A stretch of DNA of 64,000 bases from Arctopsyche grandis (Eukaryota; Arthropoda; Insecta; Trichoptera; Hydropsychidae). Where the stretch lies: the NCBI RefSeq assembly GCF_051622035.1, contig NC_135361.1:30805205-30869204 (forward strand). The letters run 5' to 3'. The notes beneath the pieces were generated by a model, which saw nothing but the letters and a program-made list of their open reading frames with translations, had not been told where the DNA came from and did no database searches. Numbering within the stretch: position 1 is the first letter of the stretch; every line of letters begins with the position of its first letter. This document shows, in pieces, positions 1 through 64,000 of this stretch. The translations under genes and the position numbers were made by a program.

Positions 1-319
1 GCGGTTTCCCACGTGGACGCCCACTTCACTACGACCCCCTCTCTCTCACAATGTTACGAAATTTCCCGGAAAATCGTTTCCCGAGAATCGTATCAAAAAT
101 ATAATCAAACCACATAATAAATTTGGCGTCCTTAGAGAAGAAAGATGATGTAATATTTGCATACTTTGACTGCGTCCAGATATTAATACAGTTTTATTTT
201 TGTTTTCATATTCTATCAGAATCTTTTGGTAGGAGTTCAAAATAACAAACATTTTTATTTTATTTTTATTACTAGTTACTAGCCTCTTCTTACTTTGTTT
301 TCGATTTTATCGTCTGATT
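1..319. other. no gene seen
   Basis: No coding exon or clear repeat was recognised here. A short stretch just after it (about 320-375) matches the internal part of the family A repeat found at 1424, 13543 and 49860. Confidence 0.5.
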
Positions 320-436
320 TCGTCTGAAAAAAAATGGGTTCTTATCCGATCGTTTTCAAACTTTGCCATTTTGCTCGGTTTGGTCATCAATATTTATATA
401 TATATATATATATTTTTATATTTTTTTTACATACAT

Positions 437-834
437 TTATACCAGGAAGGCTTAACATCTAAACCCCAATGGCCTTCCTGGTCAATTACAAACAATCCAG
501 CATTTTTATTACACAAGTCGCTGAATTACGAGATACTGAAAACTTGCAAATTAACGAGACTATAAATTTTATTGTACATTAATCAATCTCAAATAGTGGT
601 GACATAGTAAAGGTTTTTAGCCAATTTAATCGGGAACCGTTTCAACAATGAAATCAGAAAAATTGGCAAACTCTGATAGGAAACGATCGACCTGGAGTCA
701 CAAATGTTCAAGTCTAACCAGCAGCACTACAGATATACTCAGAAAAATCTTTTCAATCGAGATCAGCTCATGGGATCGAACCCGGCGCCTCTCGGTGCTA
801 GGCAGAAGCTTAACGACTGAGCTATGCTGCTGGC
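437..834 (-). mobile_element. tRNA-derived SINE, copy 1
   Basis: Read on the minus strand, the element begins at 834 with a GCCAGCAGC head, then an A-box-like TAGCTCAGTCGTTAAG and a B-box-like GGTTCGATCCC. This is the internal RNA polymerase III promoter of a tRNA-derived SINE. A non-tRNA body of about 300 bp follows, and the copy ends near an ACCAGGAAGGC...GCCTTCCTGGT hairpin. A (TA)n run at about 393-414 abuts the 3' end. It is related to copies at 41640, 45638, 52761 and 18154. The tRNA cloverleaf is not preserved, so it is not called a tRNA gene. Confidence 0.8.
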
Positions 835-859
835 TAAATATATGTGTAAATCAAGTCCT

Positions 860-1423
860 CCATTACGATGGTGAAAAATAATCGTAATAGACACTTTTGA
901 CAATACATTTTTATCCAAACTTTTCCGATCGTTTTTTCCCTTTTCGCCACCCTCTCGCTATATCAGATTTTAATCGTTTAAGCGCCTATAACTTTTTCTT
1001 TTTGCACTCTTTTTTCACATATTTTTTAGAATTACATCGTCCTAAACTTAAAAGTCAAAACTTAAATTTCATACTACATACAAACGTATCAATTCATTAA
1101 CAAAACCACTAATCGAAATGTCAACGGGCAATATACTTAAAAACACAACACAACGGAACATGTCATGCTTTTTTATCACCACTTCCTTCCTAACTGCCGA
1201 ATATATTTTTGTTTCTTTATTTTTTTTTTGGGCCGTGAAACATTTTATGTATACGACAAAATTTCCAAGAAAAATATATATGCATATATGTATGTATGTT
1301 GTTTTATTTATTTTTATTGTTTTATATATATTTATTTTTTATTTTATTTCAATCGAACATGTACATTCACTTTACACGGCAACGAGTGTAATTACGGACG
1401 GATGAACCTTTTTACTTATTACT
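860..1423. other. AT-rich spacer, no gene
   Basis: Open frames here are low-complexity and rich in Phe, Tyr and Ile, as expected for AT-rich noncoding DNA. No motif was recognised. Confidence 0.5.
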
Positions 1424-2340
1424 TACCTCCTTTACGTTTCACATGGCTTTCGCGTCTGTGGTCATTTTTATCTCCTATCCGATCGTTTTCATACTTTGCC
1501 ATATTGCTCATTTTGGTTATCAATACACGTTAATGTATCGTCTGCCATTACGTTGGAGATAAAATACCGTATACAACGCGTTTTAAAAACAGGGAAAGTA
1601 AATCTCCCTGACGTTTAACAAACGTTGTTTAACAAGGCGTAAACTGTTCGCCATGACACGGCCTTATTAATTTTAATTGTTTAAACGCCTATAATTCACT
1701 CTATATTTTATGAAATTTGCTCTATTGGTTCTCGTTATCTCTAATATATAAATATTTATAGTTTTAACTCTCATATGTATATATAAATTTCAAATTTGGC
1801 GTGTAGCTTCTTGTAGGGTAATACACGATATATATTGATTTATGGCCAAAGATGTTAAATCTGACATTTCACGGCTAAAAGTATATCTCTTCAGGGAGTT
1901 TTATCTGCGAGATAAGTATTCAATAAGAAGTTATGTTGTATCTAATTGTTAATATGATTTACAATAAGCTTACATACATTTAGTTTTTTACAATAAGCTT
2001 ACATACATACAATTAGTTCAACAGCTACCCATAACCTCAAATTGCATTGTTTATTTCTCCAAAACAAACTTTCTAACCAATACAAGCTACACATGTACAC
2101 AGATCAAACAGTGATAGTTTTATTTTTAGTTATCAGCTGATTTAATTTATGTGATGATTGAAAAGTTCATTTCTGTAAATACATAAACTCATTTATGGAC
2201 AATCATACATTGATAAACTATTCTTAACTGTATGGATTAAATTACTATTTCATTGTTAATATGATTACAACTTCAATTTTATCATTAAAGCAATCTTAGT
2301 ATTAATAAGCTATTCTAAACTGTAAGATTCCCGGCATAAA
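1424..2340 (+). mobile_element. dispersed repeat family A, copy 1
   Basis: This repeat starts with TACCTCCTTTACG and is shared, with high similarity, with 13543-14161 and about 49600-50470 (both inverted). The inner boundary at about 2140 (TTATCAGCTG) matches the end of the short copy at 13543. The remaining part to about 2340 is shared with the flank of the 49600 copy, so there may be a longer parent repeat. No coding potential or terminal inverted repeat was seen. The class is unknown, and the 9-bp target duplication at the 13543 copy is the only clue. Confidence 0.65.
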
Positions 2341-2465
2341 TGAGTGAACATAATTCCATAAATTCCCGACATAAATGAGTATACATAATTCCATATACAT
2401 AATTCCATCGGGCATAAATGAGTATACATAATACATAAATGAGTATACATAACTCTCGTTCCGTA
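2335..2465. repeat. ATAAATGAGTATACATAA minisatellite
   Basis: A run of imperfect units of roughly 20-30 bp built around ATAAATGAGTATACATAAT. It sits at the end of the family A copy. Confidence 0.7.
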
Positions 2466-3244
2466 GATGCATATATACAATTTTAAGATTCAAACATCTT
2501 TGCAACTGGACTTGATGACTATGATTTATAGAAATACTACATATTGAGATTTTAAAGTGCCTTTAAAGTCATTTAAATGCGATATTACTCAACAATGCAA
2601 ATAATAATTAAATTAATTTGTAAATAATTATAATTCAGTATTATAGTAATATCTGTAACACTAAAAAGTAGAAAATAAAAAAAAACCCTTGGTAAAAAAA
2701 GGATTTTTAATTACTTATTTATGAATTAAATTTGGAATATTATTGTGAAAATCGAAATAAATGCACCGTAGGCCTATTTTGAAAATAACTTTTTTCCGTT
2801 TCGTTGAGTCCTTACATTGTAATTTTTTCGTTCGAGTTCGTGTACTGTGTTGGTCTGTGAGCGTTTAGCAATATTCGTGAACATTTTTTGCGTGTCTGTG
2901 AGCGCATTTCGTGACTTTGTCCGTCTATGAGTGACTTGCGTTTTTCCGATCTTGTTGTGTCTAAATTTGGTCAGGCCATAATGTCAAGGAAAAGTAAGCG
3001 AACGGCTCACTGGAATTAATGATTTTACATAATTATAACGGAAAGTCCACTAGAAGAACAAATTTTGTGACGAATATTTCTATTACAGCGGCTGTGTGCA
3101 TCGCACACTTCGCGCACGCCACTTCTCGTGATTTATGAAAACTTCTCATTTTTAAAAACAAAGCTAACAGCTTTGCACTATAAAGACGCAATATTATGTA
3201 TGTAAATGGCAAGCGAGTTTTCATTGAACATTATTTTATGGTAA
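2466..3244. other. spacer with degenerate GTGAGCG repeats
   Basis: No gene was seen. Between about 2830 and 2945 there are loosely repeated words (GTCTGTGAGCGTTT, GTGTCTGTGAGCGCATTT, GTCTATGAGTGACTT) that recur at 41170-41270. This suggests a shared decayed minisatellite or repeat of unknown type. Confidence 0.4.
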
Positions 3245-3615
3245 TGTAGCATATGCTAAAAGGAGCCGCCGTTATAATTGGTTTTCGAGGATTATCTCCA
3301 GGCTTACGTGAATTCGGCTAAAAATGAAAACTCCCAAAGCTTCCTGGTATAGTTCTTAGAACTGACAGTGCGATAGCGTGGGACTGAGTGCCTTGGACCG
3401 TGAGACTGCATATCCGGGTACGTGCCTAAATAATGGGGAAGTAGCCGGACGTCGAAGATGCAGTGAGTGACCTACGCTTTATAAGCAGGTACTTAGACCA
3501 TATGAAGACATTCTGGATGGAGCATTGGCGGTGCGTGTATCTCCTTAATCACTAATAAATGCTGTGAAGCGACTTTGGCCTTTTACTTGGATCCTCCACC
3601 CACTCCTACGCAACA
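3245..3615 (+). mobile_element. solo-LTR-like fossil, family L1
   Basis: The repeat begins with TGTAGC and ends with CTACGCAACA. It shares its body with copies at 48050, 52168, 54029 and 62869. Those copies have TG...CA ends, and two have 4-bp ATAT target duplications, which fits a solo LTR of an LTR retrotransposon. This copy is broken and diverged, with no internal retroviral-like coding region next to it. Confidence 0.55.
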
Positions 3616-4787
3616 ACAATATAAAATGAATTCGTTATTTCAATTCAAAGAAAATTTTCATTTCGTTTGGTATTACACTTTACCAAAGTTTAAAACCTAT
3701 TGATGACAACATATTTAATTTAATATAAATTTTGTAATTCTATAGAAATATTAAATACGATAAGCTTATCAATTACGCAGGTTGATGGAATCTGTCTTGA
3801 TTGACAAGCTTTAATTGGAAATCATGTTATCGTCGATATGTACAATGATAATTGACTTATTCTATGAATCATTGTTTTTGTGTTTAAATATTTATTTGTT
3901 TCAAAAATCAAATACTAACTATATATTCGGATGAAATCCTAAAATTAAAAAAATATATATACGAATACCTGAGCTTTTAATAAATTCAAAAAATCAAAAT
4001 AATATTAAAAATCATATAAACTCTCATTGAATTTTGTACCTAATATCTTAAAGACCAAGCTTCATTTGCTCATCAATCCCGTTGCTTTGCCCTTATCAAG
4101 TTTGTTTGCATATCAATATTATTTATTTCAAATTCATATTAATTTATTTATCTTCAACTTTTACGTTAGTTAATTTTTTTGTTCCAAATATTGTCTCTAA
4201 TGATGGTTCATATAAGTTGAAATGAATTTTCCCAAAGTCGAAATTTTCAAGAAAAAAATTACGTATATACATACTGTATACACATATATGTATTTATATA
4301 AACAATTATACAAAGGAAAGTAAGAAAAAAATAGAAAAACTGTTGACCCACATTTAATTTCTATATTATAATTTTTAAAAAATCAGTTACTGATACAAAG
4401 TTTCAGTTTGATGGGATTCGAACGATATCAAAATAAATTATCGGTATTCAAATTATCTCCAAAATACAAAAAAAAAAAACATACATAGATACATTTTTTT
4501 TTAAAACTATGACAATCATCGATTCCGAGTTCAATTTTGTCATAATTTCAAGTTCAAATTTTTACATGATCACAAAACTTCATCAATTGTGACGATACAT
4601 AGATAATTAAAAATGATATGGGATTTAATATAAGCAAAATGTGAGTACATAAATTATATGTTCATTTAAATACATTGACACTGTAAAAAATTTATAAATA
4701 CGATATATTTGTTTGTAATATAATACATACATTCTATACACATTACCATAAAATATTTTTTAATAGCGTCAATTTAAACGAATGTCT
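3616..4787. other. AT-rich spacer downstream of T1
   Basis: No gene was seen. About 4380-4610 carries a diverged fragment of the family B repeat found in full at 5925-6925 and 43312-44190. Confidence 0.5.
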
Positions 4788-5692
4788 TCATATGCAGGCG
4801 GTTTTTCTTTCAGTATTGAGATTTGAAGGAGAAGAAAGTACCCGAAGTTCAGCTTCTACATTTTGACACTGTGAATTTGACACCTCTTCTTTTTTGATTT
4901 TGTCATAATAACTCAAAACGCAAAAGCAAACGTAAAGATTAAATCCTGAAATTAAGATGAATTGCAATATTAATCGTTCCGACACATTTCATTATCATTT
5001 GTAAAAACATATTTGTAAAAAATGTTGCATACCGATTGATAATAAGGCTAAGGACAAAAATATAGTGGCTTCTCCTGTGAAACTATTCGTTTTGATAATT
5101 CCAACGAAATTGTGCATAGTAAAGAGTATTGACGTCATAACGTTCAGTGTCGTTGTTATTAAAAATGGAATCAACATCAGCTTTACAGACTGAAATAAAA
5201 ATAAAAAACATTTTATAATTAATACATATGTAAATAAAATTAAAAAGGCTATATTTTAATGCTAATTTTGCACCCAGTTTGAAGATTTATATGTCCATAC
5301 CTTTACAACTCCATATATAAGGGCTGCACTCGCAATAATATAGGTAGCAGAATCGGACAACCCATACGCCATCATGGCGTTTGGAATATCTGAAATAAAT
5401 CAGTCCAGTGTATCATAAATGATAAATTTACACGGTAAAAGTAAGCCAAATATGATACGAATATATAGGTATAATAACCTGGGTTCGAATTAGTATAAAG
5501 TGTGATCAAATAAGTGAACTTTCCAATCTCGTATGTCTAAAACGAATTAGATAGAATACAATACTTTATTTTTATTTTATTTCAGCAGTATTACATTTGT
5601 TCCGAGAGAAAGCTTACCAAATAAAACCAGCCGAGGACTAGAATTGTGATTCTCAAGTCATATATGCCGCAAACTTTATTAGTCGGAGCCAT
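4788..5692 (-). CDS. T1, four-pass membrane protein of the array family
   Basis: Five coding exons on the minus strand: 5618-5692, 5479-5536, 5301-5389, 5033-5189 and 4788-4945. All borders are GT-AG, with phases 0, 1, 0, 1 as in the other nine copies. The product is 178 aa. Membrane segments lie at about residues 14-35, 55-73, 78-100 and 112-138. The exon 4 motif reads SVKLMLIPF instead of LIPW. The cytoplasmic tail after LSYYDKIKKEE is short and has no PPxY. The N-terminus (MAPTNKVCGIYDLR) has only one Cys where relatives have a Cys cluster, so T1 is a diverged member. By layout the family resembles LAPTM4/DUF4728-type endolysosomal tetraspan proteins; the function is not shown by the sequence. 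Confidence 0.78.
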
Positions 5693-5924
5693 CTTGATTT
5701 GTCTGAAAAAATATTATTAAATTAATTAATTTAAAAAATATATTTATTGATAAATTTCACAAAAAATTTTGAAGTGTATTCAAAAAAATTCGGGTGTGAC
5801 CAACCCATGACTTTATCTATGTATTTGAGGAATATAAGAAGGTTACAAAACAAAATTCGATATTGAACTAATAACTATGATAGCGATTCAAATTGAGCAC
5901 AAATGTATGGAAACTTGCACAAGA

Positions 5925-6925
5925 CAAAAGTTCTACTTCCGGTCATCGGATTTTGTTCAAATTTTTTTTATTATTTAAAATCAGTATAATTATTATACGC
6001 ATTAAATATTAAGAGGATAAAAATGATTTAAAAGGTCAAAATAAAATAATGAAATATTGTTTTAAAAAAAAATACTACTTCCGGTTTACCAATTCTGACC
6101 AAAATGTTAGCAACTCTAAGTTAGTACATAAAGAATACAAATATAAATTTTCAGCTTAATACGTTTATGGGTGTGGACAGGATCCAGGCGACAACATTTT
6201 TGACCTTTCTAAGAGGAGAAAATTCCGGTTTATTAAATTTGGTGATTTTTTTTTATTTTCATTACATTAATACAAGAATTATATTTGAATTTTTTCGTGA
6301 AGATCACACATGTTTAAGTGGTCGAAAAAAATAGTGGAAGAAAAATCGAACAAGAGTAAACTGCCACTTCCGGTTGAGGGATGCTTACCAAATTTTATCC
6401 ATAACTTGCTATTACGCTTAAACTTCTTGATATGAAACTTCAGTTCAATAAACCAAAAGGTTTCTGAGAAAAACATAAAAAACCTCGATTCTCTAGAGTA
6501 AAACTGCTACTTCCGGTTCAGATAAAAATATTTAAAAAATATAAGGTTATCAATATTATTATTTCTATTACATGTAAAAAAAATAATACGATTTAGTTGG
6601 TGGTTTGGGAGATAATTGGATTCAAAAACTTAAAAAAAAAGAGGACACCTATAAGGGGAGGTACCATTTCCGGTCATCTTAAAAATTTGAAAAAAATTAA
6701 CATCATGTCGATAAAAATTTCAGTATTTGATACTAAGTTTCAGTTTGATAAGACTAACGGTGTTCAAAAAATCCCCAAAATACACAGACACACACACATT
6801 TTTTCTAGATCATCAAAACGTGATCAGTAATCGATTCCGAGTTCGAATCAGTCAAAATCTCGAGTTCGAATTTTCGCATGATCACAAAACTTCATGTATT
6901 GTTACTACGTACATAGATAAAGTAA
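5925..6925 (+). repeat. family B repeat with internal ~146-bp periodicity, copy 1
   Basis: ACTTCCGGT-type boxes recur near 5937, 6073, 6226, 6366, 6511 and 6668, a spacing of roughly 136-157 bp. Several units also share a TTTCAGTTTGATA-like word at a similar place. The whole block is found again, inverted, at 43312-44190, with fragments near 4380, 34360 and 60450. No transposase-like frame was seen. Confidence 0.7.
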
Positions 6926-7080
6926 AAAGCATATCAGATACATATTTTATAATAATAAATGCAATCATTTCTTATCGATTTAAAATAACACGATAAATAT
7001 GTATGTACATATATGTACAAGAGATTTATAATACATGCATAAATATTTATGTACATAAATGAAAGTGAAACTTTTTTCAT

Positions 7081-7430
7081 TTACAGTGGAAAAAAATCCC
7101 AAGTGAAAATACGTACTTTTGACTTTTGATTTGAACTGGACGACTATTCAGAGAGATTTGAAAGCTGAAAAGTACTAAAAATGATAGATAAAATACCCGA
7201 CTATAGATTCCAATATTAATTTTGAACAGGAAATTGACATATTTTGAAACATCGACCGAACAACACCAAGATAAAGAAAAATCGCACGATTTAAAAAACA
7301 CATATGTATATCTCCGAATCTCTAGCCAATCAACATTTTTTATTACCAGATTCGTGTTCACTGGGCATAGATCTATAATAAAAGTCATATATCTCGTCTC
7401 TGAACCAAAAAAATCAAAAACCTTACTTGA
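7081..7430 (-). mobile_element. CACTG-ended DNA element, fragment
   Basis: This is the inverted match of the left half of the element at 21169-21872. It includes the subterminal ATATGACTTT word and the AAATCAAAAGTCAAAAGTACG internal stretch. Open frames in this stretch and in its relatives (30790, 61444) share a conserved IKSQKY(V/I)F stretch, but this tracks the DNA repeat and is not evidence of a gene. Confidence 0.6.
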
Positions 7431-8315
7431 GTTCCAGAAAAACACAAATGTCACTCGCCACACGTTTATTTTACGCCAACGCCGGCGAGGTTCTGAAGAG
7501 AGGGCGACGAGGGAAAGGGGAAATAAGTTTGAACCTTTAACCTTCGAAAAAGGGCAAAGATTAGGAGATATTAGCGCTGTTACTTTTGACCCGTATTACT
7601 TTTGGCCCCGGTCTCCCCTATATATGTATGTTCAAATAAAAGCAAATCAGATAAATAATTGATAAATGCAATCATTTCTTATCGATTTAACATAACACGA
7701 TAAATATGTATGTACATACGTACATACAATTTATAATATTATACATACATAAATATCTATGTATGTAAACGAAAGTGAAACTTCTTTACTACTTCTCAAA
7801 TATATAAAACCCATTTCAAATTAGTGCCTACCATTTAATTATTTTTAATATATAATAAATTTATATTATTTTTCAAAGCACTGTCATTGATATAAAATAA
7901 ATATCTTACTTGTTTTCTAACCAGGTTTGTTTTATATATATTTTTATCAATATTTAGTGAAAAACCACAAAATACAACTACGTACTTCAGCTATTGATAA
8001 ATGACTACTAATCGTATAATCAATTGTAATGTTAAACAATTGATATCTTATATCAGGGGTATTCAATACTTATTTTTAATGTTAATTTATTTTTATCATT
8101 ATAATTTTCTGGTACTAATGTTTGTCAATAAAAATATGAGCGATCAAAATAATAAAATCATTTGTAGGAGAAAATTATGCAAACAAAAGAACTTTCAAAT
8201 AGAACATAAAATAAAAACAAAATGTAAAAAATCATTATAATATCGTATTTTTATTATTCTAATGAGTAATTATTTATACATTACAATTCTACATATATTA
8301 GTTGAAGCTAAAGTA
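7431..8315. other. AT-rich spacer, no gene
   Basis: Only microsatellite-like ACATACATATGTA runs and low-complexity AT sequence were seen between the CACTG-element fragment and the 3' end of T2. Confidence 0.5.
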
Positions 8316-11300
8316 TCAAGTATAGTTAATTATGCTGTATTCTGGAGGTCTTGCTTGAGTCTTAGTGAGAATTTGAAGTTCGTCTTCGACAATTTGATAT
8401 TGGAAATTCGACATTAATTCTTCTTCTTTGACCTTGTGATAAAATCCATAGACCCAAAGCCACATATAGAAACTAATTCCTGTTGAGAAAATTGTTTAAT
8501 GAAATTTATTTTCAATAAAACTTATTATATATGTATATAAATATAAACTAAATTTTTCACATACCAAGAAGCAGAAGAGAAAAGAATACGTGCCACAATT
8601 TTGGTATTTCAAAATTGAAAAAGAATTCAACGAAATTATACATAGCGTATATCAAAGATATTAAGAAACCAAGTGCCATTGTAAGGAGCCAAGGAATCAA
8701 CATCATTCTTACGGACTGAAATACGTACAAATAAAATAACATTATCATAAAAACACAAAAAGCAATTTACAATTTAATTTTTTAATTTTTATTCATCCCA
8801 CTGTTTCTAATTGAAAATTTTATATATTACTTATAATCATACATAGAACTGAAAATAATCTCATACAGATAGCAAATAAAAAAGCAAAAAATAATTGTGT
8901 GGTCACGAGTTCAATCCTTGAATGTGCTGCTCGTCAGACCTTGGATATGTGACTATATATTAATTGAACGGTTCCAACAAAATGGAAACCCTGTTCTATC
9001 TGTATCTCAAAATTCTGAGATACAGATAGAACAGTATTTCAAACCTGTATCTCAAAATTCGGCGATTTAAAAAAAATCAAAATAGTTTGTTTAAAAAATG
9101 TATCCATAAATTCTATGGCATAAAACGGATAGATTCTATGGCCTTTTAAAAATATGTATTTACATATAATATACGAATGCGACAGCATGCTTGGTTCTCG
9201 TAAGTCTCGCGTTAATGGGATCGACTATACTAGATATGTATTTCAAAAAACATATAATATGTATTATACTTCAGTGTTGATAATTCCCAAAAATCATTGA
9301 ATGCACTCTAAAGAAAGTATAAACGTTTTATGTAAATTATAGTAAAAATATAAAACCTTATGAGCTGCATAGACGAGTACCACATTAATGAGAACACCCA
9401 CAATGGAAATTATTATAGATAAACTCATTTCAGCCGCTGTAATTGCTAAAAAAAAATTATCAATTATTAATAGGTCTATAAATTCAAATTATACACTTTA
9501 ATTGAAAAATTTAAAATTAAAAGCATACCATCAACTTCAGAAGGCGATTCATCTTCCTTTTTATCAAAGTCAAACATTGAGTAGGCATCGATTGCATAAA
9601 TAAACCATCCAGAATAAAACACCTTGAAAAAATCATTTAAATTTGAATTTGAAACAAAAAATTATTTAAGTATCATTGAAAGTGGCCTGGATGAATCGAT
9701 GTGCATAATTCTATAATTTATTAATTTTACACTAATATTGTTATTTTTCTTAATACGCTAAATACCTATAGAATTATACATATTTTCAAGTATATGTATT
9801 TTATAATTAAAACTACATAAGTTTAACTTCTTTGTGCAAAATCTAATACCAGGTTGACAAGCTGCGAGTAGCTTGGCCCAAGTAGCTTGGACGACTTAAT
9901 TAGGCCTTACTCGTAACGTGGCAATGCGTAATCCAACCGTTTTGATGTTATTCGTCCAAGCTACTTGATCCAAGCTACTCGCATCGTATCAACCCGGTAT
10001 ATGGAAGTAAGAATCGGACTAGGTTAGTAAGACAATTTTTAAAAAGACAAGATTTTCCATTTTAGCCCAATGGCGTAGACAAATACATACATATATAACT
10101 AGGGTTGATACAAAAACCGACTTTAAGGAAAACTGATATTTTCTCGGTAAAGATTTGATTAATGAGAGGAGAATTTATTTGAAATATATTATTTTTTTTA
10201 CTGTAGGCGAAAAGCAACAGCTGGACTACGCTACTATATGTATTATCACGACACATTCGGACAGGCTTTGACAGAGAAATGTTATAATAATAGAAGTGGC
10301 TTTAGACGTCATATTGTTATCAAGTGAGGAATGTCCACGGACAATTTCAAATAATTACAGCGACAGTCGTATTTGATGCTTGGTGCTCGACGTATGTCCG
10401 ATAAAAACTTCTCTGTTTGTTTATATTACTCGCAAGAAGTGCAAGTGCATCGTTAAAAATTGCATAATGCATCCAAAAACACACAATTAACAACATGGGA
10501 TACATTTTTATAAGTAAATTGATCATTTAAGTAACATATTCTTCTATTAACATCGTAGTTTGACAGTTTTTAAAGGTGTCATGGTGATCGCCCGCATTCT
10601 ACATAAAATTTCAGGGGTGGCACCAGAGAAATGAAAAAATTATTTTTAAATAAATGTAAAAACATTTCTCTTGGTGGCACCGAATATTCAATTATATTAA
10701 TAACCAATTATTTATGTTTAATTAATATAAACATCGTTCATTTTATATTATACATATTTTTGTTGAAACTATACATTACACGTTAATTTAAGAGTTCCCA
10801 AGGACAGACAAATACGAAAAAGTGGATAAAAATAATCCGCCAATTGAGAAAATAAACGGATTGGCTACCGATGCCCAACACCACCATATACTTAAATTGT
10901 AAATAAATCAATATCAAAATAAAACTTTTATTTCTGTAGTGAATATGTGATAACCCTGATTATATTCCGTGCGTTGTAGCGTATATTAATGCGTACTTAT
11001 GAAGACGGTTCGCTTATTATTTTGAAACAGGCAATTTATTTGTAAAGGCACTTCTATTATTATAACATTTCTCTGGGCTTTGACATGTCCAGACGTATAT
11101 CTACTTATCCAATATTTATTACGGTAATCAAAGTTTTGCTGATAATTATCAAAATATTTTTACATTTTTGCTTATTTATCTGTGAAAAATTTGACAACGC
11201 TTGAAACAAATTATTTATGACTAGTAATAGCCGTGTTCGTGTTAAGAGTTTACCCAGCTTTCAATTTTCCTGAATATTTTTGAAAAAAATCAAAGCACAG

Positions 11301-12182
11301 ACAGACTTTACAATATTTGATAGATTCCATATTAAATCCAATAAAAACAGTTAAAATTACAGGTCTTTTTTGTATTCATACTCCAACTTAAGAGGGCTGG
11401 ACAGCAGCGCCTTGTCCATACAAACGTACTATACTTCTCCCTACCTCAATTATGGCACTAGAGAAATTATTTTTAATATTCTATGGATATCCACCATTGG
11501 GGTGCATCTATCGTTTTATTTTTTTTGATTAATTATTTTTTATAGGAGCTAGGAGCCGCCAAACATCTATAAAATCGCCTCTTTTTTACACCAACGAAAA
11601 GAGTCTAGCGTGGTTATTTAACGATCGATTTTTAAAAAATTACGCCGATAGATGCACAGAAAATATCTTTCTCATACCGATGATGAAATTTTTTTAAAAA
11701 TTGGTCCAGTTTTGGAGGAGAAAATAGTAGAATACGAAACCTCGATTTTGTCAATTTAAAACACGTTTTATCTGGTCGAAGCGCAACTGTCGCATTCACT
11801 CAATATATATATTGATATTTATTGTCGCATTCACTCAATATATACATACACTCAATATATATATCGAAGAAAGGAACGGTAACAAAATTAAGGTTTCGGA
11901 TGTACAGCCCTCTTAAGGATAATCCTAATAATAATAATATAAATAATAACTTTTTATTCCAGACGATAGGGAGAATAGTTCTATCACCATCGTCCATATA
12001 TGTATGTAAATATAAAGATAATAGAAATGAATGATAAAATAAATAAAAATAATATAATTCCCCCGATTGGTCACTTCCATGATACGTACATATGTATAAA
12101 TGGACCTTTATAATCTTACCAAGCCAAGCCATCCGATGATCAAACTTCCATTTCGCAGCTCGGACTTCTTGATTAAAGTCAT
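8316..12182 (-). CDS. T2, four-pass membrane protein with PPxY tail
   Basis: Exons: 12120-12182, 9529-9622, 9357-9445, 8565-8715 and 8316-8479, all GT-AG with phases 0, 1, 0, 1. The product is 186 aa. Exon 1 reads [21 protein letters not shown], keeping GWLGL but lacking the Cys cluster. Loop 1 is acidic (DFDKKEDESPSEVD). Exon 4 opens with SVRMMLIPW. The tail carries PPEY at residues 177-180, overlapping YSII at 180-183, so it holds both a WW-domain (Nedd4-type ligase) ligand and a YxxPhi sorting signal. Intron 1 is about 2.5 kb and holds a P-like element, a TTAA MITE and a hairpin MITE. An overlapping minus-strand frame at 11800-12189 is a shadow of exon 1 in another frame. Confidence 0.8.
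8893..9075 (+). mobile_element. SINE-related fragment in T2 intron
   Basis: A GTTCAATCC B-box-like word is followed by a CTGCTCGTCAGACCTTGG stretch and GTGAC. This is the same order as in the SINE copies at 18154 and 52761, but diverged and incomplete. Confidence 0.45.
9847..9999. mobile_element. hairpin MITE (~153 bp)
   Basis: The two arms, beginning TACCAGGTTGACAAGCTGCG and ending CCCGGTA, are imperfect inverted repeats of about 45-50 bp around a short centre. Both arms repeat the word GTAGCTTGG or its complement. It sits in intron 1 of T2 between exon 2 and the P-like element. No coding capacity. Confidence 0.7.
10272..11075. mobile_element. P-element-like non-autonomous transposon, copy P1
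   Basis: The ends are inverted repeats starting CAGAGAAATGTTATAATAAT and are flanked by the perfect 8-bp duplication GGCTTTGA (10264-10271 and 11076-11083). Near the left end lies sequence matching the THAP-like start seen at 41478 and 14223 (M-G-K-C-I-x-K-x-C-T-M-H). THAP domains plus 8-bp duplications point to the P superfamily, although hAT elements also give 8 bp. No transposase body remains. It lies in intron 1 of T2. Confidence 0.8.
11392..11912. mobile_element. TTAA-flanked MITE, copy 1
   Basis: The left end GAGGGCTGGACAGCAGCG and the right end TGTACAGCCCTC are inverted and flanked by TTAA on both sides (11388-11391 and 11913-11916). The left half matches the element at 22740-23114. 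TTAA duplication suggests a piggyBac-type transposase. Because TTAA is palindromic, a TA duplication cannot be excluded. The right half contains unrelated AT-rich and ATATATAC-rich sequence. Confidence 0.65.
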
Positions 12183-13084
12183 TTTTCAATATCTAAAAAG
12201 AATTAAAATGTATTTTATTTGAAATTTTGCGATTTCGAATTAAATTTTATATACATATCACACTTAAATATTATAGATGGCACAGTTCAATCAATTCGTA
12301 ACGGTTTTCTACCAGATTGTTATCGACATTTTACCCATGAATCTCTTATCATATCAAAATACAAACATGCCTACACACATATACATAGTATGAAGATAAA
12401 CAAAGATACTAAATGTGTATTTATATTTTAAAAATTTCAAACGTTCACCTCAATACATATACTAAATAAACTATCGCCAATTCAATAATCATATCGTTTT
12501 CAAACTTCACAATAAAATATTAAATGACGCTTACCTGATCTAAAAATATCACTGAATGACTTTTGCAGGTTAGAAAAACAGGTTTCAGTTCAAGGCACTT
12601 TTATTTTAAGGCTTTAATTAATATTGGGTGTGTAAAATACACACATGTGTATGTTAAATTTATATTATGGGTACACAAATATCTACCTACACTGTCACAA
12701 AAAGACTGAAAACAATACGATACAATATTAGATACATAATCTGCTTTACGGATTTCAGGGGTTATTAACTGTATGATTCCATTAAAATAAAACACTGCTT
12801 ACTTTTTCGATGTTCTATTCATATAAAATTTACATTTACAGTAGAACTCGATTATTACCGAAAGGTTTATATGTAGAATTCAACTAATGCTAATGTACAA
12901 ACAACAATGAAAATATAAACAAAATACAAAAAATAACAACAACAATGAAAATGGAAATACAAAAAAATATAAACAACAATGAAAATACTGTAAAGCGGTG
13001 ATTAAAGAGAGGAGAACTTATTTGCAATATATAATTTTTGATGAGGATATGTGAAAAACAACAACTGCATTGCGCTGCTATTAT

Positions 13085-13330
13085 CCTGACACGTTCGGAC
13101 AGGATTGGACATGTCCAGACGGTTTGGTGATTACTGGTCACAAAGCACTGGTCACAAAGTCACTAAAATCTCTATAAAGGAACGTCTGGCGGCCGAAAAG
13201 TCCATCATACTAACGATAACTATCATACTAACAAGAGCTTGAGTGCCAAATATTGCGTATTCGCGATTTGAATGGCAAAAATTGTCTTTGTGACCACCGC
13301 AATGTGACTAACAATCCAATTATCTTCCAA
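13085..13330. repeat. dispersed repeat with GTCACAAAG ends
   Basis: This matches 57384-57565 in inverse orientation over most of its length, sharing GTGATTACTGGTCACAAAG and the far-end word CTTTGTGACCACCGCAATGTG. It is possibly a short TIR element. Class unknown. Confidence 0.5.
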
Positions 13331-13542
13331 ACATGTCTCTACTTGTCAGTGTTTATTACGGTAATCAGAGTTTTGTTGATAATTATCAAAATGTTTTACA
13401 TTTACGCATATTTATCCAGAGAAATGTTATAATAATAGAAGGTCCTTTACGAATAAATAAATTGTGTCAATACTACGCGGTACATCTCCATAGCTACGCT
13501 ACAACTCACGGAATACAGTCAGATCAATTTACTTATAAAAAT

Positions 13543-14161
13543 CAGCTGATAACTAATAATAATTGTATGTGATGTATGTATTTAAGCTTATTGTAAAAAA
13601 CTAAATGTATGTAAGCTTATTGTAAATCATATTAACAATTAGATACAACATAACTTATAATTGAATACTTATCTCGCAGATAAAACCCAGTAAAGAGATA
13701 TACTTTTAGCCGTGAAATGTCAAATCTGACATATTTGGCCAAAAATCAATAAATATCGTGTATTACCCTACAAGAAGCTACACGCCAAATTTGAAATTTA
13801 TATATACATATGAGAGTTAAAACTATAAATATTTATATATTAGAGATAACTAGAACCAATAGAGCAAATTTCATAAAATATAGGTGAATTATAGGCGTTT
13901 AAACAATTAAAATCTTATATCGCCATATCAAGGCGAACAGGTTGGAAGATACGGGACGAACGCTTATTAAACGTCAAGAAGATTTACTTTCCGCGTGTTT
14001 AAAACGCGTTGTATACGATATTTTATCTCCAACGTAATGGCAGACGATACATTAACGTGTATTGAAGACCAAAATGAGCAATATGGCAAAGTATGAAAAC
14101 GATCGAATAAGAGATAAAAATGACCACTGACACGAAAGCCATGTGAAACGTAAAGGAGGTA
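13543..14161 (-). mobile_element. dispersed repeat family A, copy 2 (nested in P2)
   Basis: It runs from CAGCTGATAACTA to AAAGGAGGTA. By comparison with P1, the flanking words TATAAAAAT (13534-13542) and TGTAAAAAT (14162-14170) are a 9-bp duplication with one mismatch. This gives clean boundaries for the family. A 9-bp duplication is typical of Mutator-like elements, but no terminal inverted repeat is visible. Confidence 0.7.
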
Positions 14162-14396
14162 TGTAAAAATGTATCCCATGTTGTTTATTGTGTGTTTTTG
14201 AATGCATTGTGCAATTTTTAACGATGCACTTGCCCATCTTGCGAGTAATATAAACAAACAGAGAAGTTTTTATCGGACATACGTCGACCACCAAGCATCA
14301 AATATGACGGATGCTAAAATTATTTAGGAATGTCTGTGGACAATCGTCACTTGACAACAACATAACGCCTAAAGCCACTTCTATTATTATAACTAG

Positions 14397-14571
14397 AGGT
14401 AGAACCGGAAGCGTGCTTTTTCCAGGAAACAGGGCGTTTTGGGTCTATTTTCCAGGAAACAAGGCAAACTACAAAGCTAAAGAGCATAAAAAAAATGTTC
14501 ATCATAAAAATGAACAATGCACGGCGAACACTGAACAAAGAACGGCGCATAGTTGGTCCACTCTTTGATTA
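14397..14571. mobile_element. small insertion inside the P2 terminal repeat
   Basis: The P2 right terminal repeat is split here, with ATTATAA present on both sides, which is consistent with a 7-8-bp duplication. The ends CTAGAGGTAGAACC and (reverse complement) CAAAGAGTGGACC are weakly similar inverted repeats, suggesting a hAT-type MITE. Confidence 0.45.
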
Positions 14572-14592
14572 TAACATTTCTCTGTATTTATC

Positions 14593-15372
14593 TCAAAAAC
14601 CTTGAAAAATTTAGCAAATCGTGAAATAATTTGATTGTAACTCGTAATTAGGGATCCGAAAAATTTGAATATCGAATATCAAACAGTAGCTTTAAATTAT
14701 TTATTTATAGTTTTAATAAGTTCAAGATATTATTAAAATTTTAAGAGAATCATTATCCGATACATCAAATAGAATTAAATGTGCTGTAGATTGAAAATAA
14801 AAAAATAGGTTCGTATAAAAAGTAATCGAATATTCAGATTTGGGATCCCTATTAGTAATAGTCGTGTTCGTATTAAGCAAGTTTGAATGACACATGTATG
14901 GACATAGTAAATAATCATAATCTTATTTTATTTAAACATAATCATACATAGTATATCAAATTTATTTTATTTTATTTTATTAACATATTAGCCACAGTGA
15001 CATTACAGAGTACACTAACGCGTCACTGTGGCCAGTCACACAATCATTACACAAATAAAGGTATATAAAACATCCGTGCTCGACGATATTTATGATTGAT
15101 AAAATCAACCACGGGCGTAGCTCCACAACCACTCAACCAGTTCAGCACAGCTTACATTAAACAGGTCAATTTCACCAGCAACCTGGTTGAGCAGATATAT
15201 ATTGCTCTAGATATTGGAGACGTTGCCAACATATTTGTGCGAGCCACAGGAGGAGAAAACAAATCACGATTCCTCAGGTCCCTGAATTTACTAGGTGTAT
15301 AAAACTTAACTTCATTAAGAACCTGAGGATTGTGTAATAACCCATTTAAATAGCTTAAGAAAATTACTAGTT
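14593..15372. other. spacer between P2 and T3
   Basis: No gene was recognised. At 14990-15031 a hairpin pairs GCCACAGTGAC with GTCACTGTGGC. A 68-codon frame at 15096-15302 has no recognisable domain and looks like repeat debris. Confidence 0.45.
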
Positions 15373-17581
15373 TTACATGTAAAGTTCATTGTTTTGAGGC
15401 GCTGAAGGTTGCACTTGAATTTCAGCTTCTGTATTTTGACTTCGGAGCTTCAAAGTATCTTCTTCTTTGAGCTGGATGTAAAAGCTCAAGACGCACAAAA
15501 AGAAATAGAATTCTAATACTGAAATTAAATATCAATAAAACATATACATATATACGAAAGTGTTATTTAAAAAATCTACTGTGTATTTTAAACTACGCAC
15601 TATAGAAGTGAAACTTACTTAGATACACACCAAATGAGACTGAGGTTAGGTGTGTGAGGTAATTATCAAAAAGCCGGAGGAAGAGAAGCTGAAACACTCC
15701 AGTTTCGTGTTTCAGCGTTGTAACGTTTTTTGTTACACATTCAACCGCAAAAAAACCAATTCACTCGACTGCGTAAAGAAGTTTCACTTCAAAAAAATAT
15801 TGTATTTACGTTGAATTTTATACATACCGCCGAAAGATAGACCGAAGATTAAAATCCACACTGCAAGTGTTACGTGAACATTTGCGTAAAAAAATTGGGA
15901 GCTGGTATACAAGATAATTACCAATGTAATTACAATGGACAATCCTTCTACTATTAACCAGGGTAGTAACCATATTTTTTTTGACTGAAATGTATAGAAA
16001 TATATTATATTTATATTTATTATAAAAATGTAAAATTTATAAATGTAAGAAATTATATTGAAAAAAAATTTACCTTGTGACTTCCATAAACAAGACTCAC
16101 ACTGATGAAAAAACTTACTACGAGAGAGATCAGAACAAAAATGTGTTGCGTCTTTGTCACTAAAATCAGTCATTTAATTTTATTGTCATTAATTAATATC
16201 AATCGGTATTTACTATTTATAACCCACTGATTACGAATGTCTCCTCTCAGAATTTATATGTTTTATCTAATAATATCAGGTAAACCTACCCAATATTATC
16301 GTAATGCAACTAATATACATTAACTGATTGTTGACATGTATATGTATATAATATAAATTTTATACATATATGTACATATGTAAATAAATTTTTACTATGG
16401 CAAATAGTGCGTCCCTTTATTATTGTTTTCCTTTCACCATTTTATTTAAAATCTCTAAAGAAGTTCACTTTTTGAAATTTTGGAAAAATGCCCAATTGGT
16501 TATGACTCAAAATTTTCAATAAATTTCAGTAACACAATCGTGATCACTAAGTTTTTGCCGTGGCATTTATTCATTGTTGTCCATTATGATAAATTAATTT
16601 CCTTATCTATCAATGTACATAGATTCATTAACTGCATTTACCTTTTGTTAGTATCTATGTTATGGTTAGAGATTTTGACAACAAAAATAGCTTTATCGTC
16701 TAATTTTTTACTAGTTAACATACATGATTTATCAAGATTTTTAAAATGAACTGTTTTCTATGACTATATTTCGTGCTTGTTACCATGGTTTCAATGGAGT
16801 TCCTCAAGAATCAATCCTAGGACCAAATATATTTCTTATATATTTATGTATGTATCTAAACCATTTCTACTAATACAATTAATTGATTAATTTCAATACA
16901 ATTAGCATAGTAATATTGTTCATATAAATACGCATGTACATACATATGTGTCCATGATTATGAGAAAGTCAATAAAATTTATTTTTTTAATCAGTTACTC
17001 ATATTACAATATAACCGATATTAAACAATAAATTTTTTTTCCCGAATTAGACCACTCTCACAATTATGGGCACATATATTCTCAAAGTAATCAAAAGATG
17101 ACTATAATCATATTTTTAAAATACTCCAGCAATATTAATCATATTTTATTTTTCTTTAAATAAAATGATAATTTTGCTGTTCAACTTTTGGATGAATTTT
17201 AATTGAAATATATTCTATCCCAATACATGTATACAAAGCTAATGCTATTTGTATTACTTATGTCAGTTAATGAATTTGAGATCTTTGATTTGATATGCAT
17301 ACTATGTATGTGACAAAAAATAATTTAAAGCGTACATTCATATTCCTCGGGTTTTTCGATGGTATACATTCTTGGGATGAATGCAATTATAGAATTTAAA
17401 AAATATCCAGCGGAGGAAATCTGAAAAAAGTATTTTTTAAATGCAAATACATTTGTCATATTGGTATTTTGATACGATTTAAAAAAAAACTGGCAAAATC
17501 ACTTACCACACCCAACCATCCTATGATTAGGCATCCAAGACGCAATTTAGCACAACAACAACACTTTTCCAAAGGAGGCAT
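15373..17581 (-). CDS. T3, four-pass membrane protein of the array family
   Basis: Exons: 17507-17581, 17336-17420, 16074-16159, 15828-15984 and 15373-15518, all GT-AG with phases 0, 1, 0, 1. The product is 182 aa. The N-terminus MPPLEKCCCCAKLRLG has the family Cys cluster, followed by IIGWLGV at the start of membrane segment 1. Exon 4 opens with SKKIWLLPW. After FYIQLKEED the tail reads QVQPSAPQNNELYM and ends without PPxY or a clear YxxPhi. The start codon is fixed by the conserved 75-nt exon 1 length and by an Inr-DPE pair 68 nt upstream. Likely an endomembrane protein; function unknown. Confidence 0.85.
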
Positions 17582-17616
17582 ATTGAAATTTTTAACTTTG
17601 CAAATTAGTAAAGAAC

Positions 17617-17651
17617 ACGTTTGACCCAAAGCCGCGTATTGATCAAAGTGA
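17617..17651 (-). promoter_or_regulatory. candidate Inr-DPE core promoter of T3
   Basis: On the minus strand an initiator-like TCACTT places +1 at 17649. AAACGT occupies +28 to +33 (17622-17617). The spacing is the same as in T4, T5 and T6. The DPE word differs from the AGACGT of T4-T6 at one base. The predicted 5' UTR is about 68 nt. Confidence 0.5.
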
Positions 17652-18153
17652 AAATGTTGAGCTAAACACTCGAGAATGAGGTAAGGTCAAGCAAGATCAA
17701 TATTTTTTGGCAACTTCCCGAACTAAGGTCACTCGTATCTGATAATTTGTGATGGATAGACGCTTTTACCGTGTGTTGTAATGACTTTAATTGATTTTAC
17801 AACCCCAAGGTAAAGCCCCAACACCTACCACCCTCAACACGCAACACGCAAAAGATTTCCTCAATTATAATATATACATAATAGTTCAAAAGTCCTTGTA
17901 AGCTAAAAGTCCATCGATTTTCTAATTTCTTTCTTACTATATTTATGTACATACTTACGCAATAATTATTAGAGATGATTCTGCATTTCAATTTATATAA
18001 ATGCGCGACTTATTTTGATCTTTAAATAAAAGTTTCATATGCAAAATATTTCGATAATTCAGGATAATAATGGACGAAGTGGCACGAATTGAACTACTGA
18101 TTTTTATTGCGTTTTGAATTAGTGGTATTGTTTATTTCATTTATTATACTTAA

Positions 18154-18480
18154 GCCAGTGGCGTGGACTAGTGGTCAGCATAGTATGCTTTCGAGCAGAG
18201 TGTCACGGGTTCGATCCCCATTAGAGTCTCGTTGCTGGCCAGACCTTGGTTTGTGACTCGAGATCGATCTTTTCTTATCAGAGTTTGCCAATTTTTCTGA
18301 TTTTCATTGAAACAGTTCCTGTAAAATTGGCATTCCTTCCCCAATTTCTCTCGCAAATCTTAGGTTGTTCTGCGTCTCAAAGTTCGCCGGTTTGATAAAA
18401 AAATGCTGAAAAATTTTCTCCATAGATGCTTCTGTGGATGATTATCGTATAAAATTCGTACTGTATAAATGCTTATTGAT
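18154..18480 (+). mobile_element. tRNA-derived SINE, diverged copy
   Basis: A GCCAGTGGCGTGGACTAG head is followed by a GGGTTCGATCCCC B box, a GTTGCTGGCCAGACC stretch, GTGACTCGAGATCGATC, and the GAGTTTGCCAATTTTTCTG body shared with the other SINE copies. The 3' end is uncertain because later sequence (18400 onward) differs from the other copies. Confidence 0.7.
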
Positions 18481-20877
18481 TGTATTATATAAAAACGCTT
18501 TCAATGAACTTTGCAATATTTGACCATAGATGTCATATAATAATTATGTATTATATGCAATTTGATGTATTTCTCGATCTGTATAGTACTCTCGTCGCTT
18601 TGGAGCGATTTTTAGGACGGGTTTACATGATTAATTGATTAGAATATAATAATAATAATAAAAAATATATATTGATTTAATTTTTTCTTTAATAAAATTA
18701 ACAAGAAATAATTTCAATTCATTTAATTTCAGCTGATTTGTCCAATTAATTAAATTTTATGATTATAACATTTAAAGGAAAAAAATCATATTTTTAATTA
18801 AAATAAAATCTTTTATAACATTAAAAAATACATTATCTATTTATTATCTATTTATACTTAAAAAATTTAACAAAAGCTAAACCAAATAAAAAAATCATGA
18901 TAATATTCGTAATCAGCAGGTCCAAATTAGTAAGAAATTTTGAATTTCAATAAAAATTATATAAAAAAATACAATTTTCCTATGATGATTACTTTCAGTA
19001 CAAATTCCGATACTTACGAAAGAGCGGCTTTTGGTTATCGAAGGGTTTTATTACATTTTATGTTTATGTAGTTCTTTATTACTAACTGAATGCTGACGTC
19101 AATGGACGCGTTGACCCATAAGTATTGATTAGAGTCGACTATTGTTTCAAAAACCAGGGAGCGTTCAGTTTTTTGTACGTAAATATATTTCAAGTCCACT
19201 TCCAGTAACTAAAAGCTATCTTTCATATTTCCAGTTTTTTTGGCAACCCTGCTAAAGTAACGACCATAAGGGGCTAGTACACTTTTGACATTTAAACTTG
19301 TCAATGATATTCGCTATGAATCAAGTACTTTTGACTTTGTCAAATAATTACAAATTTTTAAACCAACAGATATAACTACGTATACTTACATATACATATA
19401 CATTACATATATTCGTTCCAATGAGTCAAAATTAATGGCCGTATTCGATCTATTATACATGCATACATACATATATGATACAAATATCCCATAGTATTTA
19501 TATGGTTTTTTAACAATGAGTAAAATATGTAAATTAACATTCGATTTATTAAATTTATTGCATATTCACATGATCATTTATGTATAAGCTTATATAAAAT
19601 ATTATAGATGTACATAGTTTAAGGTGATTAATAATTTATGGATTTCAATTAATTGGGCCATCGCTTTGGCTTAACTGACCAACCAAATTTTGAAAAAAAT
19701 TGCATTACATATCCTCATAAAGTCTTTTTTCATGGATGGTTCCTAATTTTCTATAATTCTGTAGTATTCAAAAATCTCCAAAAATATTCTTAAATTGGAA
19801 ATCTAAACAGTTCAACATTACAATAAAGAAGCAATATTTAATACTATATTTATAACAAGCTTTCTCATTTCAATAACAAATCATAAAATATTTTCATCTA
19901 TAACATTGGAACAGCAGTTCCTAACTTTTTTAATCCAACTATCCCTTAACAGCATCCATAAATTGTACATTTCGTATTGTAAAAATCTATATAATTTCTG
20001 ATGTTGTAAAAAATCAAGCTAATCCGACACTTTTTTTAAATTATTTTCTTTATTTAATAATATAAAAGTGAGTGTCAACTATTATCACGGTTAGAGTCTC
20101 CGACTTTATTGAAGTAAATTCACTAATAAATTGAAATGTCATAAACTCTTAATAAAAATCGTGAATTTAAATTACAATATAATTAAAATCGATGAATATT
20201 TTGAAGCACGTATTTTGATGTGTTGAAGCCAATACCAATTGTTTCCTCCGTTTCATAAACATTTTAACTTTCATGTTTTTATTGAATTAATTTATTTTTA
20301 CTTTTTATTTATAACTATTTCATTACGAATAAATCAATAAATTGGGTAACATGTAAATTTTTAATGATTTTAACTTTTAATTCTTTTTATATTTTGAAAA
20401 TCGCTATTTTTGTATTACCTACTATTTTAAACGTTGACAAGAAAAGTCGATTTTACTAAAATCGTTCAAGTTGGAGAAGAAGTCGGATTCGGAGCCAAAG
20501 TCAGAGTCAGAGTCGCAGTTGAAGCATAAAGTAATAATAGTCGGACTCAGAGTCAAACTCCACACCCCTGATTAGCACTAACAAAATTGACACCGAGCAA
20601 CAGCGCACAGACGAAAGCGCACAATCCAAATGAGCACGATTATCGCACTTTTTTTTCCTGACTTCATTTCTTTTACTGCTGGAAATAATCAATATTTTTT
20701 TTTTGCTTTATTTAAAACTGTCAGATTTTTTTAACAATTGTTTTTCAAAATGAGATAATTTAATTGTGTTTATTTCACAAGTACTAACAATATACATATT
20801 ATCAATTCCTATATTATGCTACCGAATTTCAAAAATATACTTTATTATTTGAATTTCAAGTGAATATTTCAAAAACG
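18481..20877. other. long AT-rich spacer, no gene
   Basis: No exon, repeat end or RNA gene was recognised over about 2.4 kb. Short runs such as GGAGTCGG/AGAGTC near 20480-20560 are simple degenerate repeats. Confidence 0.5.
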
Positions 20878-21113
20878 GTGACCGGAAAAATGCACTCCAT
20901 AAAGTTGCACTCTCGAGACATCCAAACTTTCAACGATACTCAACGAGAACTAACGCAATAGAATTCCACAAAAAAGCGTCAAGGGGTATTTGTATGTTAT
21001 CCAAGGGTGCTAACCTTTTTGTGTGGAATTCTATCGCGTAAGTTCTTATTGAGCGCTTTTGAAAATTAGGACTTCTCGAAACTGCGCTACTATTTAGTGC
21101 ATCTTTCCGGGAA
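20878..21113. mobile_element. hairpin MITE (~235 bp)
   Basis: The left arm (ACCGGAAAAATGCACT ... AGAATTCCACAAAAAAG) pairs with the right arm (CTTTTTGTGTGGAATTCT ... AGTGCATCTTTCCGGG), leaving a loop of about 35 nt. It can fold into one long imperfect hairpin. No coding capacity. Confidence 0.7.
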
Positions 21114-21168
21114 CCTTCAAAAACAATTCCTAAATCAACCCCTTTTAATTATGTAAGTTCATAAATTA

Positions 21169-21872
21169 CACTGTTTGACACGAAAAATGATTCAGAGACA
21201 AGATATGACTTTTCTTATAGATCTACATATGGCCAGTAAACACGAATCTGGTAATAAAACATGTTGATTGGGTCGAGATTCGGATATAAATGTGTTTTTT
21301 AAATCGCGCGATTTTTCTATATCTTGGTGTTGTTCGGTCGATGTCTCAATATCTGTAAATTTCCTGTTCAAAATGAATATTGGAATCTATAATCGGGTAT
21401 TTTATCTTCCATTTCTAGTACTTTTCAGCTTTCAAATCTCTCTAAGTAGTCGTCCAGTTCAAATCAAAAGTCAAAAGTACGTATTTTCACTTGGGATTTT
21501 TTCCCACTGTTAATACTATTTTATATCGAGTATTTTCTATTGAAACATGTTTATTGGGATAGTGTTCTGGCTACACTATTTTTTGGTTTTCGTTTAAAAG
21601 GATTAATTGGAAGTGTGATGAATTTTAAATCGGTAAAATTTCGAGCTAAAAGCTCGTACTAGTATCTGAATTGAATTAATAGGGATAATATATTAAATTG
21701 TCTTTAAATAAGAATTAAATAAAATTCCACTTAGAAAAATCATATTTCGACTATTCTTATGGATTAATAACAAAAATTCTATTGACAACTGGCTTACATC
21801 GATAAAATAAACGATTTCAAAAGTCATATCTCGTCCCTGAACCAAAAAAAAGTCGTCATTTGTCAAACAGTG
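21169..21872. mobile_element. CACTG-ended DNA transposon, non-autonomous (704 bp)
   Basis: The termini are CACTGTTTGACA and its exact complement. A further inverted word (GAGATATGACTTTT type) lies about 30-45 bp in. TTA flanks both sides (21166-21168 and 21873-21875). CACTG ends with a 3-bp duplication suit the CMC/Chapaev3-like group, which is inference. Related fragments lie at 7081, 30790 and 61444. Confidence 0.75.
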
Positions 21873-22325
21873 TTATTAGAGCAAGTGCTAGAAAACATCA
21901 AATGAAACAATGTTCTCAACACGAAGAATATACCAACAACGATTGGGAATACTAGAATTTTCAATACACATATCGTAAAAAGTTTTAAATGTACATAATG
22001 CTTATCTTCTTCGATGTTTGCACCTGCTTTTCAATCCGTGATATACATACATACTATCCGGCAAATTGGACACAAACCACTTGGAATATATTAACTTAAG
22101 CAATAACGTAAGAAGTCATAGTAAAAATGGATAGGTATCGGAAGCCATCTCATGCAGTGTTTGGCCAAATGATGATCGGTGCGCTGAAAAGTCGATTTTC
22201 TTTAATTTGTATATACGTACATATCTCACAATTTTAATACCTTTATCCAGGTTAAACATCACTATATGTATGTATTAGAATAGTAGGGTATGAAGTGTCA
22301 AGTAAAATGTTTCGTCTGAGCTTCT

Positions 22326-25300
22326 TCATACTTGTTCAGGTGATAACATTCCAACCATTGTTAGTGCACCAAGTGGCTGAACGTGTTGTGTTTGTACTCT
22401 AAGTCGCCTTTGCATACTTAAAAATTCCTCTTCTTTGATATTTTGATAAAAGCAAAAAATTATGAGCCACATCAACAATAGTAATCCTGAAATCATTTAT
22501 TATATTTCAATAATAAGTACACACCAAAGTGATACATATAAATCTTAAGTTATTCAACATACCCGTCTTCAAGAAAGTCAAACTATAATCCACAGCGTCA
22601 AAGTCATTCGCATATAACGGTATTTCATTGAAGAACAAAAGCAACAGCACTGTCATCAACCATGGAATCAATAGTAATCGTTTGGACTGAAATAAAATAA
22701 AAATAAACTTTCTACCATTAAAAATTGAACATACATTAAGAGGGCTGGACACCAGCGCCTTGTACATACAAACGTATTACACTTCTCCATTCCTCAATTA
22801 TGGCACTAGATACATTATTTTTTTTAATATGCTATGGATATCCACCATAGAAATGTTTTTATCTTTTTATTTTTTTGAGTAGTTATTTTTTATAGGAGAT
22901 AGGAACCACCAAACATCTATAAAATCGCTTCGTTTTTACGTCCACGAAAAGAGTCCAGCGTGCTAATTTAACGGTCGATTTAAAAAAAAATACGCACATA
23001 GTTGCACAGAAAATATCTTTCTCATACCGATGATGATTTTTTTTTTAATTGGTCCATTGAGGAAGGGAGAAGTCTAATACGTTTGTTTGGACAAGGCGCT
23101 GGTGTCCAGACCTCTTAATGGGAAAATCCAAGACAAATGCTTTTTTCATAAATTTGTCAAAAACGCTAATTTCGCTAAGTACGCAGAAACTCATTACTGA
23201 ATTCATTCCCACTCTTATTGTCCCATGGCCTACTCTTATTCTCCATATATATAAATGACATACCTATTCCAAAAAATCTGTTACATAGCCCTATATGCAG
23301 ATGATACCGCTTGCTTCCTAAATAGCAAAAAACCAAACACTATTCGTAAAAATCTTGAATTTGCAACTAAAACAATGACGGAACACTTCACTAATTAGAA
23401 AACTCAAATTAATCAAACCAAAACAGACGTGATATTCTCAAATGTTAGGAAGCAAAGGCCAAGTTCAGGTCTGAAAACCCCCTCTGGATAAAGTCTGAAA
23501 TGGCAATCAATAATAAAATATTTAGGATTAACGTTCGATAAAAGAATGAGACGGGTACCTTACATTGAGGCAGCGAAATGCAAGGCGATGTGGGGTATAT
23601 CCTCCATATACCCAATATTTAATCGCCACAGTTCTTTATCAACTCAAAACAAATTGGAATAATATCGCGCACTCATATTAGCATTATTAACCTATACTTC
23701 ACCTGTATGGAATAACGCCTCGAATACTAACCTTTCCAAGCACCAAATAATACAAAATAAGTCCCTAAATATAATTTATAACACACCCATATATACTAAC
23801 TTGAAAAAATTGCATGCCATAATTAATATTCCGTTACTTACAGACATTACTAACAAACTAACCAGTAGATTCTATGACAGAATCACTAATAACCATACTA
23901 ACACACTTATGAAGAGTCTCGATGATTACAACAAAATGTCTATACCATTCAGGTATAACACACAGATTACCTAAAAACAATCTGCTTTAAATCGCCGACT
24001 TTAGAGAGTCTTTAATTAATATTATGTATTAGATGTATTATGAGCATTTATAAGAATTGTAAATAGGTTTTTGAGCTCTTTTTCCTATTATGCTGTACAT
24101 TAACATTAGAATAATATAATACTATGATTACTAACAAAATTAAATTAAAATTATAAAATAGAAAACGATCAGTAGATCAGTAGTTATTAAAATAGATATA
24201 AGATGTATTGTGAACATAATTTAGTAATAATAAAAAACATTTAAAAATCAAAATCAAATTACTCAATTCATAAACTGTCATAAACTGAGCAAATTAGACA
24301 GTCTGTTTTTTTTTTTTTTTTTTTGAAACTTAACCAAATTAAATTTCACTACATAACCATAACGATGCTTATTTCGAAAACTTTGAAATTATTTGTTTAT
24401 TATTTTCACAAAATTTTAAACAAATAATTTCATAAAAACAGCTTAAATGCAAATATAATGCAGATTGATCGTCTCCTGTTAGAGTTCACCATTTTATCTA
24501 ACTAAATTGTTGTGACGGATTCAATAAAATTGGAATATTTCACAAATTCAGTTGAATTCTGAATTTTTAATTGTTCCAAGCATAATATGCTTGCGGTTTG
24601 TGATATATCATTCATCTCATCTTATCCCTCCCCCGTTACTTACAAATTTATATCATTAAATATTTTTTTTTAAAAGGATCCAATTATAAAATTTTCATTT
24701 ATAGATTAAGAATTAAAATATTAATAATAATAATGATAAAAATAATAATAATAGTAATGATAAAAATAATAATAATAATAATAATGATAAAAATAATAAT
24801 AATAATAAAATTAAATAAATTCTTCGAAAATTTAAGTTCGTTGATTGTTAAATATACCTATACCTACATTGTAGAAAGTATTTAGTACATATTTTCATAC
24901 ATACATACATATGTACAAGATTGGCCATAGGTGTCGCTTTGTGGCAACCTGTCATGGCACCTATGATAAAAATAAAATATAAAAATATATTTAAAAAAAA
25001 TATTGTAACAAATTAATTTTAATTTAAACATTGAACTATGTGATACGATTCGTCGGATTATTCAGTTACATTTTGACATTAATTTACCAAACAACGAAAA
25101 GTGTTACAATCGTTGTAGTGAGTTTTTATTATATTAATTACTGGCGCTAAATATAATACTGATATCAGGAAGGTGGTAAGTTAGGTTAGATTTAAAACTT
25201 ATATCAATTATTAATATTTTTCGACCATTGTGGGGCATTAGGGACTCCTGTAATTCCACAATGGTTCAAACTTAAATAAATAAAAAATATATCATTACAT

Positions 25301-27333
25301 ATTTCTATTTTGTGTATGTATGTACATATGTACATATATGTATGTATATATGTAATAATATAAATTTTAATTTTACCTTAATTGCTGCGTATACAGTTAT
25401 TGCATTGACGATAACACCAGCAACGGAAAATGTGAAGCCGATAATCTCTGAAATAAAAAAAATAATACCATATTTAATAATTGATTTTGAATCTTTATAG
25501 TATTGAATACGACAAGAACTAAACCCATTTTCTTAGAATAAGAAGATTTTTCGATTCGTTCATTTTCGTCATCATCATGATCGTCATCGTTTATAAAAAT
25601 AAAGGAATCCATTATACTGTACACCTAAAAAATATTAAAATAATTAAATTATCTTCATATTCAAATTCATTAAATTGTAGACATAGTTGGTTATATTGTG
25701 AAAATCAATCAATTATTTACGTCTAAATTAAAAAAATTATTAATAAAGGAGGTATGTAAAAATAAAGACATTCTACCCCACTCCCTCTATCAACGATCAC
25801 ACCACCCGCACCGCTACCCCCGTCATCTCGTTATCTCTTTAATGGTAAATTTGCATCCGCTATCAAGAAGAAATTTGAAAGTTTCCCTTCGACCGTACGT
25901 GACATATAAAATTAATATACTCGGGCAAACTACATATAAAAATAGGTTTATTTTATTATACTAGTGTTGTACCCGTTGATATTTCAACGAATGATTTCGG
26001 AAAAATAATTAATACATGCATTAAAATAAAGTTATACATATGTGTATCATAATAATAACAAACAGCAATAATTGTCGGAATCGGAACTGAAATAAGAACC
26101 GAGAATCGGAACTAAAATGGGAATTGGGAATAGAAACTAAAATTGGAAATGGGAATCGGAACTGAAATCGGAATCGGGAATCGGAATCTAAATTGGAATC
26201 GGGAATCAGAACTGAAATCGTATCCGGGAATCGGAACTGAAATCGAAATCAGTAATCGGAAATGAAATCAGAACTGAAATCGTATCCGGGAATCGGAACT
26301 GAAATAGGAACCGGTAATCGGAATTGAATTGGGAATAGAAACTTAAATTATAATTTGGAAACGTAATTGAAATATAAATCAGGAATCGGAACTGAAATCG
26401 AAATCCAAATTGGAACCGAGAATCGGAACTAAAATGGGAATTGGGAATAGAAACTAAAATTGGAAATGGAAATCGGAACTGAAATCGGAATCGGGAATCG
26501 GAATCTAAATTGGAATCGGGAATCAGAACTGAAATCGTATCCGGGAATCGGAACTGAACTCAAAATCAGTAATCGGAAATGAAATCAGAACTGAAATCGT
26601 ATCCGGGAATCGGAACTGAAATAGAAATCGGGACACAAAACTGAAATCGGAATCCAAATTTGAACCAGAACCGGAACTGAAATAGAAACCGGGAATCGGA
26701 ATTGAATTGGGAATATAAACTTAAATTATAATTGAAATATAAATCGGGAATCGGAACTGCAATCGAAATCCAAATTGGAACCGGAACCGGAACCGGAACT
26801 GAAATTGGAATCGGGAATCAGAACTGAAATCGTATCCGGGAATCGGAACTGAAATCGAAATCAGTTATCGGAAATTAAATCGGAATTGGAAATCGGAACT
26901 GAAATAGAAATCAAGAATTAGAACTGAAATCGGAATCCAAATTGGAACGGGAACCGGAATCGAATTCTAAATCGCAATCGAAATCATTATAATAACTGAA
27001 TTTTTTTATTTTAAAATCTACATAATTGTCGATGTACTCGCACACACATTTTGTCCGTTTTTATATATAAATAGGTATATTATATTGTTAAAATGAGATA
27101 AATATAACATTGTAGGGTATAAATTTACATTTTAGGTTATGCCACAACTACGCATCAAAAAAACACTATTTTTACTCAAATATGATGTGAAATTTTAATA
27201 ACAATTCATAAGTATGTTAATTTTAAATGGAAAAATACTCAGTCAAGGTCAGAACACTCACCAATCCCACTGAACTGATAAGAAGGGTCCAATGACGAAG
27301 ATTAAAGCAGCAGAATTTTGCAAATTTGACCAT
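22326..27333 (-). CDS. T4, four-pass membrane protein with acidic loop 1
   Basis: Exons: 27262-27333, 25525-25624, 25377-25447, 22563-22686 and 22326-22486, GT-AG with phases 0, 1, 0, 1. The product is 175 aa. N-terminus MVKFAKFCCFNLRHWTLL has a Cys pair; the usual R-T-G is R-H-W. Exon 2 encodes a strongly acidic loop (NDDDHDDDENER). Exon 4 opens with SKRLLLIPW and is the shortest of the well-kept copies, so the loop between membrane segments 3 and 4 is reduced. The tail after FYQNIKEEE has no PPxY. Intron 1 (1.6 kb) holds a minisatellite; intron 3 (2.7 kb) holds a TTAA MITE and a LINE fragment. It shares 5' flanking sequence and promoter layout with T5, so the two are probably duplicates. 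Confidence 0.8.
22740..23114. mobile_element. TTAA-flanked MITE, copy 2
   Basis: TTAA at 22736-22739 and 23115-23118 flanks inverted ends GAGGGCTGGACACCAGCGCC and (reverse complement) GAGGTCTGGACACCAGCGCC. The inverted repeat is about 45 bp. It lies in intron 3 of T4, 54 bp upstream of exon 4 on the coding strand. PiggyBac-type origin is inferred from TTAA. Confidence 0.75.
23190..24260 (+). mobile_element. Jockey-like LINE, 3' part, decayed copy
   Basis: The plus strand encodes, with several stops, INDIPIPKNLLHS, then the reverse-transcriptase LYADDTACF catalytic motif near 23290, then YLGLTFDKRMR, YRALIL and LLTYTSPVWNNAS. This is the order of a Jockey-clade RT thumb and C-terminal region. 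The 3' end, AATAATAAAAAACATTT followed by A-rich repeats, matches the copy ending at 52020. It is 5'-truncated and sits in intron 3 of T4. Confidence 0.8.
24717..24808. repeat. AAT/AATGATAAA microsatellite
   Basis: A run of AATAAT units interrupted regularly by AATGATAAA; compound simple repeat in intron 3 of T4. Confidence 0.8.
26075..26990. repeat. minisatellite of GGGAATCGGAACTGAAAT units
   Basis: About 900 bp of imperfect head-to-tail units built from the words AATCGGAACTGAAAT and CGGAATC, with higher-order blocks. For instance, the CGTATCCGGGAATCGGAACT block occurs several times. It lies inside intron 1 of T4. It has no open frame of note. Confidence 0.9.
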
Positions 27334-27476
27334 CTCGAGCTATTTGAATGGTGTCAAACGTATCAACATTCGGCATATTATGTAAGTAATTGGTTTATTT
27401 ATTGTGAATTGACAGTTTGCAGTATAAATAAAACGTACGTAGTGAGAAAACGTATTGGCGCCAGGCAGGCGACAAC

Positions 27477-27511
27477 ACGTCTGACACCGATCAATACGAG
27501 TGGAAAACTGA
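27477..27511 (-). promoter_or_regulatory. candidate Inr-DPE core promoter of T4
   Basis: On the minus strand an initiator TCAGTT sets +1 at 27509. AGACGT occupies exactly +28 to +33 (27482-27477), matching the arthropod DPE consensus RGWYVT. No TATA box was seen at -30. The predicted 5' UTR is about 176 nt. The region from 27420 to 27545 is conserved upstream of T5. Confidence 0.65.
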
Positions 27512-27545
27512 CTTTTCCCGGAACACGTGGGAAATTCTTGGCAAC

Positions 27546-28831
27546 AAAACGCGTTTTCATTCGACGAAATATGTACAAATAAAAAATTCGAGTTGCTTAT
27601 TAATTTTGACCAGCAACGTTTAGTTCCAATTAAGCAATATTAATTCTTACTTTTGTTTACAGCTTGGAAGCTAGTCGTCATAATAAGAACCAAAGTGGGT
27701 GTTGGTCCGATTTGTTTAATCGGAAAAAATTCAACTGCAGCGCATTTCATGTCAATTTTTATGTGTTGAAGGTCATAGTTGATAGTGTGATCTACATTAA
27801 ATAATATAGTATGTGTGTATAAAATTCTTCAAAGTTGAGATAATTGCCTGGCGTTGATCGGGCGGGGAAAATATTATGGTTTTTCGAAACAATTTATAGT
27901 TGTAAAGGTATAGTTGTATTGTTGTAAAGGATAATGCATAAAATTTAATTTAACTTATACATATGTATGTCTAATAATTTCTTTGGAATTAATCGTTAAT
28001 TGTTGAGTTTGAAATCTGCTACATGTTTTAAACGAACCAGATATTTCGTATTTATTATTCGTGTATAAATGTATGTATGTTCAGAAAGAGGGTTGAAAAA
28101 TTCTGATTTAATGAACGATAATAATGAAAATGTTCATTGTTTAGTTTGCATAAAATAATTAAAGTGAATTAGTTTGCATCAAAGAATAAAAAAACTAATC
28201 AATTAACATGAAATAAACTGTATCCATATTTATCGCCTATTCTAATAAGATGCTATGTATTATTTCATTATATTAATAAATATCAAATTGGGCTTACCTT
28301 TTTTGAATATTCCAGTCAACTTATTGAGATCTTTCTACAACTTATTCGGATATGGTGAACATAATACATATGTATATCACGTTATTCGCAATTTTTTCAA
28401 GCTTTTTATTATAATTATATAAATATAAATCATATTATATTATTTTTCATAGTTATTAACTGTACTATTCATGTCCATGACATGTAAATATAAATACACA
28501 TTTATAAAAATACGTAGCTAAAGATTCAAAATAAGGCTCAAGTTTGATCAATTCAGTACATTGCGGTAAATTTGATCAAATCGTCAACCATTTGGTCAAA
28601 TTGTAAAGCTATTCATTGATTCATTTTTAAGTTGTCTCTCTTTAAATCAGCCTGAATTCCGTGGGATGAAAAAAAATTAGAACAGTAATTTGTTCAATTA
28701 CAAACTTTAAACTAACTAGTTCGCCCTCAAAATGAACACAGTGATTAAAATGCGTCGCGGCTAATTTTTTCGTATGTTTTAAAGCGTATCATCTTAATTT
28801 AGATAAAAAGCTTTAGGCAATATTTATTATA
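27546..28831. other. intergenic spacer T4-T5
   Basis: Conserved 5' flank of T4 continues to about 27790, with counterparts at 30550-30650. Beyond this, only AT-rich DNA with ACATATGTATGT runs was seen. Confidence 0.5.
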
Positions 28832-30303
28832 TTAAAAGTCATATTTCTGAGCTTCCTCGTATGTAGGTGGTGGAGTTTCAAAAGATTCAGAAGCTCTTAT
28901 ATGAAGTGCAGCTTCTGCATTTTGACTTTGCAAACCCAGAGCTTCGTCTTCTTTGATCTTTTGATAAAAACTGAAGACAAACAGCCACGTAAATACGAAA
29001 ATTCCTAAAATTATAAATGAGAATCATATAAGCTAGTAACTTAGAATTTTATATTGTTAATTGATTTGTATTCGACGTGTAATATTATACCTTCAATCAA
29101 TAATCCAACGAGCAAAGTGCATACAGATGTTATTAGCATACCGTGCAAAAAAATGATTAAACAATGAAACATCACATATATGCCAAGATAAAACATACTC
29201 AACACCACTGTCACTAGCCATGGAATCAATAATAATTTTACAGACTGAAATTCAAAGGGAAATAAGTCTAAAATTCCATGTTACGTATGTCAATGTGAAA
29301 ATTTAATTTAATTATACCTGAACAGCAGCATATATAGTCGTTGCATTGACGATAATACCCACAAAGGAAAATGTCATGGAATATATAAGATTTTTCCTAA
29401 TTTCTGAAATGAATCAATTTATAGATTTGAACCAGAGTTTAAATTGGTTTAATACATTGAACACGACATGAAGACTAAACCTGTTTTGCGAGAATTTGAA
29501 TAGATGTCTTTAATTATTAGGTCATTGTTTATAGAAAATAAACCGATGGAATAGATGAAATCTATAATGAAAAACACCTGAAATATATTAAAAAGAATTG
29601 AAATATTATAATAAAACTAAATTTATATTTGAATTAAATGAATATCAGTTTTCAGATTGCATATATTGATACTTCGAGTAAGGGAGTCGAGTCTAGTTGT
29701 CATACTTTTTAGTTCACAATTTTTCTATATTTTTCTATTAATAATAATCATAGTTTCTTTTTAAAAATTGTAAGTTTAGATCATTATCTATCTACGTAAA
29801 TAAATTTAATATGAATCAAATGAGTATAAACATTCAAATCAATCATTTAAAAAATATATATTTAATGTTGTATAGCAACGGAGTTATTTACAATTTGACA
29901 ACCAGATCTGGTAATAAATAAAGTAAAAATCATCAATTTTGTAGAATTTAAGAATTGAAAGGCATAAATAGAGGGTTGGATAATATATTTAATAAGATAT
30001 TTAAGTCAATATAATAAAAAAAATATATGAAATAAATTTTAGACAGTTAAGATTGTCTGAAGACGACGTTTAGGTTGTTACGATTTCTTTCAGTATACGT
30101 AGACAAATTGTTTTGATTATTTACTACATATATAAATACGTATGAAATATATTATAATTGACCAAACATATGTGTATGCAGATATTAATCCAAAAACTCA
30201 TTTTAATATTAGTATTAGTGTATGTACTCACCATTCCTAGCCAAGCTATGGTTAAAGTCCCGGAACGAAGCCCAAAACACAGACATTTCTTAAAAATAGG
30301 CAT
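28832..30303 (-). CDS. T5, four-pass membrane protein with PPTY tail
   Basis: Exons: 30232-30303, 29481-29577, 29318-29403, 29091-29244 and 28832-29004, all GT-AG with phases 0, 1, 0, 1. The product is 193 aa. N-terminus MPIFKKCLCFGLRSGTLTIA gives the family motif; membrane segment 1 follows (WLGM...). Exon 4 opens with SVKLLLIPW. After FSFYQKIKEDE the tail runs to ETPPPTYEEAQKYDF, with PPTY at residues 182-185. This is a consensus ligand for WW domains of Nedd4-type ubiquitin ligases, as in LAPTM proteins. A TTTATT (AATAAA on the coding strand) lies just after the stop. Intron sizes are compact, and the gene appears intact. A PY-dependent endolysosomal sorting role is inferred. Confidence 0.87.
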
Positions 30304-30439
30304 CTCTAGCTAACCAAAAGGAGTCTTATTTAAGTGATTGATTTCGATTTGATAATCAAACATTTAATTGGAGCAAACATTTTGACATTAAACTAGAAAA
30401 TTGGGCAAAACGACGCATTGGCGCCAGACTGGCGAAAAC

Positions 30440-30474
30440 ACGTCTGACACAGATCGATATACGTGAACGACTGA
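30440..30474 (-). promoter_or_regulatory. candidate Inr-DPE core promoter of T5
   Basis: On the minus strand the initiator TCAGTC sets +1 at 30472. AGACGT occupies +28 to +33 (30445-30440), the identical spacing to T4. The predicted 5' UTR is about 169 nt. Confidence 0.65.
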
Positions 30475-30789
30475 TTTTCCTCGTAACGAGTGGAAAACTT
30501 GGCAACAAATTTCACCCTGAAGAAAATCGGCACTATAGGTACCTTATGATGATATGTTGAATCGGAAAGAATTTCATGCGCAGTGCATTGAAATTTCAGC
30601 GCATTGAAAATCGTGTCAATTTATTTATGGTTGAAGGTCTAATGGTAACTTAATGCCAATCCTCGTTTACGATTTATTCATACGTCATGAAAATCCACGT
30701 AAATCTAATAAGGTTGATATTCAAAATGTGTATATTGAAAGGCATTTTTGATAACTGTAAACATAGTAAATATACGAAAAATACCGGTA

Positions 30790-31120
30790 CAAGAAAAAAT
30801 CCGTAAAAAATATATATTTTTGACTTTTAAAATTCGTTGGAAAATTAATTATACGTATTTTAAAACAATAAAAAATTACAATCAATAGAAAAAACATCTG
30901 ACTATTGATTCCAATACTCACTTTGAGCACAGAAATACTATATTATGAATTAAAGACCACAAAAGCCGAAAAACTGTAAAAAATTGCGCATTTTTTTAAA
31001 CCCTCATATCTCGTAAAGGAGACCCAAACAACAAAAATCATTATCATATTAGAATTCAGTGGATCAAATTTAGTAAAGATTGGTTAGTCTCCGCTCTGGC
31101 AATTTTTTTGTTGCTCAGTG
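30790..31120. mobile_element. CACTG-ended element fragment
   Basis: The right end (CTCAGTG followed by TTA) and the subterminal GGTTAGTCTCCGCTCTGG are the complement of the left end at 61444. The inner part shares AATATATATTTTTGACTTTTAAAA with 61730-61780. Incomplete copy. Confidence 0.65.
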
Positions 31121-31123
31121 TTA

Positions 31124-31974
31124 TTATATTATTGTAGGCCATTGTGGCTCACTAGGTTCTTCCTGTAATGTATATAAATAAATAATAAAATTATAATTCG
31201 TATTTGTGTATTTCTTTCTCAGTAAGATATGTTTCTATGTCAGCGGTGGTGAACCTTCTTGTGCTCACGTACCCCAAAATCAAATTCCAATTTATTTAAA
31301 AAACAATTAAAACATATACTTATGTATGAACATCATTGTTATTTGGATCATTGTAAATTGTAAATTCATTTATATCAAACAAATTAGTTTATGTCATATT
31401 TTTTTTAAAATGGCATTTTACATATATAATATATGTAAAATAAAATAAATTTGGTTTGTATGTACTTCAAATTTGGTATAAAAAGAATACAAAATCTGAA
31501 ATTCCGATTGAAAAACCATTGGATTGAAAATCAAATAATATATTCCTCAAAATGTAATACAAATAAAATATTGTACGCAATTTTATATTTCATCAAATTC
31601 CGTAAAATTTATATACATATATATAATATGAGACAAGTACCAATTTTCACAATTAGCATTAAAAATAATAATAATAATCCATTTCTTCTTTTCAATTTTA
31701 ACACTTATGCAATGTGCTATTTTGTCATGTTATAGCTTTTATTCTTTTCTTTTTCATTTGTTTATCTTGTATTTATCTTTTTCGTTTAATTATCTTTGTA
31801 AAAATCTGTAATTGGTCTCGGATGTTTTATATGTAAATATATTATATATTTACTTTTTGTTTTTATGCATGTCTACATCTTGTTGTCTGTTGATTTTTCA
31901 ATAAATAAAATAAAAAATAATAAATTCACGATTAAATACAATTTCAAATGAGTTTTATACAAGATCTTTCTCTT
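31124..31974. other. AT-rich spacer upstream of T6 3' end
   Basis: No gene was seen. At 31855-31915 an inverted copy of a short repeat (TTGAAAAATCAACAGACA type) recurs at 40595 and 45535. CATTGTGG...CTCCTGTAAT at 31138-31175 resembles 25228-25255. Confidence 0.45.
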
Positions 31975-32025
31975 TTAGCAACTTTTTACAACAGTTTCAG
32001 TTTCTGCAGATGAAGTTTGTAATGG
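31975..32025 (-). other. tail-like sequence after the T6 stop
   Basis: In the same frame after the T6 TAG, the sequence reads PLQTSSAETETVVKSC then a stop. The homologous T7 tail has [13 protein letters not shown], so this looks like former coding sequence now beyond the stop. Confidence 0.5.
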
Positions 32026-33217
32026 CTACACTTGATTAACATTACTCGGCACTTCTCCTTCTTCTTCTTCTTCTTTGATTTGTTGAAAGAAACTATACAC
32101 GAAAAACCATGCAAGAACAATCACTCCTGAAATTTAAATTAGCAATAATATTTTTTACAAATAAATACTTATATAAAAAAAAATATATTTTCATATATAT
32201 ATATATGTATATATATATACATGTGTATGTATGTATTTTAAGAGATTCAAAATCCATGGTGAAGTTTTTAACATACCAGCAATAACCAAACCCATGAGAA
32301 TGATTGGAATTGATGAAAAAACAATGCATATAAACAACTCGTATATGATAAACACTAACGTTCCTGATGGTACAATGAATAACCATGGAAGAATCAAAAT
32401 TTTTTTTGCCTGAAATAATAATAAAAAAAAACAGTGAAAATATATTTTTATTTGAGAAAATATTTTAAATAAAGAAAGTATTTTAGAAAAATCCTTGAAA
32501 TCAAACCTTAAATGTTGCACAGATTAATGACACATTAACGAGAAACATAATAATAATTATAGCAACGGCGTACTCCAAATCCATCGTCAGTAAACCTGTC
32601 ACTGAAATATTCAATTGTTTTATTACAGCAATAATCAATTTTATGTGTTTTCTGTATTATAATTGAGCTTACTTATTAAACATGTCCCAGATGTTTTACA
32701 TACAAATGGTAGAAATGGATAAAACACCTAAAATATAGAAATAAAACTTAAGTTTCAAATATAACACAAAATAATTACTATACATATAGACCTAGTTTTC
32801 TGCAAAGTACTTAAGTCTCATGAGTAATTTCTTAATTTTTTATTTACCAAAAATATGAAATAGTAGAATCTACAACTTTTTTGTTTATTATCATTATATG
32901 TGTATGTATCGTAAGCTTTATTTTATATTGTAACATGGAGATCTGATGATTAGTGTTCATCGACCACTGGTTTACCAGCACTGGTTGCTTAATCGCGCGT
33001 TCGCGCCAAAAAGGCGTCAGCCAATCGGTAAGCTGTATGAAACAGCCAATAAAATCCCCCGACTCATCGACCAATTTCTCTGCGCTGAATGTACACGTTG
33101 TGTATAAATAGTCGGTGGATTGTTCCGTAATTAATATTTGAAGCTGGCTGGTCGACGGGTCTACAATAAACTACCTCCACCACTACCACAATATTTATAT
33201 TATATGTATACTAGTTT

Positions 33218-33299
<82 letters not shown>

Positions 33300-33500
33300 T
33301 ATTGAAAATATATAAAAAATTACTCACAAGACTCACGTATATAATATAATTATTTATACAAAAGTTCGTTATATTTACGTCTATTTATGTACATATGTAT
33401 TTAAAACTAAAAATTATATTGTATTTACTAATCCCAATCCTCCGATGAAACGATTTACGGTGCGTAAGTTAAAACAAAAACACTTTTTAATGAGAGGCAT
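32026..33500 (-). CDS. T6, four-pass membrane protein with shortened tail
   Basis: Exons: 33429-33500, 32673-32727, 32507-32601, 32277-32409 and 32026-32126, GT-AG with phases 0, 1, 0, 1. The product is 151 aa. N-terminus MPLIKKCFCFNLRTVNRFIG keeps the Cys and LRT features. Exon 4 opens with AKKILILPW. After FFQQIKEEEEEGEV the protein ends early. The following in-frame sequence still resembles the T7 tail, so the stop is probably a recent change. If so, T6 has lost any sorting motif. Intron 1 contains a solo-LTR fossil and a long (TA)n run. Either a working short paralog or an early pseudogene. Confidence 0.7.
32929..33190 (+). mobile_element. solo-LTR fossil in T6 intron 1
   Basis: This is a 262-bp unit beginning TGTAACATGG and ending CACTACCACA, flanked by ATAT on both sides (32925-32928 and 33191-33194). 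It contains a TATAAATAG box near 33110 and AATAAA near 33167, as expected for the promoter and polyadenylation parts of an LTR. It is antisense to T6. No internal region is present, so it is a solo LTR. The family is not recognised. Confidence 0.7.
33220..33292. repeat. (AT)n microsatellite
   Basis: About 36 uninterrupted AT dinucleotides in intron 1 of T6, directly next to the solo LTR. Confidence 0.95.
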
Positions 33501-33608
33501 ATTTATGTCTCTGAATATAATTACGTAAGAATAATTTTTATATAAGTTATAGGATTTTAGCTCCAAATTGATAACGACGTATAGTAAAATTTGACACCGG
33601 AATGAAAT

Positions 33609-33643
33609 ACGTCTTATGCGTATCAATGTACTCGAAGGACTTA
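33609..33643 (-). promoter_or_regulatory. candidate Inr-DPE core promoter of T6
   Basis: On the minus strand TAAGTC (weaker initiator) sets +1 at 33641. AGACGT sits at +28 to +33 (33614-33609). The same spacing as in T4 and T5, despite flanks that barely align, supports function. The 5' UTR would be about 141 nt. Confidence 0.5.
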
Positions 33644-34162
33644 ATGTTTGAGGCCTTCGATTATCTATTTTTTATCTACACAGCATAATGTATATCAATA
33701 TTATATCGTATTTTTTAGGCTATACTATTATAAAGGGTCTTTCAATAGGGACGCTTGAAATTTGATAGGTTATAGCCAGGGCGGGTCTGAGGGGCAAGCA
33801 GCACAGGCGGTCGCCTGGGGCGCTGGAGGCAGGGGCGCCAAAAACCAAAATAAAAACGTAATAATGCATATAATTTAGTAAGCGTCTGTCAACCGAAATT
33901 GGCAGTTTACTCTTTATTTTTATTTTATTTTACATATATACATATACGGCCGCAAGGACCATTGAATTAATTTTAACAATTAATTAAGTATTAATCCATT
34001 GAGACATCTATGGATTTAGATTTTATGCACAATTATTACATATAATACACACAATAAATACAAAAGATTATTGAGACATCTATAGATTTAGATTTTGAGC
34101 ATAATTTTTGCAAATTATATACACACAATAAATACATAAGATTTTTTTTTTGTGACAACAGG

Positions 34163-34345
34163 AAAGGATTTATTTTGCCAATTCGAGGAAATGTTTCAAC
34201 AATGATCAGATCAAATTGGCAAACTCTGATAAGTAACGATCGATTTGGAGTCACAAAACCCCCAAATCTAACCAGCAGTTTGGCGGATCGAACCAGTGAT
34301 CGCATGGTGCTAAACATATACGCTACCATTAAGCCAAACTGCTTG
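34163..34345 (-). mobile_element. SINE fragment
   Basis: On the minus strand it shows GGTTCGATCC, the TAGATTTGGGGGTTTTGTGAC stretch in place of the usual linker, then ATCGATCGTTACTTATCAGAG and TTGCCAATTTGATC. This is the body order of the local SINE family, diverged. Followed at 34360-34560 by a family B fragment. Confidence 0.6.
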
Positions 34346-34564
34346 AACTCTTGTTCGATTTTTCTTCCAATATTTTTTTCGACCCCTTCAACATGTGTGC
34401 TCTTCACAAAAAATTTCAAGTATAATTCTTGTATCAAGGTGATGAAAGTAGAAATAAAATCACTAAATTTAATAAACCGGAAGTGGGATTTTTTCCACTT
34501 AGAAAATTCAAAAATGCTGTGACCACGATTCTTTCCACATCCCTGAACGTATCAAGCTGATAAT

Positions 34565-35286
34565 TTATATTTGTATTTTCAGCTTTTGATCCACAAGTTT
34601 TAGGTACATACATATATGAATATCTTATAAACAGTTTCCCCCTTTCTATGTCAAACAGGATAATATTATAATAAAAATCACAAAAATGAAATGTATTTTA
34701 TTTAATATTTACAAATATTATACATATTATACATTTGAATGATATATACATATATTATACAAACGCATTATCGAATAAATAAATTATCACATCAATTTTA
34801 AATTGCGACTATATTTCTTTGGTATCATTGCATTAAAATTAAAATTGAGGTGTACATAAAATTGAGTCAATCAATACATTATTAATATAAGAAATGTATT
34901 TAAAATAAGATTTATTTTGGAAAGCATCTAATTAATTTCTTATCTAAAAAGGCTATATTCTTTTGGACAATTTAATTTAGATTTCTGCATACATTCCAGC
35001 AAATCCAAATTATTCGGTACTTTATTCATATGTATATGTAAATACATACATGTGTAAGCTGCATGCAACAGTCAATATAATGTATAATATACCAAAATAT
35101 ATTATATATACTATATTATATTAAAAAAATCACAATACACATATAATTATTAATACAAAGGATCGTTATATTTACATATGTATATAAAAAAAATAAAGAT
35201 TATATTGTATTTACTAATGCCAATCCTCCAATGAAACGGTTTATGGTGCGTAAGTTAAAACAAAAACACTTTTAAAATTTAGGCAT
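34565..35286 (-). pseudogene. remnant of a lost array gene (3' flank plus exon 1)
   Basis: Sequence at 35215-35286 is a full 72-nt exon 1 duplicate of T6 (MPKF-stop-KCFCFNLRT...), with an in-frame TAA at codon 5 and a kept GT donor. Flanks at 35130-35450 align to 33330-33640. The stretch 34565-35080 aligns to the 3' flank of T9 (53838-55110) and T10, including the ATTTCTGCATRCATYCCAG word. So both ends of one gene copy survive while exons 2-5 are gone. A decayed AGACGT box remains at 35397-35402. Confidence 0.7.
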
Positions 35287-35449
35287 TTTTAAGTCTCTGA
35301 ATCTAATAACGTAAGAATTATTTTTATACAAGTTTTATGATCATAACTCCAATATCCGATAACAACGTATAATAAAATTTGACAACGGCATGAAATACGT
35401 CTAATACGTGTAAATGTAGTCTTTTATCTATTTTTTTTTGTAAGTACAT

Positions 35450-36425
35450 ACACAGCAAATATAATACCAATAGATAAATGATACATATATATCAAACGGT
35501 TTCATTAAAATTATATCGTATTTTTATATTTACTACCCAGTATTTAATCTTTATGAAGGCTGATGAGTGGATTAACGAAAATTTGTTTTTTCAAATTCAC
35601 TCGGTGATTATAAAAACATCATTCAAAATCAGTGATCTTAAAAAATTATTTAAAGAATAAAAAAATATAGTTGTACTAGAGAAGTTTCTAACAATTTTTG
35701 AATTTAAAACTTACATATGTACATATATATGTACAACAAAAAGGAATTGGTTGGATACCGAAGCTGATACTTTACAGTCAACGTGCGCTACTAACTATAG
35801 CTGTCATGGCACATACATATGTACATATATATGTAGATAATAAAAAATTAAAATATATGTATGTATGTGGATAAATACAATCAAAAACCAACAACATAGA
35901 TCAGTGGTTAGCGTGTAATGCTATCGATTATTTGGTGATGATTGTAATTGTTGATGGTCGATGTTTGTAATTGGCCTTGAATAATACTAATTTATGTACA
36001 ATTTTGACAATAGATATCATGTTAATAAAATGGATGTATACATATCTGTATATTTACATATAAAAAATAAATTAAAAAAAAACATCCACTTCATTGTTTA
36101 TAATTTAGGCAGTTATCTCTTTTCAGGAATATCTACATATCTATGGAAATTCTAATATGCATCTATTATTATTTCTCTTGTTGCAAATTTTAAAAGAACC
36201 ACGTTCTTTAAACCTTCCCGAATTATATTAAATACATATGTAGGTATAATAAACGGAAAAAAATCATCAATTTAAATTTATTTAAAATATTCAATAGCTT
36301 GAAAAAATGATACATACATACATACAAAGACATTATCAAATACCTATGTTTATTCGGTTAAATCATAACACTTTCTTTTCATTGAGGTCAATATAAAATT
36401 ATTTTGTATAACGTAATGTAATGGG
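35450..36425. other. AT-rich spacer, no gene
   Basis: No exon was seen. A short AGATCAGTGGTTAGCGTG stretch near 35899 resembles a SINE or tRNA head, but is too short to call. Confidence 0.45.
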
Positions 36426-37480
36426 TAGAGACACGTATTTTGGGCATTTTGCTATTAATGCTTAATTGATGCTAAAATAATAAAAAAACAAACAAAAAAT
36501 GCTAAAATAACAAACAAAAGTGAAATTTGCATAAAATTTTTAAAATGAATAGACAATTTAGAAGGGTCTTCCTATCCCTATGCTCATTTATTATGGGAAG
36601 AAATTGAGGGGATAAAACCGAGCTTGCAGTTTACCATAGACGGTGTTTTTCCTGTCGAAACCAAGCATCTGCTTTTTTCTACTACTGTAAACAAAAGAAG
36701 ACAGTTGGAGTTGTGTATCCAAAAGGCTGCTCAAAAAAGCGTCTTAAAACTAGACTCGCACTCAAGACTAAATGAGACAAATCTATTCCTCCAAATATTG
36801 AGTAAACTATTCAATCCATCTGTGGCAGGTACAAAGTCTAATATTAATGTTAAAGAAACAGTTTTGTTTTTTTAGAAACCTGCCATTGTTTAATGTATTA
36901 ACAAAGGCTCAATGTTTGGAAGGATATCAGCACTTTCTTAGACAATTAATAGAGAATATAAAAGTGAATCCACGTCGGATATATTGCTATTATTGATAGC
37001 AATAAAAATTAAATATGAAGAGTTTGGTTGTGCAGCTCTAAAATTTATTTGGTGTCCCGTCAATAGTGTGGATGCTGAAAGGTATTTTACTAAATACAAT
37101 ATAATTACCGATCGTCGCACGAATCTCAAAAAATAATCTGTAGAAATATGCTCCATGTTGAGTTTTAATAAATTTTAATTGGTATTATATTTTTATATTC
37201 ATATTTTTTGTCTTTGTATTTTTATATTCATGTTTTTTTCATTGTAATTTTAATTCCAAAACATTTTAAATTTTTTAAATTATTTTTTAATTGTTGTGTT
37301 GTCTTTAAATTGTATATAAATTTTATTGAAATTCACCGAAATTTTTTATTATTTAAAATTAAACTCTTCTCAATAAAATATAAATGCTAAAATTGAACAT
37401 TTTTAATGCCCTAATACGCTAAAATGCAAAACGAAAATGTTAAAATTGACAAAAATAGATGCCCAAAATAAATGTCTCTA
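36426..37480 (+). mobile_element. hAT transposon with transposase remnant
   Basis: Inverted ends TAGAGACACGTATTTTGGGC and (reverse complement) TAGAGACATTTATTTTGGGC are flanked by a perfect 8-bp duplication GTAATGGG (36418-36425 and 37481-37488). Inside, the plus strand has a frame at 36624-36875 and then, after stops, AALKFIWCPVNSVDAERYF and IITDRRTNLK, the C-terminal dimerisation region of hAT transposases. The element is internally deleted and not autonomous. Confidence 0.85.
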
Positions 37481-37659
37481 GTAATGGGTTATATGTATTA
37501 TATGTAGGTAAATTGTTCAAATATCATTCGTTCGAATTACAATTTGCTCAAAAAATAATAATTTAAGTCATCTAAAAGACATTTCGAGGGAGAAACGCAA
37601 ACGTTCAAGTCATTTAATTTTGATTGCAAAAAAATATACATATTTATATTTTCACATGT

Positions 37660-40600
37660 TTATACTTGATCGTTCGTTTTTACAACATCGCTATAGTTAG
37701 GCAATGAATCACCAACTTCGGACGATGAAGAAGGAAGTGTTTGCAGTGGAATTCCAGCGTTTTGAAGCTGCAAATTCGACCTTTCCTTTATTCTGATCTG
37801 CTGGTATAAACTTAAAACCAACAGCCACGAAAAAATAAGCACCACTGAAATAAAATCGAAGAAAATAAAAATTTTAAAAATAAAAATAACAATATTTTTA
37901 AGTATGTATTTAAGAAAAAAAACTGACATGTTAACATACCAACAGCAATAGAAGTTATTACCAATAGTAAATGTATAAAGAAAAACTCCCTCATGTCCTT
38001 GGGCAAATATATTTCGTACCATAAGCACAATTGTGTTGGAATTAGATACAGCAATGTTAAAAACACAGTCAGCAACCATGGAATTGTCATCAGTTTTGAT
38101 GTCTGAAACAATTAAAATGAGCTTTTTCATATATAAAGGTATAATAATCCATAATAATAATTAAAAATAAACCTTGACAGCTGCATAGATCAATGATGCA
38201 CTCGTGATACTACCAATTACTGAAATACACATATGAACACCCCATCGGAAAGACATCCCTAAAATAAACCATTAGATTATTTTTTTGTTTTATGCCTGTT
38301 ATTATGTTTGAAATTTTAAACAAGCAATTTATTTATTTATGTAAGTGATTGGTTGTGTGATAATAAATTAAAGCTAAATGTGAATAAACAAAATTAATTT
38401 GGTTGAATAGTAAAAATGTATTCAATGGGATTGATGATACAATTATTGAAATAGTTGATAATATCTAGGAATTCACATAGACTCGAGACTGAATTTTAAG
38501 ATATGTACATGCTGAATATATAATTAAAAACAATATGGCAAAGTATGAAAACGATCGGATAAGAGATAAAAATGACCACTGAATTTTAAGATATGTACAT
38601 GCTGAATATATAATTTAAAAAAATGGATAGAAAAGTTAAAAAATATTTTAAGTAGAAAAAGTAAAGTTTTAGTCTATAATACAATTGTCTTGAAGCACGT
38701 GGTTTATTGTGCCACTGTGCTTAACATGTTTAATGGCCAAGATTTAGGAATAATTCATAATTGAAAATATAAGTAAAATTGTCATATTTGTGTTATTAAA
38801 AAAAAAGTTTTTTAAAAACATACCTCTTCTATAATTAGTATATAAAATAATTATTTTGAATAAAAACAACAATTTTATTTTACTACCGCCATCTATGTTT
38901 AAAACTAATAAACAAACGATGGATAAACGTCAACGACTATCTCGCCGGGCAGATATCAAACGCGTCTTACACGATATTTTTGCACCATCGTAATGGCAGA
39001 GGATCCATTACCTTATATTGATGACCAAAATGAGCAATATGGCAAAGTATGAAAACGATCGGATAAGAGGCAAACTTTTTCTTGAATTGTAATCGTAAAG
39101 GAGGTATGTAAAAATACAAAAATTACAAAATAAAGCTATGAGAGGTATTTTGAATGTTGGTAGATTGAAAAGTATAAGAAGTATGTTAGATGAATTGGGA
39201 TGGATGATCAATATAATTGGCTTTTGTTTATAAGTTAGATCATAAGTTATTACCTATGTATTTTAAGGATTATACAATAATAAATAGTGATATCCATAGT
39301 TATTATACTAGAAATAAGAACAATTTAGTTGTAGGTAGAGTAAGGAAAAAGAAAACAGCTGGTGGTGTCTTTCACAGGGTGTGCTCATGTACAATGCCCT
39401 TCCTAGTATGTCAGGTCTTCTAAGACCGTGGATGCATTCTTGCGAGGTGCAAGAGACACCTCTCTGAGAGACAGTGCATATAAATATAGTTTATATAAAA
39501 TTTTAGAGTTAAGTAATTAAAAATGCATGTGATTAAAAAAAGAAAGTTTTATTAAATTAGTGAAATAGCTAAACTTATATAAATAAATATACTATTCATG
39601 ATACGAATCACACTCACCTTTTTTATATGAAAATCCGAAACATATGAAAAACACCTGAAATCATAAGAAACTTTTTACATCATGTGTGGGTTAAATGTGA
39701 AAAATTCATGGTTGGTAATGTATGGTACAAATGTAGCCCATTCCCAAGACTACAAAGAGCGCATTTCTGTGGTAGTCCCCTCTCCAAACATTATTTGTAT
39801 TTTAGGTTATACCAATTTGTGAGAGATAACCACGAGATTGTTAAATACATAGTATTCTATGGCCCGGGCCATACCGGGCGATTTTGGTCGGCAGATTAGT
39901 TGCACGACTGGTCCAAATGTATGCAGTTAGATGGAGCGTGCCTCACCCGGCAACTTATTGGTCCTGGAACGTGTGCAATTAAATAAAATATTTATAATAT
40001 AATACCGATTCTTAAGTAAGTATAAAATACTGACTGTTAAAATATCGATCAAAATGTATAAAAATAAGTCATGTGAAAAGTATGCAAGTACTCATATTTA
40101 CATTGAAATATATAAATCAAACTAAATTTAATAACCTTATTCAACTGTCGCTGTGACAGTTGGATATAATATAAAACGCTGCTGATAACGTGTTTATCGG
40201 CAAATAATTCGGCGAATAATTGAATTCGGCAATGGCCTTGTTTCTACATATAATAACTACGATTTATTTTACATATAAAAGCATTTAAAAATAACACAAA
40301 TTAAAAAAATAATTGTAATTATACAAAAATCCTTATAAATATGAAAACAAAATAGGATATAGGATGTGAATAAATTGAGATTTAACTGATTTATCTAATA
40401 GATATTTCATTTATTAATCTATAATAGGATAATTTGTGAATACATCACGACACGTTTCATTGAATTTTGGATCAATTTTGTAAAGTAAAAAGTAACGTTT
40501 TTATACGCACAAATAATTCCGTGAGCGTTTTTTCTTTCAGTATTCTTTGGTACATACTATATTTATTTATTTATTTATTTTATTTATTTTATTAATTGAA

Positions 40601-41541
40601 AAATCAACAGACAGGATGTACATAGATATGTATAAAAAAACAAATAGTAAATAAATAATATATTTTATTTTTTTATTTTATTTCATACCAGGAAGGCATT
40701 ACAGGTAAACCCCAATGCGCCTTCCTGGCCAAATTACAAACAATACAGCATTTTTTATTATATAAGTCACTAAATTACGAGACACTGACTTAAACTCGAC
40801 AATTAACGAGACATCTATGAATTTTACATACATTTTTATTGTAATATTTACATTAATCATACTCAAATAGTGGTGACATAGTGGGTAGGAAGGATTTTTT
40901 TAGCCAATTTTTAATCGGGAATCGTTTCAACAATGAAATCAGAGAAAATTGTAACATCCTATATAACATCCTATATAACATCCTAAATTGTAACATCCTA
41001 TATGTAACATCCTATATGTAAATAACTATATGACGCGTATGAATGCGTGAACGCGCATGCGCAAATGGAATATGAATGCGTCCATATAGAATGTACCAAA
41101 AAATACTCCCCGTACTTGCAGGTTGCCTGCTGCTTCCGCTACGTGCCGACTAGATACAAACATGCCTTAATCTGTGAGTATAATGTCTATGAGCGTTTTG
41201 TCGCGTGAACTTTATGTCGTGCGCGCTGTGTCGATGAGCGTTAGGTCCGTGAGCGTTTTATCGTGACACCGTTTGAAATATAATGGTCAGCATACATGGT
41301 ATAACTTTCAAGGTGAAAACGTTTAAAATGTATGTACACGTGTAGGTACAGACAAATGTAATAATAATATAAGTGGCTTTATTACCTTTAGTGACTTAAT
41401 TAGTTTCCGCCACAGTCGTATGTGGTGTTTAGTGTTTGACGTGTGTCTGATAAACATTTGTTCATATTACTCGCAAGATGGGGAAGTGCATCATTAAAAG
41501 TTGCACAATGCACACCAAAGATGACGGAATGCAAACTAATC

Positions 41542-41631
<90 letters not shown>

Positions 41632-42980
41632 TTACATATATACCAAGAAGGCCTTACAGGTAACCCCAATGCACCTTTCTGGCCAATTACAAACATTACA
41701 GCATTTTTTTATTATACAAGTCGCTGAATTACGAGACACTGAATAACTCGCAAATTAACGAGACATCTATGAATTGTACATAAATTTTATTGTACATTAA
41801 TCAATCTCAAATAGTGATGACATAGTATGTAGGTAGGAAGGATATTTAGCCAATTTTACCGGAAACCGTTTCAACAATGAAATCAGAGAAAATTGGCAAA
41901 CTCTGATAGGAAACGATTGACCTGGAGTCACAAATATTGAGGTCTGACCAGCAGCACTACAGATTAACTCTGAAAATTCTTTTCAATCGACGTCAGCTCA
42001 TGGGATCGAACCCGGCGCCTCTCGATGCTAAGCATAAGCTTAACGACCGAGCTATGCTGCTGGCTATATATTATAATATTGCTATTCTATCTTTCTGTGA
42101 TAACGCTCGCCGTACTATAATAGTCGTTTCGACATACATATGTATGTCACAGCTAAGCCACTGCCAAAACGTATATACGGATACAATAACAAAAGAAAAA
42201 AACTTCTGTATATATACTATTTGCTACCAATGTTTCCTCTTGGCAGAGAATTTACCGCCATCTATTGAAAATTTATTTACTTAATTAATTTTTCTATTGG
42301 TGTTTTATATTGTTTACATGTATGTACATAGGTGGGTAGTTTTCAACTTTTATTCATATTAAACAATTAAATATAAATATTAAATTAAATATATTTAAAA
42401 GGTATTTGAAAAAAATTTGACCGCGTGCGGATCGAACACAGAATCGACACATTTATTTTTATTATTTTTATTTAATAACTTAATATGCCAACACCCATGC
42501 GATGATATTTCATCGGGTACAACACTAGTCAAGTATGGCGACGGCCATACCGAAATCTTACAACACTATGACGCCTAAAGCCATTTTTACTATTTTTACA
42601 TTTCTCTGTTTACATAGGTACCATATTCGCATACACTTCCAATATACATAAATAGACATTATATTATACAAAAAAAATATTTTAATACGATTACATATAA
42701 CATTTTTCACGCTATTAAATAATTCAGATTGTGTACGAGGTGCATAGCAAAAATCTTCGACGAGTATTGATCGAGAGCCATATTTAGCCTGTTGACTGTT
42801 ATGCATGGAACGAATTAAATTAAATTGACATATGCGCACTTATTGGTCAGCTAAAGTGTTCTCAGAGGCTTAGCTTCATTACGCAAAACTACATTGGAAT
42901 ACACTCACCAATCCCAGCCATCCGATGATAAGGTTTCCAGTGCGTAGACTGAAACAGCAACACTTATCAAAGATGGGCAT
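37660..42980 (-). CDS. T7, four-pass membrane protein with minimal loop 1
   Basis: Exons: 42909-42980, 39618-39654, 38173-38258, 37940-38102 and 37660-37844, GT-AG with phases 0, 1, 0, 1. The product is 180 aa. Exon 1 is textbook for the family: [20 protein letters not shown] then WLGL. Exon 2 is only 37 nt ([12 protein letters not shown]), so loop 1 is nearly absent. Exon 4 opens with TSKLMTIPW. The tail after [12 protein letters not shown] is long and includes LPNYSDVV, with YSDV (170-173) a YxxPhi sorting motif. No PPxY. Introns 1 (3.3 kb) and 2 (1.4 kb) contain a P-like element, a SINE and a LINE fragment. Confidence 0.83.
38370..39470 (+). mobile_element. LINE 3' end (CR1/I-like RT tail), broken by repeats
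   Basis: Plus-strand frames give in order [78 protein letters not shown] and [14 protein letters not shown], then a ...YNALP... stretch. This is the order of the C-terminal part of LINE reverse transcriptases. Pieces of family A lie inside at about 38530-38580 and 38940-39110. Frameshifts and stops are many. It lies in intron 2 of T7. Confidence 0.75.
40684..40951 (-). mobile_element. SINE, head-truncated copy
   Basis: It carries the 3' body of the local SINE (GTTTCAACAATGAAATCAG on the plus strand) and the ACCAGGAAGGC hairpin end, but stops before the tRNA-like head. The short repeat TTGAAAAATCAACAGACA precedes it at about 40595, as at 45535. Confidence 0.75.
40952..41025. repeat. ACATCCTATAT short tandem array
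   Basis: About five imperfect copies of TAACATCCTATAT, directly at the truncated end of the SINE. Confidence 0.85.
41544..41618. repeat. (TA)n microsatellite at a SINE 3' end
   Basis: More than 35 TA units adjoining the 3' end of the SINE at 41640. Frames across it encode only YIYIYI repeats and are not genes. Confidence 0.95.
41640..42064 (-). mobile_element. tRNA-derived SINE, copy 2
   Basis: Minus-strand head GCCAGCAGCATAGCTCGG, B box GGTTCGATCCC, and the same body as 437-834. The 3' hairpin is ACCAAGAAGGC...CCTTTCTGG. Its 3' end touches the (TA)n run. It lies within the P3 element in intron 1 of T7. Confidence 0.85.
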
Positions 42981-43311
42981 ATTTTGGCCTCTGAAACTAA
43001 TCGAGTTGAAACGATTTCAATAGTGTTTATTGGATTTATGTATAATATAATACTATTGCATACGTGTAATGAGCTCACATATTTTGATTCCGAGAAGTAA
43101 TTCTAGACTGTGAAACGTCTCTTGCGTTTCGATGCACTCAAATGACGTGCTATGCATGTGGTGCATGTTGTGTGTTTACATATGTATATGCAGTCGTAAA
43201 ATAATTGAGTACTGTGACCATGTTTTTGCGAATATGCACTACAACCGCAAATTCTAAGTAAAGTTTGATTAATTCATAGTACCTGAAACGTCCAACAAAA
43301 TTGATAATATA

Positions 43312-44190
43312 TTTTTACTTTATCTATGTACGTAGTAACAATAGATGAAGTTTTGTGATCATGCGAAAATTCGAACTCGAGATTTTGACTGATTCGAACT
43401 CAGAATCGATTACTGATCACGTTTTCATGATCTAGAAAAAATGTGTGTGTGTGTTTCTGTGTGTTTTGGGGATTTTTTGAACACCGTTAGTTCTATCGAA
43501 CCAAAACTTGGTATCGGGTACAAAAATTCTTATAGACATGACGAAAATTTTTTTCAAATTTTTAAGTTGACCGGAAATGGTACCTCCCCTTATAGGTGTC
43601 CTCTTTTTTTAAGTTTTTGAATTCAATTATCTCCCAAACCGCTGACTGAATCGGATTAATTTTTTTTTACATGTAATAGAAATAATAATGTCTATAACCT
43701 TATATTTTTTAAATATTTTTATCTGAACCGGAAGTAGTAGTTTTACTCTAGAGAATCGAGGTTTTTTATGTTTTTCTCAGAAACCTTTTGGTTTATTGAA
43801 CTGAAATTTTATATCTAGAAGTTTAAGCGTAATAGAAAGTTATGGATAAAATTTGGTAAGCATACCTCAACCGGAAGTGGCAGTTTACTCTTGTTCGATT
43901 TATCATCCACTATTTTTTTCGACCCCTTAAACATGTGTGATCTTCACGAAAAAATTCAAGTATAATTTTTGTATTAATATGATGAAAATAAAAAAAAATC
44001 ACTAAATTTAAGTAACCGGAAGTGGGTTTTTCTCCTCTTAGAAAGGTCAAAAATGTTGTCGCCTGGATCCTGTCCACACCCCTGAACGTATTAAGCTGAA
44101 AAATTATATTTGTATTCTTTATGTACTAACTTAGACTTGGTAACGTTTTGGTCAGAATTCGTAAACCGGAAGTAGTATTTTTTTAAATAA
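43312..44190 (-). repeat. family B repeat with internal periodicity, copy 2
   Basis: Inverse match of 6060-6925. ACCGGAAGTRG boxes recur near 43570, 43728, 43873, 44015 and 44163, about 142-158 bp apart. It is closely similar to copy 1 over its length and lies upstream of T7. Confidence 0.75.
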
Positions 44191-44423
44191 TAATATAGAC
44201 GTATTATAATTTATATGTATAATGTATTCCGGGTTCTGGGTATTCCGGGTTTGTCCCGGTTTCAAGCCTCTCCTCCCGGTGTCCCAAAGGGACCTTTCGG
44301 GACGGTCAAATGTCCCGGTTTTCGATAGCTGCTTATTGACCTTTCATTGTTCAGAAATACCGACCCCCCCCCCCAGGTATGAAACTACAAAAAAAATGCA
44401 CGAATCTCAATCTCACTGTAGAT

Positions 44424-45467
44424 CAGTGGTTCTCAGGCGAAATTTTACCGTGGCCGCACAGGTGATAATAATAGTCCCATGGAAATGTCTGGTGGCCGCA
44501 CCAAATTTAATCAAATAAATTAAAGTTACAAAAAAAATGGATCAATTTATTCATAAAATAAAAGAAATTTTAATATGTTGGTATATATTTATTTAATAAT
44601 AATGCAAATGGAAATTGCTCAATACTCCTTTCTTCCAGTGCAAGCCGCATTGCTGCTTCTAAGTTTGCGTCTGTTAGCTGGTTTCTAAATTTGTTTTTAA
44701 TAAAGTGCATTACACTGAATGATCTTTCGCAATATACGGTAGTGGTAAAAATAGACAATATTAATAAAAAAATTTATATTGGTTTGTTTCATTGTCAACG
44801 TATATTTCCGACCAAAATTTTTGAACCGAAATATTATTAAAATGGTTATTAAGTACTTGATCATGGCTAATTTCTAATAATGCATATTTTACGTTAGCCC
44901 AGTTAATTAATCTCAATACTGAAAAAGATTTTAATCTATTTTGTAGTACTATGAAATTTTCATTTTTCATCATAATAAAAGGGGAAGATACAAAAGAAAC
45001 AGTTTTAAAAAAATTCAATTTTTTAAGTTTTAATTTTAATTTTGAAGTTGTGTCTGTCATCTTATCTTTGAAATCACTAACAGAAGATAAAATTGAAAAA
45101 TTGTCATTTTCAACTTCTGTCACAAGGCTTTTCGCTATATTTTTTAGTTTGTCAATGATGAGCATGGTTTATATGGGTCTACGTGACTTGACAGAATGTT
45201 AAATTACAGAAAACGCAAATATCGGAAGGCAAAGATCGAAAATCAAAAGATCTTAAGTCGAAAGATCAAAAAAAAATGGTGCATGGTAAACGGTACATAC
45301 TCACTTAATTTGCGCGAGCAGGATACAACAGGAACAAGAGGAACATGCTTTTCCTCCCGTATTCTGCGCGCGCACATTAATACGGAAGGAAAAGCATGTT
45401 ATTTACTATTATTAAGTCGCTGGTGGCCGCAGTAAAATCCTCTAGTGGCCGCACTTGAGAACCACTG
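44424..45467 (-). mobile_element. hAT transposon with transposase C-terminus
   Basis: Ends are CAGTGGTTCTCAGGCG and (reverse complement) CAGTGGTTCTCAAGTG, the classic hAT terminus. ACTGTAGAT flanks both sides (44415-44423 and 45468-45476), an 8-9-bp duplication. On the minus strand, frames at 44761-45165 and 44570-44758 encode a transposase end, including the CERSFSVMHFIKNKFRN dimerisation motif. A stop separates the two frames and the N-terminal half is missing. Confidence 0.85.
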
Positions 45468-45637
45468 ACTGTAGATCCACATCCATGGTTAAAAAAGCAA
45501 GAAAAGCAAGATTTTATTTTATTTTAATTTATTTATTGAAAAATCAACAGACAGGATGTACATATGTAGATATGTATAAAAAAACAAATAGTAAATAAAT
45601 ATTTTTTTATTTATTTATTTTATTTTTATTTTATTTC

Positions 45638-46072
45638 ATACCAGGAAGGCATTACAGGTAAACCCCAATGCGCCTTCCTGGCCAAATTACAAACAATACA
45701 GCATTTTTTATTATATAAGTCGCTAAATTACGAGACACTGACTTAAACTCGACAATTAACGAGACATCTATGAATTGTACATACATTTTTTTATTGTAAT
45801 ATTTACATTAATCATACTCAAATAGTGGTGACATAGTGGGTAGGAAGGATTTTTAGCCAATTTTTAATCGGGAATCGTTTCAACAATGAAATCAGAGAAA
45901 ATTGGCAAACTCTGATAGGAAACGATCAACCAGGAGTCACAAATCCTGGTCTGACCAGCAGCATTACAGATATACTCAGAAAAATTCTTTTCAATTGAGG
46001 TCAGCTCAAGGGATCGAACTCGGCGCCTCTCAGTGTTAAGCAGAAGCTTAACGACCGAGCCACGCTGCTGGC
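45638..46072 (-). mobile_element. tRNA-derived SINE, copy 3
   Basis: Full-length copy with head GCCAGCAGCGTGGCTCGGTC, B box GTTCGATCCC, the shared body and the ACCAGGAAGGC hairpin end. It is preceded at about 45535 by the TTGAAAAATCAACAGACA repeat. Confidence 0.85.
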
Positions 46073-47129
46073 TTTATATGTAACATCCGAGTCCAATAAT
46101 AGATTTTTACAAAAATGAAAAAGAGAAACGAAATTGAGAAAAGCAATTTTTTTTCAAAATTCTTTGGCAATATGTAATTAATTTTATTTAATATTAAAAT
46201 AACTAAATAAACTGAAAAAAAAGGACTATACTAAGAAATACTAATGGGGGAGGGGAATACTATTAAAATGTCCCGGTTTGGATATCAATAAATCTGACAG
46301 CCCTATATATGTACAAAGTAACACATGTTGAAATTAAAACATGATTCACTGGTGATAAGTGCATAGAGATTAGTTTCAAGGAATGACATTTTCATAAATT
46401 ACAAAACGTTCAAAACGTGACCGATGATTTCAACGGGTGGTTTCGGAAAGGAATTTATGCACGAATTAAAATAAAGTTAGATATATGTCATATATAAATA
46501 TAATGTAAGGTAATTAATAGTAAAAAGTTGGGTGCGCGCATTACACGTTCACCGATCCAACCCGTTCGAAATGATGAATGAATATGTGTGTGTCTTCGTG
46601 GATGTGTGTTTGTGTCACCCGTCACTCGGCCTGACGTCGCACGTGTCAAACACTGCACACCCCCCCCCCCCCCTCTCTCCCTACCCCGCGTTTCCTCGAC
46701 CACTTGACTGTGCACCTCTGTGACTCTGATTGGCTGTGTCTCCACGCGTCCGTCACAAACATCCCACATCACGTCCGTTGTTTTTTTTTAATATATACAT
46801 ATGTATTATTATTAGAGGCCTGAGTGCACACACTTGTGCACTCGGTAAAAGATTAGCCATTTGATCGGCCGACATAAACAAAAGAATTATTAATTATACC
46901 CACTGCCAAAAGTGGCAACGGCATCGCGCATGCGCAAATTTCACTCTTATGCCCACACTATGCCGCGTCTCTTTCCACGATTTCAAGGGGAAAAAAAGAG
47001 TATTTTAGTGTATTTCAATAAAAGTATGTGGTGAATCTCCACTAATTATGAATATTATATTTAAAATGCCCATTTTACTGTCATGGAAGTCAATATAATG
47101 TAAACCAACTCATCGGAAGTGGGCGTAAT
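46073..47129. other. spacer with poly-C tract, no gene
   Basis: This stretch has an unusual GC-richer island at about 46530-46760 with a run of about 15 C (46661 onward). Frames there are low-complexity. Near 46270-46305, CCCGGTTTGGATATC...GACAGCCCTA resembles a DNA-transposon end that may pair with the CCCGGG-rich stretch at 44220-44330. No host gene was recognised. Confidence 0.4.
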
Positions 47130-48008
47130 GGTGCGTACGCACCAAGCCAACGAACGGCCCACAGGCCAACTTTTAAAACCAGTAGCGTACAAAATATCGA
47201 AATAAAAATTAAATTTAAAAATTGAAATTAAATATCAAAATTAAAACTATTATTATTATATTAAAATTAAATTCAAGTATCAAAATAAAATTATAATCAT
47301 TATATTAAAATTAAAATTAAATATTGAAAGTTATAACAGAACATGCACAATTTAAATAAATTTTCGAGATTGACCTAAAATTAGATCATCAACAATCACA
47401 TACAGGTAATCCTCGACTTAAGAAGTTTTGACTTACGAAGATACGCACTAAGTTCGAAAAAAAATCAAAGAATTATTATTTTTACTTCCCCGTAAAGCAC
47501 AGTTACTTAGAATATATCATGTATTAGTATGGGTGATCCAACGATTTTTGCTAACCCGGGGTGTTTCTCTCGTCGAAATAAATCAAGTAATTAAATCATT
47601 TCAGAGGTAAAATTTATCGGATAATGTGTGATTATTAATTTTATTTCGACGAAAGAAAAAAAAACCCTTTGACAAATCACCGACATCCGACACCGCGTTT
47701 TTTTATTAATTGTTTTTTTTTATCGATCATCGACGGTGGAAATACAGTAACATATCGTGACGACTTTTAAGAAATATTAACAAGATGAAATTATAATATT
47801 TCTCTGGCTTTAAATGCGTATCGTCGTAATTCAAAACATTGTTGTAATTCAAAACATCAACGATGATCTAATTTTAGCTCAATCTCGCTCTTTAGCTTAA
47901 TTTTGATATTTAATTTCAATTTTTTACTTTAATTTTTATTTCAATATTTTACTCGCTGCTGGTTAAAAAGTTGGCCCAAAATCGTCGTTGGTTTAATCCG
48001 TAAGCACC
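47130..48008. mobile_element. long-TIR DNA element (~880 bp)
   Basis: The left end GGTGCGTACGCACCAAGCCA and the right end (reverse complement) GGTGCTTACGGATTAAACCA are inverted repeats. They continue for about 60 bp through a shared GGCCAACTTTTWAACCAG word. Further in, AAATTAGATCATC and GATGATCTAATTT are also inverted, so the element can fold on itself at two levels. No transposase frame. Confidence 0.65.
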
Positions 48009-48049
48009 ATAAAGTAGTTTCGAGGGCAACAAAGGAGACCCTCGGATTA

Positions 48050-48345
48050 GGCATCACTATTTCCCAGAATCTGAACGAGCGTGAGACGTCGCGTTCCTGC
48101 GACCGTTATAATTGGTTTTCGAGGATTACCTCCAGACTAAGTGCAAGTCGGCTAAAAAATGGATAGACTTAGTGGTCGGTAACAGCACCCAGCCACTTCC
48201 CACTACAATTCTTAGAACTGACAACGCTAAAGCGTGGGACTGCATATCCGGGTACATGACTAAACAATGGGGAAGTAACCGGACGTCGAAGATGCAGGGT
48301 GTGACCTGTCCTTTAAATCTTCTAAATCACCAATAAATGATGTGA
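48050..48345 (+). mobile_element. solo-LTR-like fossil, family L1, fragment
   Basis: Shares the TGCGACCGTTATAATTGGTT ... GGGTACATG body with the other L1 copies. Broken at both ends. A 74-codon frame inside is a chance frame of the repeat. Confidence 0.55.
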
Positions 48346-48976
48346 AGTGACTTTGACATTGACAGTAAACATTGACACGAATTATACGACCTATGTTCAA
48401 TGCTACATGAAAGGCTTAGCGCGGAAGTATTCTTGTTTACTTTGCACATGCTCAAAATACAACGCCTATTGGCGTTTTTCAGGCTCTTGTACTTGTTGGC
48501 AAAACGCCGATCGGCGTTGGTCAGCATTCAAAGGGTTAACCGATCGTCAAGCTTACCAAGTAGTTTTTAATAAAGAAAAAAAATAAGCCCTAAGTTAGCC
48601 ATCCCTGATTTGTGTGTGTTTCTATATACAATTTTACATAGAAATGACGTTATCTTGGGAATAGCAATAGCAGAAATATTGGACTGGTGTTTTAATCAAT
48701 GCATTGAAATAATTGATAAGACGTAGGACTCGGTTCAAATAAATTTGAACATATACAATATCCAAACAGCTCTCATATATTATATGTACATCTAAATTAT
48801 AAACATAAGTGTATTCAAATATGTAGATAATAAAATTTAAAAAAAAATGTGTATTACATATAATATATTGATTTTATTTTCACGTTGATTAAAACCTTAA
48901 TACTCTATTTTAATGCATAAATATAATGGATATATTTTTGTTATATGTATTATATTTATATATGTACATATTATTC
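48346..48976. other. spacer downstream of T8, no gene
   Basis: A 79-codon plus-strand frame at 48347-48586 and its minus shadow show no domain. The rest is AT-rich. Confidence 0.45.
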
Positions 48977-50724
48977 TTATATAGGCATGTCAAAATAATC
49001 CAATGGTGGCGTTTCAAACAAAATAGTCATTGAAGAAACTTGATGTTCGGCTAATTTATTTTGACACTGCACTTCAGCACTGCATCTTATACCTGAATCT
49101 TAGCTTTCTATTTTAATACAAAAAACTTTCTGAAATACAATAATAATATGGTTAATGGTTTAAATTTGTATATTTATGTATGTATGTATTATATATCACG
49201 AACTGCGTTTTTCACATACGGTCAACTGGTATCCAAATGAATAGAAACATAAGAATGATTTTTAATAATGACATTAGTTGTTTATTTAATTCCGATTCAA
49301 ATACGTAAAATCCAAATATAGCCAGCATCAGCCGAAGAATAAACGTCACCTTCAACGACTAAAAATAAAAAAAAACCACTTTAAAACGGTTCATGTAAAT
49401 TTTTAATATGTGTTTAATTTACAACAATAATAAACTGTTAATATAAAATAAATTTGTACCTGTGTAATTGTATGTGAGGATAGTTGATATGAGAAAATAA
49501 TAATTAAAATTCCTAAAATAAATTAATAACATTATTATTTTTAATTTTTATTACTTATTTTATTTTATATAGGTACATATAAAAAATTAATCTCTGTTTG
49601 ATCTGTGTACATGTGTAGCTTGTACTGGTTAGAAAGTTTGTTATGAAGGAATAAACAATGAAATTTGAGGTTATGAGTTGCTGCCGGCAATATGTATACT
49701 CATTTATGCCGGGAACCTTACAGTTTAGAATAGTTTATTAATACTAAGATTGCTTTAAGAATAGTTTATCAATGTATGATTGTCCATAAATGAGTTTATG
49801 TATTTACAGAAATGAACTTTTCAATCATCAGATAAATTAAATCAGCTGATAACTAAAAATAATTGTATGTGATGTATATATGTAAGCTTATTGTAAAAAA
49901 CTAAATGTATGTAAGCTTATTGTAAATCATATTAACAATTATTAGATACAACATAACTTCTAATTGAATACTTATCTCGCAGATAAAACCCAGTTAAGAG
50001 ATATACTTTTAGCCGTGAAATGTCAAATCTGACATATTTGGCCAAAAATCAATATATATCGTGTATTACCCTACAAGAAGCTACACGCCAAATTTGAAAT
50101 TTATATATACATATGAGAGTTAAAACTATAAATATTTATATATTAGAGATAACGAGAACCAATAGAGCAAATTTCATAAAATATAGAGTGAATTATAGGC
50201 GTTTAAACAATTAAAATCTGATAATGTCGTGTCATAGCGAACAGTTGACGCCTTGTTAAACAACGCTTGTTAAACGTCAAGAAGATTTACTTTCCTCGTT
50301 TTTAAAACGCGTTGTATACGATATTTTATGTATCTCCAACGTAATGGCAGACGATACATTAACGTATATTGATGACCAAAATGAGCAATATGGCAAAGTA
50401 TGAAAACGATCGGATAAGAGATAAAAATGACCACTGACACGAAAGCCATGTGAAACGTAAAGGAGGTATGTTATAAAAAGAGTCAATACAAACCTTTGAT
50501 GTCTAGATTAAAATAATTAACTGCATATAAAAATATTATTGTGGAAATGACCTGTGTGCAAAATAATACATAATACATTGTTTGTTTCATATATATGTAT
50601 GTAATTTTATCATGTACAATCAGTCAGTCGATAGATTGCTTACCAAACTCAGCGAAGCGACGGTCGAATTTCTAGTTTGTAGTCCAAAATCGAGATAGGA
50701 TCTCTTGAAACGTGCCATCTTCAT
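48977..50724 (-). CDS. T8, degenerate array member, possible pseudogene
   Basis: Exons: 50644-50718 (or to 50724 with an earlier ATG), 50494-50551, 49460-49512, 49220-49358 and 48977-49092, phases 0, 1, 0, 1. The model gives 146 aa. N-terminus MARFKRSYLDFGLQTRNSTV has lost the Cys cluster, and exon 4 (SLKVTFILRLM) has lost LIPW. Exon 3 is short. Exon 5 must use an acceptor about 37 nt inside the ancestral one (49129): the normal one leads at once to an in-frame TAA. This removes the second half of membrane segment 4. The tail still ends FETPPLDYFDMPI, like T5 but with PPLDY instead of PPxY. A family A repeat sits in intron 2. Either a shortened protein or a pseudogene. Confidence 0.5.
49600..50470 (-). 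mobile_element. dispersed repeat family A, copy 3 (in T8 intron 2)
   Basis: Inverse match of 1424-2340, with core from CAGCTGATAACTA (about 49852) to AAAGGAGGTA (about 50468), the same core as 13543-14161. The flanking part 49600-49850 also matches copy 1, so copies 1 and 3 derive from one longer unit. It ends only about 25 bp from the T8 exon 2 donor. Confidence 0.7.
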
Positions 50725-50814
50725 AGAGCTGTAATTAATGAGACAATTTTATATTTAAGAGTGACCGTATCCATTGATACTAAATACTAAAAAAATATCT
50801 AGTACGGAAACTGT

Positions 50815-51045
50815 TGGATCGTGGATGGTGGCGATTGAAAGGACCGGTTAACTCGTTTCATTATATACTTTATTATTACTTTACTGGTTGTTACATGTTG
50901 ACTATTGACTCTATCTGACGGTACGCAGTATCTATTGAATGAATGCACTTTCAGAGAGAGCTTGAAATGACCGGAAAATTCCTATTTATAGCATACAAGT
51001 ATAATACAATTGGAGTGGGAGGTGGTCTTGATATCACAAATTTTG
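50815..51045 (-). promoter_or_regulatory. TATA-containing region upstream of T8 (promoter or LTR-like)
   Basis: On the minus strand GCTATAAATAGG (50982-50993) is followed about 30 nt on by CTCTCTCTGAAAG and TCATTC words. An AATAAAG lies near 50865 and the block ends GATCCAACA. This could be a TATA promoter for T8, with a 5' UTR of about 220 nt, or a solo-LTR fossil in the same orientation. Target duplications are not evident. Confidence 0.4.
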
Positions 51046-51249
51046 ACCAGAAACTTTCAAATAAAGTTTCCAATTAAAAAAATATACATATACATAGTGT
51101 AAAGAAAATAAATCATTGTGCTACTTACAGAATCTTTCGTTTGATACTGCATATACGTGTGTATGTTACTTCACAGGCTCTCAACCTATAGATACAGAAC
51201 TAAATTAAGTATTCTTTATCAGTTTCCATGACCTTTAATAAACCTATTA

Positions 51250-52020
51250 TCACACCAAATGACAGTCAGTAATAAAATATTTAGGAGTAACGTTCGATAA
51301 AAGAATGAGATGGGCACCTCACATTGAGGCAGCGAAATGCAAGGCGATGCGGGGTATATCCTCAATATATCCAATATTTAATCGCCATAGTTCTTTATCA
51401 ACTCAGAATAAAATAAAATTATATCGCGCGCTCATATTACCATTATTAACCTATGCTTCACCTGTATGGAATAACGCCTCGAATACTAATATTTCCAAGC
51501 TCCAAGTAATACAAAATAAATCCCTAAAAATAATTTATAATACACCCATATATACTAACTTGAAAAAACTGCATGCCATATATAATATTCCGTTTGTTAC
51601 AGACATTACTAACAAACTAACCAGTAGATTCTATGACAGAATCACTAATAACCATACTAACACACTTGTGAAGAGTCTCGGTGATTACAACAAAATGTCT
51701 ATACCCTTCAGGTATAACACACAGATTACCTAAACAGAATCTGCTTTAGGTCATCGACTTTAGAGAGTCTTTAATTAATATTATGTATTAGATGTATTAT
51801 GAACATTTATAAGGATTGTAAATAGGTTTTTGAGCTCTTTTTCCTAGTATGCTGTAGATTAACATTAGAATAATATAATACTATGATTACTAACCAAATT
51901 AAATTAAATTGTAAAATAGAAAATGATCAGTAGATCATTAGCTATTAAAACAGATATAAGATGTATTGTGAACATAATTTCGTAATAATAAAAAGCATTT
52001 AAAAATAAAAAAAAATAAAA
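51250..52020 (+). mobile_element. Jockey-like LINE, 5'-truncated 3' end
   Basis: Open frame at 51305-51733 encodes RWAPHIEAAKCKAMRG, KLYRALILPLLTYASPVW and RFYDRITNNHTNTLVKS, the end of a Jockey-clade ORF2. It is followed by a 3' UTR and an AATAAAAAGCATTTAAAAAT tail. It is the better-kept relative of the copy at 23190-24260. The reverse-transcriptase catalytic part is missing. Confidence 0.85.
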
Positions 52021-52167
52021 TTATCACACCAGCTTATTACCCCATTGCTTTTACAATGTGTACATGCATACATTTTAAATGTACCTAAAGTGCTCCTACT
52101 ATATACAGTAATATTTTATTTGAAGTCATATATTTATTATTGAAATGTAAAATATTTCAAATAATAT

Positions 52168-52695
52168 TGTAACGTGGAAACATTATGGGGACTGGCCGCC
52201 GCCTAAAGGTCTGTTCATATCTATCCAGCACGACCCGAATCCTGCAAATACGGACAGTATTCTTTAGTACATTCTATATGGACGCGCATGAATGCGTAAA
52301 TGCGCATGCGCGAATGGAGTATGAATACGTCCATATAATGTACCAAAGAATACTATCCGCACTTGCAGGACACCTGCAGGATACGGGTTGTGCTGGATAG
52401 GTATGAACAGACCTTAAAGTGCATTAGGGGGCTAACAATGGAGACCCCCGAATTGGCCTAGCGGGACTCTTAGTGGCCGGTAGAATTTCTAGAACCCTGA
52501 GAGCGTGAGATTCACTTAAAATTGTACGTGCCTAGACAATGGAGAAACAAACGGATCAGGGAAGCTGCAGTGAGCGACTTGCCCTTTATAAGTAGGTACT
52601 TAGGCCACATCAGTTAATTCTGCTGAATCATTCAGTAAATTATGTGAAGCGACTTTGGCCTTTCATTTGTCTCCTCCACCCACCCCTACGCAACA
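52168..52695 (+). mobile_element. solo-LTR-like fossil, family L1, with nested MITE
   Basis: TGTAACG...ACGCAACA ends are flanked by ATAT on both sides (52164-52167 and 52696-52699), which supports a solo LTR. A MITE is inserted at 52206-52415. No internal coding region. Confidence 0.65.
52206..52415. mobile_element. hairpin MITE nested in an LTR fossil (~210 bp)
   Basis: The arms AAGGTCTGTTCATATCTATC and (reverse complement) AAGGTCTGTTCATACCTATC continue as near-perfect inverted repeats for over 60 bp, and the whole unit is close to a palindrome. Related sequence (GAATGCGTCCATATAGAATG) lies at 41030-41110. Confidence 0.8.
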
Positions 52696-52760
52696 ATATG
52701 TATTCATAATTTCAATTTGCAACAAAATTTATGTTGAAATTAACTTGAAACAGGAGATTA

Positions 52761-53025
52761 GCCAGTAACATGGCTCGGTGGTTGGGTTTTTGCCTAGCAT
52801 CGAGAGGCGCCGGTTTCGATCCCGTGAATTGACCTCGATTGAAAAGAATTTATTCCGAGTATATCTGTAATGCTGCTGGTCAGACTTGGATATTTGTGAC
52901 TCTAGGTCGATCGTTTCTCATCACAGTTTGCCAATTTTTCTGATTTCATTGTTGAAACGCTTCCTCCATTAAATTTGCTAAAAACCATCCTACCTAATAT
53001 GTCACCACTATTTGAGTAATGTTAC
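52761..53025 (+). mobile_element. tRNA-derived SINE, copy 4
   Basis: Plus-strand GCCAGTAACATGGCTCGGTG head, GGTTTCGATCCC B box, and the shared GTTTGCCAATTTTTCTG body up to CACTATTTGAG. Head and body are well kept; the hairpin end is missing. Confidence 0.8.
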
Positions 53026-54028
53026 CACTTAGTAGATATAAATATTTTAAACAACTACATATATTTTTTATCAGTAACTATGTATATATGTACAAATTTG
53101 GTCAAATTCATCAGTTTGGTCGGTTAATGTATCAGTCTGGTCAGTAAATTATATACATAGTTGAATTCCTCAAAATGTCTATAACATTAAATTAGAAAAT
53201 AAAGTAATAATAGTTTTGGCATCAAAAAATCATTTCACTGTGTGTAAATAGCGAAATGAAATTACATATTATGTCCAATTTTGAGATACCTGTCTAAATA
53301 AACTGACAGTTTAATTAAAGGCTTTAGTTGAATACAAAATATTGACCAAATCGAAACATGTACATATGTAAATAAATGATCCTTTATTATAATTACTGAC
53401 CAAAGACATGTTATTTTACTGATCAATTAAATACTACAATCATTCCAAATTGTCAAATTTAACTTTTGTGTGTAAGCTGTGTTGATAATATTTCTGTTAT
53501 TGAATAAAACCTGAGATTGAATTTAAATTATTCTATATCAATTCTTGTGACCTATGAATATTTTATCACTCAATCTCTTTCACCTTATATGTATACCTAC
53601 ATTCATATGTACATATCACAATATTAACTGAATAAATGTAGTAATATTATATTTAATTTAAATGTTGCATTATTATTGAAATGTGAAATTTTCTCGACAT
53701 AGTAAAAAATACATGTATAAAATCGGAATTAGAAGACAAATAATATTTGAAATAGATAACAGGTGTCCTCTATTCAATTGGCATAACCTTTATTTTCTTT
53801 TTGAGACCTAAAATTAGGAAAGTCAATTTAATTTTAAAGTTTTGATCCACCAATTCTTGGTATATAAATATCTTATAAACAGGTTTCCCCTTCTTAATGT
53901 CAATAGGATAATATTATAATAAAAATCACAAAAATGTAATGTATTTTATTTTAATATTTACAAATATTATACGTACATATGTATATACAAAAGCATTATC
54001 GAACAAAATAATTATCACAAATAGAAAT
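53026..54028. other. AT-rich spacer; duplicated flank from 53838
   Basis: No gene. From about 53838 onward the sequence aligns with 34565 onward (AGTTTTGATCCAC...AATCACAAAAATG), marking old duplicated flanking DNA of the array. Confidence 0.5.
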
Positions 54029-54423
54029 TAAAAGGCCAACGTAGTGTCACAGCATTTATTGGTGATTAAGGAGATACACGCACTGGCAGTACTCCGTCCA
54101 GAAAGGCTTGATATCGCTTAGTACCGCCTTATAACGGATAGGTCACTCGACGTCCGGTTTGTTTACCTATTGTTATGGTCACGTACTCGGATATGTATGT
54201 ATTCCCACGACACTCAGCCCCACGGTATCGGTCACTTCTGAGAACTCCACGGGAATGCGACCGAGTGCCGCTACTACGCCAATTCGGTGACCATTACCAG
54301 CTTACTTGCACTTAGTTTGCAGATAATCCTCGAAACCAATTATAGCGGTCGCACAGTGTCAGGGATGCGCCTCGGCCTAATCCGATTGCACTTAACCGGC
54401 GGCTCTTTTTAGTATACGTAACA
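54029..54423 (-). mobile_element. solo-LTR-like fossil, family L1
   Basis: On the minus strand it starts TGTTACGTATACTAAAAAGA like the copy at 62869, and shares its body. Incomplete at its far end. It interrupts the duplicated 3' flank of T9. Confidence 0.65.
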
Positions 54424-54664
54424 GTATCAATGCATTTAAATTAAAATTGAGGTGTTTATATAATAGAACACTTAATATTTGGGATCGGGATAATTCAAGT
54501 CGATCAATACATTACCAAACTAAGGCTCCCAGTAAATCCAAAATATTCTCTACTTAAATCACATAGTTGATAAGTTTAATTCAAAGCAACTATGTAATAA
54601 AGAAATATATGCTACATATATTTCTTTGGTATCATTGCATTCAAATTAAAATTGAGTTGTATAT

Positions 54665-56245
54665 ATAATAAGTAAATTTTATTATCGCAAAAAATTGTTA
54701 AATTTAACTTTTACATGTGTACATACATATACAATGAAATATTGACTTCGAAATTATACCAGGTAAGTGCCGGAGAGAAATCAATTCTATAACTTGAGAC
54801 GCCTAGGGTTAAATTATTTAATAATAAAAAAATTATAAATGCGATAATGTCACTTTGGTATCATTCCTTAGAATTAAAATACAGATTTTGATATAACAGA
54901 ACACTTAATTTATTGAGATCACGATATTCCAAGTCAATCAATATATAATATAATACATACAAATGTACATATGTATTACCAATAATAAGAACATAGATTG
55001 ATTCTGAAAAGTATCTAATGAAATCATTATCTAATTGGCACTATTCTTTTTGCAATGTTTTAATTGTAATTAGATTTCTGCATGCATCCCAGTAAATCCA
55101 AAGTATTCTGTACTTTAATAGTTGATAAGTTTAATTCAAAGCAAATATGTATTACATAATAAGCTATTGTCATCAAAAATTATTGGTATTCATAGTAATT
55201 CATACTAAATCTATGGTAAAATGATTTTTTCGAATTCACCACAATCCGGCTGTGGTGTTGAAGAAAGGCCTTTCAGTTCAGTATCAGCATTTTGACATTG
55301 AGACTTTGATACTTCGTCTTCTTTGATCATTTGATATAAACTAACCACACATAACCAGAAATACACGTACATCCCTGAAATAACAATTTGATAAATGGTT
55401 TGAAAACTTTTCATACATTATGATTTATTAACTGCATTTATAACATACCATCAAACACCATCATAAAGATTACAAACACAGTTTCAGATGTATAATATGA
55501 ATTAAGTATCCGTATACCATGATATTCATCATATAGGAATAATCCAATGAACCGTGTTGCCAAATGTACTGCTAATAATAAAATTTCTAATGCAATCAAT
55601 ATCAGCCATGGAATCAACATCAACTTTACAGACTAAAAGACAAAAAAATGGTTATTAAAAACATTAAATCATTTTAAAATGTTTACAATATCAATACTGC
55701 CATGTATAAAATGTTAATCATACTATACATATGTATTATACAAATTAAATTGAACCTTAAAAACTGCATAAAGTAGTACTACATGCAGAAAAACAGTCAG
55801 AGATATTAAATTCAATGTCCATATCTTTCCTAGAATTAATACATTACTATTATTCTTTCAGTTAAATTAAACTAGTTGGTAAAAATAAAGTTAAATAGTA
55901 CACTACCTGTTTCATTTGGAGCGAGTTCGAAAATACTGAGTGCCAACAAAAATGCTAATAGGCAAAATGCCTACGGACGTATAAGAACAAGAAATACAAT
56001 ATTAATTGCATATTTTAATATTGAAAATTAGTCATTAGTAAGTTGTTTACCAAACCCAGCCAACCAATGACTGTGACTCCGGTTTGTAATCCAATACAAC
56101 AACAGAATTTCTTGAAGAGTGCCATCTTCAATGTACTAAAATTAATGAAAAGAAATTATTGTATTGAGCATGGATTTGACCTGTAGATACTAATTGTCAA
56201 ACAAATATCAGCTTTCCGTTAATGTTTTGGTTAGTCATTATCAAA
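54665..56245. repeat. duplication block containing T9
   Basis: This block aligns almost end to end with 58683-60250 (containing T10). It includes the 3' flank (AATGAAATATTGACTTC, GGAGAGAAATCAATTCTATA), all exons and introns, and the 5' flank (GAGCATGGATTTGA). It is a direct segmental duplication of about 1.6 kb. Confidence 0.85.
55211..56125 (-). CDS. T9, four-pass membrane protein (recent duplicate of T10)
   Basis: Exons: 56051-56125, 55907-55970, 55756-55829, 55449-55632 and 55211-55374, GT-AG with phases 0, 1, 0, 1. The product is 186 aa. N-terminus MALFKKFCCCIGLQTG then VTVIGWLGL. Exon 4 opens SVKLMLIPW and is longer than in T1-T7 because the loop between segments 3 and 4 carries an extra LYDEYHGIRILNSYYTSE stretch. 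The tail after SLYQMIKEDEVSKSQCQN ends GEFEKIILP, with no PPxY. Introns are short, and no break is visible. Nearly identical in exon 5 to T10. Confidence 0.87.
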
Positions 56246-56530
56246 AAACGATAGCACATATTGCAAGAAAATAAACGGGCTTGTTATACACAGAATTTAT
56301 TTTTTGCATATTTTATATCGTAATGATAAGAACTAATTTATTTACTAAGATCACAAAAAAACTAAGTAGTTTAGTAATACATACATAATCTTCTTATTAC
56401 TTAAATGTATTAGTATAGCCAGGGGCGGCTTGTGACTTTAAAAACAGGTGGGGCACGAGAAGATTAAACCCCCCCCCCCTTCCTCCTACATATTTTCTTT
56501 TTATAAAAAATGAAATTTATATATTTTTAA

Positions 56531-57026
56531 GGTTGTGGCTATTTGCAGGTACTGTGTCTGCGAATTATTGACTATTTGCAGGTACTATATCTGCTAATTA
56601 TTGGCTATTTGCAGGTACTATATCTGCGACAGGCGCAAAGCCTTGTGCGCATGCGCGTGAATTTATAATCCGATTATAATTTCTTACATTTAATGTATGC
56701 TAGACTTGTTTAATCAATCGTTCATTATACATGAGGCAAATAAATTTCGCATGTTATTATAATGGATTTATATCATTTAGCTAGTTCGCGGCTGTACTTG
56801 TATGTAGGTATTATACGTTGTATATGATAATAATTTTCTAACAATTAATAATGTTAACTAATTTGGATTATATTTTTTATTCTACGTCACTTTACGAGTT
56901 CGAACTAAATTTTAAGAGGTTTAAAACAAAATTTTAACAGTAAACACGCTGACAGTGACAGTTCACGCGCATGCGCAGAAGGCTTTGCGTCTGTCGCAGA
57001 TATAGTACCTGCAAATAGCCACAACC
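56531..57026. mobile_element. TIR element with internal GCAGGTACTATATCTGC repeats
   Basis: Ends GGTTGTGGCTATTTGCAGGT and its complement are flanked by TATTTTTAA on both sides (56522-56530 and 57027-57035). Near the left end a unit of about 37-40 bp (ATTATTGGCTATTTGCAGGT type) occurs three times. The inner words GCGCATGCGCGTGAA and TTCACGCGCATGCGC are also inverted. Duplication of 8-9 bp suggests a hAT- or P-type mover. Confidence 0.75.
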
Positions 57027-57383
57027 TATTTTTAATGACATTGTATGCTTATAAAATGATTTTTATTAACTAATTATCGACTTCCTTCATTATGTGTTCT
57101 GAAAAAGCAATCATGCAATTAATAAAAAATCTAATTTATAATTTTGAAAGAGACTTTTTATGTAACTATGTAAGGTTTGGGAGGGGGCATCGAAAACAAA
57201 TCAAAGTTGACTATTATTTTTTTTTCGATTCAAATAAATTTAATAAAAAAAAAAAAAAACTGTTTACTATTAGGTTACAAATACATGTTTACTTGCGATA
57301 TTGACCTTCTATACGAAGATGTCTGTTTATTAAAATTTTTTTTACTAAATATGACTAAAGTAAACTAGACAAAAACGGTAATT

Positions 57384-57565
57384 GGACTATTCGTCACATT
57401 GCGGTGGTCACAAAGACAATTTTTGCCATGAAAATCGCGAATACACAATATTAGGCACTCAAGTTCTCGTCAGTATGATAGTTATCGTTAGTACGATGGA
57501 TTTTTCGGTTGCCAAATGTTCCGTTATAGAGATTTTAGTGACTTTGTGACCAGTAATCACCGAAC
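57384..57565. repeat. dispersed repeat with GTCACAAAG ends, copy 2
   Basis: Inverse match of 13085-13330, including GATAGTTATCGTTAGTA and ATTTTAGTGACTTTGTGACC. The minus-strand frame 57459-57797 that overlaps it shows no domain. Confidence 0.5.
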
Positions 57566-58682
57566 CACAACAACAATATATAAGAAATGGATAATATTTT
57601 TTAAAGATCATTTCGCCGGCATTAATTTGTATAAAAATTCTGGTACACATACTATCAATTCCACATTCCAATGCAATTTGTGAAAGAATATTTAGCAATA
57701 TAACAAAATTATGCATTTCTTGAAATAGTGAATGTCCCGATCTGTGATTTTGGAAATCTGGCAAACCTGATTGCAATTGAATGGCACCGACATCCAAAAA
57801 TCACGTATACCTAATAGTAAGCTACAAAGTCAGTAAAAACATACAAAGGATAGCAACACAAGTGATTACGAAAATGTGTCACACTAAATACAAAACACGA
57901 CCACACATGTGATTTGCCACAAGGCGACTGATGTTCTCTGTTGTAAATACATATTTTTATGAGCTGATCAAACATGTTTCTGTTGTAAGATTAATCCAAA
58001 GGAGGGGATTTAAATATCTATAAAAATCACGTAAAATAATAAATTTGAACCACAATACAATCAATTTTCGCAATTCAAATAGAAAAAAATACCATACTTG
58101 TGTCCATTTGCATTACGGGCATTTTGATTGATCGGTGTTCTCCAACAAAACTGCAAAACCTTTTTATTAAGCTTCTTAATCGTTCTGAATTGAATCATCG
58201 ATTATGTAGTTTTGAATTAACAATGGCAGCTTGAACATGAGAGGATTGTGAATTCAGAGCTCGGATTGTGTAATTGTAGACAGAGTAAATTTTGGATAAT
58301 GGTAGGAGATATGTAAATTAAAATTTCAATATTGGTCAAACATTTGAATAAAACAAATAAAGAATTCGTTTATCTGCGAGGTCAATTTTTGTGTCATTTT
58401 TACGCATAATCTGCTATTATGATGGCAGATGGTAAACTTGAAATTTCCAAAACAAAAAAAAAATGTAATTTTAGGAGAAATGTATTCACTAAAATTTATG
58501 ACAATATGTTTTTAAAAATCCATGTGTTATGTAAGCAATTTTTATATTTAGAGGATATTTAAATTATATAAATGGATCACTTTCCACTAAATGACCAAAA
58601 AACCTTTAAATATTCTTTACTATACATACATACTTATATTTTTTAAAAATCACATTTGTATGTATGTACTTAGTTTTTATGA
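57566..58682. other. spacer between T9 and T10, no gene
   Basis: No exon of the family or other gene was recognised. Words near 57855-57965 (AAAACACGACCACACATGTG, CCACAAGGCGACTGATG) recur at 61200-61260, so a further unclassified repeat or duplicated flank is present. Confidence 0.45.
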
Positions 58683-60250
58683 ATAAGTAAATTTTATTAT
58701 TGCAAAAAACTAACAGTTATGTTTTACATACATATACATATATACAATGAAATATTGACTTCAAAATTGTACCGGGTAAGTGTCGGAGAGAAATCAATTC
58801 TATAACTTGGACACCTAGGGTTAAACTATTTAATAATAAAAAAATTATAAATGCGATGATGTCACTTTGGTATCATTCTCTAGAATTACAATAGAGATTT
58901 TTATATAACAGAATACTTGCTTTATTGAGATCACGATATTCCAAGTCAATCAATATATAATACATATGTACATATGTATTACCAATAATAAGAACATAGA
59001 TTAATTCTGAAAAGTATCTAATGAAATCATTATCTAATTGGCACTATTCTTTTTGCAAAGTTCTAATTGTATTTAGATTTCTGCATGCATCCCAGTAAAT
59101 CCAAAGTATTCTGTACTTTAATAGTTGATAAGTTTAATTCAAAGCAACTATGTATTACATAATAAGCTATTGTCATCAAAAATTATTGGTATTTATAGTA
59201 ATTCATATTAAATCTATGGTAAATTGTTTTTTTCGAATTCACCACAATCCGGCTGTGGTGTTGAAGAAAGGCCGTTCAGTTCAGTATCAGCATTTTGACA
59301 TTGAGACTTTGATACTTCGTCTTCTTTGATATTTTGATATAAACTAATCACACATAACCAGAAATACACGTACATCCCTGAAATAACAATTTGATAAATG
59401 GTTTGAAAACTTTTCATACGTTATGATTTATTAACTGCATTTATCAAATACCATCAAACACCATCATAAAGATTACAAACACAGTTTCAGATGTATAATC
59501 TGAATTAAGTATCCGTATACCATGATAATCTTCATATACGAATAATGCAATGAATCGTGTTACCAAATGTACTGCAAATAATAAAATCCCTAATATAATC
59601 AATACCATCCATGGAATCAACATCAACTTTACAGACTGAAACACAAAAAAAAAATGGTTATTAAAAATATACACTAAATCAGTTTAAAATGTTTACAATA
59701 TCAATACAATGTTAGTAATACTATACATAATGTATTATACAAAATATACTGAACCTTAAAAACTCCATAAAGTAGTACTATATGCACAAGAACAGTCACA
59801 GAGATAAAAGTCAGCATCCAAATCTTTCCTAAAATTAATAAATTATTATTTTTGCCTCAATATACATACACTTAACCTAAATAATTTGATAAAAATAAAA
59901 TTAAAAAACACACCATTTTTATCATGGGGGGCCAGTTCGAAAATCACAAGTGCCAACAAAAATGTTAATACGCAGAATGCCTATGGACGTATAATAACAA
60001 AAAATACAATATTAATTTTATATTTTAATTTATAAAATTAGTAATTTAATAAGTAGTTTACCAAACCCAGTACACCGATGACTATGCCTCCAGTTCGTAA
60101 TTTCATACAACAACAGAACTTCTCGAAGAGTGGCATCTTCAATTTACTAAAATTGGTGAAAATAAATTTTATTGAGCATGGATTTGATCTGTAGATACTA
60201 ATTGCCAAACAAACATCAACTTTCCAATATATTTTTTTGTTAGTCATTAC
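58683..60250. repeat. duplication block containing T10
   Basis: Direct copy of 54665-56245. The two blocks differ mainly by small indels and substitutions. Confidence 0.85.
59214..60136 (-). CDS. T10, four-pass membrane protein (recent duplicate of T9)
   Basis: Exons: 60062-60136, 59914-59980, 59755-59828, 59452-59635 and 59214-59377, GT-AG with phases 0, 1, 0, 1. The product is 187 aa. N-terminus MPLFEKFCCCMKLRTGGIVIG then VLGL. Exon 4 opens SVKLMLIPW with the long second loop as in T9. Exon 5 differs from that of T9 at only a few residues and ends GEFEKNNLP. Exons 1 and 2 differ more (for instance ELAPHDKN against ELAPNET), so change is concentrated in the N-terminus and loop 1. No break is visible. 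Confidence 0.87.
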
Positions 60251-61443
60251 AAAAATAATAAAAAAATACTCTTAATTTAACGTAAAGAATTCCTAGAATC
60301 CAATTTTTATAATTTTTTTATAAATCATTATATTTAAACTGCACAAAGGGGCAACAGGGGGGAGGACTTTGGGTCTTAAGCCCCTCCTAACTGTATATAT
60401 CTTAATTTTTTAATAGTACTTTGTAGGTTTACTGTTAAAAATGTTTTCTATATCTATGTACGTACTACGTAATAACAATAGATGAAGTTTAGTGATAATG
60501 CGAAAATCCAAACACGAGATTTTGACTGATTCCAACTCAGAATCGATCACTGATCACGTTTTCATGCTCTAGAAAATGTGTGTCAGTGTATTTAGGGATT
60601 TTTTGAACACAGTTAGTCCTATCCAAGACTTTTTTCCCATGTTAAGTGGTGGAACGGCGTTCCGGCACCTTTTTGTCTAAGCATTTTTTATGTTTCAAAC
60701 GAATATTCCATATAATATAATTTGAATATAATCTTTTCCAATAAAAAACTTGACAAGAAGTGAGTTCCGGCAACTTTTTTTCATAAAAAAGCCTTGGTCC
60801 TATCGAACTTAAACTTAGAAACGGTTACTGAAATTCTTATCGATACGACGTTAAATTTTTTCTGTGGCGCATTTATCCAATGATATTTTTATATCATAAA
60901 TTTGAAAAAGTTTATTATTAGTGAATTTATTAGCTGCACGTTTTTGTTACTAAGCGCAGAGAATATTGTGATTACATTTATTTTTATTTATTTTATTATC
61001 TCAAATATTTGGCAACCCTACTCGAGAGTCAAAATATCTTTGTCAATAATACATAACCACAACATTGGAATATTATTTGTACTAAATATTCGATTGGTGT
61101 TACAAAAACATGTTTCGATTAAATTACACTGATATAATATACCTGATATAAGTCACTAAATCGGTAAAAATATACACATGGGATGACGAAGATGTTTCGC
61201 ATAAAACGAAAAACACGACTACACATTTAATTCGCCACAAGGCCACTGATGTGCTCTGCTATAAATACAAATGTTTTTTGTTTTGTTTTTATGAGCTAAT
61301 CAAATATGTTTCTGCTGTATGATCAGTGGCGTAGTGAGGGTAAATGGCGCGCGGGGTAAACTTTTTTGCCCCCTTAGGCCTACCTTATTTTTTCATATTT
61401 GTCGACTTATTAGATTGAATAAAATCTAATAAGTCAACAATTA
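60251..61443. other. spacer with repeat fragments, no gene
   Basis: Family B fragment at about 60450-60620 and again near 60780-60850. CAGTGGCGTAGTGAGGG near 61323 resembles a hAT-type terminus, without a visible partner. Nothing else was recognised. Confidence 0.45.
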
Positions 61444-61795
61444 CACTGAACAACAAAAAATCACGTTTTTTAGTTACCAGAGCGGAGACTAACCAAACTT
61501 TACTGAGTTTGACCCACTGAATTCGAATATGATAATGATTTTTTTTGGTTTAGTGATCGTTTACGAGATATGAGCGCTTAAAAAAAATGCGGGATTTTTA
61601 CAGTTTTTTGGCTTTTGCAGTCTTTAACTCAAAATTGAGTATTGTTGTGCTCAAAGTGAGTATTGGAATCAATATTCAGATGTTTTTCCTATTGATTGTG
61701 ATATTTCATTTCTTTAAAATACTTATAATTAATTGTCTAGCGAATTTTAAAAGTCAAAAATATATATTTTTTACGGATTTTTTCTCCATGCTATG
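61444..61795. mobile_element. CACTG-ended element fragment
   Basis: Starts CACTGAACAACAAAAAATCA after TTA (61441-61443). Shares GAGCGGAGACTAACC and the AAAATATATATTTTTTACGGA region with 30790-31120. The right end is not found. Confidence 0.65.
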
Positions 61796-62249
61796 TTGCG
61801 TTTAATTGGACAGGTTTTTTATTTCACCACGTTTATAAGGATTTTTTTTATCTCAATATTTTTTTTTATCTAAGCGTACTAACTCGAACGGTAATTTCGA
61901 TAGAAATGCTTTCTGAGATGCAAGCGAGATGGCATGTAATCCATGACAATCTATGACAGTTTGTATAAAAAGTATTCAAATAAACAGATTTGAGATCCCT
62001 AGTTACAAGCTATTGATAATCAAAATACCTGCATATAACTGCACCCTTACACTGTATTAATAAAAATAATATGTATTGTAAAACTGCTTAGTTTTTGTGA
62101 TGTCAGTAAATAAAAAAGGTCTTATCTTTTCAATATGCAATGAAAGTTGATATTTATTTGGCAATTACATACATAGTATCTAGTATCTACATACATAGTA
62201 ATTACATATGTAGTTCTGCAAGTCGACGCACAATACGGTCAACTCTCAT

Positions 62250-62868
62250 ATAAAAATTAATAACAATGTGGTGGAAAGAGTAGATAGTTTCAGATATCTC
62301 CGGTGCTATCTGGGTGAAACGTGTGAAAGTAAACAGGAAATTCCAGGAAAAGGAGTGGAAGCAAGCAAGAGCTGCATTCTTAAAATTGAAAAATGTCCTA
62401 ACGACACGTGATCTCAGTATAGAACAATACAGAAGCATGGACCCTGACAGATGCCACGTGCAAAAAACTACAGGCCTTTGAGATGTGGACATACAGAAGG
62501 ATGCTGAGAATCTCATGGATGGCGCGTCGTACCAATGCCGAGGTGCTAGCCCTGATAGGAAAGCATGTTGAAGTGCTCAAAAGTGTGAAAAGGCGTAAAT
62601 TGGAGTACTTTGAACATGTGATGCGGAACGAGAAATACGATCTTCTGCGCCGAATAATCCAGGGGAAAATCGTAGGCCAACGCAGTCGGAAAACATCTTG
62701 GCTAAAGAATCTTCGGCAGTGGAACGGCCTCAGCACCCAAGCACTATTCCGAGCAGCCATCGATAAAGTAGGAATGGAACATCTACATAGTTGCCGACGT
62801 TCTGAGAGGATATGGCACGTGAAGAAGAAGATAGTATCTACAGGTCAAGTCCATGCTCAATACAATAT
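62250..62868 (+). mobile_element. RTE-type LINE, C-terminal part
   Basis: Plus-strand frames encode NNVVERVDSFRYLRCYLGE, then (open frame 62483-62962) MWTYRRMLRISWMARRTN, LKSVKRRKLEYFEHVMRN, LLRRIIQGKIVGQR and TSWLKNLRQW. This order is known from the end of RTE/BovB-like endonuclease-reverse transcriptases. It is 5'-truncated, with stops and frameshifts upstream of 62483. Its 3' side abuts the LTR fossil at 62869. Confidence 0.85.
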
Positions 62869-63725
62869 TGTTACGTATACTAAAAAGAGCCGCCGCTTAA
62901 GTGCAAACGGATTAGGCCGAGGCGCATCCCTGACACTGTGCGACCGTTTTAATTGGTTTTGAGGATTATCTCCCCCGAATGCACTTAGCGGGTGTAGCGG
63001 TCTCATTCCGGTAGAGTTCTCAGAACCGACACCGATACCGTGGGACTGGGTGTCGTGGGAATATATATCCGGGTACATGCCTAAACAATAGGGAAGTAAC
63101 CGGATGCTTTGAGCGACCAACCCGTTATAAGGCGGTACTTAGGCGATATCAAGACATTCTGGATTGAGCACTGCCAGTACGTGTATCTCCTTAACAGTAC
63201 CGGCCTTACGTCCTCGTGCAATTTTTTCTAAACACCCTTTGAAAAAAATTATAAAAAACTGGATTATCATCCTCCTTTTTCCCGGCCTTGGGGTCCTTGG
63301 GACCTTGCTACAGTTTCAGGCAGTGTCAGCAAAAGCACAGAAACCCAAATGTTTTGGATATAATTCTTGTAAATTGTGCTGTTTTATAAAATTTAATACA
63401 ATGAGTGAAAGGCTTTTAAATTGATAAGTTCATTGCTAATAATAACAGATTTTGAATTCGCGGTGAGCTTAATTTGAAGATTGGCTTTTTCCAGTAGATT
63501 GTTTGAATAGAATTTGCCGAGTACAAATGTAGGGCCTTTGGCGCTCTAATTTTAATTTTAAAGCGCTTTTGGAGCATCGACCGGCGCCCTAACTTATTTG
63601 GCGCCCTCGGGCACCACCCGACCCAGCCCCCCCCCCTAAAACCGGCACTGCTCCTTAATCATCAATAAATGCTGTGACACGACTTTGGCCTTTTACTTGG
63701 ATCCTCCACCCACCTCTACGCAACA
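62869..63725 (+). mobile_element. solo-LTR fossil, family L1, with nested hAT
   Basis: Begins TGTTACGTATACTAAAAAGA and ends CTACGCAACA, flanked by ATAT (62865-62868 and 63726-63729). A hAT element is inserted at 63195-63650. Without it the LTR is about 390 bp. No internal region; broken relic of an LTR retrotransposon. It is the best-bounded copy of the family. Confidence 0.7.
63195..63650. mobile_element. hAT non-autonomous element nested in the LTR
   Basis: Ends CAGTACCGGCCTTACG and (reverse complement) CAGTGCCGGTTTTAGG, flanked by the perfect 8-bp duplication CTCCTTAA (63187-63194 and 63651-63658). The right part has GGCGCCCTCGGGCACC, common in hAT MITEs. No transposase. Confidence 0.85.
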
Positions 63726-63756
63726 ATATAATTTCATTAATTTTAGTAAACTGAAG

Positions 63757-64000
63757 ATGGTACTCTTCAAGAAATTCTGTAGTTTCATTGAATTAGTAAT
63801 TAATTAATTTCATTGAATTTTCAAATTATTGAATCATTCTTTCCTAAATTAAAACATGGAATTAACATTGTATTTTTTTGTTGCTATGCGTCCGTAGGCA
63901 TTTTGGATATTAGCATTCTTGTTGGCATATTTCATTTCTTTTAAACTAACCCTTTATCATAAAGATGTGTATTTTATATTATTTTTATTAACTTATTTAA
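63757..64000 (+). pseudogene. T11, broken array copy on the opposite strand, running off the window
   Basis: MVLFKKFCSFIEL at 63757-63795 matches the start of T9 exon 1, followed by GTAATT that could act as a donor; the RTG-GWLGL half of exon 1 is missing. A T9-like acceptor (CGTCCGTAG) leads into exon 2 at 63898, AFWILAFLLAYFISFK. Its donor position reads ATGTGTATT, where T10 has a proper GT after ATG. The copy is plus-strand, unlike all others, and is probably a pseudogene. It lies just outside the L1 solo LTR. Confidence 0.65.

Follow-up and report, generated by a model that had tools for sequence, protein, structure and literature searches.

A tandem array of diverged DUF4728-type genes in Arctopsyche grandis, with probable birth and death of copies and variable PPxY tails

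Structure and extent of the array

The window analysed here, a stretch of 64,000 nucleotides, is the left part of a longer tandem array of genes for predicted membrane proteins, which has almost certainly arisen by birth and death within the DUF4728 family. Five-exon gene modelling combined with an exon-profile search placed nine array genes in the window, all on the minus strand. Beyond the window the exon-profile search followed the array rightward to C7:31,040,172 (right end near 235 kb in window coordinates, total length about 230 kb), and the 90 kb on the left side gave no exon-profile match at E < 0.2. Across the whole array, 16 copies without an obvious break were counted, of which gC, gP and gS are incompletely modelled, together with at least five broken copies; a complete five-exon frame is kept in 13. 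The original prediction described ten genes ending at 60136. Five-exon genes of the same orientation do occupy positions 4788 to 60136, but their number is nine plus a relic, which probably represents the tenth gene, and the array does not end there, since a broken inverted copy spans the right edge of the window and further copies lie beyond. The large expansion that was proposed is thus real and bigger than first noted. The features of the window are listed below, with DUF4728 (Pfam PF15860) scores to be read against a cut-off of 26.7 bits.

gA: 59214..60136, minus strand, 187 aa; exons 60136-60062, 59980-59914, 59828-59755, 59635-59452, 59377-59214; GT-AG model; DUF4728 19.2 bits, below cut-off
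gB: 55211..56125, minus strand, 186 aa; exons 56125-56051, 55970-55907, 55829-55756, 55632-55449, 55374-55211; DUF4728 11.3 bits, below cut-off
gC: 37660..42980, minus strand; exon 1 42980-42909, exon 3 38258-38173, exon 4 38102-37940, exon 5 37844-37660; with exon 2 left out, DUF4728 25.5 bits, just below cut-off
Relic, internally deleted copy: 34908..35418, minus strand; exon 1 at 35286-35209, interrupted by a stop
gD: 32026..33500, minus strand, 151 aa; exons 33500-33429, 32727-32673, 32601-32507, 32409-32277, 32126-32026; short tail; DUF4728 23.3 bits, below cut-off
gE: 28832..30303, minus strand, 193 aa; exons 30303-30232, 29577-29481, 29403-29318, 29244-29091, 29004-28832; tail PPPTY; DUF4728 9.8 bits, below cut-off
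gF: 22326..27333, minus strand, 175 aa; exons 27333-27262, 25624-25525, 25447-25377, 22686-22563, 22486-22326; DUF4728 13.4 bits, below cut-off
gG: 15373..17581, minus strand, 182 aa; exons 17581-17507, 17420-17336, 16159-16074, 15984-15828, 15518-15373; DUF4728 36.0 and DUF7027 29.1 bits, both above cut-off
gH: 8316..12182, minus strand, 186 aa; exons 12182-12120, 9622-9529, 9445-9357, 8715-8565, 8479-8316; tail PPEY; DUF4728 24.4 bits, below cut-off
gI: 4788..5692, minus strand, 178 aa; exons 5692-5618, 5536-5479, 5389-5301, 5189-5033, 4945-4788; DUF4728 30.1 bits, above cut-off
Broken inverted copy of the gA/gB unit, start: 63725..64000, plus strand; continues past the right edge to about 64,770 in window coordinates

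Splicing was predicted from the sequence, with GT-AG at all modelled junctions of the window genes. The five exons with phases 0, 1, 0, 1 described originally were recovered in eight of the nine genes; the exception is gC, for which candidates for exon 2 were examined and no convincing one was found. Exons 1, 3, 4 and 5 of the nine genes gave profile E-values of 1e-8 to 9.4e-29 in a search space of 10,767 fragments from 244 kb. It should be noted that the profiles were built from the same nine genes whose exons they score, so that independent support is provided by the copies found outside the window with the same profiles. Exon 2 carries a weak profile signal, E < 0.1 being reached in seven of the eight modelled (gD was not listed). 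Rfam at gathering scores and ARAGORN gave no match within the window.

Both duplication and loss can be observed among the copies. Identity between gB and gA is 80%, and the broken inverted copy matches gB at 79.7% over 938 bp. The relic matches the exon 1 region of gD at 83% over 289 bp on one side and the region that follows exon 5 in gA and gB at 77-78% over 124-125 bp on the other, the middle of the gene unit being missing. In gD and gR the tail is shortened. Repeated local duplication and decay of single copies would produce such an arrangement, probably along with sequence sharing between neighbouring copies.

Relationship to the DUF4728 family

The Pfam scan covered 14 array proteins, namely the nine of the window and gJ, gN, gO, gQ and gR (gP and gS were outside the scan). 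DUF4728 scored above cut-off in seven of these, gG and gI in the window and all five outside it, and below cut-off in the remaining seven, down to 9.8 bits. In gA, gE and gF an unrelated family had a slightly better E-value than DUF4728, also below its own cut-off. DUF7027 (Pfam PF22954) exceeded its cut-off in gG and gO and was below cut-off or unlisted in the other 12. The likeness to DUF4728 proposed from the sequence is further borne out by a dispersed DUF4728 gene at C13:13345583 (30.6 bits), the three introns of which, in phases 1, 0, 1, correspond in place to array introns 2-4 when compared by eye from the sequence. The array differs from this gene in an extra phase-0 intron after exon 1, and from the family in being a large, strongly diverged tandem set with a PPxY tail in 7 of 16 members. 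A six-frame search of the whole genome returned no DUF4728 match above cut-off, because each exon was scored separately, and none was returned for DUF7027; weak matches were observed on C10, C3 and C8.

A tree of 18 rows, in which five of the 15 inner branches are starred, has very long branches between most array copies. There, gE and gF group together (90/90), gP, gQ and gS form one clade, and the C13 gene joins gJ (88/85), a placement flagged as a possible long-branch join. We know of no function for DUF4728. Solved structures compared with a profile built from the nine proteins of the window yielded nothing at E values up to 1, and a literature search for a comparable expansion found no matching case. 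In a full-text search PF15860 was not found, and DUF4728 was mentioned once, in a passage that names it among putative Panarthropoda synapomorphic families (PMC5531438).

Conserved ends, variable loops and PPxY tails

The intact genes encode predicted membrane proteins of about 150-210 residues. Four hydrophobic segments were found in 12 of 16 array proteins; gE has five, gI three, and gC and gS three in sequences that are incomplete. In gD the four segments overlap, and the first begins only at residue 55. Mean pairwise identity among the 13 five-exon genes is 0.49 for exon 1, 0.51 for the first 15 residues of exon 4 and 0.47 for the first 18 of exon 5, against 0.20 for exon 2 and 0.18 for the rest of exon 4. 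The parts that are kept are a short Cys-bearing N-terminus, the junction between TM2 and TM3 (SVKLMLIPWL) and the last part of TM4 running into the KEEE stretch. The ends, presumably cytosolic, are conserved, and the loops presumed to be luminal or outside vary in both sequence and length. Identity is low in exon 3 as well (0.24), most of which is TM2, so low identity extends beyond the loops. The array lets the kept and the varying faces of one protein be compared.

The motifs named in the original prediction turned out to be looser than described. For the CCC-x-x-LRTG start, the pattern C..[LIVM][RK][TS]G was found in three of nine window genes; LIPW of exon 4 is present in five, with LLPW, ILPW, TIPW or LIPF in the others; and exact KEEE occurs in three. 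A PPxY tail lies in frame in gE and gH and is absent from the other seven, with an out-of-frame PPAY in gI. Over the whole array the motif is present in seven of 16 proteins, whereas shuffling the last 45 residues 2000 times gave 0.13 on average and never more than 2; these seven are not independent, because gP, gQ and gS form one clade. It is absent from the remaining nine and from the two dispersed relatives examined.

Sequence divergence and alternative explanations

The variable loops might instead mark lineage-specific surface proteins, with exposed loops diversifying under positive selection for recognition, reproduction or immunity and PPxY acting as a turnover signal only, freely lost. 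We regard this as rather unlikely. It is consistent with the contrast between presumed loops (identity 0.18-0.20) and presumed cytosolic parts (0.47-0.51), with frames that stay open, and with the gQ-gR pair (dN/dS 1.75), where 67.7 nonsynonymous changes over 399 sites stand against 11.3 synonymous over 111 (one-sided Fisher, nominal p 0.042, few pairs), with 20.5 against 0.5 in exon 2 alone. Nearly all of the gQ-gR change falls on the gR branch (0.57 versus 0.012), and the tail of gR is shortened, so decay fits. The gA-gB pair (dN/dS 0.79) displays no nonsynonymous excess (p 0.867), and in neither pair do exons show an excess of mismatches over introns (p 0.775 for gA-gB, 0.091 for gQ-gR). 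Gaps in gA-gB are mostly intronic: the introns have seven over 339 bp, and the exons a single one of 3 nt over 561 bp; the contrast is weaker in gQ-gR, with three in 197 intron bp and two in 513 exon bp, one being the shortened tail, and gP-gS has two gaps in exon 5. It should be noted that gA-gB identity starts at 0.973 in the 3' flank and declines unevenly towards the 5' flank (0.609), a gradient that looks like a shared 3' part and makes this pair a poor test of selection. With p values this different in the two pairs and the lower one tied to the gR branch, strong positive selection was not accepted.

The dN/dS values of the recent pairs, including 0.7 for gP-gS (exons 3-4), also fit relaxed constraint. 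If most copies were decaying and few working, the array would be mainly a by-product of local duplication, and the broken copies beside 16 others, the shortened tails of gD and gR, the displaced PPAY of gI and the dN/dS near 1 all point that way. Thirteen complete five-exon frames despite very long branches argue against it, as drift alone would not preserve these, and we consider general decay unlikely.

A LAPTM-like sorting mechanism

Overall, the explanation that we favour, with about an even chance of being right, is a birth-and-death expansion of DUF4728 genes encoding LAPTM-like sorting adaptors. The adaptor mechanism itself is tentative, falls somewhat short of an even chance and is drawn by analogy. 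The PPxY tail of some members would recruit a Nedd4-type WW-domain ubiquitin ligase, which may send the protein, together with its partners, to late endosomes or lysosomes, and those lacking PPxY would remain more at the surface. In published work, LAPTM4 proteins bind Nedd4 via PY motifs, and LAPTM4b that lacks these motifs is wrongly delivered to the plasma membrane (PMC3214061); LAPTM4A is cytosolic at both ends and has two short loops in the lumen, of which the second determines its specificity (PMC6258472). The array resembles LAPTM4/LAPTM5 in its four-pass layout and in the PY-type tail that some members carry. The endolysosomal role proposed originally is likewise an analogy; PPxY is missing from seven of the nine genes in the window. 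The many natural variants, some carrying the candidate sorting motif and others lacking it, form a ready construct set for tests of the LAPTM-like adaptor idea.

A more elaborate form of this mechanism is doubtful. In it, the proteins would form a modular system for sorting, in which luminal loops that vary freely on an unchanging cytosolic chassis pick different cargo, and the presence or loss of PPxY would split members into lysosome-routed and surface-kept ones; repeated loss of one short motif would then give duplicates a new address.

The LAPTM-type identity originally suggested did not survive. The Mtp profile (LAPTM4/LAPTM5, PF03821; cut-off 25.2 bits) was listed for four of the 14 scanned proteins (gA 16.2, gB 9.9, gG 21.5, gI 20.9), all below cut-off, and was unlisted for the five outside the window, so the parallel with LAPTM rests on layout. 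On C5 there is a distinct LAPTM4-like gene that has LPDY and PPPSY, and by eye its frame continues where the array genes carry the exon 3/4 intron. Already disfavoured by these scores and this gene, membership in the LAPTM4 family was rejected as very improbable. Another four-pass family such as the tetraspanins is barely credible, being listed for three of 14 proteins (gF 14.4 against 13.4 for DUF4728, gH 8.5, gO 9.5) at scores far below the cut-off of 32.1 bits, and the intron places of the array match those of the DUF4728 gene.

Gene content and extent of the array

Between 4788 and 60136 of the window, nine genes (gA, the rightmost, to gI, the leftmost) were found, all on the minus strand. 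The window occupies C7:30,805,205-30,869,204, and its G+C varied from 27 to 35% in 4-kb steps. The gene models combine exon matches with open frames and splice sites. Eight of the nine have five exons, gC having no resolved exon 2, and all modelled junctions in these genes are GT-AG with intron phases 0, 1, 0, 1. Exon 2 is the least certain, being divergent and with a weak donor in several genes; that of gD was not picked up by the exon 2 profile. The motifs named in the original prediction are present in these genes in a looser form than claimed. It can be observed that the gI tail carries PPAY out of frame (window 4790-4801, minus strand), as would follow from loss of the motif through a small indel. 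In gD a further 16 residues in the same frame separate the stop from a second one (window 31978-32025, minus strand), and the gD tail may for this reason have been shortened recently.

Ten genes had been predicted here. The tandem array is real and the count slightly too high, comprising nine genes and a relic:

35286-35209, minus strand: relic exon 1 with an internal stop, resembling exon 1 of gD

One side of 34908-35418 matches the gD exon 1 region and the other the sequence downstream of gA/gB exon 5; this stretch reads as an array copy with its middle gone. Our guess is that this relic was the copy counted as tenth.

The predicted extent, 4788 to 60136, proved under-measured, more copies lying beyond the window. 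Exon profiles were run over 90 kb on each side, giving no match below E 0.2 in the left flank and more copies in the right. In whole-genome searches (475.7 Mb, 189 contigs) with four array proteins (gG, gA, gE, gR), all 54 matches at E ≤0.01 fell on C7, the contig of the window, at 30.81-31.04 Mb; weaker matches occurred also outside the array, and those on contig C13 were examined. The array spans C7:30,809,992-31,040,172, from the gI stop to the gR start. At least 16 copies show no obvious break (gA to gI, gJ, gN, gO, gP, gQ, gR, gS), and thirteen are complete, with all five exons and a single terminal stop; gP was modelled without its stop and gS from exons 3-5 only. These counts are lower bounds because the search scores the best candidates only. 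At least five copies are broken:

gM: exon 4 interrupted by a stop
gL: frame of exon 5 disrupted, and no usable donor found for exon 1
gK: represented by exon 1 alone
Right edge of the window: inverted copy
35 kb in the window: the relic

An exon-3-like piece at 132 kb, resembling gP exon 3 by eye, may be a sixth.

Family identity

The array members belong to a known but uncharacterised family. DUF4728 (PF15860) exceeded its Pfam cut-off in 7 of the 14 array proteins scanned (gG, gI, gJ, gN, gO, gQ, gR), which supports the predicted DUF4728-like identity. In the remaining seven it was listed below cut-off, lowest in gE (9.8 bits), and for gA, gE and gF an unrelated family, likewise sub-cut-off, was slightly better by E-value. 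DUF7027 (PF22954) was above cut-off in gG and gO. The LAPTM identity also proposed was not borne out: Mtp (PF03821) was listed in four of the 14 and above cut-off in none, and a locus on contig C5 holds a LAPTM4-like gene separate from the array. This locus reached 25.0 bits for Mtp in the genome search, or 25.5 including neighbours (cut-off 25.2), and its frames contain LPDY and PPPSY.

Searched genome-wide exon by exon, DUF4728 gave nothing above cut-off; the five weak matches include exon 4 of gS and gP. A C13 gene scores 30.6 bits for DUF4728, its introns (phases 1, 0, 1) corresponding in position, by eye, to array introns 2-4. At a second C13 locus (C13:27626300-27632000), two related copies stand in tandem, as judged by eye; their exon layout differs from that of the array, with an apparent fusion of the parts that correspond to exons 2 and 3 of the array genes. 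In a tardigrade genome paper, DUF4728 is one of the families named as putative synapomorphies of Panarthropoda (PMC5531438).

Divergence among the copies

The tree (18 rows) groups gA/gB/gN (99/98), gP/gQ/gR/gS (100/99) and gE/gF (90/90); 5 of its 15 inner branches are starred and 7 open. Many of the terminal branches are long, and bootstrap values had not converged. Copies gM and gN are nearly identical. Identity between gA and gB is 88% over 1276 bp and drops unevenly from the 3' flank (0.973) to the 5' flank (0.609), which looks like sequence sharing at the 3' end.

The dN/dS was 0.79 for gA-gB, 1.75 for gQ-gR and 0.7 for exons 3-4 of gP-gS. The nonsynonymous excess was nominal in gQ-gR (p 0.042), the change falling on gR, which has a short tail, and was not detected in gA-gB (p 0.867). 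Exon mismatch was not above intron mismatch in gA-gB or gQ-gR (p 0.775 and 0.091, respectively). In gA-gB, 339 intron bp contain 7 gaps and 561 exon bp a single one of 3 nt; gQ-gR has 3 gaps over 197 intron bp and 2 over 513 exon bp, and exon 5 of gP-gS has 2. The few pairs compared suggest that reading frames are preserved and that amino acids are free to change.

Protein layout and proposed role

By hydropathy, 12 of the 16 array proteins scanned have four segments, whereas gE has five and gI, gC and gS have three, the models of the last two being incomplete; in gD, hydrophobic segments start only at residue 55. Identity between copies is about half in exon 1 and at the start of exons 4 and 5, about a quarter in exon 3, and about a fifth in exon 2 and over the remainder of exon 4. 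Both ends of LAPTM4A are cytosolic, according to a passage of one report (PMC6258472); if the same held here, the kept non-transmembrane parts would be cytosolic and the varying parts luminal or outside.

PPxY occurs in the tails of gE, gH, gN, gO, gP, gQ and gS. As excerpts of two papers describe, PY motifs of LAPTM4 proteins bind Nedd4, and LAPTM4b without them shifts toward the plasma membrane (PMC3214061; PMC5297682). By analogy with LAPTM4, we infer that the array proteins might act as sorting adaptors, some members having perhaps lost the lysosomal address. The absence of PPxY from most window genes and from both dispersed relatives counts against the adaptor role.

Other frames within and beside the array

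Four frames were located, with L-numbers denoting sub-stretches with their own coordinates:

L016:1397-6043 (window scale 125397-130043), plus strand: uninterrupted 1549-aa frame within the array's right-hand part
L018:1016-1720 (window scale 145016-145720), minus strand: frame near gK/gL, PLDc_2 7.8e-15
L017:3166-3870 (window scale 137166-137870), minus strand: similar frame near gK/gL, resembling that in L018
L010:6689-9076, minus strand: reverse-transcriptase frame, RVT_1

The 1549-aa frame combines NB-ARC (37.0 bits against a cut-off of 23.5) with numerous ankyrin repeats, a layout that reads as NLR-like and is, to our knowledge, unusual for an animal gene; a literature search on the NB-ARC/ankyrin frame found no related paper. 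Against PDB, the L018 frame matched mitochondrial cardiolipin hydrolase (best 3.5e-32), and we take it to be of the zucchini type. Its pairing with the L017 frame near gK and gL suggests a duplicated segment. Several further long frames in the flanks are alike by eye.
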